In this document: piece after piece, positions 1-64,000 of the stretch
How the letters are laid out: each line of letters starts with the position of its first letter
Position numbering within the stretch: position 1 is the stretch's first letter
Origin: a virus
Virus record (IMG/VR): IMGVR_UViG_3300045996_000876
Location: 1 to 64,000 of that record
Length of the DNA stretch: 64,000 bases
Strand: one strand, 5' to 3'
Made by a program: the position numbers and the translations under genes
Notes under the pieces: model-generated
The model's input: only the letters and a program-made list of their open reading frames with translations
What the model was told of the DNA's origin: nothing
Database searches by the model: none

Positions 1-600
1 CGAGACACCCAGAAGGTCAGAGCGTACCGGGCGGAGGAGTTCCAGCGGGAAGTTCCCGCCGTTACCCAACTGGCCGACATCGCGGAGGTCCAGGCCTACC
101 TCAACCAGTTGATCGTCACCTCCTTCTTCCAGTTCCGCTTCCCGCACGTCAAGACTATCGCAGCCACCCGTACACCTGACACCGAGTCCGCCAAGGGAGG
201 GTTTGTACCGGGCGGAGCTTGCTGGGTCAAGCTCCCCAGCTGGGCGATGCTCGATTGGATCGTGCTTCACGAAGTAGCTCACGCCGTCACGCCACCGGAG
301 ACCGGAGGAGGTCACGGGAGGTATTGGGCGCGCGTCTACATCGAGTTGGTGACCTATCGGCTAGGGAAGTTCCGTGGCTTCCAGCTGAAGAGCGCCTTCC
401 AGCGGGCGGGCATCAAGTTCTCCCCCAAGCGACCTCCGGCGGAGATGACCCCGCAGTGCGCTGCCGCCAGACCCAAGACGATACCTGGCCGTCCATCCAA
501 GGTCATGTTCTACCTGGCCAGCCTTGAGCCGGATGGCCCAATGAAAGATCGTATCTTGGCGGCGCACGCGGCGGTAGAGAAGTGGAGGAGTCGAAAATAA
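1..600 (+). CDS. Putative zinc metallohydrolase (TIGR04338-like), 5'-truncated by the window edge
   Basis: The frame is open from base 1, so the true start lies outside the window; 199 codons are visible. An HExxH zinc motif (HEVAH, about 268-282) is followed about ten residues later by GGGHG, which may supply a third ligand, and then by the segment YIELV. The N-terminal start of the visible part (RDTQKVRAYRAE) and the HExxH...YxELV order resemble the TIGR04338 family of small metallohydrolases best known from actinobacteria and their phages. No signal peptide is visible, so it probably acts in the cytoplasm; the substrate is unknown. A TTG at 109 could start a shorter product, but the upstream sequence looks coding. 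Confidence 0.75.
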   Translation, partial: RDTQKVRAYRAEEFQREVPAVTQLADIAEVQAYLNQLIVTSFFQFRFPHVKTIAATRTPDTESAKGGFVPGGACWVKLPSWAMLDWIVLHEVAHAVTPPETGGGHGRYWARVYIELVTYRLGKFRGFQLKSAFQRAGIKFSPKRPPAEMTPQCAAARPKTIPGRPSKVMFYLASLEPDGPMKDRILAAHAAVEKWRSRK

Positions 601-677
601 AGGCTAGGCGCGGGTACCCTCCTCCGGGTATAGTCGGGCCACGACAGTAATTCTTACAGTTTAGTTAGGAGTTCAAA

Positions 678-956
678 ATGCCAGCAAAGACCACAGCGCT
701 TGCGTGGGCTACCGCCACAGGTGGAAGCGTAGGCGAGTGGAGGAGAAAAGGTGACCTGTTCTACGTTGGGAATGAACATGCCGGGTACTTTGCCCTAACG
801 TCTAACCGCGTTCTAACGTTGGGGGTGTACTACGGGCACCCGATAGAGGATGCCAATTTGGTGGTGGCCTACGCGGAGCGGTCACTGGACCCAGTGGCTT
901 ACCTCCTCCGCCTAGTCCCATCAATTGGGTTGGGACTCCCGGCCATGGTGGCGTAA
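678..956 (+). CDS. Hypothetical protein, 92 aa
   Basis: The ATG is preceded by AGGAGTTCAAA, a good ribosome-binding site. The protein has a small Gly/Trp-rich N-terminus and a Leu/Val-rich C-terminus with no motif I recognise. The 77-base leader upstream contains a TATAGT at 629-634 that could be a -10 box, but no good -35 is seen 16-18 bases before it. The next transcription unit starts just downstream at the promoter near 1010, so this gene may be expressed with the gene before it. Confidence 0.6.
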   Translation: MPAKTTALAWATATGGSVGEWRRKGDLFYVGNEHAGYFALTSNRVLTLGVYYGHPIEDANLVVAYAERSLDPVAYLLRLVPSIGLGLPAMVA

Positions 957-1009
957 GCCCCAGGCCCATTGTGGGATAGGCCATGATGGGAATTATCTCC
1001 ACTGGATGG

Positions 1010-1064
1010 TTGCCCAATGGGGTATCTGGTGGTATACTTCTCTCAGTGGTCGGGAGTTCCGACC
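1010..1064 (+). promoter_or_regulatory. Sigma70-like promoter plus leader hairpin (copy 1)
   Basis: TTGCCC (1010-1015), a 17-base spacer and TATACT (1033-1038) form a near-consensus promoter. Just downstream lies the inverted repeat GGTCGG-GAGTT-CCGACC (1048-1064), which would sit at or near the 5' end of the transcript. Closely related units occur near 2352, 3672 and, without the hairpin, 4241. The unit drives the small gene at 1087. Confidence 0.8.
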
Positions 1065-1086
1065 GGAACCGAATGGAGATAGAACG

Positions 1087-1260
1087 ATGAAGACCTCTGA
1101 AGAATACGTGGTGGCCTTCGAAGATCGGAAGAGTGGGATGAAGGTCGTTTTGACCTATAAGACTCTCGCGGAGACGAAGAAGGCTGTATTGAAGATCGGA
1201 AAGTTCAACTGCTCCGTAACGACGGCGGAAGGCGAGGATGTGGTGACCCTCTACTGGTGA
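1087..1260 (+). CDS. Hypothetical small protein, 57 aa
   Basis: The start is the ATG preceded by GGAGATAGAACG, the same RBS layout as its neighbours. The reading frame is open further upstream but those codons lie in the promoter, so they are not used. The product is small, charged and Lys-rich (many K, T and V), with no recognised domain. It is the first gene after the promoter at 1010 and is followed by a strong hairpin leader. Confidence 0.7.
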   Translation: MKTSEEYVVAFEDRKSGMKVVLTYKTLAETKKAVLKIGKFNCSVTTAEGEDVVTLYW

Positions 1261-1274
1261 CCCGCACTGGACGG

Positions 1275-1296
1275 GCGGGAGCTACCCGGCTCCCGC
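1275..1296 (+). other. Intergenic GC-rich hairpin in duplicated leader (copy A)
   Basis: GCGGGAGC (1275-1282) pairs perfectly with GCTCCCGC (1289-1296) across a 6-base loop. No U-run follows, so an mRNA-stability or processing element, or a weak terminator, is more likely than a classical terminator. The whole spacer of about 90 bases (1261-1351) is nearly repeated at 1694-1785, and it also contains a GCCAA-CGG-TTGGC mini-hairpin before the RBS. Confidence 0.6.
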
Positions 1297-1351
1297 TCCT
1301 CCGGTCTGGGCCAACGGTTGGCTCGGAAGATTCGAACCAAAGGAGATAGAA

Positions 1352-1693
1352 ATGATCGTAACCCTCGAACCGATTAGCGACTTCAACTGGCAGGGACTCG
1401 CGGGACTCCTGAGCTGGGGCAACGGGGAGATACCGGAGCGCCGCCCGCTATACACAGACGTGCTTTGGGCGGGCGTGGGACACGTGATGGTGGCCGTCTC
1501 CTCCGAAGCGGTCATCATCAGCTGGAATGAAGATGACAACGGCGACGAAGACAGCCCGCGAGTCGAATGGCAGTTGGCGGTCCGCTACGAAAACCAGGCT
1601 ACCGCGAAGAAGGCAGTTGAGTGGCTCCTCCGGCACGTGGAGGTTGCTAGCGACCTCCCGGCAGCCGGATTCGAGCGGGTTGACGCGGAGTGA
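1352..1693 (+). CDS. Hypothetical acidic protein, 113 aa
   Basis: The ATG follows AAGGAGATAGAA. The protein is acidic, with an EDDNGDED stretch near the middle and several Trp residues. I recognise no family. It lies between two copies of the same leader/hairpin unit and may belong with the gene at 1786, since both have identical 5' leaders. Confidence 0.7.
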   Translation: MIVTLEPISDFNWQGLAGLLSWGNGEIPERRPLYTDVLWAGVGHVMVAVSSEAVIISWNEDDNGDEDSPRVEWQLAVRYENQATAKKAVEWLLRHVEVASDLPAAGFERVDAE

Positions 1694-1707
1694 CCCGCAC
1701 TAGACGG

Positions 1708-1730
1708 GCGGGAGCTTTACCGGCTCCCGC
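1708..1730 (+). other. Intergenic GC-rich hairpin in duplicated leader (copy B)
   Basis: GCGGGAGC (1708-1715) pairs with GCTCCCGC (1723-1730). The stem is the same as copy A at 1275 but the loop differs (TTTACCG against TACCCG), which suggests that the structure is what is conserved. The 3' part of the spacer up to the RBS is almost identical to copy A. Confidence 0.6.
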
Positions 1731-1785
1731 TCCTCTGGTCTGGGCCAACGGTTGGCTCGGAAGATTCGAACCGAAGGAGATAGAA

Positions 1786-2076
1786 ATGGCAAAGACTTCC
1801 CAACCCAAGACGACGATTCATACCAACCTTCTGGACCGTCGGGTGATGGTAACGGTCGGTGAAACCCGCGAGCAAGCGGAGCGAGCGAAGGCAGCGGGCG
1901 GGTACGCAGAACGCGGAGCGTGGGCCCACCTCGCCAAGATTGGCCGGGTAGTCGCGGTGTACCAGACGGGCGGAAGCTTAATGGCTATGGTTGCTATGTC
2001 GAATAACGGCATGGGCAACTCCCAGCAGCTGGTAGAGTTCTACGTTGAACATCTCGTGGTAATCGACGCGGAGTGA
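1786..2076 (+). CDS. Hypothetical protein, 96 aa
   Basis: The chosen start is the ATG after GAAGGAGATAGAA. The frame extends upstream to a GTG at 1690, but that codon would overlap the previous stop and lie inside the leader hairpin. The middle is Ala/Gly-rich (RAKAAGGYAERGAW) and the C-terminal half looks like beta strands. Function unknown. Confidence 0.7.
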   Translation: MAKTSQPKTTIHTNLLDRRVMVTVGETREQAERAKAAGGYAERGAWAHLAKIGRVVAVYQTGGSLMAMVAMSNNGMGNSQQLVEFYVEHLVVIDAE

Positions 2077-2086
2077 CCCGCGCTGG

Positions 2087-2114
2087 AGCCCAGCAAGACT
2101 GGCCTTGCTGGGCT
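2087..2114 (+). other. Intergenic hairpin containing CCAGCAAG/CTTGCTGG
   Basis: An 11-base-pair perfect stem, AGCCCAGCAAG (2087-2097) with CTTGCTGGGCT (2104-2114), closes a 6-base loop. It occupies the position that the GCGGGAGC hairpins occupy upstream of the two preceding genes. The two arms are the forward and reverse forms of the octamer that is over-represented across the window. Confidence 0.65.
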
Positions 2115-2145
2115 TCGGCCTGGGCCAACTGCGAAGGAGATAGTT

Positions 2146-2355
2146 GTGACCAAGCGAGCGTATCAACTTCAGGTCGGTGACCGGATCGTGCTCAAGATCG
2201 GCTCCGTGTCCTGCGACCTCCGGTTGACGGCCATCCACCCCATCGGCCAACTGCTCGCCCTGACCGGAGCGGAGCCCAACGGAGAAGTCCGCAAGTACGT
2301 GGTGATGCGGACCGATAAGCTGGTGGTGGCGGAGAATTCTTCACTGGGTGGTTGA
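2146..2355 (+). CDS. Hypothetical protein, 69 aa
   Basis: GTG start after GAAGGAGATAGTT. The N-terminal LQVGDRIVLKIGSV and the following alternating pattern suggest a small beta-barrel protein, but no family is recognised. The last codons overlap the -35 box of the next promoter (TTGACT at 2352). The gene at 2428 has a similar start (LKVGQYLQL), so the two may be distant paralogues. Confidence 0.65.
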   Translation: MTKRAYQLQVGDRIVLKIGSVSCDLRLTAIHPIGQLLALTGAEPNGEVRKYVVMRTDKLVVAENSSLGG

Positions 2356-2405
2356 CTTCTCCGGGAGTGGTGGTATACTTCTCTCAGTGGTCGGGAGTTC
2401 CGACC
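2352..2405 (+). promoter_or_regulatory. Sigma70-like promoter plus leader hairpin (copy 2)
   Basis: TTGACT (2352-2357), a 16-base spacer and TATACT (2374-2379) are followed by GGTCGG-GAGTT-CCGACC (2389-2405). From the GGTGGTATACT stretch to the start codon the unit is practically identical to copy 1. The -35 box overlaps the stop codon of the preceding gene. Confidence 0.8.
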
Positions 2406-2427
2406 GGAACCGAATGGAGATAGAACG

Positions 2428-2688
2428 ATGATGACGAAGATGGTGAAGCCTAGCGAACTCAAAGTTGGCCAGTACCTCCAGTTGAATAACGCGGCGCATA
2501 AGATCGTCAGCGTGTCGGTCGGGAACGGCCAGACCGTCGTGCGTATCGCGGAGAACGGGAAGGAGCGGGGAGTGGTACTGGGCAACCGTACTCCGGTATG
2601 GATCGAAGCTCCCAAAGCGCCGATGGAGACTTTGAAGCCCCACCAGTTCATGCCGGTACGCGGCAACTACGGCGCTTCGGATTACTAA
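2428..2688 (+). CDS. Hypothetical protein, 86 aa
   Basis: Starts at the first of two ATGs after GGAGATAGAACG. The segment LKVGQYLQLNNAAHKIVSV suggests a small beta-rich fold like that of the gene at 2146. No catalytic motif is seen. It is transcribed from the promoter at 2352 and followed by a compound hairpin. Confidence 0.7.
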   Translation: MMTKMVKPSELKVGQYLQLNNAAHKIVSVSVGNGQTVVRIAENGKERGVVLGNRTPVWIEAPKAPMETLKPHQFMPVRGNYGASDY

Positions 2689-2696
2689 CCAATCCC

Positions 2697-2727
2697 GGGA
2701 GTAGCAGCCGGGTGTCCGGCTCCTCCC
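2697..2727 (+). other. Compound intergenic hairpin
   Basis: GGGAG (2697-2701) pairs with CTCCC (2723-2727), enclosing a second perfect stem, GCCGG-GTGT-CCGGC (2707-2720). There is no U-run. It sits between the stop at 2688 and the AGGAGATAGATTCA leader of the next gene. Confidence 0.5.
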
Positions 2728-2758
2728 TTCCCTAACCTCCTTTCAGGAGATAGATTCA

Positions 2759-3043
2759 ATGGCTACGAAGAAACAACCCTGTCCCCACTGCGGCAAGAAG
2801 TTCGCTGTCCAAGGCTACGGGCGGCACGTCGTGAAGTGCGCTGAGCTCCACGGGGTCACGCCCGGTTCGACCGTCGCGGAGAAGGCACCGCCCGCCAGCA
2901 AGGGCGCTGCCGTCGCGGCAGCCAGCGGGAAGCCCATCGCCAACTCCCAAGTCATCGAGGGACTGGCCAAGCTCTCCGCCGTCGTGAACCTGAACGATAT
3001 GTCCTGGGACCAGCTGTATGATCTGGGCTCCCGGGTGAAGTGA
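2759..3043 (+). CDS. Small C2HC zinc-finger protein, 94 aa
   Basis: Residues 8-27 hold CPHCGKKF followed by GRHVVKC, a CxxC...HxxxC zinc-finger pattern like those of small nucleic-acid or protein binding fingers. An Ala/Pro/Lys-rich linker follows, and then a helical C-terminus. Good AGGAGATAG RBS. It probably binds DNA, RNA or a host protein; no more specific role can be inferred. Confidence 0.7.
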   Translation: MATKKQPCPHCGKKFAVQGYGRHVVKCAELHGVTPGSTVAEKAPPASKGAAVAAASGKPIANSQVIEGLAKLSAVVNLNDMSWDQLYDLGSRVK

Positions 3044-3054
3044 CCTTCGCTACA

Positions 3055-3099
3055 CCTCCCTCCTCCGCCGTCGGGCAGGCATCGACCGGAGGAGGGAGG
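3055..3099 (+). other. Intergenic 13-bp hairpin
   Basis: CCTCCCTCCTCCG (3055-3067) pairs perfectly with CGGAGGAGGGAGG (3087-3099). The 3' arm is followed by G/A-rich sequence and no U-run, so it is probably not a simple terminator. The purine-rich 3' arm resembles an extended Shine-Dalgarno sequence that is locked in a stem. Confidence 0.55.
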
Positions 3100-3136
3100 G
3101 ATGGCAATGGGCCACTAACGTAAAAGGAGATAGGCC

Positions 3137-3499
3137 ATGGGTGTTTGGTATAAGGCTGACGGAAAGATCGAAGGAGTTGAGCCGGTAGCGGGCGGAGCGT
3201 ATACCGGAGCGGAACTGAACAAGTTTGTTGGAGGTTATTTTGAGGTGCTTCCCATCCGTCGCGGTCGCCATCGCGGGAAGGTTCTGATCTGTAACGAAGA
3301 TGGGAAGGCTAAGAAGCTGGGGGTCAACTCGAAAGCCACTCAGCTGTTCAACGGAATTACCTTCATGTGTCCTCACTGCCGGGAGGTCCACTGCGGCCAG
3401 AAGGTCTCCGACAAACAGCTGATAGCCGATCTGACCTCAGTCGGGCTGACCCCGATACTTGGTGATGTCCTCATCTGCCGACCGGAGGAGGTCACCTAA
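3137..3499 (+). CDS. DUF3846-like protein with a Cys/His insert, 120 aa
   Basis: Residues around 30-65 (VGGYFEVLP...NEDGKAKKLGVNSKAT) and the C-terminal ILGDVLICR match the layout of DUF3846 proteins, small phage/plasmid proteins of unknown role. Between those blocks is an insert with CPHC and HC (FMCPHCREVHCGQK) that may bind zinc and is not typical of the family. RBS AAGGAGATAGGCC. A strong terminator follows, so this closes the operon begun near 2400. Confidence 0.65.
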   Translation: MGVWYKADGKIEGVEPVAGGAYTGAELNKFVGGYFEVLPIRRGRHRGKVLICNEDGKAKKLGVNSKATQLFNGITFMCPHCREVHCGQKVSDKQLIADLTSVGLTPILGDVLICRPEEVT

Positions 3500-3555
3500 C
3501 GGTTCTATCTCCTGTGGCCGCCCGTTCGCACACCGCATCGGGCGCTCCACTCCGC

Positions 3556-3593
3556 AACACCCCGGTGGATCCAACTGGCCCCACCGGGGTGTT
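3556..3593 (+). terminator. Strong bidirectional-type terminator hairpin
   Basis: AACACCCCGGTGG (3556-3568) pairs perfectly with CCACCGGGGTGTT (3581-3593), followed by CGCATTT. It lies in the 249-base spacer 3500-3748. That spacer otherwise holds only the promoter at 3672 and no supported gene. Confidence 0.8.
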
Positions 3594-3671
3594 CGCATTT
3601 CTCCAATGTTATGGCCCGGCCAGAGGTTAGGACACCCGCCCGCCATGATGGAAAATACTTCCACCAACCAC

Positions 3672-3726
3672 TTGCCTCCGGTAGGGTCTGGTGGTATACT
3701 CTTCTCAGTGGTCGGACGTTCCGACC
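3672..3726 (+). promoter_or_regulatory. Sigma70-like promoter plus leader hairpin (copy 3)
   Basis: TTGCCT (3672-3677), 17 bases and TATACT (3695-3700) are followed by GGTCGG-ACGTT-CCGACC (3710-3726). The stem matches copies 1 and 2 exactly but the loop differs. About 50 bases (3661-3711) are repeated identically at 4230-4281. Confidence 0.8.
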
Positions 3727-3748
3727 GGAACCTGATTGGAGATAGACG

Positions 3749-3949
3749 ATGGGAATGGGAACGATGAAAAGTGTAGCGAATGCGACCGGGTACGAAGTCA
3801 GGCTGGAGCTAGTGGCCGTGGGTCAGTACCGCGTCCAGACGTTCTATCCTGGTCTCTCCACGCCGGACTACTCCTCCCGCCTGATAACCGACTACTCAAA
3901 AGCAATTGACCTCTTCAACAAGAAGGTTAAGAAACACCAGAACTGGTAG
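3749..3949 (+). CDS. Hypothetical small protein, 66 aa
   Basis: ATG after GGAGATAGACG; a second in-frame ATG lies five codons later. The sequence (EVRLELVAVGQYRVQTFYPG...) suggests a small alpha/beta protein with a Lys-rich C-terminus. No family recognised. It is the first gene after promoter copy 3. Confidence 0.65.
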   Translation: MGMGTMKSVANATGYEVRLELVAVGQYRVQTFYPGLSTPDYSSRLITDYSKAIDLFNKKVKKHQNW

Positions 3950-3992
3950 CCAACCCGGGAGCCACCCGCCGCTCCTCCTTTAGGAGATAGCC

Positions 3993-4220
3993 ATGACCTC
4001 GCAAGCAAAGCATCTCAAGACCCTCCTTCAGAAACACGGTATCGCACGGGAGGACGGCCGGTTGCTGGTCCGCACGGAGAAGCGGAACGGTTGCTGGGGC
4101 GATGCCGTCGCTCACGTACGTGGGCTGACGGAGGAGGAGGTGGCCAAGCTGACGGCTGATGACCAGTACGTCAAAATCTTCAACCAGCCCAGGCTTCGCT
4201 TCGCGATAGTCAGGTGGTGA
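3993..4220 (+). CDS. Hypothetical protein, 75 aa
   Basis: ATG after TTTAGGAGATAGCC. Basic N-terminal half (KHLKTLLQKHGIAREDGRLL) and an acidic helical middle (LTEEEVAKLTADD). No recognised domain. Co-transcribed with the gene at 3749 from promoter copy 3. Confidence 0.65.
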   Translation: MTSQAKHLKTLLQKHGIAREDGRLLVRTEKRNGCWGDAVAHVRGLTEEEVAKLTADDQYVKIFNQPRLRFAIVRW

Positions 4221-4240
4221 ATAATTCCGCCACCAACCAC

Positions 4241-4269
4241 TTGCCTCCGGTAGGGTCTGGTGGTATACT
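4241..4269 (+). promoter_or_regulatory. Sigma70-like promoter (copy 4, no leader hairpin)
   Basis: TTGCCT (4241-4246), 17 bases and TATACT (4264-4269), identical to copy 3 over about 50 bases. The GGTCGG...CCGACC hairpin is absent here: the shared sequence stops at CAGTGGTC and the RBS AAAGGAGATAGAA follows at once. Confidence 0.8.
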
Positions 4270-4299
4270 CTTCTCAGTGGTCAAGTAAAGGAGATAGAA

Positions 4300-5190
4300 A
4301 TGACCGGTTTTGAAGACATCACCCGCGAGATTCTGAACGCCAACCCCGCTTCGAACGCGATGCACAAGCCCACGGAGTTCGACCCCACCCAGTACGTCGC
4401 GGTGGACTGGTTCGACAACCAAGGCGGAGGGTATCAGCAAGGCTTCGGAGCGGAGGAGCTCAACCACGTGCTAGAGTGCCGGAAGCTCCTCCGCGAGTCG
4501 CCCACTTCAGTCTACAACAAAGGAGACCGGGGCAGCCAGTGCGACCACTGTGGTGCGCACATCCGCTACGTCGGGGTGGTGAAGCACCTTCCGACCGGAA
4601 CCTATATGGCGATGGGCGAGAACTGCCTGGAGCGGCTCAATATCGAGGATAAAGCAGCCTTCCGGCTCAAGTTTATCCGCGACCAGGCCCACAACGAAGC
4701 GGTCCACCAGAAGCGGCTCGCGGCTCAGACAGCCTTCTTCGGCTCGCATCCCGGTCTGGAAGAAGCGCTCAAGACCGATCACCATATCAGCAAAGACCTA
4801 GGCTCAAAGCTTTACCAGTGGGGCAGCCTCTCCGAGCGTCAGGTGGCTCTCGCCTTCAAGCTACAGAAGGATGTCGCGGAGCAGGCTACGCGGATGGCGG
4901 AGCGGGCGCAGCAGGACGCCCAGCTGGATGACGCTCCGGAAGGGAAGCTGCGGGTGGTCGGAACTATCCTGACCATCAAGACCGTAGAGAGCGCGTATGG
5001 CGTCACGACGAAGTGCCTCTTGCTGGTCGAATCGCCCGCGAAGTTCAAGCTGTGGGTGACCCTCCCCACCTCCCTCTCCGGTACGGAGCGCGGCCAGAAG
5101 GTCGCCATGAACGTGACGGTGGAACGGTCGAAGGATGACAGCAAGTTCGCTTACGGCTCTCGCCCGACGAAGGGTGAGGTGATCGCGTGA
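4300..5190 (+). CDS. Zinc-finger and OB-fold-like nucleic-acid-binding protein, 296 aa
   Basis: Residues about 80-110 contain CDHCGAH and, later, GENCLERL, a split Cys/His zinc-binding module (treble-clef-like). The middle is a long charged helix (about 125-210). The last 85 residues (LRVVGTILTIKTVE...GVTTKCLLLVES...FKLWVTLP) read like a single OB-fold barrel. The combination suggests a phage DNA- or RNA-binding protein, perhaps for single strands. First gene after promoter copy 4. Confidence 0.6.
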   Translation: MTGFEDITREILNANPASNAMHKPTEFDPTQYVAVDWFDNQGGGYQQGFGAEELNHVLECRKLLRESPTSVYNKGDRGSQCDHCGAHIRYVGVVKHLPTGTYMAMGENCLERLNIEDKAAFRLKFIRDQAHNEAVHQKRLAAQTAFFGSHPGLEEALKTDHHISKDLGSKLYQWGSLSERQVALAFKLQKDVAEQATRMAERAQQDAQLDDAPEGKLRVVGTILTIKTVESAYGVTTKCLLLVESPAKFKLWVTLPTSLSGTERGQKVAMNVTVERSKDDSKFAYGSRPTKGEVIA

Positions 5191-5252
5191 GCTGGGAAGA
5201 GTTCCGGAGGGTGGCGGTGTTCGCTGCCCTCCTATTTGCGGCAATGTGTTAG
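5187..5252 (+). CDS. Possible 21-aa hydrophobic peptide
   Basis: GTG overlaps the previous stop as GTGA, and the TAG stop overlaps the AGGAGATAG RBS of the next gene. The peptide has a charged start (MSWEEFRR) and then a hydrophobic run (VAVFAALLFAAM) long enough for a short membrane helix. It could be a real membrane peptide or simply a coupling device for translation of the next gene. Confidence 0.35.
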   Translation: MSWEEFRRVAVFAALLFAAMC

Positions 5253-5261
5253 GAGATAGAC

Positions 5262-5885
5262 GTGAACGCCAAAATCGAATGCCAAAGCGTGGAGGAGTTG
5301 GACCGCATCCTTGAGATTCTCCGCCCGAAGTTCCCGTGTGGTGGGTGTACCGCCTGCTGTACCGTCGTGGGAGTGGAGGAGCTTGGGAAGCCTTACAACT
5401 GTAAGTGCGAGCACGACAACGGGAGCGGCTGCGCCATCTACGGGAAGCACCCCGGGAGTTGTAAGGAGTTCGCGTGCTTCTGGGCCATGGGTATCTTCGG
5501 AGATATCCCGGAGCTACGCCCAGACCGCTTAGGAGTCTTGCTGGTACCCGCAGCCGTAGTGGAGACGGAAGGGATGTCACTGGACATCTACCCAACCCGG
5601 GAGATAACCCCGCAAGAGCTTGATACCGTTCGGAAGCTCGCCAACTTGGTACTCGCGGAGCTACCGGTATTTGAGTGTATCCGATTGTACCCGCTAGGAG
5701 CGAAGGTTGGCGTGGGCTACCCTCTGCGTGACCCGTACCCTAAAACCTCCGCCACGGGCGGGAACGAGTTTGCCACCATAGATTCTAACCACTTCGTCCG
5801 GTACTGGATTGGCGCGTCACCGCTCCCGCCCGCTCCGTACGACCCGCCATACCGCACCGGGCAGAACCTCGATGTTACCGGATAG
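5262..5885 (+). CDS. YkgJ-like cysteine-cluster protein, 207 aa
   Basis: GTG start after TTAGGAGATAGAC. Residues 26-35 are CGGCTACC, the CxxCxxCC signature of the YkgJ/UPF0153 family, followed by C-x-C and further Cys (CKCEH...GCAIYGKHPGSC...FAC) expected to hold zinc or an iron-sulfur cluster. The family's biochemical role is not settled. It ends the unit that starts at promoter copy 4. Confidence 0.8.
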   Translation: MNAKIECQSVEELDRILEILRPKFPCGGCTACCTVVGVEELGKPYNCKCEHDNGSGCAIYGKHPGSCKEFACFWAMGIFGDIPELRPDRLGVLLVPAAVVETEGMSLDIYPTREITPQELDTVRKLANLVLAELPVFECIRLYPLGAKVGVGYPLRDPYPKTSATGGNEFATIDSNHFVRYWIGASPLPPAPYDPPYRTGQNLDVTG

Positions 5886-5914
5886 GCCACTGGCATATTC
5901 TCTCCACGTGATGG

Positions 5915-5942
5915 TTGCCTTTCTTCCGTTTGACCGTATACT
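5915..5942 (+). promoter_or_regulatory. Sigma70-like promoter
   Basis: TTGCCT (5915-5920), 16 bases and TATACT (5937-5942). It differs from the repeated promoter/leader units in spacer and leader. It should drive the gene at 6005, which is closed by the terminator at 6687. Confidence 0.75.
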
Positions 5943-6004
5943 TTCTTGAATCCCCGCCCGATGTGGGCTAATAAAATTCTCTTACCTCTCTAAGGAGTTC
6001 TCAA

Positions 6005-6655
6005 ATGTCCAAAGTTGTTTCCGCCGCTCCCGCCGTCAAGACGACTCCGCCCGTGGCGTCGAAAAAGACGGTTGCCGGCAATGCGAACGCAGCTGAAGGC
6101 GCGGCTCCCGTCGCCACCGCCACCCCGGTCGAAGCGCCCGCTGGCGCGGCTCCCGCCGTTGCCGCTCCCGCGACGAAGAAGGGTGGACCCGGTATCCTGC
6201 GCACCAGCTTCGATATCAACGCCGCTCTCATCCAGCAGCGGGACGCCAACGGCAACCTGGTCGTGGATGGCGAAGGCAAGCCGGTTCTCATCTCCGCCGT
6301 CAAGGATGGGAAGCTGGTCGGCACCCCGACCAATTACGACTTCAACAAGAACTCCGCCTTGAAGGAGGAGGATTTCATTGATGAAGCCACCTACCTGGAG
6401 TTCAAGGCGGCAGTGGCCGACGTGTGGGCCAAGCGGTACGTCGAATCCGCCCAGCACTACCGCGAGACCGCCAAGCGCATCCGGACCGTCGGCAAGCCGG
6501 AAGACCGCAAGCGGCTCCAGCGCCTGGAGAAGATGCGGAAGGATTACCAGCAGATGAATGAGGCGCTCTTCAAGGAGGGTCTCATCTCCAAGGAGGAGTA
6601 CGAATCCGGGCTGGCCAAGATGGCGGCTGCTCCGACCGAAGCGGCTGCTGCCTAA
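6005..6655 (+). CDS. Hypothetical protein with Ala/Pro-rich N-terminus, 216 aa
   Basis: RBS TAAGGAGTTCTCAA. Residues 1-60 are a low-complexity Ala/Pro/Val/Lys segment, probably a flexible tail. Residues 60-120 contain DxNG/DGxG turns, and 125-200 is a highly charged helical region. Its own promoter and strong terminator suggest a single-gene, well-expressed unit, perhaps an abundant DNA-associated or structural protein; that role is inference. Confidence 0.65.
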   Translation: MSKVVSAAPAVKTTPPVASKKTVAGNANAAEGAAPVATATPVEAPAGAAPAVAAPATKKGGPGILRTSFDINAALIQQRDANGNLVVDGEGKPVLISAVKDGKLVGTPTNYDFNKNSALKEEDFIDEATYLEFKAAVADVWAKRYVESAQHYRETAKRIRTVGKPEDRKRLQRLEKMRKDYQQMNEALFKEGLISKEEYESGLAKMAAAPTEAAAA

Positions 6656-6686
6656 CCTCCGCTACCCTTCGCTCTCTCCCAACGCG

Positions 6687-6717
6687 ACACCCCGCCACGG
6701 CTCCCGTGGCGGGGTGT
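6687..6717 (+). terminator. Strong intrinsic terminator
   Basis: ACACCCCGCCACGG (6687-6700) pairs with CCGTGGCGGGGTGT (6704-6717) across a 3-base loop, followed by TTC. The 5' ACACCCC/GGGGTGT ends match the terminator at 3556. Confidence 0.85.
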
Positions 6718-6724
6718 TTCTACA

Positions 6725-6754
6725 TATCGGACCAACGGCAGAGTTGGTCCGATA
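6725..6754 (+). promoter_or_regulatory. 12-bp inverted repeat (operator or second hairpin)
   Basis: TATCGGACCAAC (6725-6736) and GTTGGTCCGATA (6743-6754) are perfect complements around GGCAGA. It lies between the terminator and the promoter at 6797, where it could serve as a regulator-binding site for that promoter or as part of a tandem terminator. Confidence 0.6.
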
Positions 6755-6796
6755 ACTTCTGCTGGGATAATCGCTGATCTTAACAGTTGAGCGGGG

Positions 6797-6825
6797 TTGA
6801 CGCGGCAGGCGAGTCGCGGTATATT
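6797..6825 (+). promoter_or_regulatory. Sigma70-like promoter
   Basis: TTGACG (6797-6802), 17 bases and TATATT (6820-6825). It predicts a start near 6832, upstream of the ATG at 6875, and would serve the run 6875-9475. Confidence 0.8.
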
Positions 6826-6874
6826 CCGCTTACCTTCTAGTTTATTGACAGTAATTCTACGTGCGGAGACTCCG

Positions 6875-7393
6875 ATGGGCCAAAAGCCTATGTCTCCGGC
6901 TGATAAGCGGGCTGCCCGCCAACGGCTGGAGGAGCGTAAACAGATCACGATGTCCTGTATCCGGTCGGAAGAGACGACGATACAGCTGACAGAGAAGCTG
7001 GTGAACGCGGCTGACGCGAAGCTGGCGCTGGCTCAGAGGGAGTATGAGGAGACGGTTGCCAAGCTACTGGCCGCTCCTCAGCGTCTAGCGGACCTCCGGA
7101 GGTCTATGGAGGAGATAGGACGGGAGGAGAAGCGGCTGGAGTACGCTTCAACCCTAGAGCGGATGAAGCAGCTGGAGGGAGAGATAACAGCCCTTCAAGC
7201 GGCTCCGAAGGATGGCCAGGCCTTCGTTGACGCTCGCGGAACCTTCCACTGCCCCAACGGCCATAAGCACTCACGCGGACCGCTGGATGGCGTGAATCTC
7301 TATCGTTGCTTTGGCTGTCCGACCGATAACAAGAGCGGGCCAAAGACCTACCGGGTATCTCCCGAACACGATCAGCGAGTAGCGAAGAGATGA
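6875..7393 (+). CDS. Coiled-coil protein with C-terminal zinc finger, 172 aa
   Basis: The frame is open back to a TTG in the promoter, but the first sensible start after the predicted transcript start is this ATG (RBS GGAGACTCCG). Residues 5-120 are a long charged coiled coil. The C-terminus holds FHCPNGHKHS and YRCFGC, a zinc-ribbon-like CPxGH...CxxC set. The stop overlaps the methyltransferase start as ATGA. Likely a DNA- or RNA-associated accessory protein. Confidence 0.7.
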   Translation: MGQKPMSPADKRAARQRLEERKQITMSCIRSEETTIQLTEKLVNAADAKLALAQREYEETVAKLLAAPQRLADLRRSMEEIGREEKRLEYASTLERMKQLEGEITALQAAPKDGQAFVDARGTFHCPNGHKHSRGPLDGVNLYRCFGCPTDNKSGPKTYRVSPEHDQRVAKR

Positions 7394-8175
7394 TTGACCA
7401 ACACCCAAATATCCAAGTTGACCTCGCCACCTTCGTTCACGCGGATGCCTGCGACTTCCTGGTCCAACATACCGCCTACGGCGATACCCCTGCGATCATC
7501 TTCGCAGACCCTCCGTTCAACATCGGAGTAGAGTACGCCACCGCTGACGACGACAAGCCGGATGACCAGTACCTCAAATGGACTGAGACGTGGTTTGGGC
7601 TCGCGGCGGGCTGTCTCGCGGCTGACGGCTCCCTCTGGGTGAACATCCCGGACCGTTGGGCGGCGGAGTTTGTCTTGCTGGGCAAGCGGCTCGGGCTGAA
7701 GTTGGAGAACTGGGCTATTTGGCACCACCGCTTCGGCACTTGGCAACCCAAGCGGTTTATCGTCTCCAAGACGCACGCTCTGTGGTTCAGCAAGGGCAAA
7801 CCCTTCGTTGACCCGACAGCGGCTCTAGTCCGGAGCGATCGCGCGGCGATCTATTCCGATGCCCGGACGGTTGACAACGCGGGCTGGCGTATGGAGCTTG
7901 ACGTTTGGGGCTTCGATCCTTACTGGGGAAGAGTCCAAGGCAACAACCGGGAGCGCCGCCCGCTCCATCCTAACCAACTCCCGGAGCAGTACCTGAAGCG
8001 GATCATTTCCGTATGCTCCGAAGAAGGCCACACCGTCCTGGACCCGTTCTGCGGCTCGGGTACGACAGCGACCGTCGCCAATGCTCTCCGCCGCTACTGC
8101 GTTACCTCCGATGTGTCGGAGGTCTATTTGAAATCCGCCGCAGAGCGATGTGCTCTCGGGATGATCGCGAGATAG
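7390..8175 (+). CDS. DNA methyltransferase (beta-class amino-MTase), 261 aa
   Basis: Catalytic motif DPPF at residues 40-43 comes before the SAM-binding motif DPFCGSGTT at 218-226, the order of beta-class N6-adenine or N4-cytosine methyltransferases (N6_N4_Mtase fold). It also has a CxxGH-free, compact middle with many Trp residues. No restriction endonuclease lies beside it, so it is probably an orphan enzyme that protects phage DNA or imitates host methylation. The target sequence cannot be read from the gene. Confidence 0.9.
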   Translation: MIDQHPNIQVDLATFVHADACDFLVQHTAYGDTPAIIFADPPFNIGVEYATADDDKPDDQYLKWTETWFGLAAGCLAADGSLWVNIPDRWAAEFVLLGKRLGLKLENWAIWHHRFGTWQPKRFIVSKTHALWFSKGKPFVDPTAALVRSDRAAIYSDARTVDNAGWRMELDVWGFDPYWGRVQGNNRERRPLHPNQLPEQYLKRIISVCSEEGHTVLDPFCGSGTTATVANALRRYCVTSDVSEVYLKSAAERCALGMIAR

Positions 8176-8183
8176 GAGATACA

Positions 8184-8591
8184 ATGGGTACTCGGACATG
8201 TCCTAACCACTTGACCTACGTCCAACTCAAAGCGTTGGAGACGTGGATCACGAACAACTGGGAATCCTTCGTAAAGGAACACACCAGTCAGCCGGAAGCG
8301 GCGGAGCGAGCGACGAAGGCTTGCGGCTTTGAAGTCACCGGGGCCAACATCCAAGGGATGTGCAACAACCTTCAGAAGGCTTGGCCGAACGGTCGTGGGA
8401 GCGGACAGAAGGCGGAGTTGGTAAGAGAGTTGGCGAAGGAGATAGCCTTGCTTCAGAGCAGCGTGTCCCAGATTGCTCTCGCGGTGTCCGTGGTTTCCAA
8501 AGACCTGGGGATGACGCAGATTGAGCGCGACATGGTTGATCTCGCAGGGAAGTTGAAGCGTCACTCCGACGTGATTGCGGGACACCTGTAA
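8184..8591 (+). CDS. Hypothetical protein, 135 aa
   Basis: The ATG is preceded by ATAGGAGATACA; the frame extends upstream inside the methyltransferase gene, but that part is an overlap artefact. Mostly helical and charged, with FVKEHTSQPEAAERATKACGFEVTGANIQGM resembling a small HTH-like half, and a C-terminal heptad-like segment. Function unknown; it lies between the methyltransferase and the ligase. Confidence 0.65.
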   Translation: MGTRTCPNHLTYVQLKALETWITNNWESFVKEHTSQPEAAERATKACGFEVTGANIQGMCNNLQKAWPNGRGSGQKAELVRELAKEIALLQSSVSQIALAVSVVSKDLGMTQIERDMVDLAGKLKRHSDVIAGHL

Positions 8592-8623
8592 GTTTCCACT
8601 ACATAATCCAAGGAGATAGATAG

Positions 8624-9475
8624 ATGCTTACGTACCAAGACCTCTGCCGCCCGACCGACTACAAGGGTCAGCCCGTTCGCTACGCCCAGAAGAAGGAGGA
8701 TGGGCTACGCTTGCTGGTCTCCATCCTCCCGGGTATCCACGATGAGAAGATCATCAGCGCGGTCACCCGCGAAGGGAAGACAGACCACGCGGTGAACCTT
8801 CTGAAGGTCGATTCGATCTGGACCAAGCTCGCAACGCTTCCCGTCTATACGCAGTTGGACTGCGAGATTCACGTGCCCAACGTTCAGGCGACCAACGTCA
8901 TCACCCACCTTCTCTCCGGCTCGAATTCGCTCAAGCTCTCTCCGTTCGCAATGCCCTTCTTCTATGGGCAAGACCTGCGCGGCTGGGAGCTTCCCGACGT
9001 CATTTCGAAGATGAGAGACTTGGGGCTGGACCCGGTACCGGTGACGCTCCTTACTGGGAAGCTTGAAGAAGCGCTCTGGCTCCAGCGGGCGAGGGATATG
9101 CGGGCGGAAGGCTTCGTGCTCAAGCAGCACCACTACTCCGGCTGGTTCAAGCTCAAGCCGGTTAAGACGGCTGACTGCGTTGTGATGGGTTATACCCTTT
9201 CCGACTCTACAACCTACTTCGGAGACCTAAAAGCGGTCCAAGTAGGCGTGATTGATACGACCAGCAAGAAGCTGGTAGAGGTCGCCAGCTTAGGGACTGG
9301 CTTCTCTGCGGAGCAGAGACGGGCTTACGGACAGAAGCCTGGCGACCTCTTGGGCAAAGTGTGTGAGGTTCAATACGATTCGCTTGCTGGGCAAGGCAAG
9401 CTCAAGTTCCCGCGTTTCGTCGGGTGGCGGGTGGATAAGCTCGCGGAAGAGTGTACCAGTAAGCAGCTGGTGTAA
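8624..9475 (+). CDS. ATP-dependent DNA ligase, 283 aa
   Basis: Nucleotidyltransferase motifs appear in order: motif I KEDGLR with adenylated Lys24, LDCEI (motif III), AEGFVLK (IV) and WFKLKP (V). A C-terminal OB-fold part ends in LKFPRFVGWRVDK. About 280 residues is the size of compact phage ligases. It joins nicks in phage DNA during replication and repair. RBS AGGAGATAGATAG. Confidence 0.92.
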   Translation: MLTYQDLCRPTDYKGQPVRYAQKKEDGLRLLVSILPGIHDEKIISAVTREGKTDHAVNLLKVDSIWTKLATLPVYTQLDCEIHVPNVQATNVITHLLSGSNSLKLSPFAMPFFYGQDLRGWELPDVISKMRDLGLDPVPVTLLTGKLEEALWLQRARDMRAEGFVLKQHHYSGWFKLKPVKTADCVVMGYTLSDSTTYFGDLKAVQVGVIDTTSKKLVEVASLGTGFSAEQRRAYGQKPGDLLGKVCEVQYDSLAGQGKLKFPRFVGWRVDKLAEECTSKQLV

Positions 9476-9483
9476 TCCGCCTT

Positions 9484-9615
9484 GGGAGCGTAGCTCAATT
9501 GGCAGAGCGGTGAACCCCAGTCTCTGGATGAATACCGAAAGGTACCGGAGAGCGAGATGGCCCCACACTATCTCGCGGCGCTCATCGGTTGTTGGTTCGA
9601 CTCCAACCGCTTCCA
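9484..9615 (+). tRNA. tRNA-like RNA with a replaced/expanded anticodon region (132 nt)
   Basis: A 7-bp acceptor stem (9484-9490 with 9608-9614, one G-U) is followed by TA, a normal D-arm (GCTC...GAGC, 9493-9508), and closes with a perfect T-arm (GTTGG-TTCGACT-CCAAC) and discriminator A. The roughly 85 bases between do not form a normal anticodon arm. They can form CCAG-TCT-CTGG, TACC-GAAA-GGTA (GNRA loop) and GCGAGAT...ATCTCGC. A pairing GGTGA/TCATC could close an anticodon stem around a roughly 60-nt insert. It is a tRNA with an insertion, a decayed tRNA or a tRNA mimic; no CCA is encoded and no anticodon can be assigned. Confidence 0.55.
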
Positions 9616-9817
9616 TTAGACCCTCTTAGTTCTGAGCCGATTCTCTTGTGGACTCATAATCCCAACGCAGAATCCGATGCGACGGCGTGAGCCGTCCGAA
9701 GTCAAAGCCGTTGACGCGGTGGCGACTTGTCGAGCGTAGAACAACCCGGTCGTCAAACCGGGGTAACAGCAGTGAAAATCCGCTAGCTGGGTCTGTTATT
9801 ACTTTGAGGAGACTCCC
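9616..9817 (+). other. Structured non-coding stretch
   Basis: No gene is supported here. Several perfect hairpins are seen: GACGGC-GTGA-GCCGTC (9681-9696, GNRA-type loop) and CCCGGT-CGTCAA-ACCGGG (9745-9762). GATTCT...AGAATC encloses a bulged stem with the 7-base loop CTCATAA, the sequence of a Met-tRNA anticodon loop. It may be part of a larger RNA with the tRNA-like element or a leader of the next gene. Confidence 0.4.
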
Positions 9818-10177
9818 GTGACTGAGCCAATCTTCGTTCCAACCGCGTACGATCCCGATGCCCCGCCGCTCATTGATCCCTCTGATCCTAACTATACGAT
9901 GGTCAACTTCGTATATGTCTGTACGTCGTGTCAGACCGCGTTTGTCAAGGGAACCTACCCGCGAGACATTGGCTACTCTTACTTCGCGCGGCTGGTTCGC
10001 GGAGAACGGTTCATTGAGCTCCCGGGCGGTGAGGGAGTCGCCCAGCAAGAGCCGCACGCCTGCCCTGACCAGATCGGACATAAGGGTCCGGACCTCCTTG
10101 GAATCGCGGTTCTGGCCCAACTGAAGTACGCTGATCAACCACTCGTCATACGGAAGGCACCCAATGGGAACACGTGA
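9818..10177 (+). CDS. Hypothetical protein with Cys pair, 119 aa
   Basis: GTG start after GAGGAGACTCCC. CTSC near residue 35 and HxCPDQ near 81 could form a zinc ribbon. The N-terminus is Pro/Asp-rich. The 3' end overlaps the next gene by 14 bases, so it is probably the first gene of the hypermodification operon; its role in that pathway is unknown. Confidence 0.6.
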   Translation: MTEPIFVPTAYDPDAPPLIDPSDPNYTMVNFVYVCTSCQTAFVKGTYPRDIGYSYFARLVRGERFIELPGGEGVAQQEPHACPDQIGHKGPDLLGIAVLAQLKYADQPLVIRKAPNGNT

Positions 10178-11186
10178 AGAGTTTGAGCACGGCTCGTCCG
10201 ACGTTGAAGACTTCTTCTATTGGATCAACGAGCGTCACTCCATCTACCTGAAGCGGGCTGCTGGGCTCCCGAAGCCTTGGACCAACGACGAAGTTCTCCG
10301 GGACTACAAGTTCACCAATGCCTTCCGCGAGCTTGACCGTGGAACGGTCGCTCTCCGGGCGATGGAGAAGGATGTCGTGAAGCTGTGGCGGTTCGGCCAT
10401 CAGCCGTTCGATGCCGCCGCGATCATATTCAATACCTTCTGGTACCGCTTCTTCAACCTGGACATCCACGCGTACAGGCTGGGGATGTGCGACTACGAAA
10501 CGCTCCAGACGTATATCTTCAAGAAGGTAGATGCCGACCAACAGGTGTTTACGGGTGCTCATATCGTCCGGGGTATCGGCTCCTCTCTCTCCGGAGCGGT
10601 AGGGAGCTTCAAGCACTACGATACGCTCCACGACCGTATCAAACGCGGGATGGGCGTGCTGAAGGCTTTTGACTACCTCGCCTTGGCCCATGAGATATGG
10701 TATGACCGTTACGAACTCGCGGCCAAGTTCGCGGAGTGTAAAACTCTCCAGCAAGCCTTCGACATTATCCAAGGGTACTTCTTGCTGGGCGACTTCACCA
10801 GCTACGAACTCGTGTGCGACCTCCGCTGGACTCTTCTCTCGCACTGTACAGATATCCTGACCTGGGGCAACGTCGGCAACGGCGCAGTACGCGGGCTGAA
10901 GCGGCTCGGGCTGAAGCCAACTTCGGAGTCGATGGTCTATCTGTGGATGGAAGCTCCGGAGTATCTGAGCCCGGATGTCCGGTCTCATCACATCGCTAGC
11001 TACAGTGACGCCTTCGTTCCGACCAACCCAGTTCATATGAAAGACTACCTGCGGGACTGGGTTGGGCTCACTACGTTCCCGCCGTTTGAAATCCGCGAAA
11101 TTGAACATTCTCTGTGCGAGTTCGACAAATACATTCGGGCCAAGTCGGGACAGGGCAGACCGCGTTCCAAGTATGACGGGAGATAG
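10164..11186 (+). CDS. aGPT-Pplase clade 1-like protein (thymine hypermodification), 340 aa
   Basis: The N-terminal block (WINERHSIYLKR...PWTNDEVLRDYKFTN followed by AFRELDRGT, residues 20-61) matches the family named alpha-glutamyl/putrescinyl thymine pyrophosphorylase clade 1, found in phages with modified thymine. Members are helical DNA-base-modifying proteins or glycosylase-fold relatives. Its neighbours (kinase, amino acid:DNA transferase, PLP and radical SAM enzymes) support a role in modifying hydroxymethyluracil in DNA. The start is the ATG inside the end of the preceding gene, and no alternative fits better. The exact reaction of clade 1 is not known to me. Confidence 0.8.
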   Translation: MGTREEFEHGSSDVEDFFYWINERHSIYLKRAAGLPKPWTNDEVLRDYKFTNAFRELDRGTVALRAMEKDVVKLWRFGHQPFDAAAIIFNTFWYRFFNLDIHAYRLGMCDYETLQTYIFKKVDADQQVFTGAHIVRGIGSSLSGAVGSFKHYDTLHDRIKRGMGVLKAFDYLALAHEIWYDRYELAAKFAECKTLQQAFDIIQGYFLLGDFTSYELVCDLRWTLLSHCTDILTWGNVGNGAVRGLKRLGLKPTSESMVYLWMEAPEYLSPDVRSHHIASYSDAFVPTNPVHMKDYLRDWVGLTTFPPFEIREIEHSLCEFDKYIRAKSGQGRPRSKYDGR

Positions 11187-11189
11187 ACT

Positions 11190-11426
11190 ATGCCGGTGAG
11201 TCCCTACGCTCCTCCGCCCGGTTATATTGACGTGAAGACCTTCGCGAAGCTGGTGAACCGCGACAAGGATTTCATCCACAAACTTACGCGAATCAATATG
11301 ATCCCAACACTGTCGCGTGGTCCGAAGCGGCGATATATCGCTCAGCATTACGTGGCGAAGTTCCCGCAGATTCTCGAAAGTTACAAGCTTTCTTCCAATG
11401 CTCGTTACACAGGAGGTACGCGGTGA
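11190..11426 (+). CDS. Small helix-turn-helix protein, 78 aa
   Basis: RBS GGGAGATAGACT. Residues 13-45 (DVKTFAKLVNRDKDFIHKLTRINMIPT) read as a MerR/excisionase-like winged HTH (DNA-binding, helix-turn-helix_17 type), followed by a basic RGPKRRY wing. It may regulate the operon or guide a modification enzyme. Its stop overlaps the kinase start (GTGA). Confidence 0.7.
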   Translation: MPVSPYAPPPGYIDVKTFAKLVNRDKDFIHKLTRINMIPTLSRGPKRRYIAQHYVAKFPQILESYKLSSNARYTGGTR

Positions 11427-12007
11427 TATACGATCTGAGAGGAACAAACGGCTCTGGGAAGTCTACCATTGTTTTCGAGATGATGAAGGTGTTCGAATTC
11501 GCTGAGCATCCGTACCCGTTCGGGAGCACCGACAAGCCGGATTACTTCTTCAACGAGTGCCGGGCGCTGAACCTTATCGTCATCGGGAAGTACCGGACGC
11601 AGTGCGGCGGCTGCGATGGGATCACGTCGCAGGACCGTATTACCTCCGCGTGCCGGCACTGGGCTCTCGTGGAGGGTAGGAACGTCATCATTGAGGGCTC
11701 AATCGTCGCGAGCGTATTTGACCGCTGGAACAAGCTCGCGATCCAGGCCAACGACGATTACACGTTCTGCTTCCTGGACACGCCCGTTGAAGTCTGTATC
11801 GAGCGGGTGAAGAGTCGGAGAGCGGAAGCGAACAACACCGATGTCTTCGACCCGTATAAGACGCTGGTGCCCCGCTTCGGACAGATCAACCGTGTCTGGG
11901 CGAAGTGCCTGGACGCTAAACGCAAGTGCGCAGTTATCGAACACCAGCGAGCGTATGCCTCCTTCATGGAGTTGTACAATGCGACGCACCGTAGAGCCGT
12001 GGACTGA
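11423..12007 (+). CDS. P-loop 5-hydroxymethyluracil DNA kinase-like protein, 194 aa
   Basis: Walker A GTNGSGKST at residues 7-15, then IGKYRTQCGGCDGI (55-66), a GKY...GGxD signature seen in the phage 5-hmdU DNA kinases of thymidine hypermodification. DTPVEVCIERVKSRR is the LID/nucleoside-kinase-like part. The known family phosphorylates 5-hmdU already in DNA to activate it for attack by an amino acid. GTG start with a full AGGAGG RBS and a 4-base overlap with the HTH gene. The family call rests on motifs and context. Confidence 0.85.
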   Translation: MIYDLRGTNGSGKSTIVFEMMKVFEFAEHPYPFGSTDKPDYFFNECRALNLIVIGKYRTQCGGCDGITSQDRITSACRHWALVEGRNVIIEGSIVASVFDRWNKLAIQANDDYTFCFLDTPVEVCIERVKSRRAEANNTDVFDPYKTLVPRFGQINRVWAKCLDAKRKCAVIEHQRAYASFMELYNATHRRAVD

Positions 12008-12027
12008 CGACCCGATAGAAGGCGGCG

Positions 12028-13041
12028 ATGGCGACCTTGAGGACAACGATGACTTTGAATTTTGAGCTCACTTCGAACGAACTGATGAACGACTTCTTGG
12101 ACTACTCCAAGTACAGCATCTGGTCGAAAGACGTTGACCCGGTGTACGACGTTCTCAAGGCCATCCACCGCTTGCTGGGCTACGGAGAAGGAGACCGCGA
12201 CAACCGGGTGAAGCATACGTTCTGGTATCTCTCCTGGTACAACCTGATGTCGGCGCAGGAGGCATGGAACTACGTGACGGAGACCGGTGACGAGCTTCCG
12301 GATTACAACCTGTGTAAGCTCCCGACCGGGATAGAGCGCCGCGGATTCCGAGACGGCTACCAGATGATGAAGCATATGGAGTCGCTCCAAAAGATCGCGG
12401 CTGACTGGAACAACGCTCATAACAGGGACGGCCAAGGCTGGTTTGACGACTGGATCGCGGCAGGCTTCACGAACAACGCCAAGGTCAACTGGGGTATCGC
12501 CTATGAACGGCTCCAGACGGTCTACGGGAACGGACGCTGGGCAGCATATAAGGGCTGCGAACTTCTCCAGAAGGTCTGCGGGCTAAACTTGGAACCTCCC
12601 GATATGGGACACAAGGGAAGCTCCGGACCGCGCAAGGGTCTGGCGATGCTCTTTCGGGATTGTCCCGCTCACGGCGATCAGAGCGCGCAAGCCATCGAGC
12701 TACTTGACCGGATGAGTGACGACTTGCTGGATCATATGCGCAAGTGGTATAGCGACAACCCCGTTGTCCAAGACCTAGGCGTGGTGGAAACTTGTCTCTG
12801 CGACTTCCACTCGATGGCTCACGGCGGGTATTACGTCGGGCACGACATCGACCTGATGCAGGAAGGTGTCAGCAAGTCAAAAGCTCCGCAGGAGGTGAAA
12901 GACCTTCTGTGGAACGCGCGAGCGGTAGCGCTGCCGCACCACTACCTTGGCGAGCTTGGCGGCTGGAACGGCGTGGACAAAGATCGCAAGCGAGCTTACC
13001 GTGATCAGAACGTGATCATGATTCGCGGAGAACTGGAATGA
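12028..13041 (+). CDS. Amino acid:DNA transferase-like protein (aGPT-Pplase clade 2), 337 aa
   Basis: The N-terminal region (DPVYDVLKAIHRLLG...WYLSWYNLMSAQEAW, then ERRGFRD) matches the amino acid:DNA transferase (AADT/ADDT) family, which replaces the pyrophosphate on activated 5-hmdU with an amino acid. A large helical domain and a C-terminal segment with CLCDFHSMAHGGYYVGHDID may hold metal ligands. ATG 12028 is used; ATG 12049, with GAGG upstream, is an equally good start. The stop overlaps the next small gene (ATGA). Confidence 0.82.
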   Translation: MATLRTTMTLNFELTSNELMNDFLDYSKYSIWSKDVDPVYDVLKAIHRLLGYGEGDRDNRVKHTFWYLSWYNLMSAQEAWNYVTETGDELPDYNLCKLPTGIERRGFRDGYQMMKHMESLQKIAADWNNAHNRDGQGWFDDWIAAGFTNNAKVNWGIAYERLQTVYGNGRWAAYKGCELLQKVCGLNLEPPDMGHKGSSGPRKGLAMLFRDCPAHGDQSAQAIELLDRMSDDLLDHMRKWYSDNPVVQDLGVVETCLCDFHSMAHGGYYVGHDIDLMQEGVSKSKAPQEVKDLLWNARAVALPHHYLGELGGWNGVDKDRKRAYRDQNVIMIRGELE

Positions 13042-13187
13042 AGAAGCTCCTCCGAAAGCTCTTGGACTTCTTCCTGGGTCCGAAGTGCGAGTGTTGTGGT
13101 GCTCGCGATGAGACCGTGGCGTACGCTTCAACCCCGGGCGGGTGCGGCGAATTGTGCGATGACTGTGTAACTGAACTGATGGAGTGA
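13038..13187 (+). CDS. Small zinc-finger protein, 49 aa
   Basis: ATGA overlap with the transferase, and a 3-base gap to the PLP gene. The sequence begins with a basic amphipathic helix (MKKLLRKLLDFFLG) and continues with CECCG...GGCGELCDDC, six Cys in CxCC and CxxxCxxC spacing, consistent with one zinc-binding treble clef. Its position, tightly coupled between two modification genes, suggests an accessory of the pathway. Confidence 0.6.
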   Translation: MKKLLRKLLDFFLGPKCECCGARDETVAYASTPGGCGELCDDCVTELME

Positions 13188-13190
13188 ATC

Positions 13191-14018
13191 GTGATCAACC
13201 ATAACACCCCAATCGAAGCCTACGAAGTTCACGGCAGGGAAGTTCTCGTCAAGCGTGACGACCTGTGCGCAGACCCGCCCGCACCGTCATTGGCGAAGAT
13301 TCGCGGAGCGTACGCCCATATCAAGGAGCTCAAGCAATCCGTCATCGGGAACCTCGATGCGTCCCACTCGCGGAACGGCTGGGTTGTCGCTGCGGTCTGT
13401 AAGATGCTCGGCAAGCACTGTGTGGGGTACTACCCGCAGAGCGTCAAGGATCGCGGCGTCAAGGATCAGCAAAAGAAGATTCTGGAACTGGGCGGCTCGA
13501 TTGTTGCCCTGCCAGCCGGCCGCTCCGCGATCCTGTACGCCACGGCTCGGAAGCACCTGGCCGCGACGTTTGCCGACAGCTACCTGATGCCCAACGCTCT
13601 CAAGCTGAATGAGACCGTCTGGGAGGTAGCGAAGGAGGTAGTTGACTCGCGGGATAGCCTTCCGGAGTCGGGCAGCATCGTTATCCCTGCGGGAACCGGT
13701 ACAATTGCGTCAGGAGTGGTGGAAGGCTTGATCCGTCTGGGCAGGGCGGAGTCTTACACCATCTGCGTTCACCTGGGCTATACGCGGGCACGGGAAGCGG
13801 TGGAGAGCTATATCCAGTCGAATCTCTGCCGCCCGATACCGGGCTTGCTGTACGTCGATGAGGGCTGGGATTACTCCGATGAGGCCAAGGAGACGGCGGT
13901 TGCGCCATTCCCTGCGTGTACTTACTATGAACTGAAGGCGTGGGACTGGATGACCCGCCCGGAAGTGCTACGGACGTTCAAGCCGGGACCGGTGGTGTTC
14001 TGGAATAGCGGCAATTAA
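13191..14018 (+). CDS. PLP-dependent enzyme, fold type II (ACC deaminase/D-cysteine desulfhydrase-like), 275 aa
   Basis: VKRDDLCADP...SLAKIRGA (residues 20-40) is the KRDDL...K pattern of ACC deaminase-type PLP enzymes, with Lys36 the likely Schiff-base lysine. ASHSRNGW is the substrate-carboxylate region and PAGTGTIASG the phosphate-binding loop. At 275 residues it is shorter than the usual 330. In hypermodification pathways a PLP enzyme trims the amino acid attached to thymine, for example by decarboxylation; that role is inferred from context. GTG start. Confidence 0.82.
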   Translation: MINHNTPIEAYEVHGREVLVKRDDLCADPPAPSLAKIRGAYAHIKELKQSVIGNLDASHSRNGWVVAAVCKMLGKHCVGYYPQSVKDRGVKDQQKKILELGGSIVALPAGRSAILYATARKHLAATFADSYLMPNALKLNETVWEVAKEVVDSRDSLPESGSIVIPAGTGTIASGVVEGLIRLGRAESYTICVHLGYTRAREAVESYIQSNLCRPIPGLLYVDEGWDYSDEAKETAVAPFPACTYYELKAWDWMTRPEVLRTFKPGPVVFWNSGN

Positions 14019-14125
14019 TACTCCGGACTGTGCGGAGCTCATCGGGGCTTTGGTGGACTACCGATCCACGACCTATATTGCTCACTCAGTGACCAGCCGG
14101 GAGAGTAGCGGCATTTGGAGACTCT

Positions 14126-14311
14126 ATGAGACATTTCCTCCTTCGTATCGCGGTACGCTTCCGGCTCGTGCGGCTCTCCGACTGGTTGATCAACACGTGC
14201 GACCGGGAGGGTGGCGAGTGTTCCAAGTGCGGAGCGACTTGCTGCCCCTATGGCGACCCGCTTCACTTCCACCACGATGGTTGTCCCTCTTGCTGGCAGG
14301 ATGAGCTATGA
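14126..14311 (+). CDS. Small Cys/His-rich zinc-binding protein, 61 aa
   Basis: RBS GGAGACTCT. A basic helical N-terminus is followed by CSKCGATCC, a HFHHDG stretch and CPSC, enough ligands for one or two zinc ions. The 107-base gap before it holds no supported gene; a GTG frame at 14050 runs through it but overlaps this better-supported gene. The stop overlaps the next start (ATGA). Confidence 0.6.
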   Translation: MRHFLLRIAVRFRLVRLSDWLINTCDREGGECSKCGATCCPYGDPLHFHHDGCPSCWQDEL

Positions 14312-14568
14312 AAATCCGTGGATGGAAGTATCGCAAGTCTCACAGCGTAGTTCTCTCCGTGGACAACGGCTCGTTGATCGGGTTCTGTCTACAGCCTGAG
14401 CGGGACTTACATCTATTACACCCGGGTTGGACTCCGGAAAGAATGGACGTCCACGAGCACTTAGAAAAGATGACTGAGGAGGAGGTAAGCAAAGCGTTAG
14501 AAGTCTTACAACGGCTCAACCAAAAGATGGTTCGTGAGCTAATTTCTAGAGGAGACACTGATGGATAA
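14308..14568 (+). CDS. Hypothetical protein, 86 aa
   Basis: Basic start (MKIRGWKYRKSHS), a beta-like segment and a charged helical C-terminus (EEEVSKALEVLQRLNQKMVREL). It overlaps the radical SAM gene by 8 bases, so the two are probably translationally coupled. No family recognised. Confidence 0.6.
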   Translation: MKIRGWKYRKSHSVVLSVDNGSLIGFCLQPERDLHLLHPGWTPERMDVHEHLEKMTEEEVSKALEVLQRLNQKMVRELISRGDTDG

Positions 14569-15967
14569 ATCCCTCTCAGCAGACGAGCTACTGGAGCTCA
14601 CCGACCCGTACGCGTACCACATGCGTTCGGAGGCGCACGAGAACAAGATACCCGTCCAGATCGACCCGGAGACGGGCTGGCGGTATACGTTCCGCGATAT
14701 CGGGATGACCCGGAACGCGGCGCAGGAGAACACCAAGGAGATGAAAGTCTACTTGGACCCGCTGCCCCACGTCGTGCTGGACCAGAACGTACCGCTGCGT
14801 GGCTGGTATAAGTCGAAGGTGGAAAAACCGGGAGTGCGGGAACGTCCGTGCTACACGGAAGCGATCCTGACGCAGCCTTATGGCGGCTTCTGTCATGTGG
14901 GCTGCGGCTTCTGCTACATCAACAACGGCGTGCGCGGTTATCGCGGGCAGGGTATCTCTACCGTTGACCCGTTCTACGGTCAGAAAGCGCGTCGCCAGAT
15001 TGAGAAGATGCGGATGGGTGCGGCCGTCTATATGAGCTCCTTCATCGACCCGTTCATGGAGTTGGAAGAGCACTACCACAACACCCAGAACACCGCCCAG
15101 GCAGCCGTGGATCACGGGCTGCCCATCTTCTTCCTGACCCGCAAGATCGTACCGGGCTGGGCGTACGATCTGCTCAAGGCTTCTCCGTACTCTTACCAGC
15201 AATTCTCGATCAACACCTGTAACCCCGACGATTGGAAGCGGCTCTCTCCACGTGCCGCGACTCTCCCGGAGATGATTGAGCAGGTACGGGAGATGAAGCG
15301 TCACGGCATCTATGTCTCCATCCAGGTCAACCCGATTGTTGCCGGGATAGTCTCCAACGACGACATCGTGGAGTTGATCCATATGCTCGCCCAGGCGGGA
15401 GCGGATCACCTGATCTTTAAGTTTGTGGAGATTGTCTACCCGTCGGTTCCCGGGATGGTTGCCCAGATGAAAGCTCGCTTCGGAGACGAGCGTGGGAGCA
15501 AGTTCGAAGCTCTCTTCTGTGACAACATCGGCGGCGTCAAGACCATCGCGGAGAGCTACCGCAAGGATGCTCTGGACCGCTTCGTCAAGGAGACGAAGAA
15601 GGCGGGCGTGACGATGGGTGTCTGCTATGAGTACGAATATGAGCGGGACAGCCAAGGGAATATTCTCAACTCCACCGGCAAGACGATGGGTGCGAAGTAT
15701 CTCACGGCTGATCAGTGCCATGGTCACCGTGTTCCGATGCATTTCCGGGAGTCGCTGGAGACGCAGTTCACACCGTTCGAAGAATGCCCGCCAAGTGGTT
15801 GTCTTACTTGCGGCGACCAACACGGCGGAGATAACAAGGTGCCTTGCGGGAATACTTCTCTTGGGCGAGCATCCGCTATGCTGCCTGGTGATTACAACGT
15901 CCAGTACCAGACCCTCACCATTGGTGGCCGCTCCGCCGCAGTCGGTTCCGTTCCCGCTCCTGAGTGA
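14561..15967 (+). CDS. Radical SAM enzyme of the hypermodification cassette, 468 aa
   Basis: CHVGCGFC places Cys111, Cys115 and Cys118 as the CxxxCxxC ligands of a radical-SAM [4Fe-4S] cluster. The barrel that follows includes YMSSFIDPF and a spore photoproduct lyase-like layout. A C-terminal Cys set (ECPPSGCLTCGDQ...VPCG) could bind a second metal or cluster. In phage M6-type thymidine hypermodification a radical SAM protein rearranges the glycyl adduct on thymine, and this gene is a good candidate for that step. RBS AGAGGAGACACTG. Confidence 0.85.
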   Translation: MDKSLSADELLELTDPYAYHMRSEAHENKIPVQIDPETGWRYTFRDIGMTRNAAQENTKEMKVYLDPLPHVVLDQNVPLRGWYKSKVEKPGVRERPCYTEAILTQPYGGFCHVGCGFCYINNGVRGYRGQGISTVDPFYGQKARRQIEKMRMGAAVYMSSFIDPFMELEEHYHNTQNTAQAAVDHGLPIFFLTRKIVPGWAYDLLKASPYSYQQFSINTCNPDDWKRLSPRAATLPEMIEQVREMKRHGIYVSIQVNPIVAGIVSNDDIVELIHMLAQAGADHLIFKFVEIVYPSVPGMVAQMKARFGDERGSKFEALFCDNIGGVKTIAESYRKDALDRFVKETKKAGVTMGVCYEYEYERDSQGNILNSTGKTMGAKYLTADQCHGHRVPMHFRESLETQFTPFEECPPSGCLTCGDQHGGDNKVPCGNTSLGRASAMLPGDYNVQYQTLTIGGRSAAVGSVPAPE

Positions 15968-15974
15968 GATCATT

Positions 15975-16211
15975 ATGACGATACGTCCGACACTCGCTGT
16001 GAAGATGAAACGCGGGAAAGGTCGCCAGACGCGATATTACGGCAGGGTATACCCGGTGGTCCTGTCGAGCACAACCTGCCCACCAGTCCCTAAACTCGTG
16101 CGCACGCTCTGCTCTTGCTGGACCAAGACTTTTCCTCCTATTCTCCCGGCTCCGAACGATGGCGTGAAGGCGCGGTGTCGCGGTCCGCCCGGTTCTCCTC
16201 CCTTGTCTTGA
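15975..16211 (+). CDS. Hypothetical Pro/Arg-rich protein, 78 aa
   Basis: Starts seven bases after the radical SAM stop with only a weak RBS (GAGTGAGATCATT). Basic N-terminus (KMKRGKGRQTRYYG), Pro-rich remainder and four Cys (TTC, LCSC, RC). Composition is unlike its neighbours, and part of it could be non-coding. No function assigned. Confidence 0.45.
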   Translation: MTIRPTLAVKMKRGKGRQTRYYGRVYPVVLSSTTCPPVPKLVRTLCSCWTKTFPPILPAPNDGVKARCRGPPGSPPLS

Positions 16212-16223
16212 ACTCGTTGGTTA

Positions 16224-16263
16224 GCGGCGGGCAGCTTGGCTGTAGGTTCAAACCACCCGCCGC
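16224..16263 (+). other. 8-bp hairpin with T-loop-like apex before the sigma gene
   Basis: GCGGCGGG (16224-16231) pairs with CCCGCCGC (16256-16263). The loop contains CAGC-TTG-GCTG and GGTTCAAACC, reminiscent of a tRNA T-loop, but without a proper T-stem. It lies 12 bases before the sigma-factor ATG, replacing a normal RBS spacer, so it may control that gene. Confidence 0.5.
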
Positions 16264-16274
16264 GCTTAACAACT

Positions 16275-16823
16275 ATGACAAATGAACTCTTTGAACAATA
16301 CCTCGTCTCCAAGCGAGGGTATGCGTGGGCTATTGCCCGCAACTACTTCGCGGATGAGAGCACCCGCCAAGATGCCGTCCAAGAGGCGAGTCTTGCGGCG
16401 TGGCGGAGTCGCGAGCAGTTCAACGGGAGCGAAGCAGCGTTCAAAGCCTGGTTCGGGCGGATCACCGTCAATACGTGCCTGCTTATACTCCGCCCGCGCA
16501 AGAACGGAGAGCACCGGTGGAGTAGCTTCCCGACCACCATGGGTGGAGCGATCTATGAGCTCACCCAGCTGATCGAGGACACCACAGACACCCCACTACC
16601 CGGCAGGGCCCAGCAAGCTATCAGTTCCCTCCGCCCGGAGGACAGAGACCTCTTGCTGGACGTATACGGGCTGGAGATACCAAGAGACGTTCTGGCAGAG
16701 CGGATGAAGCTGAACCGCTTGGCTCTCCAGACAAGGATTATCAAAGCAGTTCAGCGTTTTAGGAGATTGTATGGCCAAGACCAAGGACAAGCGATTCCGG
16801 ATGATCCCGGTAGGGATGATTGA
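16275..16823 (+). CDS. Sigma-70 family (ECF-like) RNA polymerase sigma factor, 182 aa
   Basis: Residues about 25-75 (ESTRQDAVQEASLAAW...FKAWFGRITVNTC) match sigma region 2. Residues about 120-165 (LRPEDRDLLLDVYGLEIPR...MKLNRLALQTRI) match region 4 with its HTH. Two-domain architecture and size fit ECF sigma factors. It could redirect host RNA polymerase to phage middle or late genes. No anti-sigma gene is evident. No good RBS is seen; the hairpin at 16224-16263 lies directly upstream, and the 3' end overlaps the next gene. Confidence 0.8.
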   Translation: MTNELFEQYLVSKRGYAWAIARNYFADESTRQDAVQEASLAAWRSREQFNGSEAAFKAWFGRITVNTCLLILRPRKNGEHRWSSFPTTMGGAIYELTQLIEDTTDTPLPGRAQQAISSLRPEDRDLLLDVYGLEIPRDVLAERMKLNRLALQTRIIKAVQRFRRLYGQDQGQAIPDDPGRDD

Positions 16824-17130
16824 CCGCGACTTCATGGCCCTGACCCCGGGAGTCTTCACTCAGACCTTCAAGCCCGACGTTCAGGAGGGAGATATCGCGG
16901 TGTTCGTCTGCGGTGCGGACGAGACCGTGGTGGCCCTGGGCGTCGTCCGGGAGATTGAAGACGGCAACGGGAACAAGCGTGGCCTGACCGGCAAAGACGC
17001 GGAGCGGTTCAAGGTCCACTTTGACCCCGTGACCCGGATGGAGTTTGGACCGGTTCCGCACCCCGTACCCACGCCGGAGCGGGTACCGGAGCGGCGGGTA
17101 CACCGGGTTGGCTCGCGGCGCAAATCCTAG
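16771..17130 (+). CDS. Hypothetical protein, 119 aa
   Basis: RBS TTAGGAGATTGT; it starts inside the last 53 bases of the sigma gene. The N-terminal two thirds look like a small beta-rich domain (GDIAVFVCGADETVVALGVVREI) and the C-terminus is Pro/Arg-rich (PVPTPERVPERRVHR). Role unknown; translational overlap with the sigma factor suggests they are made together, so a partner of the sigma factor is possible. Confidence 0.6.
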   Translation: MAKTKDKRFRMIPVGMIDRDFMALTPGVFTQTFKPDVQEGDIAVFVCGADETVVALGVVREIEDGNGNKRGLTGKDAERFKVHFDPVTRMEFGPVPHPVPTPERVPERRVHRVGSRRKS

Positions 17131-17217
17131 CACTCTAGGCGTGGCCGGAGGAGCGAAGCTGGCCCGATATCCAGCCGCTCTCCCGCCCGTCGCAGGGAAG
17201 GGCAGCGAGGTGAACCG

Positions 17218-17484
17218 ATGATATTGAAGATTCTCGATATATCGCCCGGCTCCGACGTTCGGAGAGCGATTGATGCGATATGGGACAACGACGTGGATGT
17301 GGTGTACGGGCGTCCGAACCTTTTCATGGTCAACGGGGAGTTATACCGTGACTGGGAAGAGGCAGTAGGAGGTCGGGTGTTGATCCCGAAGGGCCATAAC
17401 CACGACGTGCTCTACAAACACGTGGTCGCTACCGTCGGCAAAGAAGGTAGCGAATACAAGACAGTGAAGGTCACGAAGCTATGA
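17218..17484 (+). CDS. Hypothetical protein, 88 aa
   Basis: RBS CGAGGTGAACCG. Small alpha/beta protein (ILKILDISPGSDVRRAIDAIWDND) with a C-terminal beta segment. It overlaps the next gene by 4 bases. No family recognised. Confidence 0.6.
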   Translation: MILKILDISPGSDVRRAIDAIWDNDVDVVYGRPNLFMVNGELYRDWEEAVGGRVLIPKGHNHDVLYKHVVATVGKEGSEYKTVKVTKL

Positions 17485-17939
17485 GCATCTATAAGACAAT
17501 GTACATCGCCGCGAGCTTTCCCAAGAAGGCGGAGATGAGGGTACTGCGCAACCAGATCCATGCGCATACTCCCGTCCAGGTCAAAGCAAATTGGCTCGAT
17601 GGAGCCCACGACGGCTACGGCAACAAGCCGGAGTATGCGGTGGACGATGCGAACCAAGTGCTAGCGGCGGATATCGTCCTGATCTGTACGGGTGATACGA
17701 TGACGCGCGGAGGTCGTCATACGGAGTTGGGCATCGCGATTGCCTACAACATGATGATCCACGCGATGAACGCAGACCCGGAGGTTGGCGACAAGCTCCC
17801 GAAGAAGCTGATTATTCTGTACAACCCCGCTGCGGCTAGTCGGGATGGGTGTAACGAGCAGGTGTTCCACTCCCACCCGGAGGTCGGTCTGCGGGTCAAC
17901 AGCAAAGACGCGTTGATGTCGTTTCTCTCCTCGTGCTAA
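17481..17939 (+). CDS. Nucleoside 2-deoxyribosyltransferase-like protein, 152 aa
   Basis: MYIAASFPKKAEM at the start, AVDDANQVLAADIVLICTG in the middle and GGRHTELGIAIAYN are the layout of the nucleoside 2-deoxyribosyltransferase family, with the Glu of HTEL a candidate nucleophile. The family moves deoxyribose between bases or hydrolyses deoxynucleotides. Near a hypermodification cassette it might act on modified or unwanted nucleotides; this is inference. Confidence 0.75.
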   Translation: MSIYKTMYIAASFPKKAEMRVLRNQIHAHTPVQVKANWLDGAHDGYGNKPEYAVDDANQVLAADIVLICTGDTMTRGGRHTELGIAIAYNMMIHAMNADPEVGDKLPKKLIILYNPAAASRDGCNEQVFHSHPEVGLRVNSKDALMSFLSSC

Positions 17940-17949
17940 CGGAGTAGGC

Positions 17950-18210
17950 GTGATCATCTACGATTACCCGGAAGCGTATGAAGTCGAAGCAGTCTTAGTC
18001 ACTCCAACGGGCGGGGAGCTTCGGTATGCTGTCTCTCCGTATGGAGAGCGGTTAGTGGTTCTCTGGTGCGAGGTATTTACCTATGAAGTCAGTCAGTATT
18101 ATTACGGGCAACGAATCGAAGCTGCTTGGGAATGCTCCACTGCTTACGATACGGGACTTCCCGGGCTATGTTATCGTGTCGTACGGCGACCTAGGCAACC
18201 TGGGGTGTAA
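17950..18210 (+). CDS. Hypothetical protein, 86 aa
   Basis: GTG start after ACGGAGTAGGC. Beta-rich, with many Tyr (YEVEAVLV...FTYEVSQYYYGQ). The last 128 bases overlap the gene at 18083 in another frame, an unusually long overlap for this genome, so one of the two may have a different start or not be translated. Confidence 0.5.
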   Translation: MIIYDYPEAYEVEAVLVTPTGGELRYAVSPYGERLVVLWCEVFTYEVSQYYYGQRIEAAWECSTAYDTGLPGLCYRVVRRPRQPGV

Positions 18211-18397
18211 CTGCGTATGGCGTACGCGGATGGACTTACCTCCGGAAGAGATTGAGGCACGGGCTAGTGCGGATCACGAGAACCGCGTTGAAGCTTCCGC
18301 ATCTGACTTCCGTAGCTGCCCACGCTGCTTCGGACGCGGTACCCTAACTGGCTCGCTCCGCAAGTGTACCCTCTGCGATGGCCGTGGACGCGTATGA
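18083..18397 (+). CDS. Zinc-ribbon protein with DnaJ-type Cys motifs, 104 aa
   Basis: RBS-like GAGG lies eight bases before the ATG. The C-terminus has CPRCFGRG and CTLCDGRG, paired CxxCxGxG motifs as in the DnaJ zinc domain, preceded by CNCVW. A J-domain protein lies about 1 kb downstream (19312), so the two may co-operate; that is speculative. It overlaps the preceding ORF extensively. Confidence 0.6.
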   Translation: MKSVSIITGNESKLLGNAPLLTIRDFPGYVIVSYGDLGNLGCNCVWRTRMDLPPEEIEARASADHENRVEASASDFRSCPRCFGRGTLTGSLRKCTLCDGRGRV

Positions 18398-18615
18398 CAC
18401 TCCACGTCTACCGTATTGGCTCGGGCGAGGTACTCACCAGCGACGGTTGGCTGGTGGTCCTAACAGGCCGAGTCTTGCTGGCCAAGCGACCGCACGGAGC
18501 GAGTGACTGCGCGCGGTTCTTGGCTGGGCAACAGATCGAAGCTGAGAGAGGGAAGCCCGCATGGGTGTTAGTCTGTCGGTTCAAACGAAGGTACTGGAAG
18601 CGGCCCAAGAGCTAG
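18394..18615 (+). CDS. Hypothetical basic protein, 73 aa
   Basis: ATGA overlap with the previous gene. Beta-rich N-terminal half (EVLTSDGWLVVLTGRVLLAK) and a basic C-terminus (CRFKRRYWKRPKS). It overlaps the next ORF by 55 bases. No family recognised. Confidence 0.5.
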   Translation: MTLHVYRIGSGEVLTSDGWLVVLTGRVLLAKRPHGASDCARFLAGQQIEAERGKPAWVLVCRFKRRYWKRPKS

Positions 18616-18899
18616 ATGAGCTCGTGCGACGGCTCGGGACTGCCTCCAATGCCCAGCAAGACGTATTGGCTTGCGATAGTGACTATCAACTGGGCCTGCT
18701 CCACGCTCTGCTACGGGAGCAGATGAACAGAGTTGTGAGCCGTCTCCCTGTGTACTCCGTGATTATGAACCGTCGGGAGATTCGCCTGTCTCGCGGGATA
18801 GACGCGGGCCATGCGGTTGAAATGTTCCTGAAGATCGCGACGTATAAGAACCTGGGTGCGAGACACGTGATGTGCTGTGAGCACTGGAGAATACAATGA
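18561..18899 (+). CDS. Hypothetical helical protein, 112 aa
   Basis: Starts inside the previous gene. Predominantly helical, with NAQQDVLACDSDYQLGLLHALLREQMNRV, and a C-terminal CCEHW. It overlaps the next gene by 4 bases. Function unknown. Confidence 0.55.
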   Translation: MGVSLSVQTKVLEAAQELDELVRRLGTASNAQQDVLACDSDYQLGLLHALLREQMNRVVSRLPVYSVIMNRREIRLSRGIDAGHAVEMFLKIATYKNLGARHVMCCEHWRIQ

Positions 18900-19321
18900 G
18901 CCGAAGAGAATCTTACCATGCGGCAGTTTGTGCTTGGCTGTATCAGTACGCGGGCCACCCGCACGCCAAGCCCGTGCCGACCATGTTTGGGTTAGATACC
19001 CGGGAAGCGGAGAACATTGAACTCTACGGTGCTGTCATAAAATCGCTCCCCGACCGTTTACGTCCGACACCGAACGTGTTACGATTCTGGGAGAGCTACC
19101 GGGTTGCACAGTGCAAGATAATCCCGACGGCTCCGCTCTCGGATCTGTACCGCACGGCGTTGCTGGGAGCGAACCTGACGTGCCCCTGCCCCATTACGCT
19201 CCGAACAGTAAACAACGAAGATATTATGGCCCTGTCGAAGCGGACCGGGCTCAGTCTCCACGATCTGCTGGCGGCTCGCTCTGAGTGCCAGGTCTGTATG
19301 AGGGTACACAAATGTCGCTGA
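18896..19321 (+). CDS. Hypothetical Cys-containing protein, 141 aa
   Basis: ATGA overlap with the preceding gene. The C-terminal 45 residues carry CPCP and CQVCMRVHKC, a possible zinc knuckle. The N-terminal part is helical (AVCAWLYQYAGHPHAKP). The stop overlaps the J-domain gene start. Confidence 0.55.
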   Translation: MSRRESYHAAVCAWLYQYAGHPHAKPVPTMFGLDTREAENIELYGAVIKSLPDRLRPTPNVLRFWESYRVAQCKIIPTAPLSDLYRTALLGANLTCPCPITLRTVNNEDIMALSKRTGLSLHDLLAARSECQVCMRVHKCR

Positions 19322-19806
19322 ACGATATCCCGGACATAACGTACCCGGACGCGATTGACGCATTGGGCCTGAAAGGAAAGGCACTCACCCCGGAGTCGGT
19401 CAAGACCGCATACCGGATCAGGGCGCAGGAGACGCACCCCGACAAACCCGGAGGGTCTGCGGAGAAGTTCCAGCGCGTCAAGGATGCGTATGAGCTCCTG
19501 AAAGACGTCAGCCCCACGGGGAGGTTCGGCGACAAGTATTCCGCAGATGTGGACTGGTCGAATATGTTCGCAGGCTTTGAGGGACTGTTTGGCGGGCGCA
19601 AGCCATCGGCATCGTCGCTAACGGAAGTCCAGAAGGCGGAGAACCGTGGCGTGGATATCGCGTTGGAGTACCTGAGGCGGGTTGCGTCGCCCAGCAATAC
19701 GGAGCTCATCCGGCTCGTGTCGGAGTATGGGAACGGGAAGGGGTTGAAGACCTCCCAGCTGCTGGAAGCACTGATTATTGAGATCACTAACCGGAAACAC
19801 AAATGA
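19312..19806 (+). CDS. J-domain (DnaJ-like) protein, 164 aa
   Basis: A J-domain occupies residues 10-70 with the HPD tripeptide at 42-44 (THPDKPGGSAEKFQRVKDAYELL). The rest is helical and not G/F-rich or zinc-containing, so it is not a full DnaJ. J-domains activate Hsp70 (DnaK); phages use them in replication or head assembly. The ATG after GAGGGTACACAA is preferred over an upstream in-frame ATG that lies inside the preceding gene. Confidence 0.85.
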   Translation: MSLNDIPDITYPDAIDALGLKGKALTPESVKTAYRIRAQETHPDKPGGSAEKFQRVKDAYELLKDVSPTGRFGDKYSADVDWSNMFAGFEGLFGGRKPSASSLTEVQKAENRGVDIALEYLRRVASPSNTELIRLVSEYGNGKGLKTSQLLEALIIEITNRKHK

Positions 19807-20210
19807 AGAAGCCAGAAGGTATCTTCCAAGAACACTGTATCAACGCGTTCGAACGGTTAGGCGCGAAGGTGTTCAACGTCCACGGCCACTCAATGCAGGC
19901 GAGCGGCTGGCCTGATCTACAAGTGTACCACCCGCGATGGACGGGTCACTTGGAGCTCAAGGTCGATAAGAACACGTGTAGTACGCTCCAGAAGCTAACG
20001 CTGCGAGACCTGCGCCATGTCGGCACCAAGGCTTTCGTACTGAGGCTGGAGCCGGATAAGTCCGTACGGGCGGAGCTTGAGGACTGTACGCTGTTAGCGA
20101 CCCTGCCCGCGAGCGTATGGTTGAAAGACGGGATGGAGCGGACGCTGGCGTTGTTTGATCTGATCGAAGTTGCGAGCGGCGAACTGAGAGACCTGGCGGT
20201 GACAAAATGA
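19803..20210 (+). CDS. VRR-NUC-type endonuclease, 135 aa
   Basis: SGWPDLQVYHP (Asp38) and LELKVDK (Glu51, Lys53) give the GxPD...ExK active site of the PD-(D/E)XK VRR-NUC family, common in phages as small nucleases with Holliday-junction or flap activity. The typical size is about 100-130 residues. A role in recombination or resolving replication intermediates is likely. ATGA overlap with the J-domain gene. Confidence 0.82.
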   Translation: MKKPEGIFQEHCINAFERLGAKVFNVHGHSMQASGWPDLQVYHPRWTGHLELKVDKNTCSTLQKLTLRDLRHVGTKAFVLRLEPDKSVRAELEDCTLLATLPASVWLKDGMERTLALFDLIEVASGELRDLAVTK

Positions 20211-20485
20211 TTGACTTGAAGCTAGCTCGGGTAGGCTTCCACGTGTTCTACCAGACGCGTCATGTAAGCTCTCCGGAGTACGGCGTGATCACGCGGATAG
20301 TTGAAGATAAGGCTTGCGCCTTCGTAGACTACCACGACGGCGGACCGCCCAAGCTCACGTATGTGAAAGACCTTCACTGGCCTCCCTACTATTGTGCGAT
20401 GAATGGCGGCGTTCCGGCAGGCCAGCCGTACTCCTCTGCGGAGGAGCTTATCGTGGCGGGGTTGAAAGGTACGGGTGTGAGATGA
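20207..20485 (+). CDS. Hypothetical protein, 92 aa
   Basis: ATGA overlap at both ends. Beta-rich N-terminal half (VGFHVFYQTRHVSSPEYGVITRIVEDKACAFV reads like a small SH3-like barrel), then YVKDLHWPPYYCAMNGG. The barrel-like GVITRIVEDKACAFVDYH recalls nucleic-acid-binding folds. Function unknown. Confidence 0.6.
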   Translation: MIDLKLARVGFHVFYQTRHVSSPEYGVITRIVEDKACAFVDYHDGGPPKLTYVKDLHWPPYYCAMNGGVPAGQPYSSAEELIVAGLKGTGVR

Positions 20486-21102
20486 ATATGCTATTCGTAG
20501 TCACTGGGCTCTCCCGCTCTGGCTCGTCCCTGATGATGCGCTTGCTGGAGGCGGGCGGTATACCCGTGGTGCGGGATGACCCCGACCTAGTGGATGAGGC
20601 GAATCCCCACGGCTACTATGAGTACAAGCCGATCAATGTTCCCAGTAAGACCGCTAACGTGGCGAGGGAGATACTGCGTGCGCATCGGTTTGCGGCGGTG
20701 AAGCTGCTCGCGCCGCGGGTGAATATACTCCCTCCGGGGCTGGGTGAGTACCGGTTCATCTGGATGCGGCGCAACCCGCATGCGATTATGCTGTCCAAGG
20801 AGAAGGCTGTAAAGCTCTGGGCGGAGAAGCGGTACGTTGAGACGGGTGTATGGGACCATATGCCTGTGAACCGGTCGTACCAAGAGCTAAGTGAGCTGGG
20901 GTATAGCTCGCTGGCCCAGGTCATGGACATCCATACCCGCTCCCGGTTCAGCAAGATTGCCCTGGTCAACTATGAAGACTTGGTATCGACTCCTCACCGT
21001 GTGCTGGCGGACCTGACGGGTACCCTGAGCCTGAACTGGACGCTGGACAGGATCAACTATCTTGCGAAGCTGGTGGACCCAAGCTTGAATAGGAATGGGT
21101 GA
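20482..21102 (+). CDS. Sulfotransferase-like P-loop protein, 206 aa
   Basis: VVTGLSRSGSSLMMRLLEAG (residues 6-25) is the 5'-phosphosulfate-binding loop pattern of the sulfotransferase family. YRFIWMRRNPHAIMLS corresponds to the 3'-phosphate-binding Arg/Ser segment. The reaction would move sulfate from PAPS to an unknown acceptor. In a phage with modified bases the acceptor could be DNA or a surface glycan; neither is shown. ATG 20482 or 20488 could start it. Confidence 0.7.
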   Translation: MNMLFVVTGLSRSGSSLMMRLLEAGGIPVVRDDPDLVDEANPHGYYEYKPINVPSKTANVAREILRAHRFAAVKLLAPRVNILPPGLGEYRFIWMRRNPHAIMLSKEKAVKLWAEKRYVETGVWDHMPVNRSYQELSELGYSSLAQVMDIHTRSRFSKIALVNYEDLVSTPHRVLADLTGTLSLNWTLDRINYLAKLVDPSLNRNG

Positions 21103-21392
21103 TGAACGTACTCACAGTCACGATGATCGGGACGCTGGGCCAGACCAAGATATGGCGACGGACGGACTCTATGGGAGAACGGATGCTGTGTGTCCAGTTC
21201 CTTCCGTTGGGAGCTATGGAGTGGTCCAAGGCTCAAGAGGCGAACTGCCGTGAGCTCTCCGGGCGGATAGGGGAGGTCATGGGAAAGATTCTGACCCGCT
21301 TGGAGGGGGAGAATGTGGGTAGGGCGGTGCCCATCCCGACCCAGCAAGCCTTGCTTAGATTCTTGGCGACGTTGGTTGAAGGCGGGTTATAA
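21102..21392 (+). CDS. Hypothetical protein, 96 aa
   Basis: The start overlaps the previous stop by one base (GTGATG); a GTG three bases earlier is an alternative. A small beta domain is followed by a helical C-terminal half (GRIGEVMGKILTRLEG). It is the last gene before the long hairpin element at 21414. Confidence 0.55.
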   Translation: MNVLTVTMIGTLGQTKIWRRTDSMGERMLCVQFLPLGAMEWSKAQEANCRELSGRIGEVMGKILTRLEGENVGRAVPIPTQQALLRFLATLVEGGL

Positions 21393-21413
21393 CTGGGTGG
21401 TTAGGTAGGCGAT

Positions 21414-21593
21414 CCCGGAGCTATCACTTGTCGAAAAGGTGCTCTCTCTTTCTTAAAATCTCTCCCTCGCGTACGTATAGAAACTCTCTCTTTAGCTGAT
21501 CTTATTTAGATAGATAGATAGATAGATATAGAGAGAATGAGTAGGTTAGTGAGAATATTATAGAGCACCTTTTCGTCATGTGATAGCTCCGGG
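21414..21593 (+). repeat. Long AT-rich hairpin element, copy 1
   Basis: CCCGGAGCTATCAC (21414-21427) pairs with GTGATAGCTCCGGG (21580-21593), and after a 4-base bubble CGAAAAGGTGCTCT (21432-21445) pairs with AGAGCACCTTTTCG (21562-21575). The roughly 116-base apex is AT-rich, with a run of GATA tetranucleotides and several CTCT/AGAG patches. A diverged copy lies at 53729-53908, and the two bracket the late gene module. No coding function is supported in the 238-base spacer 21393-21630. Confidence 0.9.
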
Positions 21594-21630
21594 AATGCTT
21601 AGTTAAATAGTGGTTATATAGGAGACTCAA

Positions 21631-22308
21631 ATGCGACGCACCAAGGTCGGTCAGAAGTTCGCGGACGCCAAGGCTGTGCTGGAAGGAGTCCAGGATGCTG
21701 AGGCCAAAGCCAAGCGGGAGCGGGAACGGAAGGCAGATTGGGATGACGCCGATGACATGGCGTTGTACAAGAACAGCGTGGCGGCAGAAGCTCGGGACCG
21801 CTTGCTGAACAAGCTCGTTGGGCGGCTGCGGGTATGCCCCGTATGTAAGGAGGTCCGACCGGAGCGGCGGTCATGGCTCGTGAACCGATTGGCGACCAAG
21901 GCGATCTGCCGGGCGTGCTTTGACTCTATTAAGCGTGCGCCAGCCAGACAGGAAGCCTTGCTGGAGAAGCTGAGGGCTATTGCTGGTGCTTCACCGGTGG
22001 TGAGCCCGCCTATGTTTGAGCTGGTGAGCCGGTTCGTTGTGAAGGGGAGCGTGGTGAGCGATGTAAGAAGGCGGCTTGGCCTCAACCAGAGCCAGCTGGC
22101 GAGGATGATGGGGTGGTCGAATGTCTACCAGAAGTACATCGAAGAAGGGAGGGTGAAGACTGTCTCCAGGGAGGTCGCTACCAAGATGGGGATAGTTTTC
22201 TTTGAGCTTGGCGTGTTGTTCGAACGGTCGAATGGTGGTGATGGAGGGTTGATCGCTTCGATTCTCGCGGAACGGATTGAGATGCGTCAATCTGAGGTCA
22301 AAGAATAA
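21631..22308 (+). CDS. Zinc-finger and HTH DNA-binding protein, 225 aa
   Basis: RBS TAGGAGACTCAA. A charged helical N-terminus (about 1-60) is followed by CPVC (69-72) and CRAC (93-96), which together form a CxxC...CxxC zinc site. Then an XRE-type HTH appears at about 140-185 (DVRRRLGLNQSQLARMMGW...QKYIEEGR). First gene after hairpin element 1, so a good candidate for a late-gene regulator or for a DNA-recognition (terminase-like) factor. Confidence 0.72.
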   Translation: MRRTKVGQKFADAKAVLEGVQDAEAKAKRERERKADWDDADDMALYKNSVAAEARDRLLNKLVGRLRVCPVCKEVRPERRSWLVNRLATKAICRACFDSIKRAPARQEALLEKLRAIAGASPVVSPPMFELVSRFVVKGSVVSDVRRRLGLNQSQLARMMGWSNVYQKYIEEGRVKTVSREVATKMGIVFFELGVLFERSNGGDGGLIASILAERIEMRQSEVKE

Positions 22309-22336
22309 CTGGGAAACGATGGGTAGAAAATTCCGC

Positions 22337-22365
22337 TTGACTTGACGGTTGAGTAGAGCTAAGCT
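22337..22365 (+). promoter_or_regulatory. Candidate promoter before the terminase block
   Basis: TTGACT (22337-22342), 17 bases and TAAGCT (22360-22365). An overlapping TTGACG at 22342 is poorly spaced. The -10 box is imperfect. A terminator-like hairpin follows only 30 bases downstream. Confidence 0.5.
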
Positions 22366-22393
22366 TTCCTGGCGAAGCTGCTACCACGACACT

Positions 22394-22430
22394 AAGCTCC
22401 CGCTGCTGAGACTGAGGCAGTTGGGAGCTT
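22394..22430 (+). terminator. Intrinsic terminator or attenuator
   Basis: AAGCTCCC (22394-22401) pairs with GGGAGCTT (22423-22430), with an inner CTGC...GCAG stem, followed by TTGTT. It lies about 60 bases after the predicted start at the promoter 22337 and before the gene at 22483. It could end a short RNA or attenuate transcription into the late operon. Confidence 0.65.
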
Positions 22431-22482
22431 TTGTTATGTATGGACTGAACTATAGTTTGAGCTGTACCTGAGGTCACCAGAT

Positions 22483-23052
22483 GTGCCTGACAAACATGAC
22501 CCACTGACCGGAAAGTTCACGACGGCTGTTGACCCCACGGATGGTCAGGCAGGGTCCACTCCATTCCTCGCATCAGCCTTACAAGAGGCGGAGAAGGTGA
22601 TGGAGGAAACGCAGGAGCTAATTGCCCCAACTCCGCTGTCACCAGTAATCAATACCGCCACTGGGACCATCACCGAGCGAGGCAACAACGGTCGGTTCCT
22701 TCCCGGCTCCAAGCCATTACCCACAGCAATCCTAGCGTCCAAGAAGGCAGCCAAACACCGAGCAGTCTTGCTGGCCTCCGTCACGGCGGAGGATGTCCAA
22801 GAGGTAACACTGGCGCTGATCCAGAAGGCTAAGTCAGGCCACCTACCCGCCATTGTGGAGTTCTTCAACCGGACCGTCGGGAAGCCTTTGGAGGCAGACG
22901 TACTGGAACGGCTCTCCCTCCTGGAAGCTACGGTGAGGGCGGCTGCCAATGGACAAGAAGCAGGAGCGGGAGAGCAAACAACGGGAACTGGAGTGGAAGC
23001 GCTACCGTCAGGCGAAGGTCAAGTGGCGGCAAACGGTGAAACACGCGCGTAA
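22483..23052 (+). CDS. Candidate terminase small subunit (DUF5681-like), 189 aa
   Basis: GTG start. The segment NNGRFLPGSKPLP followed by helical AAKHRAVLLASVTAEDVQEV and LIQKAKSGHLPAIVEFFNRTVGKP resembles DUF5681-type proteins that precede terminase genes and are thought to be small terminase subunits. Termini are disordered and Gly/Thr-rich. Its position two genes before TerL fits. A direct TerS signature is not obvious. Confidence 0.55.
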   Translation: MPDKHDPLTGKFTTAVDPTDGQAGSTPFLASALQEAEKVMEETQELIAPTPLSPVINTATGTITERGNNGRFLPGSKPLPTAILASKKAAKHRAVLLASVTAEDVQEVTLALIQKAKSGHLPAIVEFFNRTVGKPLEADVLERLSLLEATVRAAANGQEAGAGEQTTGTGVEALPSGEGQVAANGETRA

Positions 23053-23086
23053 GTATCGAAAGACCCGACGTTCTGTGAGGTTCTGA
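22949..23086 (+). CDS. Possible nested small basic protein, 45 aa
   Basis: Reads in another frame through the disordered C-terminal codons of the preceding gene and stops as TGATG with the next gene. The product is extremely basic (KKQERESKQRELEWKRYRQ, then KYRKTRRSVRF). The clean stop-start overlap argues for real translation, but its composition could also be an artefact of the overlapping gene. It may bind DNA or RNA if real. Confidence 0.4.
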   Translation: MDKKQERESKQRELEWKRYRQAKVKWRQTVKHARKYRKTRRSVRF

Positions 23087-23271
23087 TGACCAAGCTACTC
23101 AACAACATAGCGGCTTTCTTCATGGCCATCGCTCAGGCGTTCTATAAGGCGGCTCCAAACAAGGGCGAGACCTATGGCACTGCGACGTTCAGCGACCTCC
23201 TATATATTGGGTTGGTCCTGTTCGCGGCTCTCTACGTCGTTGGCGTCACGGCTCTGGCCATCATCAAGTAA
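23086..23271 (+). CDS. Small membrane protein, 61 aa
   Basis: The ATG overlaps the preceding TGA. One clear transmembrane segment near the C-terminus (LLYIGLVLFAALYVVGVTAL) and a possible amphipathic helix before it. It could be a holin or antiholin, or a host-takeover membrane peptide; no endolysin is adjacent. Its last bases form the 5' acceptor strand of the tRNA-like element at 23268. Confidence 0.6.
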   Translation: MTKLLNNIAAFFMAIAQAFYKAAPNKGETYGTATFSDLLYIGLVLFAALYVVGVTALAIIK

Positions 23272-23369
23272 CGACCCTTGGCGGTGAAGCGGTTCGACTC
23301 CTGCCCCGACTTCTTGTGAGTTGGGTCCATGTAGGTATGGTAACGGGTTCAACTCCCGTAATCGTTACT
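23268..23369 (+). tRNA. Degenerate tRNA-like RNA (102 nt)
   Basis: GTAACGA (23268-23274) pairs perfectly with TCGTTAC (23362-23368). A T-arm ACGGG-TTCAACT-CCCGT lies at 23343-23359, but with two extra bases before the acceptor strand. Between are CTT-GGCGGTG-AAG (D-arm-like), an 8-bp stem CCCGACTT...GAGTTGGG (23305-23325) and CCAT...ATGG (23327-23340). No normal anticodon arm is present. It occupies most of the gap before the terminase gene and overlaps the preceding stop codon. Confidence 0.4.
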
Positions 23370-23385
23370 TGGCTGGTGGCTTGAG

Positions 23386-24867
23386 ATGGGGTACCTGGAG
23401 CGTATAGCCCAACTGGAGAAGCTGAACGCCCAAGCGCGTATCCTTGGACCCAATCCAACGACGGACCTGAGAGCTACGGCTGACCGCTTCCTGCGTCAGT
23501 TCCGAGCCATTGTCGGACTCGATAGCCTTGCTGGTCCATACGACCTTCTGTCGAAGCGTTGTAAGGCAATGACGCTCCATCCCAAGCAGCGTCTGCTGTG
23601 GGAGTGCTTGGCCCGCTTCGTCTGCGTGCCGGCTGGCCGCCGCTCGGGCAAGACAGAGCGAGCGAAGCGGAGGTTGATCCAGTGCGCTGTGGAGGAGCGG
23701 GAGTACGATGACGCGTGGTTCATCGCGTCTGCCCCTACGCTCCAGCAAGCCAAGCGTATCTTCTGGGCGGACTTACTGCGACTCGCTCCTCCGAAGCTCG
23801 TGACCAACATCTCCAAGTCTGGCGAGCCATCCATAACGTTCTACAACGGAGCGGAAGTAACTGTTATGGGCATGGAAGTACCGGAGCGTGCCGAAGGTCG
23901 GCCACTCAACGGTATCGTGCTCGATGAATACGGGAATATGAAGGAGCACGTCTGGACCAACCACGTGCGTCCCGCGTTGACAGACCGCCAGGGCTGGGCG
24001 ATGTTCACGGGAGTTCCCGAAGGTCGCAACCATTACTATGAGCTGTGTCAGGACGCGAAGCTAGACACGACGGGCCAATGGGCCCTGTTCACTTGGACCA
24101 CTGAGGAGGTTCTACCGCTCTATCTGGGAGCCGAAGAAGCGGCGGTTGAGTTAGCGTCCGCCCGCGCGTCGATGGATGACCTGACGTACGCCCAAGAGTA
24201 CCTGGCCAGCTTCGTTACGTTCGAAGGGCTGGCGTACTATACCTTTGGTGACCATAACGTCCGGGACTCGCTCCCCTATAGGCCTGAGTCCGACTTGATT
24301 GTATGCTTCGACTTCAACGTGGCTCCTGGCGTGGCTGTCTTCTGTCAAGACGGCGGGAACGGTCAGACCTACGCCATTGGCGAGGTCCACATACCGCGGA
24401 ACTCTAACACGCCGCGTGTGTGCCGAAAGATCGAGGAAATGTGGGGCAAACGACACAAAGGTCGTGTGTTGTGCTATGGGGACGCAACGGGCGGGAGCGG
24501 CGGCACCGCGAAGGTAGATGGCTCCGACTGGAGCTTGATCAAGCAGTACCTGAGGCCTGTGTTTGGCGACAAGCTCCGGTTCCGAGTGGACCAGAGCAAC
24601 CCGCTGGAGCGAGTGCGTGTCAACGCGGTCAACAGCCGGTGTAAGTCCGCTGATGGCCAAGTACGCTTGCTGGTCTCCAAGTCGGGATGTCCCAACCTGA
24701 TCAAAGACTTTGAAGGCGTGCGGGTCATCGAAGGGTCCGCTGGCGACATCGACAAAGACGCAGACCCAAAGCTGACCCACTTAACGGACGCCATCGGGTA
24801 TTACATAGAGAAATGTTTCCCAGTCCAGACCGGGTATATGACGCAACGACAGGAGCAGGTGATCTAA
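23386..24867 (+). CDS. Terminase large subunit (TerL), 493 aa
   Basis: Walker A AGRRSGKTE (83-91), Walker B GIVLDE (176-181) and a C-terminal RNase H-like nuclease with CFDFN near 307, YGDATGG near 367 and HLTDAIGYY near 472. It packages the genome into the prohead using ATP and cuts the DNA. No obvious strong RBS. Stop overlaps the next start (TAATG). Confidence 0.95.
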   Translation: MGYLERIAQLEKLNAQARILGPNPTTDLRATADRFLRQFRAIVGLDSLAGPYDLLSKRCKAMTLHPKQRLLWECLARFVCVPAGRRSGKTERAKRRLIQCAVEEREYDDAWFIASAPTLQQAKRIFWADLLRLAPPKLVTNISKSGEPSITFYNGAEVTVMGMEVPERAEGRPLNGIVLDEYGNMKEHVWTNHVRPALTDRQGWAMFTGVPEGRNHYYELCQDAKLDTTGQWALFTWTTEEVLPLYLGAEEAAVELASARASMDDLTYAQEYLASFVTFEGLAYYTFGDHNVRDSLPYRPESDLIVCFDFNVAPGVAVFCQDGGNGQTYAIGEVHIPRNSNTPRVCRKIEEMWGKRHKGRVLCYGDATGGSGGTAKVDGSDWSLIKQYLRPVFGDKLRFRVDQSNPLERVRVNAVNSRCKSADGQVRLLVSKSGCPNLIKDFEGVRVIEGSAGDIDKDADPKLTHLTDAIGYYIEKCFPVQTGYMTQRQEQVI

Positions 24868-25238
24868 TGGCCAAGCATCGCGTTAAGCTACACGATGGGG
24901 TTACAACCCTCTCCGACCGCGATATCACCTACATGGTGGACAAGGCGCTGAACGCGATTGGCCACGGCTTCTACGTCGTGATCTACAAGCAGGCTCAACG
25001 GCGCGGGCGACATTCATGGTGGATCCTCAATGGCTCGAATAGCAAGACCCTTTCCACCAGCGAGACCTACAGCAGCTACCGCAAATGCCTCAAGACTGCG
25101 GCTAAAGTCGCTGTGGCTCTCAATTGTAACCTCTACGTTCACGACCTCCGGGCAGAAGCTTGGGAGCGAGCCGGCAAGCGACGTTGGCGGGCCGGGAAGG
25201 GAACGCTGCTCATCAAACATGGTGTCGCAGTTAAGTGA
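24867..25238 (+). CDS. Hypothetical basic protein, 123 aa
   Basis: TAATG coupling to TerL. Alpha/beta N-terminal half, C-terminal basic stretch (AWERAGKRRWRAGKG). Not recognised. Its position between terminase and later morphogenesis genes suggests a packaging or head accessory role, but this is inference. Confidence 0.6.
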   Translation: MAKHRVKLHDGVTTLSDRDITYMVDKALNAIGHGFYVVIYKQAQRRGRHSWWILNGSNSKTLSTSETYSSYRKCLKTAAKVAVALNCNLYVHDLRAEAWERAGKRRWRAGKGTLLIKHGVAVK

Positions 25239-25339
25239 GGCCCAGGCCCACCAACGCTGCGTGACGCCGCTCGGAAGGCCAAGGGTACGCTGATGGCGCC
25301 GTCGTCTTTGCCTGCCGACAGGCTGCCTTGACCGTATCC

Positions 25340-25409
25340 GGAAGTGGTGAATGTGGAACTTCCCTCCGGGGTAGATTCGCCAGACCACGAAGTTTGGGTC
25401 ACCACTTCC
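25340..25409 (+). promoter_or_regulatory. Mutually exclusive hairpins in a 308-base gap
   Basis: GGAAGTGGTGA (25340-25350) pairs perfectly with TCACCACTTCC (25399-25409), but its first six bases can instead pair with ACTTCC at 25358-25363. The two folds cannot coexist, as in attenuators or riboswitches. The gap 25239-25546 otherwise shows no supported gene; an in-frame ATG at 25433 could give the next gene a longer N-terminus. Confidence 0.5.
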
Positions 25410-25546
25410 TGGCCCTATCAAGGGAGCAGGCAATGCGATCACCTTGGCTTGTTCTCATAGAGGAGCCATCAGGGCTGACGCGATCCCTCATCGAGCTAGC
25501 CTTGCTGGTCCACCCACGGCACCCCTTATTCTCTTGGAGACATACA

Positions 25547-25825
25547 ATGGGCGATAACGTCCAAGACCTCGTGCGCGACGTAATGAACAGCAAGTCTGCT
25601 CTGGAAGCGGAGCGGACCTCCATAGCGAAGGCGGAGGCGGATAAGGTCAACACCATCAGCCAGCTCAACGCCCAGTTGGAAGCTCGCATCAAGGCGCTGA
25701 CCGAAGCGAACGCCAAGCAGATGGATGCTCTGATCAAGTCGCTCAAGGAGCGGGAAGCGGCTCTGGAGACCCAAGCCAAGCTCCACGCGGAGCGGGTTGC
25801 GCAGCTGATGGCGGCTCTGAGCTAA
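25547..25825 (+). CDS. Coiled-coil protein, 92 aa
   Basis: Almost all residues belong to a charged heptad pattern (NAQLEARIKALTEANAKQM, then REAALETQAKLHAERVAQLM). RBS GGAGACATACA; an alternative start is ATG 25433 with GGGAGCAGGCA. Likely a structural or scaffold-like accessory; no family assigned. Confidence 0.6.
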   Translation: MGDNVQDLVRDVMNSKSALEAERTSIAKAEADKVNTISQLNAQLEARIKALTEANAKQMDALIKSLKEREAALETQAKLHAERVAQLMAALS

Positions 25826-25867
25826 GCTAAGCTGGAACTGACGGCGGGAACTGACCAAGAGGTAGCG

Positions 25868-26149
25868 ATGGACGCGAAAGCAGGCAACCAGGATGTGGTC
25901 GAATGGACTCGCATCACGCTGTACCTCACCTCTGGTCAGACCATCGAGCCGTTTTATGTTGAGGACGGAGCCCAGCTGAAGAAGGCTCAGGACGTTCTGG
26001 ACGACGCAGTTCCCGGTTGTATCTTCGGGTACCGCGCCCGCCCGCTCATCCAGACGGTCCGTATAGTCGTCAACCCACTCCACCTGACTTGTATTGATGC
26101 GGAGCGTTGCCCGCACCTGAAATACTATCCGAGTGAGCCCCAACCATAA
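25868..26149 (+). CDS. Hypothetical protein, 93 aa
   Basis: RBS AGAGGTAGCG. Alpha/beta with TRITLYLTSGQTIEPFYVED; one C-terminal pair of Cys and His (CIDAERCPHLKY). Function unknown. Confidence 0.55.
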   Translation: MDAKAGNQDVVEWTRITLYLTSGQTIEPFYVEDGAQLKKAQDVLDDAVPGCIFGYRARPLIQTVRIVVNPLHLTCIDAERCPHLKYYPSEPQP

Positions 26150-26159
26150 CGGAGACACG

Positions 26160-26426
26160 ATGCACTACCGTAACGGACGCGAAGCGAAGAATGGCGACAA
26201 GATTGTCCAGCTGGCGATGAATGGCTCAGTGGTCCAAGCGGTTGGTACGCTCATCAACGCCACGCCCGGGAACGATCACTGTAATGGTGAGATCATCATC
26301 ACCGGCAATAGCAACTACGGTCCGGCCATTATCGTCGGCGCATGCCTGTGCGACTGCCTTCACGTCGATGACCTGGCCGTGATCCTCACGGCGAATGGAT
26401 TGGGCAAACGTCCGTCCGGGAAGTAA
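26160..26426 (+). CDS. Hypothetical protein, 88 aa
   Basis: Start is the ATG after CGGAGACACG; upstream codons of the frame overlap the preceding gene. Beta-rich (KIVQLAMNGSVVQAVGTLINA) with a CLCDCLHVDD segment. It resembles small phage barrel proteins but is not identified. Confidence 0.55.
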   Translation: MHYRNGREAKNGDKIVQLAMNGSVVQAVGTLINATPGNDHCNGEIIITGNSNYGPAIIVGACLCDCLHVDDLAVILTANGLGKRPSGK

Positions 26427-26429
26427 GCC

Positions 26430-27236
26430 ATGACACCACAGCAGCGAATGAACGGGGAGATACTCGGGCGGCTCTTTGGTCTCACGCCGTCGGAGGAGAC
26501 GAAGCAGCTGTGGTTGGACTGGAAAGACGGGAGACCCTGGAACGTTACTGCGTGGTGTGCCGGTATCGACCTCACGGGCATCTCATGCGTCGGTCAGAAC
26601 ATGGCCCTGATCGCTCCGCGTACGGTCGTGTGGGCCAACCATACCCAGAACCAAGGTGCTCCCGTCTACTTCGCGGGCAAAGACGGCGTGCGACACGAGC
26701 GGAGGTTGGTCAAGAACGCGTACATGGGCGTCGATACGTGCGTATCCTTGCTGGACTCTCCGCTGCCCAAGACCGTCACGCCGTTCCGTCTGCCACCTAT
26801 GAACTTGGGTTGGGAGCGGTGTTTGCTCTTGGCGACCAATCGCTATAAGTGGGCAGGCTTGGAATGGGGCGGTGCTTGGCAGCCTTCCGCCCTACAGCTA
26901 GCGGGGTTGGGTGTCGAGTTCCCGCCCGATTGGAACCTGTTCCATTGGCGGACGTTCCCTGAGGGTGGCGACTCCGGAGCGACGATTGGCCCCATCATCG
27001 ATGGCGAGTTCTTGCTGGGGACGTTCTACTCCACGACAACTGCCGGACCGAACATGGGACGGCTCGCGAGTCGGGTGAACACCGCGATCATCAACGACCT
27101 TGGCGGCGATCCTAAGACAGACACTGCGGAGGTCTGGCAGCCCTATAGCGTGACTGACGTGAACCGCGACGGGATGACGGACTCTGTAGACATCAATGTT
27201 CTCGCGGCGAATTGGCAGAAGCAAACGAGACGCTGA
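26430..27236 (+). CDS. Trypsin-like serine protease fold with C-terminal dockerin-like module, 268 aa
   Basis: GDSG (180-183) with Ser182, His71 in VVWANHTQ and Asp102 in MGVDTC have the order of a chymotrypsin-type catalytic triad. A C-terminal DVNRDGMTDSVD...LAANW (243-262) is a calcium-binding EF-hand-like dockerin repeat. No signal peptide is visible. It may be a prohead or tail-processing protease or act on the host surface. A dockerin-like tail is unusual for a phage protein. Confidence 0.65.
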   Translation: MTPQQRMNGEILGRLFGLTPSEETKQLWLDWKDGRPWNVTAWCAGIDLTGISCVGQNMALIAPRTVVWANHTQNQGAPVYFAGKDGVRHERRLVKNAYMGVDTCVSLLDSPLPKTVTPFRLPPMNLGWERCLLLATNRYKWAGLEWGGAWQPSALQLAGLGVEFPPDWNLFHWRTFPEGGDSGATIGPIIDGEFLLGTFYSTTTAGPNMGRLASRVNTAIINDLGGDPKTDTAEVWQPYSVTDVNRDGMTDSVDINVLAANWQKQTRR

Positions 27237-27237
27237 G

Positions 27238-27393
27238 ATGTACGACTATAACAACTCAGATGACGACCGTACGGTTGGTTGCTTTGCGTTCGCTCTCTTT
27301 GCGACTGCGGTGTTCAGCGTCATTGGCGTTCTCCTGTACATCATCTACGGGCTGACCGTTCTGGTGAACAACTTCAAGGTGGTGGATCCATGA
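27238..27393 (+). CDS. Small membrane protein, 51 aa
   Basis: Start ATG right after the preceding stop (TGAGATG). One strong transmembrane helix (CFAFALFATAVFSVIGVLLY) after an acidic N-terminus. It is followed by two putative lipoproteins, so a holin-type or lysis-associated role is plausible. Confidence 0.6.
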   Translation: MYDYNNSDDDRTVGCFAFALFATAVFSVIGVLLYIIYGLTVLVNNFKVVDP

Positions 27394-28349
27394 ATCGTAT
27401 CGCACTTGCTATCGCACTGGCGACCGTTACGGCGGGCTGCGGCGGGTCATCCACCAAGGTCCGTGAGCTCGCTCCGGAAGTCCGGGCACAGACCCAGCTG
27501 ACCCGCGAGATGGTCAGCCTCATTCGCCAGCAACAGGGTACCATCGAGCGGCTCATGGAGTCTGCGCCGCGAGCCGATACCCGGGTCAGCGAAGCTATTG
27601 TGATCAACTCCGCCATGGAGAAGAAGATCATCCAGGCCCAACAGCATGAGCTCCCTGAGATGAACATCTCTCCTCCGCTCGCCACCGCGCTCCGGTCCGA
27701 TCTAGCCGATCAGCGGGTGATCCTCGATAACGCGAAAGAAGCCACCTCCGCGACTGCCTCCGCCGCAACCCAGGCCGCTAGCCAAAACGCCGCAGCGGAC
27801 GCGGTAGGGCAGCAAGCCGTGACAAAGGGTGAGCAGAACGAAGCAGCGGCGGAGAAGTCCGACAAAGCGGTACAAAAACTCCAGACGGAAAACGCGTCTC
27901 TGAAGGCGGAGGTCAAGAACGCCCAGAACAGCGACCTGTGGACGTGGTTCCTGATCTCTGGCGGCGCGATTACGTTCGGGCTGTTCCTGGCCTTTGCGAC
28001 GCCCATCAAGAAGTTCGGCTGGTATCTCGCCTTGCTGGGAGCGGTTGGCTGCTGCGTGACCTACTTCTTCATCACGGTGCTACAGTACCTCAAGTGGTTG
28101 ATCATCGCTTCGATCTTTGGCGTGGGCATCTACGGATTCCTGCGGCTGACCGGGGCGCTGAAGGCGACTGGCCAAGGCATTGAGGAGTTGAAGCATGACC
28201 CCGAAGCTCCGGATTCGCTGCTCCAGAAATATTTTGGCTCACACGGAACGGTCGGACGGTTCCACTGGCTCACGTCTGAAACGGAAGGTGTTATCAATTG
28301 GCTCCGTCGTAAGCTTGGCTCTGAGCCTGTTCGTACTGACAGCGTGTAG
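27390..28349 (+). CDS. Lipoprotein with coiled coil and C-terminal membrane helices (u-spanin-like candidate), 319 aa
   Basis: Signal peptide with lipobox-like TAGC (Cys17). Residues 25-170 are Ala/Gln/Glu-rich coiled coil. From about 175 there are three hydrophobic segments (TWFLISGGAITFGLFLAF, GWYLALLGAVGCCVTYFF, LIIASIFGVGIYGFL), then a soluble tail. An outer-membrane anchor at the N-terminus and an inner-membrane anchor at the C-terminus is the plan of a unimolecular spanin. The frame is open upstream in another gene; ATG 27390 is the only good start. Confidence 0.6.
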   Translation: MNRIALAIALATVTAGCGGSSTKVRELAPEVRAQTQLTREMVSLIRQQQGTIERLMESAPRADTRVSEAIVINSAMEKKIIQAQQHELPEMNISPPLATALRSDLADQRVILDNAKEATSATASAATQAASQNAAADAVGQQAVTKGEQNEAAAEKSDKAVQKLQTENASLKAEVKNAQNSDLWTWFLISGGAITFGLFLAFATPIKKFGWYLALLGAVGCCVTYFFITVLQYLKWLIIASIFGVGIYGFLRLTGALKATGQGIEELKHDPEAPDSLLQKYFGSHGTVGRFHWLTSETEGVINWLRRKLGSEPVRTDSV

Positions 28350-28524
28350 CGAGCTTGGGCTGGGCGGAAGTCCGATCATCTTCTTAGGGCGGGTAGCGGA
28401 AGGCAGCTTGTTTCCGGCTCCTCCCCGTCCCACCCAGGGCGATCCAGATGATGAAATGTCGCGGCTCTCCGACATCGAAGAGTTCTACCAAATCCGCAGG
28501 CGGTACGAAGGCCAAGAGAGGTAA
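28288..28524 (+). CDS. Small lipoprotein, o-spanin-like candidate, 78 aa
   Basis: The GTG after CGGAAG starts a short signal peptide (VVSLALSLFVLTAC) with lipobox LTAC, followed by a Pro-rich, charged mature part. It overlaps the 3' end of the 27390 gene in a different frame, as Rz1-type o-spanin genes often do. A longer start at 28195 is possible but would put the signal peptide inside the protein. Confidence 0.55.
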   Translation: MLSIGSVVSLALSLFVLTACSELGLGGSPIIFLGRVAEGSLFPAPPRPTQGDPDDEMSRLSDIEEFYQIRRRYEGQER

Positions 28525-28699
28525 GCGTGGCCGTCCACCTGCGTGCTCAGAAGAGTACCTTGAAGCGTTGTTAAGCTTTCGCGAGTTCTGTCAATCCAAG
28601 GGGTGGAAGTGGAAGGGGAGTCTGATACAAGCTATCAAAGCCTTTATGAAGGCACATCAACGTTCAACACCCTCTGTGAAGGAACCAGACGATGTCTAG
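28448..28699 (+). CDS. Basic protein with AT-hook-like motif, 83 aa
   Basis: Overlaps the preceding lipoprotein ORF by 77 bases. KRGKRGRPPA is AT-hook-like, followed by a helical domain (YLEALLSFREFCQSKGWKWKG). It may bind AT-rich DNA. The RBS is weak, so the true start is uncertain. Confidence 0.5.
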   Translation: MMKCRGSPTSKSSTKSAGGTKAKRGKRGRPPACSEEYLEALLSFREFCQSKGWKWKGSLIQAIKAFMKAHQRSTPSVKEPDDV

Positions 28700-29093
28700 C
28701 TCTTTGGGACAGCTCAACCTCGATGCGAGCGGGGTAACTGCCTTGGTCGGCGCTACAATGACAGCGACCGTCACTGCAATGGTCCTGTTCTTGAAGTTCC
28801 TGTGGCCCAAGCTTAGTGGAAAGCTCAAGGCCAATGGCGAATCGAGCGAGTCAAACATCATCCCCGGAGACCAGATCATAGAAGCCTTCAAGGAGTTCCG
28901 GACGAAGCACCACCAGCTTCGGAACCGGGTTCAACGGCTCAACATGCGTATGGAATTAGCCGCCCAAGAACAACTCCACCAGAAAGCTCGCCAGGATGAG
29001 CAGGACCGGACGCTCAAAGAGCTATCCGAGACAATGACAGACGTACGGGACCGCGTGATCAAACTTTGTGCCGCCAACGGCGTGAAAGACTAG
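28692..29093 (+). CDS. N-terminal membrane anchor plus coiled coil, 133 aa
   Basis: Residues 12-40 form a transmembrane segment (VTALVGATMTATVTAMVLFL); the rest is charged coiled coil (QLRNRVQRLNMRMELAAQEQ). This is the topology of i-spanins and of some small phage membrane proteins. It sits between the lipoproteins and the portal gene. Confidence 0.6.
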   Translation: MSSSLGQLNLDASGVTALVGATMTATVTAMVLFLKFLWPKLSGKLKANGESSESNIIPGDQIIEAFKEFRTKHHQLRNRVQRLNMRMELAAQEQLHQKARQDEQDRTLKELSETMTDVRDRVIKLCAANGVKD

Positions 29094-29095
29094 TT

Positions 29096-30664
29096 ATGCC
29101 TCACCCGCAACAACAGATGACTCTCTTCCATGGCGACCAGAACGAGTCGGATGTGAGCACTCCATCCCACGCCTACACGTGTATGGCGGAGGAGTGGTGC
29201 CTCATCGATGACCTCTGCGGCGGGACAAAGGCTATGCGCGAAGCTCGCGAGACCTGGTTGCCGAAGGAGGAGAAGGAAACAGAGGTAGGGTACCGGGCGC
29301 GTCTCCAGCGGTCATTCCTCTTCCCTGCGCTCAGCGATACAATTGACAAGCTTGCTGGGAAGCCGTTCAGCCAGCCCGTTCAGTTGGAAGGCAATGAGAA
29401 GCTCCCGGAAGCTCTCCAAGGCATCAAGGATGACGTGGACCGGGCGGGAACTAGCCTGACTCTCTTCGCGCGGGAACTGTTCAAGGCGGGTATCCAGTAT
29501 GGGCTAACCCACGTCCTGATTGACTTCCCGAACATACCCAACGCGGAGAAGGCGACACTTGCGCAGGAGCGGGAGCTAGGGGCACGCCCGTACTTCACCC
29601 ACGTCAAGCCTACTAACGTGATTGGCTGGAGAACCGAACGGTTGCCCAATGGGAAGATCAAGCTGGTCCAGGTGCGCATCTATGAGACGCAAACGGAACC
29701 GGACGGGGAGTGGGGCGAGGTAGTCAACGAGTACATTCGCGTCTATGGCGTGGATATGTGGGAGCTTTGGAAGAAGGGACCGAAGCAGGAGAAGTTTGTA
29801 AAGGTTGACGAGGGTATTCACACGTTTGGTGAGGTACCGCTCAAGACGTATTACGTCAATAAGACCGGGTTCATGACCGCCAAACCTCCGCTGTGGGACC
29901 TCGCTGAGCTGAACCTCTGCCACTGGCAGTCAAGCAGCGACCAGCGGAACATCCTCCGCTTCGCGCGTATCGGCATCCTGTTCGCCAAAGGCTTCTCCGA
30001 CGAAGACTTGGACAAGGGTCTGTACATCGGACCTAACCAGCTGGTCTGCTCCAGCGAGCCCAACGCGGACCTCCGCTATGTTGAGCACTCCGGCGGCGCG
30101 ATCGGAGCGGGCAACGATGACCTGACCAAGCTCGAATCACAGATGGAGATTCTCGGGTTACAGCCGATGATCGAGCGGTCGGCAGCGTCCACGGCTACCG
30201 GGAAGATGATTGACGAAGGTCGCACCACAACGGATATCAAGACGTGGATCAGGGACTTGGAAGACATCCTCATCGACTGCTACCAAACCGCCGCGAAGTG
30301 GCTTGGTCAGGAGCTTGAGGAGGAGACGCTCAAGGTCAATCTGACCGATACCTTTGACCTGATGATGCGCGGCGACGAAGACATGGACCGCTTGCTGGCG
30401 ATGTCCAATGCTAATAAGCTCTCCGACAAGACCCTCCTTATGGAAGCGAAGCGGCGTGGGCTTCTCCAGGATCAGCTTGACGTTGAGGAGGAGCTTGCCG
30501 CGATTGAAGCGCAGGGCCCAAGCCTAGCCGATATGACGGGATTCGCGAAGCTCGGTGGGACTCCGGGCCAGCCCGGGAAAACGGATGAAAACCCGGGTGG
30601 TACGGATGACAAGAAGCAGATGGGGAAAGACGGCGGTAAACCGCCCTTCCCACCTAAAGGATAA
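29096..30664 (+). CDS. Portal protein (DUF4055 family), 522 aa
   Basis: The N-terminal half (FLFPALSDTIDKLAGKPFSQP, DDVDRAGTSLTLFARELF and GLTHVLIDFP) matches the DUF4055 portal family. The C-terminus is Gly/Lys/Pro-rich and probably flexible. It forms the dodecameric vertex ring through which DNA enters and leaves the head. Start ATG just after the preceding stop; upstream codons of the frame belong to that gene. Confidence 0.9.
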   Translation: MPHPQQQMTLFHGDQNESDVSTPSHAYTCMAEEWCLIDDLCGGTKAMREARETWLPKEEKETEVGYRARLQRSFLFPALSDTIDKLAGKPFSQPVQLEGNEKLPEALQGIKDDVDRAGTSLTLFARELFKAGIQYGLTHVLIDFPNIPNAEKATLAQERELGARPYFTHVKPTNVIGWRTERLPNGKIKLVQVRIYETQTEPDGEWGEVVNEYIRVYGVDMWELWKKGPKQEKFVKVDEGIHTFGEVPLKTYYVNKTGFMTAKPPLWDLAELNLCHWQSSSDQRNILRFARIGILFAKGFSDEDLDKGLYIGPNQLVCSSEPNADLRYVEHSGGAIGAGNDDLTKLESQMEILGLQPMIERSAASTATGKMIDEGRTTTDIKTWIRDLEDILIDCYQTAAKWLGQELEEETLKVNLTDTFDLMMRGDEDMDRLLAMSNANKLSDKTLLMEAKRRGLLQDQLDVEEELAAIEAQGPSLADMTGFAKLGGTPGQPGKTDENPGGTDDKKQMGKDGGKPPFPPKG

Positions 30665-30667
30665 GCG

Positions 30668-31750
30668 ATGCCAGTTGACCCCCGCCTGTCCGTCGTCACG
30701 AAGGGAACGGTGAACAACCGGCTCGCGGCTCGCGCGATTCGCCACGCTACCGCTCTTGAAGGGTACAAAAACGCCGAAGTCCGGAAGATCATCAGCCTAT
30801 TGAATGATGGGGTAATCCCCGACCTTTTGAGTGAGTATCAGAAAAGATTATTAAAGATAACTCAGCGGGGATTCGATACTTCTGCTAGCACTACAAAACG
30901 TCTCCGCGATATGATCAAGGCTACGGACGGAATGACCCGTGGCCTCATCTCACAGGTCGGAGATGAGCTTGCTGGGGACTTGTCGAAGCTCGCTCTTGCC
31001 GAGTCTGATTGGCAACTCGCGGCTCTCACGGATGTTGTTCCAGTCAAGATCGACTTCCTGACTCCAAGCCCAGACCTTCTCCGGTCCATCGTGGAAGAGC
31101 GACCGTTTGACGGCCACTTGATGAAAGATTGGTTTGATAAGCTTGCGACAGATACTCAACACAAAGTGGTCCAGCAAGTTCAGATCGGGCTTGTACGCGG
31201 TGATACGGTTCCTCAGTTGGTTAATCGTATCGCTGGGACTAAAGAAGAAGCAGGGGTGATGGACATAACCCGCAGGAACGCGGAGGCAATTGTCCGGACG
31301 GCGGCAACCCATACGACCGTTCAAGCTCGTGAGATCACGTACGAAGAGAACGATGATTCCATCAAGGGTATCCAGATCGTTGCGACGCTGGACGCACGCA
31401 CCACTGAAATCTGTATGGGCCAGGACGGGAAGATATATCCTGTTGGAGAAGGTCCCAGACCTCCCTTCCACTACAACTGCCGGTCCACGACTGTACCGGT
31501 TTTGAAGTCGTGGAAGGAGCTTGGTATCAACCTCAAAGAAGCTCCGGACGGAACGCGGGCGTCAATGGATGGGCAAGTACCGGAGAAGGTCACGTATGGC
31601 GACTGGCTCAAGGATCAGTCGGAAGCAATCCAGAACGAAGCGTTGGGACCGGCTCGTGCCGAGTTGTTCCGCAACGGTGAAGTAACAATTGACCAGTTTG
31701 TCAACGACAAGGGAAAGCTCCTGACGTTGGACGAGCTACGAAAGAAATGA
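30668..31750 (+). CDS. MuF-like minor head protein, 360 aa
   Basis: The C-terminal third contains ATLDARTTEIC...DGKIYP...RPPFHYNCRSTTVPV, the signature of the phage Mu protein F/SPP1 gp7 head-morphogenesis domain (Cys and His near the end). The N-terminal two thirds are helical and rich in Lys/Arg. It follows the portal gene as usual and is probably a head-internal protein interacting with the portal. Confidence 0.88.
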   Translation: MPVDPRLSVVTKGTVNNRLAARAIRHATALEGYKNAEVRKIISLLNDGVIPDLLSEYQKRLLKITQRGFDTSASTTKRLRDMIKATDGMTRGLISQVGDELAGDLSKLALAESDWQLAALTDVVPVKIDFLTPSPDLLRSIVEERPFDGHLMKDWFDKLATDTQHKVVQQVQIGLVRGDTVPQLVNRIAGTKEEAGVMDITRRNAEAIVRTAATHTTVQAREITYEENDDSIKGIQIVATLDARTTEICMGQDGKIYPVGEGPRPPFHYNCRSTTVPVLKSWKELGINLKEAPDGTRASMDGQVPEKVTYGDWLKDQSEAIQNEALGPARAELFRNGEVTIDQFVNDKGKLLTLDELRKK

Positions 31751-31757
31751 GGCCAGT

Positions 31758-32360
31758 ATGAATCCCGCGAATACAACTTCCATCTTCGGAGCTATGAGCG
31801 CGGCCACCAACAAAGTCCTGGTGGGCTCGCCAAGCGCCGTCAACGTGGGTGACTACTGCATGGCGGACCAGGAGTGTCTCCTGATCACCGCCAAGTCCGG
31901 TCGTGAGCTTACGTTCAGTCGTGCGCAGCTGGGAACCTCCGCTGCCGCTCACGAGGATGGGACCACCCTCCGGGCGTTGACCGTGGAGGACATTCTCCCT
32001 GCGGTGGTGTCCGCTTCGGAAGGGAGTAGCGGGCGGATTAGCTCCGTTGGAACCCAGACCATCTCGGCTGCCGGCTCCTCCGTGATTGACTCCTCTTTGT
32101 ATGACACCTTCGATATCACCGCCAATGGCGACTTCACGCTGGACGCACCGACCAATGGTGAAGACGGCTACAAGGTTCTGGTCCGCGTTCTCAACAATAC
32201 GGGAAGCGCCGTCACGATCACGGCGGGAGCAGACCTGTCGTTTGGCGATGATCCCACGGCTCTCGCGGATGTTGCGGCGGGAGCGACGGACCTGATTGGC
32301 CTGGTGTATCGCGAGTCGGATGAAACCTGGCTCGTGGTTGGACAAGTGACCGGATTCTAA
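31758..32360 (+). CDS. Structural protein of unknown family, 200 aa
   Basis: Thr/Ser/Ala-rich with beta-rich C-terminus (DTFDITANGDFTLDAPTNGE, VTITAGADLSF). Located between MuF and scaffold genes, it may be a head decoration or fibre-like protein. The C-terminal part shares the style of the extended C-termini of the tail genes at 46522 and 47472, which also read like capping beta domains. Confidence 0.6.
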   Translation: MNPANTTSIFGAMSAATNKVLVGSPSAVNVGDYCMADQECLLITAKSGRELTFSRAQLGTSAAAHEDGTTLRALTVEDILPAVVSASEGSSGRISSVGTQTISAAGSSVIDSSLYDTFDITANGDFTLDAPTNGEDGYKVLVRVLNNTGSAVTITAGADLSFGDDPTALADVAAGATDLIGLVYRESDETWLVVGQVTGF

Positions 32361-32410
32361 AGCTACTCGTTGTTCGGGTAGCAGGCAACCTATTTGGAAG
32401 GATACTCGTT

Positions 32411-33235
32411 ATGGCTCTCAAGGCAATCATCGACTCCATCGATGGTCTCTCGGAAGATGTCAAGAAGGAATACAAGCCTGGAGAAGGCAAGCTCCAAGGC
32501 AAATTCGTTCTGGACGTGGCGGAGGTCGATGGCTTCGCACTCGACAACGTAGGCACCCTCAAGACCACGCTCCAGAAGGAGCGGGAGACGGTGGCCACGC
32601 TGAAGAAGTCCGTGAAAGCCTTTGATGGCCTTGACGCAGCCCAAGCTCGGGAGGCGCTGGAGAAGCTGGAGGAGATCAAGAACTTCAACCCGGATCAGAA
32701 GATCACGGAAGGCATCCGCCAGCGGGAAGAGCAGCTGTCGAAGAAGTGGAAGAAGGAGGTGGATGACCGCGAAGAAGCGATCAAGGCCACCACCAAGCAG
32801 CTGGAAGAAGTCCTGATTGACAACGCGGCGGTCAAGGCGCTCAGCGAGGCCAAAGGCTCCGCGAAGCTCTTGCTGCCCCACGTCAAGACGCGTACGCGGT
32901 TGCGCAAGACCGATGCCGGTCAGTATGTCGTGGAGGTGGTGGACGAGAACGGCACTGCCCGTATCTCTCCGAAGGCAGGAAGCCAGGACCCAATGACCAT
33001 CTCTGAGCTCATCTCGGAGATGCGTGGAAGTGATGACTACGCATCGGCGTTCGCTGCGTCCGGTGCGAATGGCTCGGGTGCTCCGCCAGCTGGCGGAGCT
33101 ACGGGCGGAAACAGCAGCCCGGTACGTAGCGCGGGCGGGAAGGCGACCAAGACCATTGCTATCTCGGACAAGGATGCTATTGCGGCGAACATCGATGGAA
33201 TCGCCGACGGCTCCGTGGTGGTGTCCGGTATCTAA
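32411..33235 (+). CDS. Scaffolding protein, 274 aa
   Basis: Helical and charged (VGTLKTTLQKERETVATLKK; LEKLEEIKNFNPDQK; QLSKKWKKEVDDREEAIKA) with a central coiled coil and a Gly/Ser-rich C-terminal end, located directly before the coat gene. This matches phage scaffolding proteins that organise prohead assembly and then leave. RBS GGAAGGATACTCGTT. Confidence 0.8.
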   Translation: MALKAIIDSIDGLSEDVKKEYKPGEGKLQGKFVLDVAEVDGFALDNVGTLKTTLQKERETVATLKKSVKAFDGLDAAQAREALEKLEEIKNFNPDQKITEGIRQREEQLSKKWKKEVDDREEAIKATTKQLEEVLIDNAAVKALSEAKGSAKLLLPHVKTRTRLRKTDAGQYVVEVVDENGTARISPKAGSQDPMTISELISEMRGSDDYASAFAASGANGSGAPPAGGATGGNSSPVRSAGGKATKTIAISDKDAIAANIDGIADGSVVVSGI

Positions 33236-33239
33236 CCTG

Positions 33240-33377
33240 CGAGCGTGATGCTCAACGGATAGTTCTCCGGGCGCAGGTCTGAAGAGGGATTCTGAAGACT
33301 TGTACCTTGTCCCAGTGGTCTAGAGCGGGATGCTCCGCGAGCGTGATGCTCGTGAAATCGTGTTTGACAAAGTTTGT
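33240..33377 (+). promoter_or_regulatory. Repeat-rich leader of the coat protein gene
   Basis: The 162-base gap before the coat gene has two copies of GCGAGCGTGATGCTC (about 33240 and 33338) and a third near-copy, GAGCGGGATGCTC. Each is a GAGC-N5-GCTC hairpin. Directly before the coat RBS is the 13-base palindrome GACAAA-G-TTTGTC (33365-33377). It may control transcription or translation of the most abundant protein. Confidence 0.55.
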
Positions 33378-33397
33378 CTCGAACAAAGGAATGCCGT

Positions 33398-34567
33398 ATG
33401 GCAAACGATCTCAGTAACATCATGCCGAAGATTCTGGCCCGTGGCCTGAAGGTTCTCCGGCAGCGCTGCTCGATGCCCCGCCTGGTCAACTCCGACTACT
33501 CCAACGACGCCAAGGAGAAGGGTGACACGATTGACGTGCCAATCTCCGTGGCCTCCTCCGTGGAAGACGTGGCGCCGGCAAACGTGCCGCCCGCAGGCGA
33601 AGACACCACGCCCACCAAGATCCAGATTGCGCTGGACCGGTGGAAGCAGTGCAAGCCGTTCCACCTGTCCGACAAGGACATGGCGAACATCGACAAGAAT
33701 GCCCACTTCCTCCCGGGCGCGATCGAAGAAGGCGTCAAGGCACTGGCCAACTACGTCAACCAGGACTTGCTGAACTGCTACCTGGGCGTGTACGGGTACG
33801 TCGGAACCGCGGGCACCACGCCGTTCGGCTCGGGCGTTGGCGTCCAGTCGGCCACGAACATCCGCAAGGTTCTCTCCCAGCAGCTCACCCCTGCGGACAA
33901 CCGCCGTGCCGTGATCGACCACGTGGCGGACGCGGCCATGCTCAGCCTGGCGGAGTTCAGCGACGTTGAGAAGGTTGGCGACCCCAACATCAAGCTCAAC
34001 GGCGAAATCGGCCGCAAGTACGGCATCGACTGGTATGCCGATGACCATGTCCCGCGTCACACGGCGGGAACGATCACCACTGGGCTCATCGCCAAGGCGG
34101 CGACGGCTCAGGCCGTGGGCGATACCTCGATTGTCTGCACCACTGCGGCATCGACCGGTGCGTGCGCCCTTCTGGAAGGTGACATCGTTGAGTTCGCGGG
34201 CGATAGCCAGACGTATGTCCTCACCGCTGCCGCCACCCAGGCGTCTGCCGCCACGGACGTTACGCTGAACATCTCGCCCGGGAAGCTCGTTGCCCTGACG
34301 GGTAGCGAAGAAGTCACGGTCAAGGCTTCTCACCGCGTGAACCTGGCCTTCCACCGCGAAGCAATCGCGTTTGCCACCCGCCCGCTGGTGGACAACGAGA
34401 ACCTTGGCGACCTGGGCCAGAAGGTTCTTAGCTTCCCTGATCCCATCTCCGGTCTGACCCTGCGTCTGACCGTGATGCGCCAGTGGATGCGCGTTGCGTG
34501 GGTGTTCGATATCCTCTGGGGCCGCAAGCTGGTGCGTCCGGAGTTTGCCGCACGCCTTGCTGGGTAA
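33398..34567 (+). CDS. Major capsid protein (P22 coat-like), 389 aa
   Basis: The N-terminal region (GLKVLRQRCSMPRLVNSDYS, KGDTIDVPISVASS, CKPFHLSDKDMANID) and the C-terminal block match the P22-type coat family. Residues about 225-310 form a beta-rich insertion (ATAQAVGDTSIVCTTAASTG, then DTQTYVLTA-like strands) that fits the inserted I-domain of that family. The ATG at 33398 is in frame with GGAATGCCGT upstream; a nearby ATG at 33391 is out of frame. Confidence 0.88.
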   Translation: MANDLSNIMPKILARGLKVLRQRCSMPRLVNSDYSNDAKEKGDTIDVPISVASSVEDVAPANVPPAGEDTTPTKIQIALDRWKQCKPFHLSDKDMANIDKNAHFLPGAIEEGVKALANYVNQDLLNCYLGVYGYVGTAGTTPFGSGVGVQSATNIRKVLSQQLTPADNRRAVIDHVADAAMLSLAEFSDVEKVGDPNIKLNGEIGRKYGIDWYADDHVPRHTAGTITTGLIAKAATAQAVGDTSIVCTTAASTGACALLEGDIVEFAGDSQTYVLTAAATQASAATDVTLNISPGKLVALTGSEEVTVKASHRVNLAFHREAIAFATRPLVDNENLGDLGQKVLSFPDPISGLTLRLTVMRQWMRVAWVFDILWGRKLVRPEFAARLAG

Positions 34568-34598
34568 GCCCAGTCAGTCTTTTCAACGTTCACGTCAT

Positions 34599-34630
34599 GG
34601 CCCGCTATCGAAGCAATTCGGTAGCGGGCC
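34599..34630 (+). terminator. Hairpin after the coat gene
   Basis: GGCCCGCTA (34599-34607) pairs with TAGCGGGCC (34622-34630). The run after it (TGCCGCGTTGTTACTC) is not a strong U-tract, so it may be a partial terminator or a processing site that sets the ratio of coat to downstream products. Confidence 0.6.
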
Positions 34631-34675
34631 TGCCGCGTTGTTACTCTTCACTACCTCTTATCAGGAGCGTTTGTC

Positions 34676-34945
34676 ATGCCAATCGTCCCTTCTCAGATTC
34701 AGCCCCAGCCGGTTCAAACCGTGGAAGTCGTTGGACCAGCTGGTCGCATCAAGATCAACGATACCGACCTGGCGGATTACAAGTCCAAGGGCTATGTGCT
34801 CTCGACCGACAAGAAGGCACTCGCCATCCAGGCGGAAGAGGCGGCGCGGGCTGCGGACGCTGCGGCAAAGGCGGCTGAGGCTGCGCGGGCGGCTGCGGAA
34901 GCGGCCAGCGCTGAAGCCGAAGGCGAGACTGTCAGCGACGAGTAA
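34676..34945 (+). CDS. Small structural-type protein with Ala-rich tail, 89 aa
   Basis: N-terminal half carries VEVVGPAGRIKINDTDLADYK, then an Ala/Glu-rich helix of about 35 residues (heptad-like). RBS TCAGGAGCGTTTGTC. Position after the coat gene suits a head-decoration or connector accessory protein; no family recognised. Confidence 0.6.
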   Translation: MPIVPSQIQPQPVQTVEVVGPAGRIKINDTDLADYKSKGYVLSTDKKALAIQAEEAARAADAAAKAAEAARAAAEAASAEAEGETVSDE

Positions 34946-34965
34946 GTGATCCTGGGTAAGAGTTT

Positions 34966-34997
34966 GCGGCGGGCGGAGGTTGTATACCGCCCGCCGC
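34966..34997 (+). other. 11-bp GC hairpin before the connector operon
   Basis: GCGGCGGGCGG (34966-34976) pairs perfectly with CCGCCCGCCGC (34987-34997) across AGGTTGTATA. Followed by TACTTTGG, not a clear U-run. Its GCGGCGGG/CCCGCCGC ends resemble the hairpin at 16224-16263. Confidence 0.6.
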
Positions 34998-35016
34998 TAC
35001 TTTGGTATGGTGAGCT

Positions 35017-35526
35017 ATGATCGTTGAAACCGGTGAAGGGTTAGCTGACGCTGACTCCCTCTGCTCCGTAGCCTTTGCGGACGCGTACCACGTTGCTCAA
35101 GGCAACATAGCGTGGGCAGCCGCGATCAACGCTACCAAAGAAGCGGCACTGATCAAGGCAACTCTCTACTTGGAGACGATGTACAGCGGTCGATGGATTG
35201 AGCGACGGGTTCACGAGCTTCAGGCACTGGCGTGGCCGCGATGCTACGTCGTGGATGTGGATGGGTTCGCTCTCGGCTCCGACGTTGTGCCGAAGCAGGT
35301 GAAGCAGGCAGTCGCGGAGGTTGCCTTGCGGGTGGTCAATGGCGATACGCTCCTGCCCGACGTAGCGACGGCTGATGCGAACGTAGTGAGTGAGTCCGTT
35401 AGCGTTGGTCCGATCTCAACCAGCACGACGTACAGCGGGAAGAAGGCGACCAAGAAGCGCTACGAAGTCGTTGAGAGCTTGCTGAGAACCTGGCTGTCTC
35501 CGCGACACCAAATCTGGAGAGCTTGA
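35017..35526 (+). CDS. Head-tail connector adaptor (DnaT-like/gp6 type), 169 aa
   Basis: The run GEGLADADSLCSVAFADAYH, KEAALIKATLYLETMY and QALAWPRCYVVDVDGFALGSD...VPKQVKQAVAEVAL matches the putative DnaT-like domain found in phage head-completion proteins. It binds the portal ring and the next connector. A non-repeat C-terminal segment follows. Confidence 0.8.
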   Translation: MIVETGEGLADADSLCSVAFADAYHVAQGNIAWAAAINATKEAALIKATLYLETMYSGRWIERRVHELQALAWPRCYVVDVDGFALGSDVVPKQVKQAVAEVALRVVNGDTLLPDVATADANVVSESVSVGPISTSTTYSGKKATKKRYEVVESLLRTWLSPRHQIWRA

Positions 35527-35891
35527 TGCCCACGGAACTCGACATCAAGTTGATCCCGAAGGTACTGGAGATCATTCAGCGGTTTGGCTTCTCCGTAACG
35601 TTGATCACTCCCGCCCAGAGCTATAGCGTAGCGACCGGAGCGACGACAACGACCACGACCAGCCAGACAGCGTATATCACTCCGCCTGAACCGTATGAAC
35701 GCAAGTACGTGGATGGAACTTCGATCCTCGCAGCGGACCTCCGGACGTACATGGCCGCGAGCGGGCTGTCGGGAGAGCCCAAGCCCAATGCGAAGATAAC
35801 GATCAGCGGGCGGAGCTATACGATCATCCCGCCCGTAAAGCCTATCATGACGGGCGAGCAGATTGCCCTCTATGAGCTTCAACTCCGATGA
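35526..35891 (+). CDS. Head-closure-like protein, 121 aa
   Basis: ATG overlapping the TGA of the adaptor gene. Beta-rich (FSVTLITPAQSY, TSQTAYITPPEPYER, AKITISGRSYTIIPPVK). The place between adaptor and tail-completion genes suggests a head-closure or stopper role (gp7/gp15 of SPP1 type). No clear signature. Confidence 0.55.
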   Translation: MPTELDIKLIPKVLEIIQRFGFSVTLITPAQSYSVATGATTTTTTSQTAYITPPEPYERKYVDGTSILAADLRTYMAASGLSGEPKPNAKITISGRSYTIIPPVKPIMTGEQIALYELQLR

Positions 35892-36373
35892 CCCAGTTTA
35901 GCCTTCCCAACTTCGATCCCAAGCAGAAGGCTAACACGCTCGCGGAGTTCAACAAGGCGCTGAAGGAGACGGCTGAGAAGCTTCTCCCTCAGCAAGTGAA
36001 GCTCCTCCAACAAAAGATCGCGTTGGAGTTGCTTCGTCGTATCGTTATGAAGACTCCGGTGGATACCGGGCGGGCCAGAGGTAACTGGCAGCTGACCTTG
36101 AAAGAGCGGGCGGAGGGGGAAGTTGGGGAAGATATACTGGACGCCACGGCAGCGGGAACCGGAGAGCAGGCTCAGGACGCCAACGCGGTCCGTGCGGCGG
36201 GTACGGTGATCGAAGGAGCGGCCAAGGTTCTACGCGGGCTGAAGCCGTTCTCTATCTGTTACATCACGAACAACGTGCCGTACATCGTCTACCTGGAAGA
36301 AGGCTCAAGCAAGCAGGCACCTCAGGGCATGGTCGCTCTCTCGCTCCACGAAATGTTGAGTATGTTTCAATGA
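35888..36373 (+). CDS. HK97 gp10-like tail-completion protein, 161 aa
   Basis: TPVDTGRARGNWQL and the C-terminal YIVYLEEGSSKQAPQGMV match the HK97 gp10 family, which couples the head connector to the tail. ATGA overlap with the gene before and 4-base overlap with the next. Confidence 0.88.
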   Translation: MTQFSLPNFDPKQKANTLAEFNKALKETAEKLLPQQVKLLQQKIALELLRRIVMKTPVDTGRARGNWQLTLKERAEGEVGEDILDATAAGTGEQAQDANAVRAAGTVIEGAAKVLRGLKPFSICYITNNVPYIVYLEEGSSKQAPQGMVALSLHEMLSMFQ

Positions 36374-36777
36374 CGTTTGAACAGACCAAAGCTGCGATTC
36401 GAGACCGCTTCAAGACGTTGGTCGCAGACGTCCAGAGCTTGACCACCACGTACGACAACGCGCCGTTCACGGAACCGGAGACGGGCAAGTGGGCACGGCT
36501 CACGATCCTCTCTGGGCAGTCAACTCAGATCACGGTGGGGGCACCGGGCAATAACCTCTCGCGGTACCCGGGCTTAGTCGTCATCCAGATGTTTGACTTG
36601 GCCCAGCAAGGCGATAAGAACTTGCTGGCTCTCGCGGATGCGATCAACGCCGCATTCAGCGACAAGGTTCTGTCGGGGATAACGTACCGCAGAGCAAGCC
36701 TTCAAGAGGTTGGCACGCGTGGAAAGTGGTACCAGGTCAACGTGAACATTCCGTTTCTCTCCGATAGCTACGGATGA
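36370..36777 (+). CDS. Tail terminator-like protein, 135 aa
   Basis: The layout (TFEQTKAAIRDRF, WARLTILSGQS, YPGLVVIQMFDLAQQGDKNLLALADAINAAF) fits the DUF4128/tail-terminator family that stops tail tube growth. 4-base overlap with the preceding gene. Confidence 0.78.
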   Translation: MTFEQTKAAIRDRFKTLVADVQSLTTTYDNAPFTEPETGKWARLTILSGQSTQITVGAPGNNLSRYPGLVVIQMFDLAQQGDKNLLALADAINAAFSDKVLSGITYRRASLQEVGTRGKWYQVNVNIPFLSDSYG

Positions 36778-36790
36778 TTAGGAGTCGGGT

Positions 36791-39700
36791 ATGCCTACGG
36801 CACCCATAGCTCGATGGAACATCGAGCCATATCAGACGTTTGCGGGGCAGTTCAGAGTGCCTATTAAGGCATACCACCCCAGCGGTATTGTGAGCGCATC
36901 TTATGTGGTGACTAGCAACGCGGGCACTGCGGCTCCGGTAGTTATCACCGATAAGGCTTTCAATACGCATTCCGGTAACAGTGGGGCCTATGGCGTTCCT
37001 TCTCCTGGTGAGTGGGAACTGTTTCTCTCCCTCAACGCTGCCGATTATGACGACGAAGATTTATCTATCGTCGCCACCGTCACTAACGGTGACGCTGAGA
37101 CTACCGTGCTTGAAGCTCTGATCGTGTCCGTCAATGATGGCGGTACCCTTCCCACGTATGAAAAGTTTGTCGCCACGACGGGAAGTGATAGCAACGATGG
37201 AAGCTCGGGAACGCCCTATCTGACGACGATGAAGGGCATTCGAGGAATCGCTGCCGCTGCTGCAGCCGGCGCGGATGGCGGGCAAGTGTCCGCCTATCCA
37301 GGCTCCTACCAGCTTGGAACTTATGCTTTTCCGGTGGTGGAGACTACGAATCGGTGGGTGACCATAGCGCCGGCAACGGGCTATGACGCCACTGATGTAA
37401 CGATTAGCGGTTCCGCGGACACCAACGGACTCTTCACCAAACTCCTCCGGTTACAAGATGTGACGATCACCGGACGAGTAGACACCGTTGGTGAAAGTGT
37501 CGCGGTTCCCGTCCAGCATCTTTCCTTATCTGGATGTGTTATTGATCGGGGCGGGCGTGATCTTGTAAGTGCTCCCACCTTCAACTTCTCAGGGTTCAAT
37601 GGGCAGGTTCACGCAAAGAATACTACCCTACAGAACTCCTTCAATGGATTCACCTCCACCATCAACATCGGGGTGTTCCTCAACGTCAAAGTTCTTACCA
37701 TCACTCAGATTGGCCATGAGGGATTCAGCAACTCCCTTCTTCTGAATTGCCTGGTGGATGGAATCTCCGTTGCTCCCTATCTGGTCAACAATCCGGGCGA
37801 GGTAGGCGACCCGCCGCACCCTGACGTAGCTAAAATCAACTCAGGATCCAACACCATCATCGAGCGGCTGGTAGCCGCTAATTGTACCGCCCAAGGTATC
37901 TTTATTGGGGCGAATCAAATCGTCTCCAACCTCGCCATCGTGGATACCGATTGCGCCACCTCAGGTTTCAGCCGCTCGGGATTCTCTGCGGCCGGAACTC
38001 TCACGAATGCCTACATTAAAGGGTGTAAACTAGGCTCGTGGAACTACGATGGACTGACCGCTATTGACGTGGTGTTCGAAGATACCCTTGTCGCAGGGGT
38101 CGAACCTTCTGACGCGGTCTCTGGCGTCTCTTACGTCCAGAATGCTCCCGTCATCGACTACGCGTACATCCCCTCCGACGGCGAAAGCATTGTCTGTAAG
38201 CTGTCCAAGTTTGGATGCACGCCTACCAGCGGGGCAAGCGCAGGCGGATTTACTCTTGCTGGAACCTCCCGCACCGTCACAGCGTGGGCGATTAGCGGAC
38301 AGTGGCTCACCTTGACTCTATCCGGGGCTGTCGGAGCGGGCGACACCGTCACTCTAGATTACGACGGCACGGCAGCTATTGAGGACGTAGGGGAGCGGGC
38401 ACTAGCTTCTATTTCCGATAACTCGATAACAAATCTGAGTGGAGTCGTGCCTATGATTACTGGCGACATGCTCAACGTTCTGGCCGATGATCTAATCGGC
38501 ACAGGGCTCAACACTAGCGATCCGGTCGGAACATGCGGAGACGGAACGTCATCGGGCGCGAATCGTCCGACCTGGACTCCCGCTTCTTACAACGGTCACG
38601 CCGGGCTTACGATGACCGCGTCACAGTTCTTAGCACTCGCCAGCGCCGCTTATTCGACGTGGAACGGTGCGGTGTTACAGAATGGGCTCACGGTCTACAT
38701 CGCCATCAAGCCTACCGTCGCGACGGAAGGGCAAGTGTTTGGCGGCGCGGGTACAGGCGAATATTCGCTCCGTATGAATCGAAACACGTTCGCGGAACTT
38801 GAGGGAAGTTGCCGCATCGACGTTTCCAAGGGCGGGGACGAGATTCACGCAGCAACCGGAGATATGGGGTACAACGCGAACGATATGACGTATCTCGCTA
38901 TGCGAGTGAACGCCAATCCGATAGATTGGGGGACGGTTCTCTCCGTAGACTTCTGGGTGATTGTCGGAACGGGCGCAGTATCCGCGAAGTTCAGCGTGGC
39001 GGGCGGTTCCGGGGTTTCGCCCTTTGGCGCAATCTCCACTGCCTTCAACCTGGGCGGAGCACTCGCGGGTATTTACTATCAGCTTGCTGCCGACAACGAC
39101 AGTACTGCCGACGATGCTGGCGTGGTCGCCAAGCTGGAAGGGATGCAAGACTATTTCGAAACGGAATTGGTTGCCGATCTTGTCGAAGGGTCTCTGGCCG
39201 TCTCCCGCAAGAGCTTGCGGCACGTAGCTTTCACCGTTACGGGAGGCGCGGGCGGAACGGGAGCAATCACTGACCAACTTCAACGCTCCCCGACTGGTGC
39301 GGGTACCTGGACCAACAAGTCTAACCCGGACCGCACGGTGGTTGCTGGAACCACTTACGATTATCGCCTTGCTTCCACTGATGAGGAGCCGGCAACGGTC
39401 TACTCTTCCACCGTGACCGTAGCGGTTCCCTCCCTCACGGCGGGATATACGATCACGCCCGGGGCAGACGGCGCGGGGCTGATCCGCCCGGAGACTCCCT
39501 CTGTGGATCTGATGACGGATATGCAACCCATCGCACGGGTTGATCGCCGCCATTACGATCTGTACAAGGAGTCTTTTGATCTGGGCGTTGTCGCGTTTAG
39601 CGGAGCAGCAGCAGCGATAGACGGTATTGATACGGTCTATGCTTATCTGAATGGAAACATCTATGAGGTCAACACCCGTTCGCTCCGGTCCAAGACCTCT

Positions 39701-41197
39701 CCGGATGGACGCTCGTTTCTCTGGGATGCTTTCAAGTATGTCGTCGATGTAGCTAACTTTTCCGCTCGCGGGAGCTATACGGTTTACTTTGAAGTGCTTG
39801 CGACGGACGCAGCAAAGAAGCCTCAGGTCATCTCATATACGTTCTACGCAGACCCTGAGGATGAAATCCCCGCCACCTTTGGGTACTTCGTAGCGGGCAG
39901 CATCTACGATCACACGACCTGCTCAATCAATAAGCACCCGAATGAAGTAGGATATCAGCCTGCCGCTACTCCGTTCCAAGTGCTCCGCGCTGTCGCTGCT
40001 TACAACGAAAGTCTTCTCATCGGCTGGGATCACGCAGGGTATGGTATCGCCTACGCGGAAGAGTCCAACGATATCGAGATTGGCGGAGTCACCTATGTTG
40101 ACGAAGCTCTCGTGGAGGAGACCTGGTTCAGGATTATGGCCGGGCACGATGACGCGGGAAATCCACTCACGAAGTCTGATTGCCGCGTAACCGGGTTTGA
40201 AAGCGCCGATGGAATGGGACGTCCACTCATCTCCTATGAGAAACTTACCTTTGACGATAGCGGTGGCGGTACCACGATCCACGGCTTCATCTACCACGCC
40301 GATCAATGGGGCGGCTCCATCGGATTCCGCGACATTCGGCTCATTGGTCCGGGAAGTAACTCGGAACTGGTGGTTGCGTTCAATTGGTACCTGGAAGGGT
40401 TCACGGAGGTCTACGCGGAGCATCTTGAGTTTGAGGAGTCCGTTCACGGATTCTGGCATACCACGTTTGACTTCGATGTACGTCACACTCACACGGCGGG
40501 CGTACCCTTCAAGCCCAGCGGCTTGAGCATGTTCCCCTACGTGAATGGAAACGACAACTTCGACTTCGTAATTCCGGAGCTTGGCGAGCCGGTCCACTCG
40601 GATGTCTTGCTGTTCCCTCACACGGGAAGCTCTTCCAACATCATCGTCTACGGGTTGAACGTTCCTTCGTTCAAGTCTCAGGGACTGTCGTTCAAGGTTA
40701 GTGATCCGACGACCATGGTGACGAACGGCGTGGCCTTGGTTAACTCGCATCTCAAGCGGAGCGATGTTGCGAGTGTTTATGTGAGCCACGTTATTGAAGC
40801 GAACCTCCGGCACTTCTACGTATTGAACACGGATATCCCAGATCAATCCTTTGTCTGGGAGCAAGCTAGCGGCGGGACGATCAACGGGCTGTACATCCAT
40901 AACAGCCTGTTTTACGCTATCAACAGCGATGAAACCTATACGATGCCGCCTGCGGACAGCTACTCCTCCGGTAATCACTACATTGACATCGTGGCGGAAT
41001 CGGGCGTTGCGATTACGCTGGGGATGGCGACCAACGGCGATCCTAGTTTGAATGCGGCAGGTCGCGCCACTCGCTCCACCCCTCAGGCGGAAACTTTCCT
41101 GACTGTGGATGTGCTAGGGCGTACGCGGCGTGAGGAGTCTCCTGTCGGAGCGTTTGAATACCGGTCCGGTTCCTTTATCAACACGATGTTCATGTAA
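36791..41197 (+). CDS. Large beta-helix spike or adhesin-like protein, 1468 aa
   Basis: Contains VATTGSDSNDGSSGTPYLT (near 130-150), the hallmark of right-handed parallel beta-helix enzymes and adhesins, with long repeated short-strand stretches after it. About residues 460-560 (TPTSGASAGGFTLAGTS...TVTLDYDGTA) resembles SwmB-like beta domains. Possible host-surface binding or glycan-degrading role. It sits between the tail terminator and tail tube genes, an unusual place for such a gene, and its base composition seems less GC-rich than its neighbours. Confidence 0.7.
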   Translation: MPTAPIARWNIEPYQTFAGQFRVPIKAYHPSGIVSASYVVTSNAGTAAPVVITDKAFNTHSGNSGAYGVPSPGEWELFLSLNAADYDDEDLSIVATVTNGDAETTVLEALIVSVNDGGTLPTYEKFVATTGSDSNDGSSGTPYLTTMKGIRGIAAAAAAGADGGQVSAYPGSYQLGTYAFPVVETTNRWVTIAPATGYDATDVTISGSADTNGLFTKLLRLQDVTITGRVDTVGESVAVPVQHLSLSGCVIDRGGRDLVSAPTFNFSGFNGQVHAKNTTLQNSFNGFTSTINIGVFLNVKVLTITQIGHEGFSNSLLLNCLVDGISVAPYLVNNPGEVGDPPHPDVAKINSGSNTIIERLVAANCTAQGIFIGANQIVSNLAIVDTDCATSGFSRSGFSAAGTLTNAYIKGCKLGSWNYDGLTAIDVVFEDTLVAGVEPSDAVSGVSYVQNAPVIDYAYIPSDGESIVCKLSKFGCTPTSGASAGGFTLAGTSRTVTAWAISGQWLTLTLSGAVGAGDTVTLDYDGTAAIEDVGERALASISDNSITNLSGVVPMITGDMLNVLADDLIGTGLNTSDPVGTCGDGTSSGANRPTWTPASYNGHAGLTMTASQFLALASAAYSTWNGAVLQNGLTVYIAIKPTVATEGQVFGGAGTGEYSLRMNRNTFAELEGSCRIDVSKGGDEIHAATGDMGYNANDMTYLAMRVNANPIDWGTVLSVDFWVIVGTGAVSAKFSVAGGSGVSPFGAISTAFNLGGALAGIYYQLAADNDSTADDAGVVAKLEGMQDYFETELVADLVEGSLAVSRKSLRHVAFTVTGGAGGTGAITDQLQRSPTGAGTWTNKSNPDRTVVAGTTYDYRLASTDEEPATVYSSTVTVAVPSLTAGYTITPGADGAGLIRPETPSVDLMTDMQPIARVDRRHYDLYKESFDLGVVAFSGAAAAIDGIDTVYAYLNGNIYEVNTRSLRSKTSPDGRSFLWDAFKYVVDVANFSARGSYTVYFEVLATDAAKKPQVISYTFYADPEDEIPATFGYFVAGSIYDHTTCSINKHPNEVGYQPAATPFQVLRAVAAYNESLLIGWDHAGYGIAYAEESNDIEIGGVTYVDEALVEETWFRIMAGHDDAGNPLTKSDCRVTGFESADGMGRPLISYEKLTFDDSGGGTTIHGFIYHADQWGGSIGFRDIRLIGPGSNSELVVAFNWYLEGFTEVYAEHLEFEESVHGFWHTTFDFDVRHTHTAGVPFKPSGLSMFPYVNGNDNFDFVIPELGEPVHSDVLLFPHTGSSSNIIVYGLNVPSFKSQGLSFKVSDPTTMVTNGVALVNSHLKRSDVASVYVSHVIEANLRHFYVLNTDIPDQSFVWEQASGGTINGLYIHNSLFYAINSDETYTMPPADSYSSGNHYIDIVAESGVAITLGMATNGDPSLNAAGRATRSTPQAETFLTVDVLGRTRREESPVGAFEYRSGSFINTMFM

Positions 41198-41227
41198 GCA
41201 ACCACCAACCCTTCTTTGGAGAACCAT

Positions 41228-42376
41228 ATGAGTGACACCAATCGAGTACGGGTGGCGTACGTGGAGGAGACGAGTTATGGCGTCACTCCGGGTACTCCCA
41301 CGTTACAAATTCTGCGACTGACGAAGGAATCGTTGAAGCAGGATACCTCCACGGTCACCTCGCAGGAGATTCGTTCCGACCGTCAAACGTCGGACGTCAT
41401 CCGCGTGGACGTTGGAGCGAGCGGCGACATTGAGGGCGAGTTGTCGTACAACGCCTACAATGACTTCATCCGCTACGCGGTCCAGTCGTCTGCGTGGTCC
41501 AGCGTGGTCACGGTCTCCGGTATCGCTGCGGCGACGGCTGCGACGGGCGATAACTCGTACAACGGTACGGGTATCGGTGTTGGCATTGTCGCCAACCAGT
41601 GGATCAAGGTCTCCGGCTACGCCAACTCCGCGAACAACGGCTACTCCAAGGTGGTCTCCCGGACTGACGACAAGATCGTTGTCAAGGGCAAGACCCTCGC
41701 GGCGGAGACGGGCGCGACGGCTACGGTGGTGATGGGTGCGCAGATCGTGAACGGTACCACGCAGAAGTCCGTGACCATCGAGCGGCAATATGCCGACCTC
41801 ACGAACATCCTCGTCAAGTATCTCGGCATGACCATTGGCAGCTGGGACTTGACGATCCAGACCAACCAGATCATCACCACGAAGTTCTCCTTGCTGGGTA
41901 AGAGCGAGACCAGCACGACGGCGGAGATTGGGTCTGTCTATACGGCTGCGACTACGAAGTCCATTATGCAGTCTGTGGACAACGTTCTGAACGTCATGGA
42001 CAACTACGCGAACCTGGGCGTGACCAACTTCACGCTCGCGCTTACGAACAATCTCCGTAAGCGGTCGCAGGTCGCCACGCTGGGTGCGGTGTCGCTGGGC
42101 TCCGGTTCCGTGAACATCACCGGTTCGGTGAACATGTACTTCACCACCGCCGCGATGATGGACAAGTATCTCAACTTCACGACCTCCGCCATCTCCGCGA
42201 TCCTGACCGACGATGCCGGCAATACGATCATCGTGGACCTTCCCTCCGTCAAGTACACCACGGGCGAGCGCATGGCCACGGGTATCAACGGCGACATCAT
42301 GGCCAACCTTACGTTCGGAGCTAAGATGGACGCGACGGAAGGGATCATGATTCGTGTCGTGAAATTCGACGCGTAA
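41228..42376 (+). CDS. Major tail tube protein, 382 aa
   Basis: The N-terminal region (RVAYVEETSYGVTPGTPTL, LRLTKESLKQDTSTVTSQEI and RSDRQTSDVIRVDVGASGD) matches the phage tail tube family 2. The rest is beta-rich. It polymerises around the tape measure to form the tail tube. RBS TTGGAGAACCAT; upstream in-frame TTG is less likely. Confidence 0.85.
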   Translation: MSDTNRVRVAYVEETSYGVTPGTPTLQILRLTKESLKQDTSTVTSQEIRSDRQTSDVIRVDVGASGDIEGELSYNAYNDFIRYAVQSSAWSSVVTVSGIAAATAATGDNSYNGTGIGVGIVANQWIKVSGYANSANNGYSKVVSRTDDKIVVKGKTLAAETGATATVVMGAQIVNGTTQKSVTIERQYADLTNILVKYLGMTIGSWDLTIQTNQIITTKFSLLGKSETSTTAEIGSVYTAATTKSIMQSVDNVLNVMDNYANLGVTNFTLALTNNLRKRSQVATLGAVSLGSGSVNITGSVNMYFTTAAMMDKYLNFTTSAISAILTDDAGNTIIVDLPSVKYTTGERMATGINGDIMANLTFGAKMDATEGIMIRVVKFDA

Positions 42377-42412
42377 TCCGTTCCCTCCTCCGCTCAGATC
42401 GGATAGACTACG

Positions 42413-42443
42413 GCGGGCAGCTTCCCTAGCGGCGGCTGCCCGC
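42413..42443 (+). terminator. Terminator hairpin after the tail tube gene
   Basis: GCGGGCAGC (42413-42421) pairs perfectly with GCTGCCCGC (42435-42443), followed by TTCTTT. It fits reduced transcription after the abundant tail tube gene. Confidence 0.75.
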
Positions 42444-42528
42444 TTCTTTGGCCTCCGGGCCAGATAATTTCGGGGCGCAGCTCCGGGCTGGCTTCCGTTG
42501 GCAGCGTTCAGCAATAGGAGTAGAGTTC

Positions 42529-42924
42529 ATGAAGCTTTCGGCGTTCAAAACGAATCCGGACAAGGAGGAGAAGGGAGTATGGGTAGATGCGGGAGCGGGT
42601 TTGCGCCTGCGCATCGCCCGGATGAACAACCCCGCGTTTGACGAGTTTATCCGCAAGGCGGCCAAGCCACTGGCGTCTCAGCTGCGGCTCGGGACGCTGG
42701 AGGTCAAGACGGCGGAGGAGCTCACAGCGCGGGCGATGTCCAGGCACGTCTTGCTGGGCTGGGAGAACCTTCAGAACGATGATGGCTCGGATATTCCGTT
42801 CAGCCAGGACAAGGCATATGAGCTCCTGACGACCCACCGGGACTTCTTCCGGATGGTCAGCGACTTCGCCAACGATGCGTCGCTGTTCCGGGACGCACTG
42901 GACGAGCAAGCCGCAAAAAACTAA
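42529..42924 (+). CDS. Tail assembly chaperone, G part, 131 aa
   Basis: The N-terminal MKLSAFKTNPDKEEKGVWVD and helical C-terminal half (ELLTTHRDFFRMVSDFANDASLF) suit the tail assembly chaperone family. The gene ends at the slippery A-AAA-AAC heptamer, so ribosomes can shift to make a longer G-T fusion. The start is the ATG after ATAGGAGTAGAGTTC. Confidence 0.82.
   Translation: MKLSAFKTNPDKEEKGVWVDAGAGLRLRIARMNNPAFDEFIRKAAKPLASQLRLGTLEVKTAEELTARAMSRHVLLGWENLQNDDGSDIPFSQDKAYELLTTHRDFFRMVSDFANDASLFRDALDEQAAKN
42915..42921 (+). promoter_or_regulatory. Programmed -1 ribosomal frameshift site (A AAA AAC)
   Basis: In the zero frame the codons read GCA AAA AAC TAA, so the heptamer is placed exactly on the codon boundaries required for -1 slippage and lies immediately before the stop. 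The -1 frame continues open to 43274. This is the standard G/GT arrangement of siphovirus tail chaperones. Confidence 0.9.
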
Positions 42925-43274
42925 CTGCCTGCTTGGAATGGGCACTCCAGTGGGGTCAGTTCGAAGACTTCTTACTCAGCAAGGCAAAGAAGGGCGAGAC
43001 GGTGAAAGCTCTGGATGATCGTCCGGAGCTATTCCCCGACCTGGTATGCTACTGGAAAGCCTTCAACGAGCTACACAAAGCTCGGCCCGTAGCAGCTGCC
43101 CCTACTCCCATTCCAATCCCGGATATCCTGGCGTGGCTAACGATCTTTGATATCCGTGGTGCCGAAGCGCGGCAGGACTATTATCATTTCATTTCAGTGT
43201 TAGACTCCGCGTGGCTCAAATGGGCTCGCAAGAAGCTCGCGGATGAGTCGGAACGTCGGGCCAAGAACCGTTGA
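42921..43274 (+). CDS. Tail assembly chaperone, T part (expressed by -1 frameshift)
   Basis: The frame follows directly from the slippery site and encodes about 117 residues (WALQWGQFEDFLLSKAKKG, then a Pro-rich linker, then helices). No ATG and no RBS precede it, so it is probably made only as the fusion with the G part (about 248 residues in total). It recruits tail tube subunits to the tape measure. Confidence 0.85.
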   Translation, partial: LTACLEWALQWGQFEDFLLSKAKKGETVKALDDRPELFPDLVCYWKAFNELHKARPVAAAPTPIPIPDILAWLTIFDIRGAEARQDYYHFISVLDSAWLKWARKKLADESERRAKNR

Positions 43275-43281
43275 GGTGGAT

Positions 43282-46200
43282 ATGCCTACTCTCTCCGTAG
43301 CAATTGACGCGACTGGAGCCAAGAAGGGTTCAGACGAGTTCACTCAGTCCGTCAACAAGATGGCGGACGCGGCTGCGAAGATGACGCAGGCTACCGACCA
43401 GACCAACAAGAAGATTGACTCTATTGCTGCTACCGCGACCAACGCCAAGGTCACTCTCGCGAAGCTGTTCGGTGTACTGACAGCGGCGTTCGCGGTCAAG
43501 AACGTGATCGATGTTCTGGACCGGTATGAGCTGGGGCTGTACAAGCTCAGCAAGGTGTCTCGCCTGAACGAAGGTGATCTGCGCGCCTTTGGAGACGCGA
43601 TGGTTGGACTGTCCGCCAAAATCCCGGTAGCGACTGACGAGCTATTCGAGATGGCGATGGCCGCGTCCAAGCTTGGGGTGGAGGGGAAAGACAACTTAGA
43701 GAAGTGGGTCACTGCCGTAGCCAAGCTCTCCTCCGTCTCCGATCTGAAAGGGAAGGAGGGAGCGACGGCACTGGGTCTGCTTATCCGCGACGGCTCTCAG
43801 GCTGACATGGGCAAGACCGTCAACATGGTTCACGCTCTCGGACAAGTCTCACTCGGGACTTATAGCCAGTTGGTTCAGTTGGCGGACGCGGTTGACGATG
43901 CTACGAAGAAGTTTGACCTGGCCACGAGCGAGTCGCTGGGGTTTGCCGCCGCGATGATCAACCTAGGTGTTGAGGGCGGAAGCGCCGCGATTGCGGTGTC
44001 CAAGTCGCTCAATGCCTTGGAGGAGGCAGTGCGACTTAACGAAGATGGGATGGCGGTTCTCCAAGTCATCACGGGCAAGACCCGGGAGGAGTTCGGCGCA
44101 CTGCTCAAGGAGAATCCGGCAGAAGCCTTCTTGCTGTTCGCAGACGCACTCAAGGAGGTCATGGCGGCGGGTGGCGATACAACGAAGGTTCTGGACGCAC
44201 TCAAGATCGACAGTGAGCGGACCTCCAAGATACTTCTCCCGCTCGCGGGCGGAGTGGATGAGCTTCGCAAGAGTTTGGATCTGGCCCGCCGCTCCCAGAG
44301 CGACTTTGCCCGGCTCAACCGGGACAGCAACGAGTCCATCCGGACTTTCGGTCAGCTCATGACCCAGATCAAGAACGATGTCAACGCGGTTATCGTCTCC
44401 GCGTTCGGAAGGATGGGCACGACCTTCAAGGACATCCGCGATATCACGAAGCAGACCGTGGAAGTACTGTTCGGACTCCCGGTCACCTTCAACCAGAACA
44501 CACTCACCGCGACGGTCCTGGCGCGAGCTTTACAAGCCTTGCTGGCCGCCTTTGGTGCGTTTCTCGCGATGGAAGTTACTACCAAGGTGTACGCACTCGG
44601 AACCGCGTTTGTTACCGCGTCCAAGGGCGTGTACTCGATGGTTGCGGCTTCGCTCGCTCTCAACTCCGCGTTGATGCCGGTCCTGGCGATCATCGCGGCA
44701 GTCGGGGTTGCTCTGGCCGCGTTTGAGTTCGGGCGGTACCTCCACGATGAATACCGCATGGTTCAGATCGTAGGCTTGAACACCGTCTACGCACTCACAG
44801 AAGCTTGGGTTGACTTTAAGTACGCGGTCAACGACGCAATCGCCACCGTCAAGGATATGTGGCGTCAGCTTACGTCGGGAAGTCCGCTGTGGTCTGGATC
44901 GCTGGGCAATCATCTCGCGGCGGAGCAGGACAAGCTCAGCATGGGCGGAATCTCCGGCATGGAGAACAAAGCATTCTTCGATCTTTCCCGGACGCTGGGC
45001 CGTGTACCTTCTGAGGATGAGTGGAAGAAGGCTCAAGAGTCCCTTCACCAGACGGAAGAGTACATCAAGGCGCGAACGGAGTACGACAAGAAGCTCCGCG
45101 ATCTTGGTCAGCCGGTAGCGGGCCAGAGCGTTGAAGATCAGTACCGGGCCAACCTGGCTATCCGTAACGGAGAGCGGGAGGAGTTGCGCAAGCAGCTCAA
45201 CCAAGGTCTCCGGGATATTGAAAACGACTTCCAAGGCAAGGATCGCAAGGGCAACTCCTTCACCGACTTCGTTGGGAAGGATATCCACCAGCTCATCAAC
45301 TGGCTATCGGGGGTCAAGACCGAAGCGGACAACGCAGCCAACTCCGTGGACAAGGTGTTCAATCCGGACGGCACACCGAAGCTCCCGGCAAACATCGCCA
45401 GCGCCTTGGACGGGCTCAAGGTTCTAACGGAAGAAGCGAAGTCAGCGAAGGAGCAGCTGGAAGCGATGATCAGCGGCGCGGAGCTAGATGCCAACGCCGC
45501 ACCCGGTACGCCTGCCGTAGTGAGGCAGCTGGCTTCCGACCTGGCTAAAGTCCGCGAGCTTGCTACGAAGGCGGGAGATGACGTAGCGGCTGCGGTTGAC
45601 CGCTACTCCTCCGCGTTTACGAAAGCGGCGAATAATCGCGGTATCGAGCAGCTGACGGAGATGTCCAAGAAGCTCGCGGAGGAGCGGCAGGCAGTAGCCA
45701 TGACCTCCGCTGAGCGTACCGTCTACCTCAATGGACTAGAGGCGGAGCGTATCGCCAAGGAGTCGCTGATGGCGACTTCCGATAGCTACGTCCAGCAAGT
45801 CCGGAACGAAGCGTTGGCCCTGTCCCAAGCCCAGGGCAAGGATCAAATTGATGAGATGTTCCGGGCACTTCAAGACGAGCGGCGGGTTGTTATGGAGATC
45901 ACCGATGAGCAGGAGGTTCTTGCTGGGGCGATCCAGATTCAGAACATCGCCCGGGAGAGCGGCATCCAGAACATCGACCGCGAGACAGCCGCGTACCGCA
46001 AGCAGCGGGAAGAGATTCAGCAGATGCGGCGGATGCAATCGCTGGCGAACGATATCGGTACTGCGTTTGGAGACGCGTTCACCGATATGATCGTGGGAGC
46101 GAAGTCCGCTAGCGAGGCGATCAAGGGGTTGGCCATCCAGATCGAGCGTATGGTCATCCAGCAAATGGTCGCTACTCCGATTGCGAACATGATTAGCGGA

Positions 46201-46518
46201 GGTCTGGGCGGACTCTTTGGAAGCTTCTTCCCGACGGCACCCGTGCCTCACGCTCTGGGCGGCATCGTCTCCGGTCCGACTCTCTTCCAGATGTCGGGTG
46301 GTGAGACGGGACTCATGGGCGAGGCAGGGCCAGAGGCGATCATGCCGCTGACTCGCGGACCGGACGGGAAGCTTGGTGTGGAAGCATCGGGCGGAACGAA
46401 CGTGACCGTGAACCAGTACATCACGACTCCGGACGTTGGCGGCTTCAAACGGTCTCAGTCGCAGCTGGCGGCAGACGCGCGGCGGCTCGTGAGCGGTCAA
46501 TTCTCTCAGCGAGGGTAA
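43282..46518 (+). CDS. Tail tape measure protein, 1078 aa
   Basis: The N-terminal half has the TP901-type region (LSKVSRLNEGDLRAFGDAM...VATDELFEMAMAASKLGVEG, WVTAVAKLSSVSDLKG). Hydrophobic segments near the middle (AVKNVIDVLDR; LLAAFGAFLAMEV and APVLAIIAAVGVALAA-like) and long coiled coils follow. Tape measure length scales with tail length; by the usual rule of about 0.15 nm per residue this predicts a tail of roughly 160 nm. ATG 43282 is preferred to an upstream frame start inside the chaperone gene. Confidence 0.92.
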   Translation: MPTLSVAIDATGAKKGSDEFTQSVNKMADAAAKMTQATDQTNKKIDSIAATATNAKVTLAKLFGVLTAAFAVKNVIDVLDRYELGLYKLSKVSRLNEGDLRAFGDAMVGLSAKIPVATDELFEMAMAASKLGVEGKDNLEKWVTAVAKLSSVSDLKGKEGATALGLLIRDGSQADMGKTVNMVHALGQVSLGTYSQLVQLADAVDDATKKFDLATSESLGFAAAMINLGVEGGSAAIAVSKSLNALEEAVRLNEDGMAVLQVITGKTREEFGALLKENPAEAFLLFADALKEVMAAGGDTTKVLDALKIDSERTSKILLPLAGGVDELRKSLDLARRSQSDFARLNRDSNESIRTFGQLMTQIKNDVNAVIVSAFGRMGTTFKDIRDITKQTVEVLFGLPVTFNQNTLTATVLARALQALLAAFGAFLAMEVTTKVYALGTAFVTASKGVYSMVAASLALNSALMPVLAIIAAVGVALAAFEFGRYLHDEYRMVQIVGLNTVYALTEAWVDFKYAVNDAIATVKDMWRQLTSGSPLWSGSLGNHLAAEQDKLSMGGISGMENKAFFDLSRTLGRVPSEDEWKKAQESLHQTEEYIKARTEYDKKLRDLGQPVAGQSVEDQYRANLAIRNGEREELRKQLNQGLRDIENDFQGKDRKGNSFTDFVGKDIHQLINWLSGVKTEADNAANSVDKVFNPDGTPKLPANIASALDGLKVLTEEAKSAKEQLEAMISGAELDANAAPGTPAVVRQLASDLAKVRELATKAGDDVAAAVDRYSSAFTKAANNRGIEQLTEMSKKLAEERQAVAMTSAERTVYLNGLEAERIAKESLMATSDSYVQQVRNEALALSQAQGKDQIDEMFRALQDERRVVMEITDEQEVLAGAIQIQNIARESGIQNIDRETAAYRKQREEIQQMRRMQSLANDIGTAFGDAFTDMIVGAKSASEAIKGLAIQIERMVIQQMVATPIANMISGGLGGLFGSFFPTAPVPHALGGIVSGPTLFQMSGGETGLMGEAGPEAIMPLTRGPDGKLGVEASGGTNVTVNQYITTPDVGGFKRSQSQLAADARRLVSGQFSQRG

Positions 46519-46521
46519 TCA

Positions 46522-47475
46522 ATGGGCTTCGATGAAGTTCAGTTTCCGGTTGATATCAGCTATGGAAGCAAGGGCGGACCTGGCTTCCGTACGGACATCA
46601 TCATCAGCGACTCCGGGATGGAGGAGCGTATTGCGCGTTGGTCGAATGCCCGCCGCAAGTACAACGTCGCCTACGGCATCAAGTCTCCGGAGCAGGTTCA
46701 GTCCGTCATGGACTTCTATCTCGCACGTATGGGAGCAGCCAACGGCTTCCGTTACAAAGACTTCACCGACTTCACGACAGCAAGCGATCACCGCTCTGCG
46801 CACGCGAACGATGATGTCTTGCTGGGAACCGGGAACGGGACAACGACCACGTTCCAACTGAAGAAGCTGTACACCAGCGGAGCGATCACGCGGACACGTA
46901 ACATAACGAAGCCTGTCACCGGGACTACGTTGGTTGCGCTGGACGGCGTGAACCAGACGAGCGGGTGGTCAGTCGATACGTCCACGGGTATCGTCACCTT
47001 CAGCGTTGCGCCTACTCTGGGCGTAGCAGTCACGGCGGGTTGTCAGTTTGACGTACCGGTTCGCTTCGGTCAGGAGGTCGATGACGCGCTCTGGTTGACC
47101 ATCGATGCCTTCTCTATCCGCTCCATACCGGATATCCCGTTGGTTGAGATCGTAGACTCACTGACGGTATATGACCAACACTTCTACGGCGGAGCGTATG
47201 AGAAGGCGATCAGTGCCGATCACCAGATGACCCTCGCGGACGGGCGGGTTCAAGTCTTCAATCCGGGCGCTACGACCGGGCTATCTGTGAAGCTTCCCGA
47301 CCCAACCAACATCGCTCCGGGCGGACCTATCTTCTTCATCCTGAACGAAGGGGCAGCGACCTTCGCGTTGAAGCAGTTTGACGGGACGCTGGTTGCGAAT
47401 ATCCCGTCCACCGGCGTGCTCCTAGTGTTTCTGTCCACGACCAACAACGTCAATAAAGTCTGGTATGGAATATGA
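46522..47475 (+). CDS. DUF2460 (GTA-like distal tail) protein with C-terminal extension, 317 aa
   Basis: The N-terminal 210 residues (FPVDISYGSKGGPGF...RIARWSNARRKYNVAYGI and FRYKDFTDFTTASDHRSA) fit the DUF2460 distal-tail family of gene transfer agents. The last 100 residues are a beta-rich extension that resembles the N-terminal region of the next protein. Four-base overlap with the next gene. Confidence 0.85.
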   Translation: MGFDEVQFPVDISYGSKGGPGFRTDIIISDSGMEERIARWSNARRKYNVAYGIKSPEQVQSVMDFYLARMGAANGFRYKDFTDFTTASDHRSAHANDDVLLGTGNGTTTTFQLKKLYTSGAITRTRNITKPVTGTTLVALDGVNQTSGWSVDTSTGIVTFSVAPTLGVAVTAGCQFDVPVRFGQEVDDALWLTIDAFSIRSIPDIPLVEIVDSLTVYDQHFYGGAYEKAISADHQMTLADGRVQVFNPGATTGLSVKLPDPTNIAPGGPIFFILNEGAATFALKQFDGTLVANIPSTGVLLVFLSTTNNVNKVWYGI

Positions 47476-48956
47476 TCAGTGAAGTCCTACACTACGGGAG
47501 AGCAGCCGCGCTTTCGCACGTAGGTGGAGTGGTCGGGTTGACCTCCGCCTTGCTGCGGGAATACCGGGTGATCAACCTTCCGAGCGGTACAACCAGCGTT
47601 CGGCTCCCGCCCGCAGGGGAGTTGCCGTTGGGCGGACCCATCGCGGTGTTGGTCAACCCTACCGGCTCCGCTATCCCGATTGTCTCCGTGAACGATACGG
47701 GCACCACGCTCGCGACGTTGACCGCGAACTCCCTGGCTATCGTTCTGCTCTCCGCGTATGACAGCGGGATTCCGCAGGGCGGCAACTGGCGGTTCATGAT
47801 CAAGGTAGCGGGCGTGAGCACGTTCACGCGAGCTTCCCGGGACGCAGTGACGTCGGAAGATGACCCCGAAGTTCCGACGATCACGTGCCAACGAGCGAAG
47901 TACAAGCTGACCAACTGCGCCGACGAAGATGAAGTAATCTTTACGGATAGCAACCTCACTCAGTTCGCAGGACTCATCGTCAAGCTCTATCCGACGGACC
48001 TGGACTGGGCGGATAAATGCTGGGAGGTTGAGCTGTGGGACGACATCTCCGATACGGAGCCAGTTCCCGTCTTTGTCTCCAAGACCAACGACATCGTGGA
48101 CGTGTTCGACAACTGCTCCCACTGCCTAGCGGTGGACCCCAACAAGACTATCTCCTTTGAGATTGAAGACTTGGCGACCAACGCGTTGATCACGCCGGTT
48201 GCCTACGGCTCGGTGGCTTCGTACCCGGGACCACTCACGGTTGCTGCCGGGTATGACGGTGACTTGACGGGCTTGGATGAAGCGGTTGCCATCTACGGAC
48301 CGGTGTTGTTCCGCTCGTTCAAGACAGGCGGAGCGTTGGACATCTACTCTACGCTGTTCCAAGTCTTTGCGACGGCTGCCGGTACTCTCTCTATCACCGG
48401 CTCGCATATCATGGGCTATACCAAGGTGTTCTTCCCGATCAAGAACGGGTTGATTGTTCCGTGGAATGAGACGGACAAATACGTCCAAGGGGTAGAACGG
48501 CATCTGACCGTCGCACGCGGTGATCTTATTGATATCGGCTTGCTGGTCGATCCGGCAGCCACCGGGACTTACACGGACGCTACCCACTCCAGCGCAGGCA
48601 CTACCGTATCGAGGTTGGAGCACGGGACTACCGCCAACGCAGCGGCCAAGGCGCGGGCGGGGCAGATACTCAGTGCGGCTCTCAGCAAGACTCTCGTGAG
48701 CGGGAAGTTTGTACCGCACACGGTCCAGGTGTTCGCAGACCCGGGCGTGCCGTGGCGGTTCTCGAATATCCCGACTTGGATGAGCATCACTCCACGCTCC
48801 GGTACGGGACCGGCTGTCGTAATCGTAGACGCCACTGCGGCTCCGACTCCCGCTGCGGAGACGTATATCATGAAGTTCACCTGGACCGCTACAGTGATAG
48901 CGGAGCGGCGGCAGATCACAAAAGACTTCGTGTTCATCAACTCGTTTGGGTGCTGA
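47472..48956 (+). CDS. Tail-tip-region structural protein, 494 aa
   Basis: Beta-rich throughout, with a Cys-bearing middle segment (ITCQRAKYKLTNCADEDEV, FDNCSHCLAVDPN) and putative Ig-like or fibronectin-like segments. It is inserted between DUF2460 and DUF2163 genes, which are usually adjacent in GTA-like tails. It may be a receptor-contacting or baseplate decoration protein. Confidence 0.6.
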   Translation: MISEVLHYGRAAALSHVGGVVGLTSALLREYRVINLPSGTTSVRLPPAGELPLGGPIAVLVNPTGSAIPIVSVNDTGTTLATLTANSLAIVLLSAYDSGIPQGGNWRFMIKVAGVSTFTRASRDAVTSEDDPEVPTITCQRAKYKLTNCADEDEVIFTDSNLTQFAGLIVKLYPTDLDWADKCWEVELWDDISDTEPVPVFVSKTNDIVDVFDNCSHCLAVDPNKTISFEIEDLATNALITPVAYGSVASYPGPLTVAAGYDGDLTGLDEAVAIYGPVLFRSFKTGGALDIYSTLFQVFATAAGTLSITGSHIMGYTKVFFPIKNGLIVPWNETDKYVQGVERHLTVARGDLIDIGLLVDPAATGTYTDATHSSAGTTVSRLEHGTTANAAAKARAGQILSAALSKTLVSGKFVPHTVQVFADPGVPWRFSNIPTWMSITPRSGTGPAVVIVDATAAPTPAAETYIMKFTWTATVIAERRQITKDFVFINSFGC

Positions 48957-48957
48957 T

Positions 48958-49827
48958 ATGACGCTACCCGTCAAACAATCGCTGATGTCGCTCCTGGACA
49001 GCTCAACGCGGTACCTCGCAACGCTCTGGAAGCTCGCGAGAACGGACGGCGTGACGCAGTACTTCACGGACCACGACGCAGCGTTGATCTTTGAAGGCCA
49101 GACGTACCTTCCCGCCTGCGGCTTCAACGCGTCAGCCCGTCAAAAGACGGGCGGGCTCAATCCGCAGAACCTCGATATGGTAGGCTATATCGACAACGAT
49201 GAGCTGGACCACGATGACCTCCGGGCTGGCCGGTTCCGCGAAGCGGAGGTGACGGAGTACGTGGTTGACTTCCGCTACCCGTTCGCGGGCGCGATCATCA
49301 CCAACACGTACTGGGTCACCGACGTAGCTTTCAGCGATGGCGTCTGGACTGCCTCTCTTGCTGGACTCTCGCGATGGCTCCAGCACGCGGTTGGAAAGGT
49401 CTACACGCGGAACTGCCGGCACATCTTCGGCGACTCGATGTGTAAGCTGAACACCGCTACGTTTACCACGACTGGAACGGTGTCGCTTACCAACGCGTCA
49501 AGTCCACGCGCCGTCTTTGAGTCGGACTCTCCGGGCGTGATCAGCCTTGGTGCGAACTACTTCGCCAACGGAAGTATCCACTGGCTCTCCGGATTGAACA
49601 ACGGACTTCGGATGGAAGTGAAGGCATCGACCAACTGGGGCGAGTTCACGACGCAGCTGCCGCTTCCCTATGACGTGACGGTCGGAGACGTGTTCACCGT
49701 ATACGCGGGCTGCGACAAGACGATGAACCAGTGTATAAACAAGTTCGATAACATGGTCAACTTCGGCGGCTTCCCGTTTGTACCCGGCACCGACCGTATG
49801 ATCCAGTACCCGGATGCGAAGGTGTAA
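48958..49827 (+). CDS. DUF2163-type tail hub protein, 289 aa
   Basis: LATLWKLARTDGVTQYFTDH, DNDELDHDDLRAGRFREAEV and the C-terminal CRHIFGDSMCKLN...GCDKTMNQCINKFDNMVNFGGFP match DUF2163 followed by the BR0599-like C-terminal domain, whose Cys residues bind an iron-sulfur cluster in relatives such as GTA. It forms the tail hub. The start is the ATG that follows the previous stop (TGATATG). Confidence 0.88.
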   Translation: MTLPVKQSLMSLLDSSTRYLATLWKLARTDGVTQYFTDHDAALIFEGQTYLPACGFNASARQKTGGLNPQNLDMVGYIDNDELDHDDLRAGRFREAEVTEYVVDFRYPFAGAIITNTYWVTDVAFSDGVWTASLAGLSRWLQHAVGKVYTRNCRHIFGDSMCKLNTATFTTTGTVSLTNASSPRAVFESDSPGVISLGANYFANGSIHWLSGLNNGLRMEVKASTNWGEFTTQLPLPYDVTVGDVFTVYAGCDKTMNQCINKFDNMVNFGGFPFVPGTDRMIQYPDAKV

Positions 49828-49828
49828 C

Positions 49829-50332
49829 GTGCCTACACGCCTAGACGTTATCGTGAAAGCTCGGGAGTACCTGGGCACTCCCTATCACCACATCGGTCGG
49901 AAGAAGGGAATTGGCGTTGACTGTATTGGTCTCATCTCCGGAGTCGCCCAGGAACTCGGGATGACGTACCACGACCTGAAGGTGTACTCTCAACGTCCGG
50001 ACGGCGTGACGCTCCTCCGCGAATTCGATAAGTGTTTGACCCGCGTTCCGACGCACCAGCCCGGAGATGTCTTGGTCTTCCGGTTCCGAAAGTTCGCGAC
50101 TCACGCGGGTATCGTCACAGACTACGGGCTGATTCATACGTACGCAACGGTGGGTAAAGTCGTTGAGCACGTCCTGGATGCGACCTGGGAACGTCGGATT
50201 GTTCAGGCTTATCGGTTCCCGGGTATCCAAGGCGACTGGGTGCCTTCTCCCGTCCCCAACTTTCGAATCCCCGATGACTTTGAAGTCGAACAAGAACGCC
50301 GCAGACTCCAGCAAGGCGGCTGCTGTAACTGA
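49829..50332 (+). CDS. NlpC/P60 peptidase tail protein, 167 aa
   Basis: GVDCIGLI (Cys32) with THAGIV (His92) and His103 gives the Cys-His-His active site of NlpC/P60 papain-like peptidases. It is the standard GTA-like tail-tip peptidase that opens peptidoglycan during DNA injection. GTG start two bases after the previous stop; C-terminal GGCCN tail. Confidence 0.92.
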   Translation: MPTRLDVIVKAREYLGTPYHHIGRKKGIGVDCIGLISGVAQELGMTYHDLKVYSQRPDGVTLLREFDKCLTRVPTHQPGDVLVFRFRKFATHAGIVTDYGLIHTYATVGKVVEHVLDATWERRIVQAYRFPGIQGDWVPSPVPNFRIPDDFEVEQERRRLQQGGCCN

Positions 50333-50341
50333 GGAAACGCT

Positions 50342-52708
50342 ATGGCAATGTTAGCACTAGGGCTGGTGGGCGGAATGATTGGCGGAGCTATCGGTGGCGG
50401 CTCCGCACTCGCCATCGCTGGACTCTCCCTCACGGGCGCTTCGGTAGGCTTCGCGGTAGGCGCTACCGTCGGCAGCGTGCTGGACTCTGCGTATGTCTTC
50501 CCGGCCATCTTCGGAGGGCAAAAGGGATTCGCCGGACCTCGCATTGACGACCTTCAGCTACAAGTCGCGAGCGAGGGCAGCCCGGTCAACTACTGCCTTG
50601 GACCGGAGAACCGGGTAGCGGGTACGATCATCTGGATGACGGACCTGATTGAGACAAAGAAGAAACAGAGCGGCGGAGGAGGTGGAGGCGGCGGCAAAGG
50701 TGGAGGCGGAGGCGGCGGCAGCGTTACCACGTACACCTACGCAGTCCACGTCGCTGTGGGCGTCTGCGAAGGGCCAATCACGGAGATAGACAAAATCTGG
50801 GCGGATGGAAAGCTCATCTATGACGTCCATACGCTATCGGTCTCCACCCACGTTGATCGAGTCACCGCATACAAAGGCTTCGTAGGCACGGGGCAGATGC
50901 CCGACCCGCTGATTGAAGCATTCGAGGGAGCGGGCAACGTTCCGGCGTGGCGTGGGATCGCCTACGTCATGTTTGAGAATCTCCAGTTGGCGGACTTCGG
51001 CAACCGCATCCCGCAATTCACGTTCCTGGTCCGGGCTCAGCCTGCGCTAGGCGTGCGGGACGCCATCGCTAGCTTGCTGGTACGAAGTGGCCTGACCTCC
51101 GACCAGTACGACACGACGCAGGTGACGGGGTGCCTTCGCGGTTACAGCTGGTCAGGCCCGCAGTCGGGTCAGGCGGTAGTGACGCCGATTATGAATGCCT
51201 TCGCGGTTCGCTGTCAGGAGGTCAATGGACAACTAGTCTTCTTCAATCGCGGCGATGAAGACGAAGTGGCGGTGGACTCCGATGACTTGGGCGCTCGCGA
51301 GTACAACGAAGGTAGCAAGCCTGCGTTCCATATCACCGACGGAAGCGGCTTGACTATTCCCGCTCAAGTCCAAGTCAACTTCTTGGACCCGGATAACGAC
51401 CACCAGCGCGGCTCCGTCAACGAACGTCGCATCAACGTCCCCACGGAGTCGATCAACCAGATTGACGTTCCCTTCGTTCTGACGCAACGCCAGGCCAAGG
51501 AGATAGCGAAGCGGCAGCTGTATATGCCGTGGGATGAACGTCGCACCGTTACTCTTTCCCTCCCGCCCAAGTACCTCTACTTGGCGGAGCAAGACATCCT
51601 CACGCTCTCCTATAAGGGTCACAACTACAAGGTCCGTATCTTGGAGTTGGAGCGTGGAGCGAACTTCCTGCTCAACATCAAGGGAGTTATCCAAGAGGGA
51701 GATACGACCACGGCGGAAGGCGAGCAGGATGATCGGACGGTTGTGAGCGAGGTTCTGTATGAACCGCCGTCTCTGGTCGTCTACCCGCTGGACCTCCCGC
51801 CGCTCCGCACTGATGACTCCGACTCCGCTGGATTCTACTTGGCGGTGACGACTCCCAACTCCACCGAGCGGTTCCGCGGCGCGATCCTGTTCTCATCGGA
51901 CGAGTCCGAAGGGAACTTCATCCAGACCGGGCTAGTGCCCGACGTAGCGACGGCAGGAACAACCGATACAGTCTTGGGCGTTGCGTCCGTAGGCGTGTGG
52001 GACCTTATCAACACCGTGGACGTGACGCTCACCACCGGCTCGTTATCCAGCAAGACTCCTTCTGAAGTTCTTGCTGGGGGCAACATCGCGTATATCAATG
52101 GTGAGATACTAGGCTTCCAAGAGGCGGAGCTAATCGGCACCAACCAGTACCGTTTGAGCAAGCTTCTTCGCGGGCTGCGTGATACTGAAGACTTCATCTC
52201 ACTCCATACGCTCAACGACCCGTTTGTCCTCTTGGACGAGTCGGGGTTGACGTTCCACCGGCTGAACCAGTCGGCCATCGAGACGTACCGGACGCTGCGC
52301 ATTGTCCCCGTAGGATCGGTGGTGGAGGATACCCCAACGACTTCCGTGTACATCCGGGCGGCAACGCTCCGTCCGTTCGCTCCTGCGATGCTACGGATGA
52401 ACAAGGATTACGGAACAGGAACAATCGAGCTTACCTGGTCGCACCGTACGCGCGATCTGGCTCGCGTTCTCTCGCTCAACGTCCCCAACGCGGACCAAGA
52501 GGTCTATACCGTGGCGATCCTCAAGGACAACCGCGTGAAGCGGACCGTAACGGTGACGGGCGCTCAGAGCTATGATTGGACATCCTCTGATCGTACTTCG
52601 GACGGCGTGACCGTGGACGTTGGACTGACGTTCAAGGTGACTCAGATATCGGCGACGGTTGGACCGGGTAGAACTGCGGTCAGCCGTGAATTTGACTTCG
52701 ATCTATAA
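50342..52708 (+). CDS. Tail tip/host-specificity protein (J-like, GTA-type), 788 aa
   Basis: N-terminal Gly-rich hydrophobic segment (GLVGGMIGGAIGGGSALAIA), a long Gly-run linker at about 105-125, then the Phage-tail-3 type region (YAVHVAVGVCEGPITEIDKIWADG). The C-terminal part has fibronectin-type III-like strands. This is the typical protein that closes the tail tip and sets receptor specificity. The Gly codon run is a real part of the frame. Confidence 0.88.
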   Translation: MAMLALGLVGGMIGGAIGGGSALAIAGLSLTGASVGFAVGATVGSVLDSAYVFPAIFGGQKGFAGPRIDDLQLQVASEGSPVNYCLGPENRVAGTIIWMTDLIETKKKQSGGGGGGGGKGGGGGGGSVTTYTYAVHVAVGVCEGPITEIDKIWADGKLIYDVHTLSVSTHVDRVTAYKGFVGTGQMPDPLIEAFEGAGNVPAWRGIAYVMFENLQLADFGNRIPQFTFLVRAQPALGVRDAIASLLVRSGLTSDQYDTTQVTGCLRGYSWSGPQSGQAVVTPIMNAFAVRCQEVNGQLVFFNRGDEDEVAVDSDDLGAREYNEGSKPAFHITDGSGLTIPAQVQVNFLDPDNDHQRGSVNERRINVPTESINQIDVPFVLTQRQAKEIAKRQLYMPWDERRTVTLSLPPKYLYLAEQDILTLSYKGHNYKVRILELERGANFLLNIKGVIQEGDTTTAEGEQDDRTVVSEVLYEPPSLVVYPLDLPPLRTDDSDSAGFYLAVTTPNSTERFRGAILFSSDESEGNFIQTGLVPDVATAGTTDTVLGVASVGVWDLINTVDVTLTTGSLSSKTPSEVLAGGNIAYINGEILGFQEAELIGTNQYRLSKLLRGLRDTEDFISLHTLNDPFVLLDESGLTFHRLNQSAIETYRTLRIVPVGSVVEDTPTTSVYIRAATLRPFAPAMLRMNKDYGTGTIELTWSHRTRDLARVLSLNVPNADQEVYTVAILKDNRVKRTVTVTGAQSYDWTSSDRTSDGVTVDVGLTFKVTQISATVGPGRTAVSREFDFDL

Positions 52709-52720
52709 CAAGAGGGAACT

Positions 52721-53230
52721 ATGACCACAACCGCGAAGATTGGAATTGAGATGCTCGCTGAAGGGCAGTCGGGCGCGGAGATAACCGTCAACGAAGGCTT
52801 GGTGCTTCTGGACGCCATGGTCCAGTGTACGGTTCTGGAGGTTGATCTCAACGCTCCGCCCGGTTCTCCGACGAATGGTGACGTGTACTTCCTGTACGGC
52901 GGTTCCGCGTCTGGCGCCTGGTCGGGCCACGACAACGAGTTTGCCGTGTACTTCGATGGATGGCGGTTCATCGCTCCCGGAGAAGGCTGGTTGCTGTTCA
53001 ACGAAGAAGATGGGAAGCTGTACAAGTGGACCGCAGGCGACGGTCTCACGGCTCTCTCGAAAGACGTTGACGCGAACCTGACCGACAGCACGACCGGGAC
53101 TCCCGGAGGTACGATCAGCAACGTTGGCGGCTCCTTCAACCAGACGACGTTGAACAACAACCTTGCGTCCATTGTCGCTTCCATCAACAACTTGAAGAGT
53201 AAGCTACGTGATGCCGGAATCATCAACTAA
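52721..53230 (+). CDS. DUF2793-like tail protein, 169 aa
   Basis: The blocks LNAPPGSPTNGDVYFLYGGSA, NEFAVYFDGWRFIAPGEGW, LYKWTAGDGL fit the DUF2793 family of GTA-like and prophage tail proteins. C-terminal helical segment (NNLASIVASINNLKSKLRDAG) could trimerise. It overlaps the next gene by 20 bases. Confidence 0.85.
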   Translation: MTTTAKIGIEMLAEGQSGAEITVNEGLVLLDAMVQCTVLEVDLNAPPGSPTNGDVYFLYGGSASGAWSGHDNEFAVYFDGWRFIAPGEGWLLFNEEDGKLYKWTAGDGLTALSKDVDANLTDSTTGTPGGTISNVGGSFNQTTLNNNLASIVASINNLKSKLRDAGIIN

Positions 53231-53711
53231 AATCGTGTTCACGGCGGAGCAGATCGCCATGAGAGTGAGGGAGCTAGCGGACCGGATGAAGGGAGAGCGG
53301 CCCATAGCGCTCGTCCCCATTCTGACCGGGGCAATCACCTTCACGGCGGACCTGCTCCGCCATCTCCCAGCAAGCACGGTAGTATCGCCGATGCTTATGG
53401 ACCCTTACCACCGTGGGATGGTCCTGGCGGAACCGGACCTGTTGTTGCTACTGAACCGGGACGTATGGGTGGTGGATAACTCCATGGCCAGCGGGGTGAC
53501 CCTGTATGGAGCGGTCAAGGCTATCCGACGGCACCGTACAATCGTGGACCTGAAGACCGTGGTGTTGTACCGCTTGCTGGAGGGTCACCCCATGCCGATA
53601 GAACCGACCTTGTGCGGCTTCTTCCACCGCCCCACCGGGCGTCTCATCGGGTACGGTCAAGACCAGCAAGGAACTGGCCGTGGTCTGAGGGATATCGTGG
53701 GTTATAACTAG
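53211..53711 (+). CDS. Phosphoribosyltransferase-like protein (hypoxanthine PRTase-like), 166 aa
   Basis: ALVPILTGAITFTADLLRHLP and the C-terminal FHRPTGRLIGYGQDQ match the hypoxanthine-guanine phosphoribosyltransferase layout. The PRPP loop is replaced by VVDNSMASGVTL; the usual E/D-D-x-x-D-T-G is altered to DNSMASG, so PRPP binding may be changed. It may be a nucleotide salvage protein or a repurposed fold. Last gene of the late module; ATG 53211 or GTG 53208. Confidence 0.72.
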   Translation: MPESSTKIVFTAEQIAMRVRELADRMKGERPIALVPILTGAITFTADLLRHLPASTVVSPMLMDPYHRGMVLAEPDLLLLLNRDVWVVDNSMASGVTLYGAVKAIRRHRTIVDLKTVVLYRLLEGHPMPIEPTLCGFFHRPTGRLIGYGQDQQGTGRGLRDIVGYN

Positions 53712-53728
53712 GCGATTAACTAGGCAAT

Positions 53729-53908
53729 CCCGGAGCTATCAAAGTGCGTAAACCTGCTCTCTATTATTCTCTCGCTCTGTATACCGTATCATCTATATTA
53801 CTCTTTATTTCATCTTATTTAGATAGATAGATAGATAGATATAGTAAGGGAGAGAGTAGGTAATTGAGAATATTATAGAGCACCTTTACGACAAGTGATA
53901 GCTCCGGG
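53729..53908 (+). repeat. Long AT-rich hairpin element, copy 2
   Basis: CCCGGAGCTATCA (53729-53741) pairs with TGATAGCTCCGGG (53896-53908), then CGTAAA..TGCTCT pairs with AGAGCA..TTTACG and CTATTATTCTC with GAGAATATTATAG (approximate). The apex repeats TTATTTAGATAGATAGATAG of copy 1. Versus copy 1 an A-T pair is replaced by T-A (CGAAAA/TTTTCG against CGTAAA/TTTACG), which keeps the stem. It follows the last late gene and may end or process that transcript. The spacer 53712-54106 otherwise has the elements described next. Confidence 0.9.
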
Positions 53909-54027
53909 TTCGCCTACTAAACTATGTGGTTATATAGACGGCTAGGCCCACCCAGACCCATTCAGAGTCTGAAGCTTTGCTGATCCGGACGGGTGGTGGG
54001 AAAATATCAGGTCAGGATGACTTTGCC

Positions 54028-54070
54028 ACCATATGATATGGTTGACTAGAGTTTTGTACGGTCGTACGCT
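54028..54070 (+). promoter_or_regulatory. Palindromic operator and promoter-like sequence before the replication operon
   Basis: The 15-base palindrome ACCATATGATATGGT (54028-54042) overlaps TTGACT (54042-54047); 17 bases further TACGCT (54065-54070) is a weak -10 box. GTACG-GT-CGTAC lies between. A repressor bound to the palindrome would cover the -35. Upstream, CCCACCC...GGGTGGTGGG (about 53946-54000) is a loose hairpin. Confidence 0.55.
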
Positions 54071-54106
54071 ACTCCCTTCGACCAATTGACACTAGGACAG
54101 TAGCTG

Positions 54107-56206
54107 ATGACAGTCGCTCAGACCGACATACCCGCCCATGCCACGCGCGTCTTGGAACCGCTCTCCACCGCTACCGGTACCCTGATGGAGATGTGGGAGC
54201 CATTTCCGAATGAGTGGCTGTACGTCTCCTTAGATAAGGAGGCAAAGAACTTCGTGGTCCACGCCCGGACCTTAAAGAGGTTCCACGGTAGCTTCGCTTG
54301 GAATCAGAGCGAGCAGAACCTAGTCAAGGTCAACGGCGTTGACTACGTAGAGGAGGCGGCTGGACCCAGCTTCAAGCTGGCTCAGACCTACTTCAAGAAG
54401 TTCCCGGAGAAGAAGGAACTTGACTTTGGTAAATGGCTCCTGTACGGGACCGACTTCAACGCGCTCGTCCTGACCCACACGTGGCCGAAGGCTAAGCTGG
54501 TGGTGTCTGATGAGGCGAATTTCCTCCTGTCCTACCTCACCAACCGGTTCTTGTCGCAGACCCGTTGTGCGGTCCGCTCCGCTGAATACCATATCAACAA
54601 GAAGCTTCCGGAGGTACCCGCAGGCTTCCCAGTCCACCCGGAGTTCCCGCCGCTTCACCATCACTGGACGCCCATCGTCAACTCGCTCTTCAATAAGAGC
54701 TATGGCCTGTTCATGGAGCAGGGCACCGGAAAGACCTCGACAGTCATCGCCCGTATCTGTTATGAAGCCTTGCTGAAACGACAGGGCCTGACGCCAGGTC
54801 TCCCGGGTATGCCCCGGACGATGTACCGCGTACTGATCATCTGTCCCAACCAGGTCCGCTTCAACTGGGAACAGGAATTCTTACAGTTTGCTACGGTAGC
54901 GGGAAAGACTTCGGTGTTGCGTGGTGATGAGGTCTCCCGTACCCGGAAGCTAAACGAAGGGATCAGAGACGAGGATGATTGCTACTTCGGAGCGGTGATG
55001 CTAGGTCACGACAGCGTAGGGAATACGCTGGAAGCGATCCGCCGCGTACCTTGGGACCTTGTAGTCTGGGATGAGAGCCATTACGTAAAGAACCACCGCA
55101 CAGAACGGTTCTCAGCCAACCGGGAGTTCTTATCGGTTGGGCACGTCCGTCAACGCATGGTCCTGAGCGGTACGCCCATCGCCAATACCCTGATGGACCT
55201 CTGGACCCAGCTAGAGCTACTGGGCGAGGGTCTGAGCGGCTTTGCTACCTTCAAACACTTCCGCGCCTTCCACGGCTCGTTTGTACGTCAACGGGACGGA
55301 ACCGGTACCGCGATTGAGAAGCTCATCGGGCTGAAGAATATCCCGCTCATACAGGAGCGGCTGTCCCGCCTTACCTTCATGATTACGAAGGAGCAGGCGG
55401 GAATGAACCTCCCGGAGAAGATATACGATACCATCGAAGTGGAGATGACTCCGCAGCAGGCTACCTGGTACAAACAAGTTAAGAATCAGCTGGCGATTGA
55501 GCTGGAAGATATCCTGAACGGGGATGCTCCGAAGCGGATGACCGCTGATCACGTCCTGACCAAGCTCCTCCGGCTCGCTCATATCACGTCGGGGTTTGTA
55601 ACCTGGGATGCTATCATCGACACCGACGGCGTGGTTGTCTCTCCGAAGCGGGAGGAGACGATACCCGGACCCAACCCGAAGATTGATGAGCTGGTCGCCT
55701 GTATCAAAGCGGACTTTGAAGATGACCCGCTCGGAAAGAAGATTGTCTGGGCCAGTTGGAAGCACGACCTGCGGGAGATTGCCGCCCGCTTCCGTGAAGA
55801 GGGATTCAACTTCGTGGAGTACCACGGGAGCGTACCGGACGCGCAGCGACCCGCCGTCATCGCCAAGTATAACCTAGACCCGAAGTGTAACATCATCCTG
55901 GGCAACCCTCAGACTCTCGGAACCGGTACGAACTTGCTGGGATACGACCCAGCCAACCCGGACTCGCTTCCGACCTATACCGATCACGAGTTCTTTTTCA
56001 GTCAGGGCTGGCAGCCCGTTCTGCGCGGTCAGGCGGAGGATCGTGCCCACCGTAAGGGTACACGGACAATCCTCCGGATTACTGACTTTGTCGTACCCGG
56101 TACCGTTGATGTAGAGATTCGCGCCCGAGTTCGGGGCAAGCTCGATGACGCTTCTATGATCCAAGATGTACGCGACATCCTCCGGAACGTCTTGGAAAAC
56201 CTCTAA
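54107..56206 (+). CDS. SNF2-family DEAD/DEAH-type helicase, 699 aa
   Basis: Motif I EQGTGKT (204-210), II DESH (322-325), III SGTP (about 355) and a VI-like GQAEDRAHRKGT near the C-terminus. This is the two-RecA-domain SNF2 family in phages. An N-terminal 190 residues of unknown fold may bind DNA. It likely remodels protein-DNA complexes during replication or repair. Start ATG after TAGCTG. Confidence 0.92.
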   Translation: MTVAQTDIPAHATRVLEPLSTATGTLMEMWEPFPNEWLYVSLDKEAKNFVVHARTLKRFHGSFAWNQSEQNLVKVNGVDYVEEAAGPSFKLAQTYFKKFPEKKELDFGKWLLYGTDFNALVLTHTWPKAKLVVSDEANFLLSYLTNRFLSQTRCAVRSAEYHINKKLPEVPAGFPVHPEFPPLHHHWTPIVNSLFNKSYGLFMEQGTGKTSTVIARICYEALLKRQGLTPGLPGMPRTMYRVLIICPNQVRFNWEQEFLQFATVAGKTSVLRGDEVSRTRKLNEGIRDEDDCYFGAVMLGHDSVGNTLEAIRRVPWDLVVWDESHYVKNHRTERFSANREFLSVGHVRQRMVLSGTPIANTLMDLWTQLELLGEGLSGFATFKHFRAFHGSFVRQRDGTGTAIEKLIGLKNIPLIQERLSRLTFMITKEQAGMNLPEKIYDTIEVEMTPQQATWYKQVKNQLAIELEDILNGDAPKRMTADHVLTKLLRLAHITSGFVTWDAIIDTDGVVVSPKREETIPGPNPKIDELVACIKADFEDDPLGKKIVWASWKHDLREIAARFREEGFNFVEYHGSVPDAQRPAVIAKYNLDPKCNIILGNPQTLGTGTNLLGYDPANPDSLPTYTDHEFFFSQGWQPVLRGQAEDRAHRKGTRTILRITDFVVPGTVDVEIRARVRGKLDDASMIQDVRDILRNVLENL

Positions 56207-56229
56207 CAACTAACGCAGGCAGGCTAACT

Positions 56230-56589
56230 GTGAACAGAGTTATCGTTCCAATACGTCCGTACAAGGCGGAGATACTGGATGAGATTGACAAGGCGGCTCG
56301 CTTTGGAAAGCTGACCTACCTAAGCAACCAGCTACCCATCTCCAAGCCTCAGGAGGTCGCTTGGTACCTCAACCAGAAGCTCCAACAACTCCGGTATACC
56401 CCGGAGACTGACGCGATCCTATTGGTAGGCAACGTCGTCATCTCCAGTATCTTCTTCGCGTTGGTGACTAAGATAAATCCGAGCGTGCGAATGGTTCTGT
56501 ATGACGCTCGCGATGCGGTCCGCGATTACCAGCTGATAACATTCTCTCTTGAACAGGAGTTGATAGGCCATGGCGACTCGAATACTTAA
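56230..56589 (+). CDS. Hypothetical protein, 119 aa
   Basis: GTG start after AGGCAGGCTAACT. Helical and beta mixture (LTYLSNQLPISKPQEVAWYLN; DAILLVGNVVISSIFFALVTK), no motif recognised. It overlaps the next gene by 20 bases. Confidence 0.55.
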   Translation: MNRVIVPIRPYKAEILDEIDKAARFGKLTYLSNQLPISKPQEVAWYLNQKLQQLRYTPETDAILLVGNVVISSIFFALVTKINPSVRMVLYDARDAVRDYQLITFSLEQELIGHGDSNT

Positions 56590-57154
56590 CAAGCCCCATC
56601 CCGACGTTGTGACACTTCACGAGATGCTGAACAAGCTCCGCGATCTTCATATGGAGATGAACCAGAAGCTTATGGAGGTCCACGAAGCCATCCCCAAGAA
56701 CCGCTACGCAGCGGACCAAGACCTGGTTGACCTGGGCTTCATCTCCCGGGCGTCGAAAGACTTGCTGGAAGACTGGCGCAAAGTCGCTCACAAGGCGGAG
56801 GAGCGGGCGGGATTTCAGTTGGGGTGGCGGGTGACTCAAGCTTCTCTCCAGAATCCCGAAGTGGACACGACCGTCCACGGCACCCTCGCCTACGCCAACA
56901 CCGACATTGAGTATATCCCGCAGCTGCCCGATAGGTCCAGCAAGGAGTATATCGACCTGATGGTGGATCTGGGCGTGCCCCGTGAGATCGCGGAGCGTGA
57001 GGGCAAGTTCATCAAGCTGGACTTCAAGAGGATCCAGACCTACCTCTGCGGCTTGGCGGAGGATGGAAAGCCTATTCCGCCCTGGGTCAAGGCGATGTCC
57101 CCAAACTACACGTCTACATTTGTCAAGAAGCGTACGTCATCCAAGGTGGAATGA
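56570..57154 (+). CDS. Hypothetical protein, 194 aa
   Basis: RBS TAGGCC, overlapping the previous gene. Charged N-terminal helix (MLNKLRDLHMEMNQKLMEV), then an alpha/beta region with WRVTQASLQNPEVDTTVHGTLAYA. Function unknown; it lies in the replication block between the helicase and a candidate ssDNA-binding protein. Confidence 0.6.
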   Translation: MATRILNKPHPDVVTLHEMLNKLRDLHMEMNQKLMEVHEAIPKNRYAADQDLVDLGFISRASKDLLEDWRKVAHKAEERAGFQLGWRVTQASLQNPEVDTTVHGTLAYANTDIEYIPQLPDRSSKEYIDLMVDLGVPREIAEREGKFIKLDFKRIQTYLCGLAEDGKPIPPWVKAMSPNYTSTFVKKRTSSKVE

Positions 57155-57188
57155 ATTCGCTTCTGACCTAACTCATTTGGAGAGCCAT

Positions 57189-58187
57189 ATGGCTAAGGTG
57201 AATCCCCCAAAAGGCGTGACGACTGCTCCCGCTCCCGTAGCGGAAGCCACGCCGCCCGTTTCCTCTCCGGAAGTCGCTCCGGAAGCGGCTCCGCCCGTTC
57301 CCGCTACCCCGGAAGCTGCCGCCGCGCAAAGCCTGGTGGTCGCGGCGCAATCGGCGGAGTCTCAGGTGTCCGGAGGTCTGGCCGCGCTCGCGGAAGCTGC
57401 GGACGCGGACAACTCGATGGAGGGAATGCGGCAGTTCATGATCGTCCCTCGCCTGAAGATCGTTCAGGGCCAGTCGGACGGCGAACTCAAGAAGCAGTTC
57501 GGAGAAGGCGCGGTCATCATCAACCCCGGTGCGGCTCTTGTCGCGGAGAAGGAGGCACCATTCCACTTCGTGCCCCTGTTCTACTTCAGCGAGTACGCGT
57601 TGTGGTCGGACCGTCGCGACAAGGAGTCCAAGGCGATCATTGAGCGTTCGTTCGATGCCAACAGCATCATCGCCAAGAACGCGGCGGACAAGGCCAAGCG
57701 GGAAGTCCTGTACCCCGGGCATGAGAAGAAGCCTGACAAGGAGAAGTGGTACAAGCGGTATGTCCACCACTTCTGCTTCCCGGGTATCATCTACGGCGAC
57801 AATGGGCTTGCTGGCACCCCGGTCGTTCTCTCCTTCGAACGCGGCGAATGGACCAACGGGCGTCAGTTCGTTTCCTCGATCCAAATGAAGAAGTTCCAGC
57901 TGCCCAACGGTACCCGCAAGACCCTCCCGCTGTGGGCGCAGGTCTGGCAACTCCAATCGGCTCCCCGCCTGGGTGAGCTCGGAAATTGGTGGGGATATGA
58001 ACCCCGCTTCGTCGGGCGGATTGCGGACGCGGAGGTCAACCCGTTCCGTGCGCAGCACCTGGAGTTCGCGCGGCTCCACGAAGAGAAGCTGCTTCAGGTC
58101 GATCACGGGAACGAAGGTCAGGGCGGCACTGGCGGGGAGACGGAAGCGGAGGTTGCGGCTCGCGTTGAGCAAGCCGGAGAGATGTAA
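57189..58187 (+). CDS. Abundant-type protein with Pro/Ala-rich N-terminus, possibly ssDNA-binding, 332 aa
   Basis: Residues 1-75 are a Pro/Ala-rich flexible tail, then a compact domain (FMIVPRLKIVQGQSDGELKK, AVIINPGAALVAEKEAPFHF, WGYEPRFVGRIADAEV) whose layout recalls phage proteins of the replication block, sometimes described as ssDNA-binding. A strong terminator follows, so it is a good candidate for high expression. RBS TTTGGAGAGCCAT. Family call is uncertain. Confidence 0.6.
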   Translation: MAKVNPPKGVTTAPAPVAEATPPVSSPEVAPEAAPPVPATPEAAAAQSLVVAAQSAESQVSGGLAALAEAADADNSMEGMRQFMIVPRLKIVQGQSDGELKKQFGEGAVIINPGAALVAEKEAPFHFVPLFYFSEYALWSDRRDKESKAIIERSFDANSIIAKNAADKAKREVLYPGHEKKPDKEKWYKRYVHHFCFPGIIYGDNGLAGTPVVLSFERGEWTNGRQFVSSIQMKKFQLPNGTRKTLPLWAQVWQLQSAPRLGELGNWWGYEPRFVGRIADAEVNPFRAQHLEFARLHEEKLLQVDHGNEGQGGTGGETEAEVAARVEQAGEM

Positions 58188-58217
58188 CCGCTCCCTCAGC
58201 ATCTAGGTCGGCACAAG

Positions 58218-58250
58218 ACTGCCGCCGCTACCACGCGTAGCGGCGGCAGT
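58218..58250 (+). terminator. Strong intrinsic terminator
   Basis: ACTGCCGCCGCTA (58218-58230) pairs perfectly with TAGCGGCGGCAGT (58238-58250) across CCACGCG, followed by TCTTTT. It separates the abundant-type gene from the primase gene. Confidence 0.88.
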
Positions 58251-58261
58251 TCTTTTCAGGG

Positions 58262-61156
58262 ATGATGATGAATAAAAAGCCTAACCAATCTTCGCTTCCG
58301 ATTGAGAACATCAGCGCTTTAGCGGAGCTAGAGCGGCTTGGCGTCACGGTGGAAATGCGGGCCAACAACGAAGTCCAGATGATCTGCCCCGTCCACGAAG
58401 ATACCAACCCTAGTTTGATGCTCGATACGCAGAAGAATCTTTTCAAGTGCCAGTCGTGTAAAGCTCGCGGCGATATCGTTTCGCTGCTCGCCCACTTCGC
58501 AAAAGTTGACCGGGCGGTCATGCTACAGGACTTGGGCACCCGATACGATCTTGGACTTCACAATACGTTAGACCCGCGAGTTGCGGAGCGGTTCCATGAG
58601 GGTATCTGGTCTGCCGGTCCGCTGCTTCAAGCGTTGTACAGTCGCGGTGTGACGGATTCGATGATACGCAAGGCGCGGCTCGGATTCCATAACGGTCGTA
58701 TCATGATTCCGGTTTATGACGAGCAACGCCGCATCGTCAATATCCGCCGGTATCTTCCGGGCGCTCCCGGTCCGCAGAAGATGTACAACACAAAAGGGTA
58801 CGGGACTCCTCCGAACATCTACCAGATCGAACAGCTGGTCAACTTCAAGAAGAGTTGGATGTGCGGCGGAGAGATGAAGGCGCTAGTCGCGGGAACCTTG
58901 CTGACTCCGAACGATGTCGGTGCGTGGGCTGTCTGCGCAGGTGAAGGTTCCTGGGAAGCTTCGTTTGGGAAGCACGTCAAGGGAAAGACTATCTACATCT
59001 GCTTCGATATCGACCACGCGGGGATGAACGCGAGTCGGAGCGTGGCGAAGCAGCTGGCCCATATCGCGGAAGCAGTCTACATCGTCCGACTTCCGCTGGA
59101 CCGGGAGAAGTTCCCGAAGGGAGACATCAACGATTACGTAGCGTCAACCGGCGCTACCGCTCAAGACCTCCTCCGCTTGATGGAAGAAGCGGAGCTATAC
59201 GTACCGGAGAAGTTCGCGGAGGAGGAGGAGCCCAAAGACGCCCAGCTGATAAAGCTCGCTGAGGCTTCCCGTTCAAACTATATCGGCAAGCGGATTGCGG
59301 TTGACGCGATGGTTCAGGCGATGGACACCACGCCGTATCTCCTCCCGCAAAACGTAGATGTTCAGTGTACCCGCGATCAACCCAATTGCGAATGGTGTCC
59401 TGTAAAGGCGAGTGACCCCGATGAGAAAACAGGCTTGGTTCACTGTACCGTTCGCGGTACTGCTATTGGTATCCTCGACATTGTCCAGTCGCCCAAGGGT
59501 AAGCAACGCGAAGCTCTCCGCGAAGCTCTCAACATCCCGAAGTGTAACGCGTGCGAGTTCTTTGTGCGTTCTCATACGAACGCCTATGACATCCGCCTTA
59601 TGCCACAGCTGGAGACGACGGGCAGCAACTCCGACTACGTGGTCCAGCCTGCTTTCCTGATCGGCGATTACAAGATTGAGACCAACACGCCGTACGTCTT
59701 CAAGGGAAGGGTCCACCCACACCCCAAGAACCAGCAAGCGATCTTGCTGTTCAACGAGATTGGGGAGTCACGGAACTCACTGGACGCGTTCGCACCGACT
59801 CCGGAGCAGTTGGAAGAGATGGATGTATTCAAGTCCACGGAGTATACGGTAGAGAGCATCACGGAGAAGCTGGACGCGATCTACACCGACATGGAAGCGA
59901 ACGTCACGCGAATCTATAAGCGCCGCGAGCTTCACTTGGTTCTGGACCTGATGTACCATTCGATCTTATACCTCACCTTTGACGAGCGGAAGGAACGCGG
60001 CTGGGTCAACGTCGTAATCGTAGGCGACTCGTCTCAGGGTAAGTCGGAAGCTTCACAGGCGATGATGAAGCACTACCGGCTTGGCGAGCGAATCGACTGT
60101 AAGAATGCGACAGTAGCGGGCGTGCTAGGTGGCTGCGAGCAGATCGGAAATCACTGGTTCATCTCGTGGGGAACTATCCCCATCCACGATAGGCGGGCGG
60201 TTCTCCTTGAGGAGGTCAAGGGAGCGCCGCTGGAGGTCATCAGTAAGCTTACGGATATGCGGTCATCGGGCATCGCGGAGATTCAGAAGATTGAGAAGCG
60301 ACGTGCCCACGCCCGTACCCGGCTCGCGTTCATCTCCAACGCTCGCGGTACGAAGTCCGTTGATGACCGGAACTTCGGTTGCGAGGTGATTGAGGAGCTA
60401 GCGGGAAGCAAGGAGGATGTCCGCCGCTTTGATGTAGGTATCCTACTCTCCTCCTCTCAGGTCGATCCTTCCACCATTAACCAGTTGATCAAAGACCGTC
60501 CAAGATGCCACCACATCTACACTAGCGACCTGTGCAACCGGCTCGTGCTATGGGCGTGGACCCGGACCGCTGATCAGGTTATCTTCGATCCAGAGGCGAT
60601 CCAGGCGTGTCTTACGGAAGCGAACCGGCTCGCGGGAAAGTTCTCTGAGGAGCTTCCGCTGATCGACAAGGGTACCACCAAGTTCAAGCTTGCCCGCCTT
60701 GCGGCAGGACTTGCTGGGCGTCTGTTCAGTACGGTCGATGGAGACCGGACGAAGCTGCGGGTGACCGCCGCTCATGTCCACTTCATCGCTCAGACGATAG
60801 ACGGCTGGTACAGCGACAAGGTGTTCGGCTATCTCGCGTACTCTCAGGCGCAGGAGTACAAGACCAAGATAAAAGACCCGCATACGATCAGAGCCCAGAT
60901 CATGAACACTCGCTTCCCGTCCGACCTAGTGGATGGGCTTCTGAATCGAAACGAAATTCAGCTAGGCGACTTCCAGGACTGGTGTCAGCTGGATCGCGAC
61001 GGCGCTCAATCGCTCCTCTCCTTCCTGGTTCGCAAACACGCGTTGAACCGGGAGAAAAGATATTACGTCAAGTCCGGTCAGTTCATCGAGTTCCTGAAGA
61101 AGCTTCAAACGGAAGATATCCGCGAGTCACAACCCTTACCTGGTTCGGAGTTCTAA
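58262..61156 (+). CDS. Primase fused to an MCM-like AAA+ helicase domain, 964 aa
   Basis: A CHC2-type zinc finger (CPVHEDTNPSLML...LFKCQSC, 42-66), a TOPRIM-like region (CGGEMKAL near 201, then FDIDHAGM near 243) and an AAA+ module with GDSSQGKSEA at 588-597, LLEE as Walker B and an arginine-rich RRAHARTRLAFISN. The order primase then MCM-like helicase makes one protein for priming and unwinding. Three ATGs in a row start it; the RBS is weak. Confidence 0.85.
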   Translation: MMMNKKPNQSSLPIENISALAELERLGVTVEMRANNEVQMICPVHEDTNPSLMLDTQKNLFKCQSCKARGDIVSLLAHFAKVDRAVMLQDLGTRYDLGLHNTLDPRVAERFHEGIWSAGPLLQALYSRGVTDSMIRKARLGFHNGRIMIPVYDEQRRIVNIRRYLPGAPGPQKMYNTKGYGTPPNIYQIEQLVNFKKSWMCGGEMKALVAGTLLTPNDVGAWAVCAGEGSWEASFGKHVKGKTIYICFDIDHAGMNASRSVAKQLAHIAEAVYIVRLPLDREKFPKGDINDYVASTGATAQDLLRLMEEAELYVPEKFAEEEEPKDAQLIKLAEASRSNYIGKRIAVDAMVQAMDTTPYLLPQNVDVQCTRDQPNCEWCPVKASDPDEKTGLVHCTVRGTAIGILDIVQSPKGKQREALREALNIPKCNACEFFVRSHTNAYDIRLMPQLETTGSNSDYVVQPAFLIGDYKIETNTPYVFKGRVHPHPKNQQAILLFNEIGESRNSLDAFAPTPEQLEEMDVFKSTEYTVESITEKLDAIYTDMEANVTRIYKRRELHLVLDLMYHSILYLTFDERKERGWVNVVIVGDSSQGKSEASQAMMKHYRLGERIDCKNATVAGVLGGCEQIGNHWFISWGTIPIHDRRAVLLEEVKGAPLEVISKLTDMRSSGIAEIQKIEKRRAHARTRLAFISNARGTKSVDDRNFGCEVIEELAGSKEDVRRFDVGILLSSSQVDPSTINQLIKDRPRCHHIYTSDLCNRLVLWAWTRTADQVIFDPEAIQACLTEANRLAGKFSEELPLIDKGTTKFKLARLAAGLAGRLFSTVDGDRTKLRVTAAHVHFIAQTIDGWYSDKVFGYLAYSQAQEYKTKIKDPHTIRAQIMNTRFPSDLVDGLLNRNEIQLGDFQDWCQLDRDGAQSLLSFLVRKHALNREKRYYVKSGQFIEFLKKLQTEDIRESQPLPGSEF

Positions 61157-61158
61157 CC

Positions 61159-61911
61159 ATGTTCAATCTCTCAAAAGCCTTACGGGATTTCCATACCAAG
61201 AATAGCTTCCCCATCGACACCCGCTTGAAGGATCAGCGAGACGAAGCAGCAAACCGCGAGCTAGCGGAGTTGGGTGAGCGGCTCTGTGGGGAGTCGGAAC
61301 GTATCAAACAGCCCGCGCTCCTGCTACAAGCGAAGGGAGATGAGCGGCTTTACCGGGCGCACCTCATGATAGAGGAGCTTGGGGAGACGCTCATTGAGCT
61401 CGCAAGACAGAACTACGTCGGGGTTGCCGACGGGCTTGGCGACCTCCAGTACGTCGTGGAGGGAACCGCGTCAGTGTTCGGGATTCCGATGCCGGAGGTT
61501 CTGGAAGAGATTCACCGGTCGAACATGTCCAAGAAGAAGCGTGACCCGATTACCAATCCACGGATGAGAGATAAAGGTCCAAACTACTCTCCGCCCGATA
61601 TTGTCGGAGCAATTGTTCGCGGGAAGCAGCGAATGAATTGGGAAGCGACAATGGCTGCGAATGAAGAGCTATCCGTGGAGCTACAGCGGAGCTTTGAGCG
61701 GACCGTGGACGGGGAGTTCACAGTCCATCCCGATAAGTGGCCGCTCGTAAGTCCGTTCAAAGATGACTACGCAGCTGATGGGCTCCCGCCTGATTTAAGA
61801 AATGGGTTGACGGCGGATGGACACGGCTTCACCAACAACGACGGAGAACAGGTATGCGTCTGCGGCGGACGCGGCTGTGTCTGTTGTAACACTAACGGAG
61901 ACCCTAAATGA
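61159..61911 (+). CDS. MazG-like/NTP-PPase-type dNTP pyrophosphohydrolase, 250 aa
   Basis: The core (MIEELGETLIELARQNYVGVADGLGDLQYVVEGTASVFGIP, with EELGE and DxxxD-like acidic residues) matches the all-alpha NTP pyrophosphatase (MazG/HisE) superfamily. The C-terminus is Cys-rich (CVCGGRGCVCC). Near a nucleotide-modification set, it may remove a normal dNTP, such as dTTP or dUTP. ATG 61159 is preferred to an upstream frame start inside the primase gene. Confidence 0.8.
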   Translation: MFNLSKALRDFHTKNSFPIDTRLKDQRDEAANRELAELGERLCGESERIKQPALLLQAKGDERLYRAHLMIEELGETLIELARQNYVGVADGLGDLQYVVEGTASVFGIPMPEVLEEIHRSNMSKKKRDPITNPRMRDKGPNYSPPDIVGAIVRGKQRMNWEATMAANEELSVELQRSFERTVDGEFTVHPDKWPLVSPFKDDYAADGLPPDLRNGLTADGHGFTNNDGEQVCVCGGRGCVCCNTNGDPK

Positions 61912-62942
61912 TCCCTGTCTTTGAATCGGTCGATGAGCTCTGGCTCCACGCCGCTAACACCGTCATCGCCTACGGAGAAAACACCGGCTCCCGCGATGGA
62001 GAAAGCCGTGAGGTGCTCGGCTACTGCGGACGGCTCCTTGACCCGCGTTGTAACTTCCTGTTCAACCCGGTCCGCAAGATGTCGCCCAGCTACGCAGCCG
62101 TTGAGACGATGTGGTATCTCTCCGGAACGGACGACACGACGTTACTCCAGCAATACGCTCCGCAGTACAAGCGGTTCACGGAGGATGGTATCCACGCCTT
62201 TGGAGCGTACGGATACCGCTGGGCGGCTGACCTACCGTTCCGGGTTGCGTTCGCAATGGCCTTCGCTCCGGACTTAGTGAACCTGGACCGTCCATGGCCC
62301 AGCGGGAAGTCTATCGGACCGCGAAGCCAGCTGGAAGTCTTGATGCTCCTCCTAAAGGAGAAGCCTGAGACCCGCCAAGCGGTACTTGCTCAGTGGAACG
62401 GTGGAGACCTGGTTTGCGCCGTGGAAGGGAACAAGCGAGACCTGCCCTGTACGCTGAACCTGAGCTTCATCGTTCGCGGCGGAAAGCTCAATATGATCGC
62501 GACGATGCGCAGTAACGATCTGTGGCTCGGAACGCCCAACGACGTTTTCTGCTTCACGATGATACAGCAGGTCGTGGCGAATAACCTTGGGCTGGAGCTA
62601 GGCTGGTACCAACACAACGTTACGTCGCTCCACTACTATCTCCGCAATGAGGAGAAGCTCAAGCAGGCGGCATCCGTCGGTGCGTTCGGTATCGAGCAGC
62701 TACTGACGACCTGTAACGGCTCGCGGCTGAACGACTTCCTGGAGGATATGCTCACCCAGGAGCGTCACAACCGTAATCACGAGATTGCCGGACCAGAGTG
62801 CTTTGGTATCCAAGACAATACTCTTCCGGGCTTGCTGATTCTCATGGCCGCTACCCGGTGGGCAAAGAATCGTGAAGACCTCCTGAAGCGTTTTGATTCG
62901 AAGGTTCTGCGGAAGTTCATTGAGGAGTTCCACCCGTGTTGA
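61908..62942 (+). CDS. ThyA-family pyrimidine hydroxymethylase/methylase-like protein, 344 aa
   Basis: DLPCTLNLSFIV (Cys181, the nucleophile), RSND (201-204), LGTPND and HNVTSLHYY mark the thymidylate synthase fold. Where typical ThyA has PFN (the Asn that reads dUMP), this has P-N-D with Asp at the third position, a feature of dCMP-type hydroxymethylases. It probably makes 5-hydroxymethyl-dUMP or -dCMP. ATGA overlap with the MazG gene. Confidence 0.82.
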   Translation: MIPVFESVDELWLHAANTVIAYGENTGSRDGESREVLGYCGRLLDPRCNFLFNPVRKMSPSYAAVETMWYLSGTDDTTLLQQYAPQYKRFTEDGIHAFGAYGYRWAADLPFRVAFAMAFAPDLVNLDRPWPSGKSIGPRSQLEVLMLLLKEKPETRQAVLAQWNGGDLVCAVEGNKRDLPCTLNLSFIVRGGKLNMIATMRSNDLWLGTPNDVFCFTMIQQVVANNLGLELGWYQHNVTSLHYYLRNEEKLKQAASVGAFGIEQLLTTCNGSRLNDFLEDMLTQERHNRNHEIAGPECFGIQDNTLPGLLILMAATRWAKNREDLLKRFDSKVLRKFIEEFHPC

Positions 62943-63514
62943 TCATCGAAGGTTCCGACAATCTTGGGAAGACAACGGCGTGTAAGCGGCTGGTTGAGAT
63001 CGTAGCGCATGAGCGATGTTTCGCTCCCGCCCGCTATGTCCATATGTCCCGCCCAAACTCCTCCTTCAACTTCTTCACGCACTACCGCGACATGATCAGC
63101 CGGTACGCGGTTCAGGACCGCTTCCACCTTGGCGCTCTCGTCTGGCACGATAACGTCATGTCTAAGACGCGGCTCCGCCTGATCGAGTCCTGGTTGGCTG
63201 AGGTGGGCTCCGTCGTCATCGTATTGATTGCGAGCGATGAGAAGTGGTACGAAGATCACCTGGAGAAGCAGCCCAAGGAGGAGATGTTCAGCCGTGGGCG
63301 TATCCGGGCGGGCAACCGGGAGTTCGCTGAGCTAATCGCAACGGACTACGCGCGTGCGGACTTCGTTCACGACGTATCCAAAGACGGATTCTTGACGGAC
63401 CGCCATCTCAATACGTATTTGGATGAGTGGTACGGTCGTTTATTCCAAGTTGAAAGGGCGGAAAAGTATGATCCACTTATTGGCGTGCCGAACACTCGCG
63501 GCGGCAATGGTTGA
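62936..63514 (+). CDS. dNMP kinase-like P-loop protein, 192 aa
   Basis: P-loop EGSDNLGKTT (5-14), then the thymidylate-kinase-like layout with FHLGALVWHDN and a C-terminal LID-like region (MFSRGRIRAGN). GTG start overlapping the hydroxymethylase stop. It would turn the modified monophosphate into a diphosphate, supplying the polymerase. Confidence 0.78.
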   Translation: MLIIEGSDNLGKTTACKRLVEIVAHERCFAPARYVHMSRPNSSFNFFTHYRDMISRYAVQDRFHLGALVWHDNVMSKTRLRLIESWLAEVGSVVIVLIASDEKWYEDHLEKQPKEEMFSRGRIRAGNREFAELIATDYARADFVHDVSKDGFLTDRHLNTYLDEWYGRLFQVERAEKYDPLIGVPNTRGGNG

Positions 63515-63971
63515 TGAGATTGACCAGTGCGAGGTCTGGGCCAAGGAGCGACAGACGTGCCTGCGTAAGGCAGTTGGTGCCTCCATCGTCAGCCCGAACC
63601 TTGATGGCTCGTTTACGCGGATGATCCGGACCCACAACGGACCTTCCGCGAACGGACACCAATGCTCGAACATCGTAGGTGGGTGCGGCTGCTCCCACTC
63701 CGAACCGCGAGCGATCTTTGAGATGATGAGAGGCGGCTGGCTCGCTCGCGGCCACGTTCGGAAGCTGATCCTGCTCTGTACCTACTCTCCCTGTACGAAC
63801 TGCGCGAACATCATCAACGACTCCGCCATAATCAACGGAGTCGTCTACCGACACCTCACCCAGCACGATACTCTCGGTGTAGACTTGCTGGTCAACAACG
63901 GGCTTGACGTCGTCACCACGGACGAGCTCATGAACGGAAGCAAAGATGATCTTATTGGACAATGGCGTTAG
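63468..63971 (+). CDS. dCMP deaminase-like protein, 167 aa
   Basis: HSE (77-79) and PCTNC (108-112) form the zinc and catalytic motif (HxE...PCxxC) of cytidine/dCMP deaminases. CSNIVGGCGCSHSEPRA precedes it. It converts dCMP (or a hydroxymethyl version) to the uracil form. The ATG at 63468 has an AAAGGGCGG upstream; ATG 63507 is an alternative. Confidence 0.85.
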   Translation: MIHLLACRTLAAAMVDEIDQCEVWAKERQTCLRKAVGASIVSPNLDGSFTRMIRTHNGPSANGHQCSNIVGGCGCSHSEPRAIFEMMRGGWLARGHVRKLILLCTYSPCTNCANIINDSAIINGVVYRHLTQHDTLGVDLLVNNGLDVVTTDELMNGSKDDLIGQWR

Positions 63972-63972
63972 G

Positions 63973-64000
63973 ATGGTTGAGACGGTCGAGGAGCTTCCGC
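63973..64000 (+). CDS. Start of a gene cut by the window edge
   Basis: ATG one base after the deaminase stop (TAGGATG), open for nine codons (MVETVEELP) to the end of the window. No product can be inferred; the close spacing suggests co-transcription with the deaminase. Confidence 0.35.

Follow-up and report, generated by a model that had tools for sequence, protein, structure and literature searches.

Why does one exact eight-base word, CTTGCTGG, recur about once per kilobase in the genome of a virus of bacteria? The genome is that of an uncultured virus (IMG/VR record IMGVR_UViG_3300045996_000876; 68,868 bp), and the window analysed here comprises positions 1–64,000 of that record (64 kb). 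A preliminary description of the window had put the copies at about 45 on the plus strand and about 16 on the minus strand; exact recounting gave 44 of CTTGCTGG and 18 of its complement word, CCAGCAAG, in good agreement, and the seven starts quoted at the time are all exact. The whole record contains 49 plus and 20 minus copies, whereas the reversed control word occurs once on each strand. The 25-bp flank upstream of the site at 218 is identical to that at record position 68,859, which fits an end repeat of about 0.23 kb; when this repeat is counted once, about 48 plus and 20 minus copies are unique. The density over the whole phage is 0.99 per kb, matching the original estimate of about one copy per kilobase. 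Sites in the window, each an exact match to CTTGCTGG and given with the strand that reads it, are as follows (window coordinates).

218..225, plus, CTTGCTGG
2090..2097, minus, CTTGCTGG, left arm of intergenic hairpin
2104..2111, plus, CTTGCTGG, right arm of intergenic hairpin
2895..2902, minus, CTTGCTGG
5019..5026, plus, CTTGCTGG
5537..5544, plus, CTTGCTGG
7674..7681, plus, CTTGCTGG
8710..8717, plus, CTTGCTGG
9261..9268, minus, CTTGCTGG
9383..9390, plus, CTTGCTGG
10042..10049, minus, CTTGCTGG
10748..10755, minus, CTTGCTGG, inverted pair with 10781
10781..10788, plus, CTTGCTGG
12171..12178, plus, CTTGCTGG
12723..12730, plus, CTTGCTGG
14289..14296, plus, CTTGCTGG
16114..16121, plus, CTTGCTGG
16610..16617, minus, CTTGCTGG, inverted pair with 16652
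16652..16659, plus, CTTGCTGG
18474..18481, plus, CTTGCTGG
18653..18660, minus, CTTGCTGG
20541..20548, plus, CTTGCTGG
21341..21348, minus, CTTGCTGG
21957..21964, plus, CTTGCTGG
22767..22774, plus, CTTGCTGG
23527..23534, plus, CTTGCTGG
23742..23749, minus, CTTGCTGG
24666..24673, plus, CTTGCTGG
25501..25508, plus, CTTGCTGG
26747..26754, plus, CTTGCTGG
27011..27018, plus, CTTGCTGG
28031..28038, plus, CTTGCTGG
29351..29358, plus, CTTGCTGG
30391..30398, plus, CTTGCTGG
30968..30975, plus, CTTGCTGG
31171..31178, minus, CTTGCTGG
34556..34563, plus, CTTGCTGG
36603..36610, minus, CTTGCTGG, inverted pair with 36621
36621..36628, plus, CTTGCTGG
38255..38262, plus, CTTGCTGG
41890..41897, plus, CTTGCTGG
42750..42757, plus, CTTGCTGG
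44538..44545, plus, CTTGCTGG
45792..45799, minus, CTTGCTGG
45919..45926, plus, CTTGCTGG
46818..46825, plus, CTTGCTGG
48539..48546, plus, CTTGCTGG
49357..49364, plus, CTTGCTGG
50308..50315, minus, CTTGCTGG
51073..51080, plus, CTTGCTGG
52047..52054, minus, CTTGCTGG, inverted pair with 52070
52070..52077, plus, CTTGCTGG
53367..53374, minus, CTTGCTGG
53573..53580, plus, CTTGCTGG
53663..53670, minus, CTTGCTGG
55933..55940, plus, CTTGCTGG
56761..56768, plus, CTTGCTGG
56937..56944, minus, CTTGCTGG
57807..57814, plus, CTTGCTGG
59731..59738, minus, CTTGCTGG
60710..60717, plus, CTTGCTGG
63884..63891, plus, CTTGCTGG

The enrichment is specific to the exact word. No other octamer in the genome is as frequent as CTTGCTGG, and none comes close to its enrichment over one-mismatch variants: the 24 variants of CTTGCTGG have 0–14 copies each (mean 3.7), against 68 for the word itself (neighbour ratio 18.3). 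The recount and Markov comparison that the preliminary description had called for place these 68 copies against expectations, for both strands, of 2.2 (order 1), 4.7 (order 2), 5.4 (order 3), and 11.1 (order 4); orders above 4 absorb CTTGCTGG itself.

With 84 of the 86 called genes on the plus strand, the genome is almost entirely one-directional. In such a genome codon-pair or amino-acid usage (Leu-Leu, Leu-Ala-Gly) might by itself produce the count, and the TTG-CTG frame does account for 29 of the 42 genic plus sites. However, synonymous codon shuffling yields means of only 1.8 plus and 2.8 minus copies (maxima of 7 and 8, respectively, among 200 shuffles), compared with 42 and 18 observed in genes, whereas the one-mismatch words sit about at the shuffled expectation (plus, 32 versus 31.6; minus, 53 versus 38.6). 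As the preliminary description had argued, codon usage alone is insufficient, and the word does occur in several codon frames: plus sites comprise 29 in nnC-TTG-CTG-G, 11 in CTT-GCT-GGn, 2 in nCT-TGC-TGG, and 6 between genes, so that all three frames, both strands, and intergenic DNA are represented. Site density is 1.26 per kb in intergenic regions and 0.96 per kb in genes. About half of the positions at which the encoded protein permits the word actually carry it (42 of 71, or 59%, on the plus strand; 18 of 44, or 41%, on the minus strand), whereas the 24 near-miss words use just 2.8% and 6.7% of theirs. Together with the different word found in a related phage (see below), these shuffles and capacity counts lead us to reject codon and amino-acid usage as the cause, the probability of which is negligible. 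An RNA-level element as the sole cause is likewise rejected: this one-directional genome is enriched for the minus orientation too, which indicates that CTTGCTGG works at the level of DNA rather than of RNA alone.

CTTGCTGG is asymmetric and non-palindromic, and its orientation matters. In raw counts, the excess on the plus strand is 2.4:1 (48:20) rather than about 3:1 as had been described, and it partly reflects which positions the genes can encode; corrected for this capacity, the strands differ with a Fisher p of 0.08 (42/71 versus 18/44). Two plus sites lie within 400 bp of each other in only 2 cases versus 10.3 expected, a value reached in 0 of 2000 simulations, whereas plus/minus pairs within the same distance show no avoidance (14 versus 12.2 expected). 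Avoidance between same-strand sites only, which is significant in this phage only, suggests that the signal is read by strand. Five facing pairs are able to form hairpins (2090/2104, 10748/10781, 16610/16652, 36603/36621, and 52047/52070); the first of these forms the arms of the intergenic hairpin at 2087–2114, in which a copy had already been noted. Close facing pairs as a feature in their own right were rejected, as 6 lie within 50 bp versus 4.2 expected from permitted positions.

A site for a host DNA-organising protein, segregation translocase, modification enzyme, or uptake machinery, with the phage DNA selected to appear self-like, would account for the enrichment on both strands and for the similar densities within and between genes. 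Uptake sequences, such as those of Haemophilus and Neisseria, are short exact words repeated many times, also in facing pairs within hairpins, and the five hairpin-capable pairs resemble them in this respect. Their consensus is usually longer and extends into preferred flanking bases, whereas positions flanking CTTGCTGG hold at most about 0.2 bit and form no strong consensus, the spacing is strand-specific, and the word is in a phage. An uptake sequence with an extended consensus is rejected on the evidence of these flanks, and the genomes sampled yielded no host with the word; the earlier suggestion of an uptake sequence thus finds no support. Furthermore, an orientation-blind site would not yield avoidance between same-strand sites only. 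A host factor of this general class is therefore quite improbable.

The closest relative found (IMGVR_UViG_3300037467_001267; TerL 57% identical), hereafter the sister phage, came from protein alignments; single-protein searches retrieved no close relatives. The sister phage contains only five copies of CTTGCTGG (0 plus, 5 minus) and is enriched instead for CTCGCTGG, which differs by one base (37 plus and 19 minus copies; 0.78 per kb; neighbour ratio 8.0). Its strand split of 37:19 has a coding-capacity-corrected p of 0.18, and even spacing of its sites is not significant. Two strains of the sister phage that are 97.3% identical share 10 sites, with 2 more present only in one and 3 only in the other; conservation of the sites does not exceed that of the surrounding sequence (10 of 12 versus 84%; small numbers). 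This turnover suggests that the number of sites matters more than their position. The distant relatives checked have no such octamer enrichment, so that the comparison with related phages originally proposed shows enrichment, for a one-base-different word, in the nearest relative and none farther away. An IMG/VR scan for facing CTTGCTGG pairs returned mostly chance matches, and the 47 records in which copies were counted over the full length all fell well short of this density; a literature search for the octamer found nothing relevant.

This restricted distribution, and the failure of the host search to turn up a genome with the word, would fit a reader encoded by the phage, e.g., a primase/helicase or some other protein of replication or packaging, for which the octamer serves as a polar site for starting or loading. 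The candidate reader under this explanation alone is the following.

58262..61156, plus, primase/helicase-like protein (PHROG primase, CHC2 zinc finger)

It is common to both phages (52% identical), and an IMG/VR scan with it found no other full-length relative. Orientation-specific spacing of about 1 per kb fits lagging-strand initiation, with about one site per Okazaki-fragment length, and the word could have shifted by one base as the protein diverged in the sister phage. However, eight bases are many for a primase, the known ones recognising about three; the strand bias keeps its direction along the genome, unlike the expectation for bidirectional replication; minus sites too fill 41% of their permitted positions; and in coliphage P1 this footprint belongs to a signal that the host reads. 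A phage-encoded reader is thus unlikely, if less so than the other host factors above, and it is with the same reserve that one may envisage a polar, evenly spaced eight-base signal for replication or DNA processing in which a phage protein and some 50–70 sites co-evolve by one letter.

P1, analysed with the same scripts as a positive control, supports a different reading. Its Chi word, GCTGGTGG, was ranked first by the same method (31 plus and 19 minus copies; 0.53 per kb; neighbour ratio 9.8). As in P1 and other Chi-rich coliphages, the word here is an exact asymmetric octamer that is the most enriched of all, is scattered, and occurs in both orientations, in unequal raw numbers (PMC3784561). 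The words themselves differ, plus-strand sites are evenly spaced in this phage but not in P1, and the density is about twofold higher here (0.99 versus 0.53 per kb), which counts against a Chi role. Chi is over-represented in coliphages without recombinases or RecBCD inhibitors, most strongly in P1- and T5-like phages, whose packaging depends on concatemers (PMC3784561). The proteins scanned gave no match to a recombinase or RecBCD-inhibitor family, although such a protein could be missed among the many small ones without a family match. To our knowledge, Chi motifs have not been determined for most bacteria, including most Proteobacteria. The predicted proteobacterial motifs (GCTGGTGG, GCTGGCGG, GCTGCTGG, GGTGGTGG, and GCTGGAGG) are octamers of related letters, and GCTGCTGG ends in the same six, TGCTGG, but neither CTTGCTGG nor CTCGCTGG is among them (PMC8022716).

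The P1-like footprint in both phages suggests that CTTGCTGG and CTCGCTGG are probably the Chi signals of their respective hosts. On balance, CTTGCTGG is more likely than not to be a Chi-like site for a host RecBCD/AddAB-type enzyme, protecting DNA ends and recruiting recombination. That guess in the preliminary description is the best supported, the word being exact, asymmetric, read by strand, free of a flanking consensus, subject to gain and loss of sites between strains, and P1-like in footprint; no sampled genome shows CTTGCTGG as a Chi candidate. Counts in 398 Pseudomonadota and 289 Alphaproteobacteria genomes revealed none that stood out, and 12 spot-checked high-count genomes had no exact CTTGCTGG enrichment. 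In the densest genome (0.29 per kb), an order-4 Markov model explains all of the copies (117 observed versus 117.6 expected in 400 kb). The negative host search is weak counter-evidence, as Chi is enriched only 2- to 3-fold in Escherichia coli itself.

We infer the reader enzyme, the host, and the protective function along the following lines. The host enzyme would load on a free phage DNA end arising from injection, rolling-circle replication, or packaging, and would degrade inward; an octamer encountered in the right orientation would make it stop degrading and load RecA, and the spared DNA could recombine into concatemers. Selection would maintain about one readable site per kilobase, with more on the gene-coding strand. 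CTCGCTGG in the sister phage may reflect a slightly different specificity of its host's enzyme.

An octamer-saturated phage genome reveals a motif without its host, and does so much more sharply than the genome of a host (here CTTGCTGG exceeds near-miss words by a ratio of 18, whereas Chi reaches about 2.8 in 50 kb of E. coli sequence). If the reader were a phage protein, the octamer would be a polar genome signal of a new kind. If the Chi reading is right, the two sister phages display a specificity shifting by one base, and exact-word saturation scans of phages could yield Chi specificities across uncultured bacteria.

The octamer CTTGCTGG occurs 44 times in the 64 kb window and its complement CCAGCAAG, which represents minus-strand copies, 18 times (49 and 20 in the full 68,868-bp IMG/VR virus record, whose bases 1-64000 make up the window). 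This recount confirms the over-representation claimed from counts by eye in a preliminary description, and every start position quoted there is exact. The signal in this phage is real and strong. Near-miss words (the 24 single-mismatch variants) have 0–14 copies each, both strands pooled. Bases flanking the octamer carry at most about 0.2 bit of information, and the unit is therefore exactly eight bases. The bases upstream of the first site match those upstream of the last, which fits an end repeat in the phage record.

As the preliminary description held, codon usage alone is insufficient to explain the count. With gene calls from a home-made, non-standard caller (84 of 86 called genes on the plus strand), synonymous-codon shuffling leaves 1.8 genic copies on the plus strand and 2.8 on the minus strand, against 42 and 18 observed, which rules out codon use as the cause. 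Density is comparable outside genes (intergenic 1.26 vs 0.96 per kb). At permitted positions, where the protein sequence allows the word, the octamer is present in 42/71 cases on the plus strand and 18/44 on the minus strand, and the near-miss words in 32/1157 and 53/794. The strand bias noted earlier is seen as a 2.4:1 ratio, but falls to 59% vs 41% after correction for permitted positions (Fisher p = 0.08), and is therefore partly a coding effect.

In this phage the reading of the octamer depends on its strand. The spacing of plus sites is more even than under random placement, and also than in random subsets of permitted positions (p = 5e-5); 2 plus–plus pairs lie within 400 bp vs 10.3 expected, whereas plus–minus pairs are as expected (14 vs 12.2). 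Facing octamers occur at five places:

2087-2114: terminator-like intergenic hairpin formed by a facing pair (DNA fold -15.5 kcal/mol, z -4.0)
10748/10781: facing pair
16610/16652: facing pair
36603/36621: facing pair
52047/52070: facing pair

A second common word, AAGGAGATAG / CTATCTCCTT, is scattered over 1-64000 and is probably the ribosome-binding context of this phage.

The recognised proteins (terminase, portal, head-morphogenesis, tape-measure, and tail) place this phage among the siphophages, as a distant relative of the Yua-like group and of Manatee Spring phages; two Manatee phages checked have no octamer enrichment. A Pam3 phage gp34 homologue (PF23977) is encoded at 57189-58187 and a PF13469 sulfotransferase-domain protein at 20314-21102. 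Alignment-based IMG/VR scans gave one clear sister, IMGVR_UViG_3300037467_001267 (identity: TerL 57%, primase/helicase 52%, PolA 48%), and the remaining relatives examined, several with TerL 56–57% identical, have no comparable enrichment. The sister has 37 plus and 19 minus copies of CTCGCTGG, one base off the octamer, and 0 and 5 of CTTGCTGG; genes of this phage hold 1 and 4 of CTCGCTGG. Sister spacing has the same direction, non-significantly (p = 0.19 at 400 bp, 0.066 at 700 bp). In a second sister strain (18.5 kb compared, 97.3% identity), 10 sites are common with the first, 2 are absent, and 3 are extra, each one base off in the first strain. As for the second common word, AAGGAGATAG / CTATCTCCTT in this phage, the sister has ATAGGAGATAG-like words. 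Among other records, phage L384 (IMGVR_UViG_3300046454_000233; 21.7 kb) has 8/7 copies of TTGGCATAACTG on the two strands, a candidate dispersed binding site, and L134 (IMGVR_UViG_3300021197_001349) has 7/6 copies of TGACCAAAT in 15.8 kb.

A thymidine-hypermodification gene set, with relatives of several of its genes in the sister, is present in this phage:

10164-15967 and 60982-62942: hypermodification set
within the set: 5-hmdU DNA kinase domains (PF18723, PF18748)
within the set: amino acid:DNA transferase (PF18724)
within the set: PLP enzyme and radical-SAM protein
within the set: thymidylate-synthase-like protein and nucleotide pyrophosphohydrolase

Judged from these genes, the phage DNA probably contains hypermodified thymine, possibly also within the octamer.

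With the same scripts, Chi (GCTGGTGG), a host-read signal, ranks first in coliphage P1: it has 31 plus and 19 minus copies, or 0.53 per kb, exceeds its near-miss words 9.8-fold, and has an expectation of 2.4 under an order-1 Markov model. The octamer is denser here (48 plus, 20 minus; 0.99 per kb; 18.3-fold; expectation 2.2). The sister word reaches 0.78 per kb (ratio 8.0; expectation 4.6). In 50 kb of E. coli DNA the Chi ratio is only 2.8, and a phage is therefore the better place to look. A published coliphage study (PMC3784561) reports an excess of Chi in phages that lack recombinases or RecBCD inhibitors, greatest in the P1- and T5-like ones, whose packaging depends on concatemers. No such genes were recognised among the scanned proteins of this phage, with the reservation that many small ones belong to no family.

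A search for the host by octamer counts, covering 398 Pseudomonadota and 289 Alphaproteobacteria genomes, revealed no outlier, and none of the high-count genomes that were spot-checked had exact enrichment. This is weak evidence against Chi, because Chi is only modestly enriched in hosts and the true host may be outside the sampled genomes. A reader encoded by the phage, such as the primase that it and its sister have in common, is rather unlikely. The octamer is a candidate rather than a proven Chi site: it is probably a new Chi-type motif, made visible by the phage that carries it, and the sister word is a variant that differs by one base. Most likely, it would act as a Chi-like brake on a RecBCD- or AddAB-type host enzyme. 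Degradation from free phage ends, arising through injection, replication, or packaging, would run until a correctly oriented octamer, past which recombination would take over. About one site per kilobase would limit DNA loss, and, assuming the same polarity as in E. coli, the preferred orientation would shield DNA that is entered at the map's right end.

Follow-up and report, generated by a model that had tools for sequence, protein, structure and literature searches.

A viral M6-type DNA hypermodification cassette paired with a predicted dCMP hydroxymethylase may act on cytosine

We identified at 10164-15967 of a viral DNA stretch a group of genes whose content is, by homology, that of the hypermodification cassette of Pseudomonas phage M6, together with a thymidylate synthase (TS)-family hydroxymethylase gene located 46 kb away. 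The stretch (hereafter the window) is 64,000 nucleotides long and covers positions 1 to 64,000 of IMG/VR record IMGVR_UViG_3300045996_000876, a linear record of 68.9 kb that may lack genes. As the enzyme that would provide the starting material looks built for cytosine, the virus may make a decorated cytosine, and we rate as slightly better than even the chance that M6 chemistry here runs on 5-hydroxymethylcytosine, giving 5-(2-aminoethyl)-2'-deoxycytidine. On this reading, the virus is a tailed phage whose lineage uses 5-hydroxymethylcytosine and which carries an M6-type hypermodification cassette. In the literature searched, we found no description of a decorated cytosine of this type, and amino-acid-type hypermodification via a base kinase was described for thymidine only.

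The cassette comprises five genes with recognizable families plus four small ORFs, all on the + strand and in frames backed by GC by codon position. A first-pass annotation had read the span as a complete-looking cassette of co-directional genes, and every ORF that it named exists where it was placed, with its last block (14126-15967) resolving into three ORFs. Profile searches against Pfam and PHROG, with homology far above chance, assigned the gene at 10164-11186 to the '5-hmdU DNA kinase, helical domain' family (PF18723, aGPT-Pplase clade 1; E 1.2e-40; M6 gp55 counterpart), that at 11423-12007 to the P-loop base-in-DNA kinases (PF18748 HMUDK, 2.2e-11; Walker A GTNGSGKST; gp54 counterpart), and that at 12028-13041 to the amino acid:DNA transferases (PF18724 ADDT, 7.5e-16; gp51 counterpart). 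The remaining two are a PLP fold-type II enzyme at 13191-14018, predicted to be a decarboxylase (PALP 2e-12, phrog_7093 2e-76; gp52 counterpart), whose presumed PLP lysine sits in an S-x-x-K-x-R-G motif kept in 5 phages, and a radical SAM enzyme at 14561-15967 with a C-x3-C-x2-C motif, predicted to be an isomerase (phrog_9252 2e-134, Radical_SAM weak at 2e-5; gp53 counterpart). These assignments agree with those of the first-pass annotation, and the searches put neither the kinase nor the transferase in an unrelated family. The transferase has 10 residues invariant in 14 homologues, and its AlphaFold model (pLDDT 85) returned the PaMx 5-PmdU glycinyltransferase (8z2m/8z2n) as its sole PDB matches at E<=0.001.

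The small ORFs fit less readily into known families. Profile searches gave no convincing match for those at 11190-11426 (78 aa, HTH-like in the first-pass annotation), 14126-14311 (61 aa, Cys-rich) and 14308-14568 (86 aa), and only sub-threshold zinc-finger matches (DUF7685/DZR_2) for the Cys-rich ORF at 13038-13187 (49 aa). The HTH and zinc-finger ORFs had been proposed to add new steps, an idea that found no support, as they had no family matches and no homologues were seen in the closest relative of the window's front half (contig 3300033067_000350, L017). The helical PF18723 protein had also been called an extra component; it is a normal cassette gene of M6 and SN1 (PMC9476957) and, being standard there, does not represent a novel step.

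The M6 pathway proceeds through a kinase, a glycine-type transferase, a radical SAM rearrangement and PLP trimming, in that order. Every component of this proposed M6-like route has a counterpart here, and the same helical protein, kinase, transferase, PLP enzyme, radical SAM enzyme and TS-family hydroxymethylase occur in M6 / YuA (5-NedU) as well as in SN1, Bordetella MW2, Stenotrophomonas Bhz59 and Pam3. The gene order differs from that of M6, however, and we found no counterpart of M6 gp56 (Nmad5) in the cassette comparison. Direct BLASTP against phage M6 gave 47% identity for both gp52 and gp53 (the radical SAM enzyme over 92%, to M6/YuA), whereas the transferase (gp51, 21%), hydroxymethylase (gp58, 25%), kinase (gp54, 28%) and helical protein (gp55, 29%) are only 21-29% identical. 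Megablast against phages returned no match. When viral contigs were scanned with a single sequence, the radical SAM enzyme recovered nothing and the transferase one locus; alignment queries worked, and the radical SAM enzyme is up to 69% identical to those of two thymidine-type viral contigs (L018, L019).

While the downstream M6 enzymes of the supposedly complete cassette are present, its pyrimidine hydroxymethylase is absent from the annotated span and lies at 61908-62942 (+ strand; PF00303 1e-19), the only PF00303 match and TS-family gene in the 68.9 kb record. At the position that governs pyrimidine specificity (177 in E. coli TS), this protein (motif LPCTL...MRSNDLWLGTPNDVF) has an Asp, and its residue 147 is Thr; T4 gp42, a dCMP hydroxymethylase, shares both residues, whereas in the proven dUMP enzymes of SP8 and M6 both are Asn. 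Its LPCTL and GTPNDVF stretches align with T4 gp42 and with Asp186 of MilA, a CMP hydroxymethylase and the protein's best PDB relative (4e-25). In T4 dCMP hydroxymethylase and in MilA alike, specificity for cytosine is set by an Asp at this position (PMC6400193, PMC5175136), which is reported to be the main reason that the T4 enzyme prefers dCMP to dUMP (PMC6400193). The protein further reads MRSND where MilA reads MRAND, and this Ser is of the deoxyribose type, the Ala being that of the CMP enzyme (PMC5175136). From the two active-site residues we infer dCMP as the substrate. A dUMP hydroxymethylase with Asn at TS-177 is absent from the record, and related records searched whole held at most one TS-family gene each.

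The genes around the hydroxymethylase point the same way, forming an operon in the order PRA-PH / hydroxymethylase / NMP kinase / dCMP deaminase on the + strand. The PRA-PH/MazG-like nucleotide pyrophosphohydrolase gene (61159-61911; PF01503 2.4e-9) has a stop that overlaps the hydroxymethylase start, and is followed past that gene by a P-loop NMP kinase (62936-63514; weak Thymidylate_kin match), kept beside Asp-type hydroxymethylases and predicted to act on the hydroxymethylated monophosphate, and by a dCMP/cytidine deaminase-family protein with HSE and PCxxC zinc motifs (63468-63971; PF00383 1.8e-7). T4 and other 5hmC phages have the same Asp, the same Thr after the catalytic Cys, and the same surrounding NMP kinase, nucleotide pyrophosphohydrolase and dCMP deaminase family genes, but here the downstream step would be kinase/transferase/radical SAM/PLP chemistry. 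In DNA selected for modified cytosine, Asp177 enzymes co-occur with PRA-PH and dCMP deaminase (PMC8670742). The cytosine-modified viral contigs of that MetaGPA study, which carry 5-carbamoyloxymethyl-dC, match the window in these three genes and in a ligase (PMC8670742); they differ in their carbamoyltransferase (PF02543), for which neither this genome nor the related records tested gave a match.

Comparing Asp-type with Asn-type phages, we found Thr at 147 in 12/12 Asp-type enzymes of the scored set and Asn in the Asn-type ones. The PF18723 proteins of all nine Asp-type phages, including that of the window, formed one clade (SH-aLRT 99), and the partner enzymes of about 100 further PF18723 proteins are of the Asn type. 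L101 and L104 each have a PF18723 gene that overlaps the gene for their Asp-type hydroxymethylase. As replication genes are common to Asp-type phages within one lineage, this link between clade and hydroxymethylase type may partly reflect shared ancestry. Related Asp-type-lineage records carried PRA-PH in 9/11 cases (vs 8/28 Asn-type records) and a deaminase likewise in 9/11 (vs 5/28), the two without PRA-PH or deaminase being fragments. In the kinase tree, the Asp-type rows need 6-8 changes, at least 3 of them forced by well-supported branches. L017 shares an Asp-type hydroxymethylase with the window along with its helical protein (46%), kinase (47%) and transferase (38%); no radical SAM match was found in its 60 kb, and a PLP enzyme was not seen in the 20 kb examined. 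Transferases resembling that of the window (28-37%) occur on eight contigs where no TS-family gene was found (L022, L024, L026, L027, L029, L031, L032, L092), on a contig whose hydroxymethylase is of the Asn type (L036), and in actinophages where the annotation places an oxidoreductase or a kinase next to them, and a base assignment from transferase relatives was abandoned for this reason.

In the cytosine pathway that we favor, the PRA-PH enzyme would supply dCMP from dCTP, the Asp177 hydroxymethylase would convert it to 5-hydroxymethyl-dCMP, and the adjoining NMP kinase with host kinases would raise this to the triphosphate, which would take the place of some or all cytosines as the DNA is replicated. 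By homology, the 11423 kinase with the 10164 helical protein would then phosphorylate the hydroxymethyl group in DNA, the 12028 transferase would put an amino acid, most probably glycine, in place of the phosphate, the radical SAM enzyme would move the link from N to C-alpha as in M6, and the PLP enzyme would decarboxylate the adduct. The predicted product is the cytosine counterpart of M6's 5-(2-aminoethyl)deoxyuridine, and its likely purpose is protection against restriction and other nucleases. The role of the deaminase may be to provide dUMP/dTMP, as it does in T4.

Several points speak against the cytosine reading. That same deaminase could turn 5-hydroxymethyl-dCMP into 5-hydroxymethyl-dUMP. 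The radical SAM enzyme most resembles (69%) counterparts from Asn-type loci and may therefore still depend on uracil as the ring it acts on, and no other Asp-type record searched has it (a set lacking a positive control). Among the other radical-SAM-bearing loci that could be scored, none was of Asp type. Thymidine could be entered by a new route, with the M6 pathway acting on 5hmU in DNA to give 5-(2-aminoethyl)deoxyuridine, a reading that also draws on the PLP enzyme's likeness to M6 and on most lineage records having a deaminase gene next to those for the NMP kinase and the Asp-type hydroxymethylase. Yet T4 carries 5hmC in its DNA although it encodes a dCMP deaminase alongside its dCMP hydroxymethylase. 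We consider this route credible but rather unlikely, the Asp177, PRA-PH and deaminase combination having marked modified-cytosine DNA in the screen (PMC8670742). The deaminase was rejected as decisive for the base, as it can serve either one.

Thymidine as the modified base, as first proposed, is doubtful given that the only hydroxymethylase is of the dCMP-preferring type and lies in a cytosine-linked gene set. An ordinary M6-type thymidine hypermodification would have to accept dUMP despite Asp177 or draw on a dUMP hydroxymethylase encoded in sequence that the record lacks; its product would be 5-(2-aminoethyl)deoxyuridine or something closely related. In its favor are the complete set of M6 genes, whose product in M6 is 5-NedU (PMC6449724), and a linear record from which genes could be missing; two active-site positions pointing to dCMP, with Asp so important in T4 (PMC6400193), and a record that already holds replication genes with a single TS-family gene, its relatives searched whole having at most one, make it unlikely. 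A mosaic, in which recently acquired radical SAM and PLP enzymes do nothing or yield some other product and the base carries only an amino acid adduct, would fit the transferase's distance from that of M6 and the radical SAM search, which found no relative in other Asp-type records. Both genes are nevertheless intact and co-directional, with CxxxCxxC and the presumed PLP lysine kept, and we regard a mosaic as very improbable.

Were the cytosine version true, the pathway would not be tied to one base, thymidine-phage kinase/transferase machinery would have come together with dCMP hydroxymethylases on more than one occasion, and a specific base would be predicted that mass spectrometry could find. 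The calculated [M+H]+ is 271.140 for 5-(2-aminoethyl)dC (C11H18N4O4) and 272.124 for 5-(2-aminoethyl)dU (C11H17N3O5). A cytosine version would also offer new enzymes with which cytosines in DNA could be given a reactive amine, and would change the annotation of PF18748, PF18723 and PF18724 matches: their names say 5-hmdU, but the hydroxymethylase that accompanies them ought to be inspected first. Passage through 5-hydroxymethyl-dCMP to 5hmU, the main rival, would be a new route as well.

Upstream of the cassette, at 8624-9475 (+ strand), lies a gene for an ATP-dependent-ligase-like protein, named after an annotated homologue (MW202657), that is kept near PF18723 in related viruses (tblastn 33-40% to L017, L098, L099, L102, L103 and L105). 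DNA ligase domains were associated with modification (PMC8670742).

We lean toward cytosine as the base modified by the cassette at 10164-15967. This is the most likely reading of its genes, residues and synteny and of the structure of the clades, with every substrate and product predicted. The chemistry of Pseudomonas phage M6 would here act on 5-hydroxymethylcytosine (5hmC), giving 5-(2-aminoethyl)deoxycytidine. In the literature that we searched, no base kinase or amino acid transferase was described as acting on 5hmC in phage DNA, and because the main primary papers lay outside this coverage, we regard the newness of such a pathway as provisional.

The window spans positions 1-64000 of a linear virus record (68,868 bases), and the cassette ORFs of the first-pass annotation were present where it had placed them, all in one direction. 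Its kinase and transferase candidates fell by profile search into the 5-hmdU DNA kinase family (11423-12007, PF18748, E 2e-11) and the amino acid:DNA transferase family (12028-13041, PF18724, E 8e-16), accompanied by the kinase helical domain (10164-11186, PF18723, E 1e-40), a PLP enzyme (13191-14018, PALP; phrog_7093, E 2e-76) and a radical SAM enzyme (14561-15967, phrog_9252, E 2e-134). The radical SAM CxxxCxxC is conserved, as is the lysine presumed to bind PLP, and family searches gave no convincing family for the small ORFs at 11190, 13038, 14126 and 14308. Two antisense ORFs, 10146-11447 (-) of 433 aa facing the helical-protein gene and 14588-15973 (-) of 461 aa facing the radical SAM gene, were indicated by GC at the three codon positions to be codon-bias artefacts. 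Just upstream of the cassette lies an N6/N4 DNA methyltransferase (7390-8175; 60% identity to one beside the cassette of contig L103), and directly 3' of the radical SAM gene a Sigma-70 region 2 protein (16278-16823) that may be a sigma factor of the phage.

In a BLASTP comparison with the M6 region, every pathway gene had one match in the window (gp51 21%, gp52 47%, gp53 47%, gp54 28%, gp55 29% and gp58 25% identity), but gp56 had none. The clade 1 protein, earlier considered an extra component, is not extra, since the SN1 genome paper names aGPT-Pplase1 in the M6-like set alongside a hydroxymethylase, Nmad5, kinase, rSAM, PLP enzyme and aGPT-Pplase2 (PMC9476957). The transferase is distant from M6 in sequence and has ten invariant residues among 14 homologues; at E<=0.001 its AlphaFold model (mean pLDDT 85) matched the PDB just three times, in each case the 5-phosphomethyl-dU glycinyltransferase of a PaMx phage (8z2m/8z2n).

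The M6 pathway requires a dUMP hydroxymethylase, and the DNA of SP8 and M6, whose enzymes have Asn at the position of E. coli TS 177 that sets pyrimidine specificity, carries 5hmU or its derivatives. The only TS-family gene in the record (61908-62942) encodes Asp there, like T4 dCMP hydroxymethylase and MilA, which acts on CMP. It also has the MRSND-motif Ser of deoxyribose enzymes and, at position 147, Thr as in T4 (Asn in Asn-type enzymes). Asp at this position has been linked to cytosine (PMC6400193, PMC5175136, PMC8670742), and position 147 is the second highlighted by a screen retaining only modified-cytosine DNA. In that screen most proteins with a TS domain carried Asp177, and they were found alongside PRA-PH and dCMP deaminase; modification was associated with ligase domains as well (PMC8670742). 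In the window, the stop of an upstream PRA-PH/MazG-like pyrophosphohydrolase gene overlaps the hydroxymethylase start, and downstream come an NMP kinase, a zinc-motif protein of the deaminase family and DNA polymerase A. PRA-PH and deaminase each occurred in 9 of 11 records of the window lineage, the two exceptions being fragments, and in 8 and 5 of 28 Asn-type records, respectively.

We scored the TS-177 residue in loci retrieved with alignments of the radical SAM enzyme and of PF18723 as queries. Radical SAM loci with a scorable hydroxymethylase comprised 53 Asn, one Gly and one Asp, the last being the window, the only Asp-type record found with the enzyme in the limited set searched. The Gly belongs to a broken record (Pseudomonas phage EKU1, PV844354) whose M6-like cassette is spread over several frames, either a decayed cassette or a sequence of poor quality. 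PF18723 accompanied Asp-type enzymes in the window and in eight related records (L017, L098, L099, L100, L101, L102, L104, L105), which with L103, a fragment without a hydroxymethylase, formed a single clade (SH-aLRT 99); the remaining rows, about 100, had Asn-type partners. The genes for PF18723 and the Asp-type hydroxymethylase overlap in L101 and L104. Common descent contributes to this pairing, because the lineage has replication genes in common. Close by in L100, L101 and L104 there is a TAGT glycosyltransferase gene, and in L101 (3154-4999) it and a SPASM radical SAM enzyme adjoin PF18723 and the hydroxymethylase, perhaps reflecting other tailoring chemistry.

Thymidine could instead be the modified base, by either of two routes. 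The strongest evidence against cytosine is the radical SAM enzyme, which has 69% identity to those of L018 and L019, both Asn-type loci; this suggests that an exchange with thymidine cassettes took place recently. The deaminase also permits conversion of 5-hm-dCMP to 5-hm-dUMP. Given this kinship and route, we assign thymidine a substantial though lesser probability and hold cytosine as favored only somewhat.

Two further scans, one with Asp-type hydroxymethylases and one with the kinase, yielded more contigs combining an Asp-type hydroxymethylase, PF18748 and PF18724 (e.g., L245, L246, L248, L258 and L272). In these five and in L294, which has this combination too, PF18723 was not detected, and we consider the six a putative second group of cytosine kinase/transferase phages. 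Since the kinase tree needs 6-8 changes for Asp-type rows, at least 3 forced by well-supported branches, these systems seem to have joined dCMP-type hydroxymethylases several times. An Asp-type hydroxymethylase shares a 14 kb fragment (3300048925_000650) with an amino acid:DNA transferase that is close to the archetype (267 bits). Genes for a window-like transferase and a radical SAM enzyme, mostly with a PLP enzyme, also occur in L026 (266 kb), L031 (249 kb), L024, L029 and L032, the last three with ParB-like genes nearby; no TS-family gene was found in these five, where another enzyme may supply the hydroxymethyl group. In the cultured Enterococcus phage nattely (3992-6350), an Asp-type hydroxymethylase lies near an annotated beta-glucosyltransferase, consistent with glucosylated 5hmC.

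Follow-up and report, generated by a model that had tools for sequence, protein, structure and literature searches.

A predicted 5-hydroxymethyl-dCTP supply block and an M6-like DNA-tailoring cassette in the same phage genome

The first 64,000 nucleotides of the IMG/VR virus record IMGVR_UViG_3300045996_000876 (the window) hold a row of four genes that could supply a hydroxymethylated pyrimidine and, elsewhere, a cassette of the kind that decorates such bases in DNA. Does the one feed the other, and which base would then be modified? We consider it probable, the genes, residues, synteny and co-occurrence being direct observations and the enzyme activities all ones that we infer, that the row is a T4-like supply of 5-hydroxymethylcytosine (5hmC) and that the cassette acts on 5hmC. 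We are less sure of the exact end product of supply and cassette together.

The initial annotation had described a MazG-like pyrophosphohydrolase, a ThyA-type hydroxymethylase (HMase), a dNMP kinase and a dCMP deaminase lying in a row with overlaps at 61159-63971, and this holds: all reading frames are open and intact, with short overlaps (Table 1). The first protein has a PRA-PH/MazG domain with the EExxE and D metal motif (EELGE...DGLGD), kept in an alignment of 16 sequences, and its closest PDB structure is the MazG-like DR2231 (1e-4). Its C-terminal tail (61650-61911), with the Cys-rich end CVCGGRGCVCC, is absent from most relatives. For the kinase no family scored over its cut-off, with Thymidylate_kin (Pfam) below it at 0.02; its P-loop GxDxxGKT and DRFH motif are conserved among its relatives, and the profile of the family matched YorR (3.6e-11) and also thymidylate kinases in the PDB. 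The deaminase carries the zinc motif H-x-E and PCxxC, and its nearest solved relative is the phage dCMP deaminase 4p9c (2e-4). Flanked by primase and PolA, these genes recur in identical order in many IMG/VR contigs, and primase-MazG-HMase-kinase-deaminase-PolA is kept in at least nine viral records besides the window genome, where PolA comes after the deaminase as well. This recurrence implies that the block is not a product of chance. The order is largely kept in phage MW202657, and in distant IMG/VR relatives some members are absent or have moved.

Table 1. Genes of the predicted supply block and of the cassette, with window coordinates
Feature	Coordinates	Strand	Evidence
Primase/helicase, first gene of conserved block	58262..61156	+	upstream of MazG
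MazG-like NTP pyrophosphohydrolase, probable dCTP pyrophosphatase	61159..61911	+	PRA-PH/MazG Pfam E=1.9e-9, over cut-off
ThyA-family pyrimidine hydroxymethylase (HMase), predicted dCMP 5-hydroxymethylase	61908..62942	+	Cys146, Thr147, Asp177 (E. coli TS numbering); Thymidylat_synt 1e-19, over cut-off
Small P-loop kinase, probable (hydroxymethyl-)dNMP kinase	62936..63514	+	GSDNLGKTT and DRFHLG motifs; PDB profile matches
dCMP deaminase	63423..63971, likelier start ATG 63468	+	dCMP_cyt_deam_1 2.2e-7, over cut-off; HSE and PCTNC zinc motifs
ATP-dependent DNA ligase	8624..9475	+	marker gene; also precedes HMUDK_hel in relatives
HMUDK_hel, helical-domain protein named after 5hmU DNA kinase	10164..11186	+	PF18723 1.2e-40
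P-loop kinase of HMUDK type	11423..12007	+	PF18748 2.2e-11; 48% to G073
ADDT amino acid:DNA transferase	12028..13041	+	PF18724 7.5e-16; 39% to G073 and to actinophage ADDT; 22% to M6 gp51
PLP-dependent (PALP) enzyme of M6 gp52 type	13191..14018	+	47% to M6
Radical SAM (rSAM) protein of M6 gp53 / YuA gp12 type	14561..15967	+	47% to YuA/M6; 69% to IMG/VR relatives

Which pyrimidine the block supplies depends on the HMase. The catalytic Cys146 of the thymidylate synthase (TS) fold family is aligned in all sequences, and the window protein has Thr147 and Asp177, the state of the T4 gp42 class (Asp at 177, a residue other than His at 147); Cys-Thr at 146-147 and Asp177 are common to it and T4 gp42 at an identity of only 20%. 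T147/D177 also occurs in HMases adjoining beta-glucosyltransferase genes (nattely, ATCCB). The dUMP hydroxymethylase of SPO1, gp29, belongs to the same superfamily and is likewise hydroxymethylating, but it has, like the dUMP HMases of M6, YuA, CN1, TM26 and Pam3, Asn147/Asn177 and one extra loop residue; the loop of the window protein reads GTPND where the dUMP class has GAYGAN, and the protein does not have the characters of the SPO1/M6 class. Residues 177 and 147 were the best two separators of TS homologues on modified-cytosine contigs (PMC8670742). Since Thr147/Asp177 are shared with T4 gp42 and are the discriminators of that study, we read the HMase as, most likely, a dCMP hydroxymethylase, by which the block would supply 5hm-dCTP; taken by itself, this supply part appears highly probable. 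The module had been proposed earlier as one for hydroxymethyl-pyrimidines of either kind, and as a prediction it stands, with the base that had been left open now pointed to cytosine by T147/D177. Removal of a competing dNTP by the MazG-like protein, here predicted to be dCTP as with T4 gp56, is plausible.

The four-gene module is ordinary in kind, a T4-like 5hm-dCTP supply with parallels in the MetaGPA network. Its predicted activities are the same set as in the T4 5hm-dCTP pathway (gp42 HMase, gp56 dCTPase, gp1 dNMP kinase, cd deaminase), from which it differs in that the presumed dCTPase is MazG-like, that no glucosyltransferase lies beside the block and that primase and PolA belong to the same row of genes. 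With the TS (D177)/PF01503/PF00383 network of MetaGPA (PMC8670742) it has three domain families and a D177 HMase in common; unlike that network with its 5hmdC carbamoyltransferase, the window has HMUDK, ADDT, PALP and rSAM as tailoring genes, and the carbamoyltransferase family PF02543 had no match in the window genome. One member of this family was shown to act on 5hmC (PMC8670742), and another lies near a D177 HMase in one relative (G068:20554-21582). With a presence in only 1 of 32 D177 phages, the carbamoyltransferase was dropped as a general marker of this group.

The cassette had been placed 45 kb away from the supply block, but this figure is an artefact of the linear record. The full record of 68,868 b has a 227-bp direct terminal repeat (99.6% identical), and one ORF of 222 codons spans the record junction; measured on the circle, the HMase and the first gene of the cassette are separated by about 15.9 kb. 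In relatives, HMase and HMUDK_hel share a strand and are separated by about 9 to 16 kb (counted across contig ends in two of them). As the ligase does in the window, an ORF that looks ligase-like by eye precedes HMUDK_hel in four relatives. Supply block and cassette share one replication/modification region. Further upstream of the ligase and cassette lies an N6/N4 DNA methylase (7390-8175; PF01555, 8.6e-39).

The five cassette ORFs are all open. To our knowledge, decorating sets of the HMUDK/ADDT/PALP/radical SAM type are known only for modified T. Of the Pseudomonas phage M6/YuA system for 5-(2-aminoethyl)-dU, the window has HMUDK_hel, kinase, ADDT, PALP and rSAM, the last two at 47%; however, the M6 HMase is N147/N177, the window ADDT shares 22% with M6 gp51, and the window HMUDK_hel lies in a different clade of the tree from that of M6. 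M6 DNA bears 5-(2-aminoethyl)-dU, made via 5hmU (PMC6449724), and the HMUDK assayed in PMC6457204 phosphorylated 5hmU in DNA and not 5hmC, which speaks against a cassette that acts on 5hmC. The search of the whole record for TS-family genes found one, the D177 HMase, and not the dUMP-type hydroxymethylase of the M6-type system; the window genome may work like M6, but we do not class it as an M6-type member. It appears to join an HMase of the C type to tailoring genes that are known from phages of the U type, and a D177 HMase module together with an M6-type tailoring set is a new combination. The proposed link between cassette and module is thus borne out insofar as HMUDK_hel is present in all five of the nearest HMase relatives and both blocks lie in one region; a simple match of bases is not, the cassette types having been described for 5hmU and the HMase being D177.

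How might the two blocks work together? MazG would cut dCTP, and perhaps dUTP, back to the monophosphate; with methylene-THF, the ThyA-like enzyme would turn dCMP into 5-hydroxymethyl-dCMP, and the small kinase, together with the host NDP kinase, would raise this to 5hm-dCTP, while the deaminase would direct surplus dCMP to dUMP and so keep up the dTTP supply. The neighbouring polymerase would then incorporate 5hmC into DNA, where the HMUDK-type proteins would phosphorylate, and so activate, its hydroxymethyl group, and ADDT would join an amino acid to the activated 5hmC. In M6, the amino acid attached is glycine. By analogy with M6, the radical SAM and PLP enzymes would rearrange and decarboxylate the adduct to 5-aminoethyl cytosine. 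That the whole route is a cytosine counterpart of thymidine hypermodification, leading from a 5hmC-directed HMUDK branch via the amino acid and the rSAM/PLP steps to 5-(2-aminoethyl)-deoxycytidine, is a tentative proposal to which we give slightly less than an even chance.

The deaminase might also be given another part, in a two-step route to 5hmU that we regard as unlikely: the HMase would make 5hm-dCMP, the deaminase 5hm-dUMP and the kinase 5hm-dUTP, and the cassette would act on 5hmU as in M6. Some dCMP deaminases accept 5-substituted dCMP, which counts for this route, and T4 has both a dCMP deaminase and 5hmC, which counts against it. The deaminase gene is adjacent in most relatives, PALP and rSAM are M6-like, every cassette family carries a 5hmU name and the known HMUDK uses 5hmU (PMC6457204), all of which would fit. 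However, such a route would be a detour, given that dUMP-type HMases are widespread, and PF00303, PF01503 and PF00383 are found together on contigs that had been selected for modified cytosine, where the TS homologues are mostly Asp177 (PMC8670742).

For the preferred reading, a cassette acting on 5hmC, it matters how HMUDK_hel and D177 HMases are distributed. Single-sequence scans of viral_contigs with HMase, rSAM and HMUDK_hel gave no match, and alignment queries were needed. In a reverse test, 80 HMUDK_hel loci were chosen by that gene alone and 50 of the records were searched for TS, which was found in 46. When ranked by similarity to the window HMUDK_hel, the closest nine records with a TS were T147/D177 without exception, and the other 37 comprised 34 with N177 and three with D177 (G108, plus G101 and G111 as outliers). 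Six of the closest nine were new or had been met from the other side, with G073, G074, G075 and G077 lying outside the nearest set of the HMase search. In the HMUDK_hel tree the window belongs to a supported clade whose six rows are without exception D177. The HMUDK_hel proteins of two more D177 records, G067 and G069, are distant and fall outside this clade. The window shares HMUDK_hel with ten D177 records. Label shuffles showed no more than that the D177 label is clustered, a result for which shared descent suffices. A matched specificity of this HMUDK_hel clade and the D177 HMases is suggested, although the association may reflect common descent instead. Mixed discriminators were seen in two TS homologues, N147/D177 in G101 (L326) and T147/N177 in G107 (L331).

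The cassettes of relatives bear on a further possibility, which we hold to be quite improbable: 5hmC is made, but the cassette serves another substrate or is an uncoupled recent acquisition. In the sister genome G073, a ligase, HMUDK_hel (46%), the kinase (48%) and ADDT (39%) are followed by an ORF that by eye resembles a ribonucleotide reductase, and a D177 HMase lies some 11 kb upstream of the cassette; neither PALP nor rSAM was seen in the flanks. The window cassette thus looks like one of the G073 type to which the stretch from PALP to rSAM (13191-15967) has been added after ADDT. An uncoupled cassette would agree with the counts for these two genes, since PALP was found in none of 12 D177 relatives searched and the window-type rSAM in none of 24 D177 contigs (in a search run without a positive control), and with the fact that M6-type tailoring elsewhere accompanies N177. 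The readable TS sequences on radical-SAM contigs were all N147/N177, and every A4 match was D177; relatives of PALP and rSAM stand beside N177 (5hmU) HMases or in Tet_JBP contigs in which no C5-methyltransferase was found. The window genome is the single D177 phage in which PALP and rSAM were seen, and since no D177 relative with this rSAM was found, action of the rSAM on cytosine rests on one genome. Against uncoupling speak the HMUDK_hel-kinase-ADDT series shared with the D177 sister G073, HMUDK_hel in ten D177 records and the five open reading frames. ADDT was found in none of 12 D177 contigs in the same search, and G073, found later, does have it. As a pointer to the base ADDT was dropped: its nearest relatives are actinophage ADDTs adjoining Tet_JBP, and since neither these loci nor the Tet_JBP-ADDT-PALP-rSAM contigs yielded a C5-methyltransferase, it does not distinguish C from T. 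Five records (L028, L030, L032, L033 and L098) have a compact Tet_JBP-ADDT-(PALP)-rSAM cassette with no HMUDK in the flanks, no PF00303 in those of the whole records that were searched, and no PF00145; this seems to be an M6-like tailoring set that starts from an oxygenase.

Two other accounts concern the HMase itself. If the Asp177 rule failed and the enzyme acted on dUMP, 5hmU would arise directly as in SPO1 and M6, which would pair simply with the M6-like cassette; we think this very unlikely, given that in all close HMase relatives the two discriminating residues and the length of the loop are those of the dCMP class, and that replacing Asn177 of TS by Asp shifts its substrate from dUMP to dCMP (work cited in PMC8670742). 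A plain thymidylate synthase for dTMP plus nucleotide salvage, as the Pfam and PHROG labels of the HMase would have it, can practically be dismissed, as the protein has D177 in place of the Asn177/His147 of thymidylate synthases, scores far below the NCBIfam thymidylate synthase cut-off (58.6 vs 327 bits) and in its profile matches the CMP 5-hydroxymethylase MilA best in the PDB (5e-67; the best TS reaches 1.6e-37). Like the window HMase, MilA carries Asp where TS has Asn177; its genomic context, mildiomycin synthesis, differs.

If the module feeds the cassette, cytosine too would have a kinase/amino-acid/radical-SAM route, which to date has been described for thymine, and 5hmC would be recognised by one branch of the 5hmU DNA kinases. 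A new DNA base carrying an amine handle would then be expected, and Pfam names such as '5-hmdU DNA kinase' would be an unsafe guide to which base is modified. In this context, other D177 phages have different radical SAM genes near HMUDK_hel, one B12-binding (L222:11386-12675) and one of the SPASM type (L218:949-1959), which possibly represent other 5hmC tailoring. Directly after a radical SAM gene in the former phage, an HMUDK-type kinase is fused to a methyltransferase-like domain (L222:14780-15916). The window itself also encodes a sulfotransferase-family protein (PF13469) at 20314-21102.
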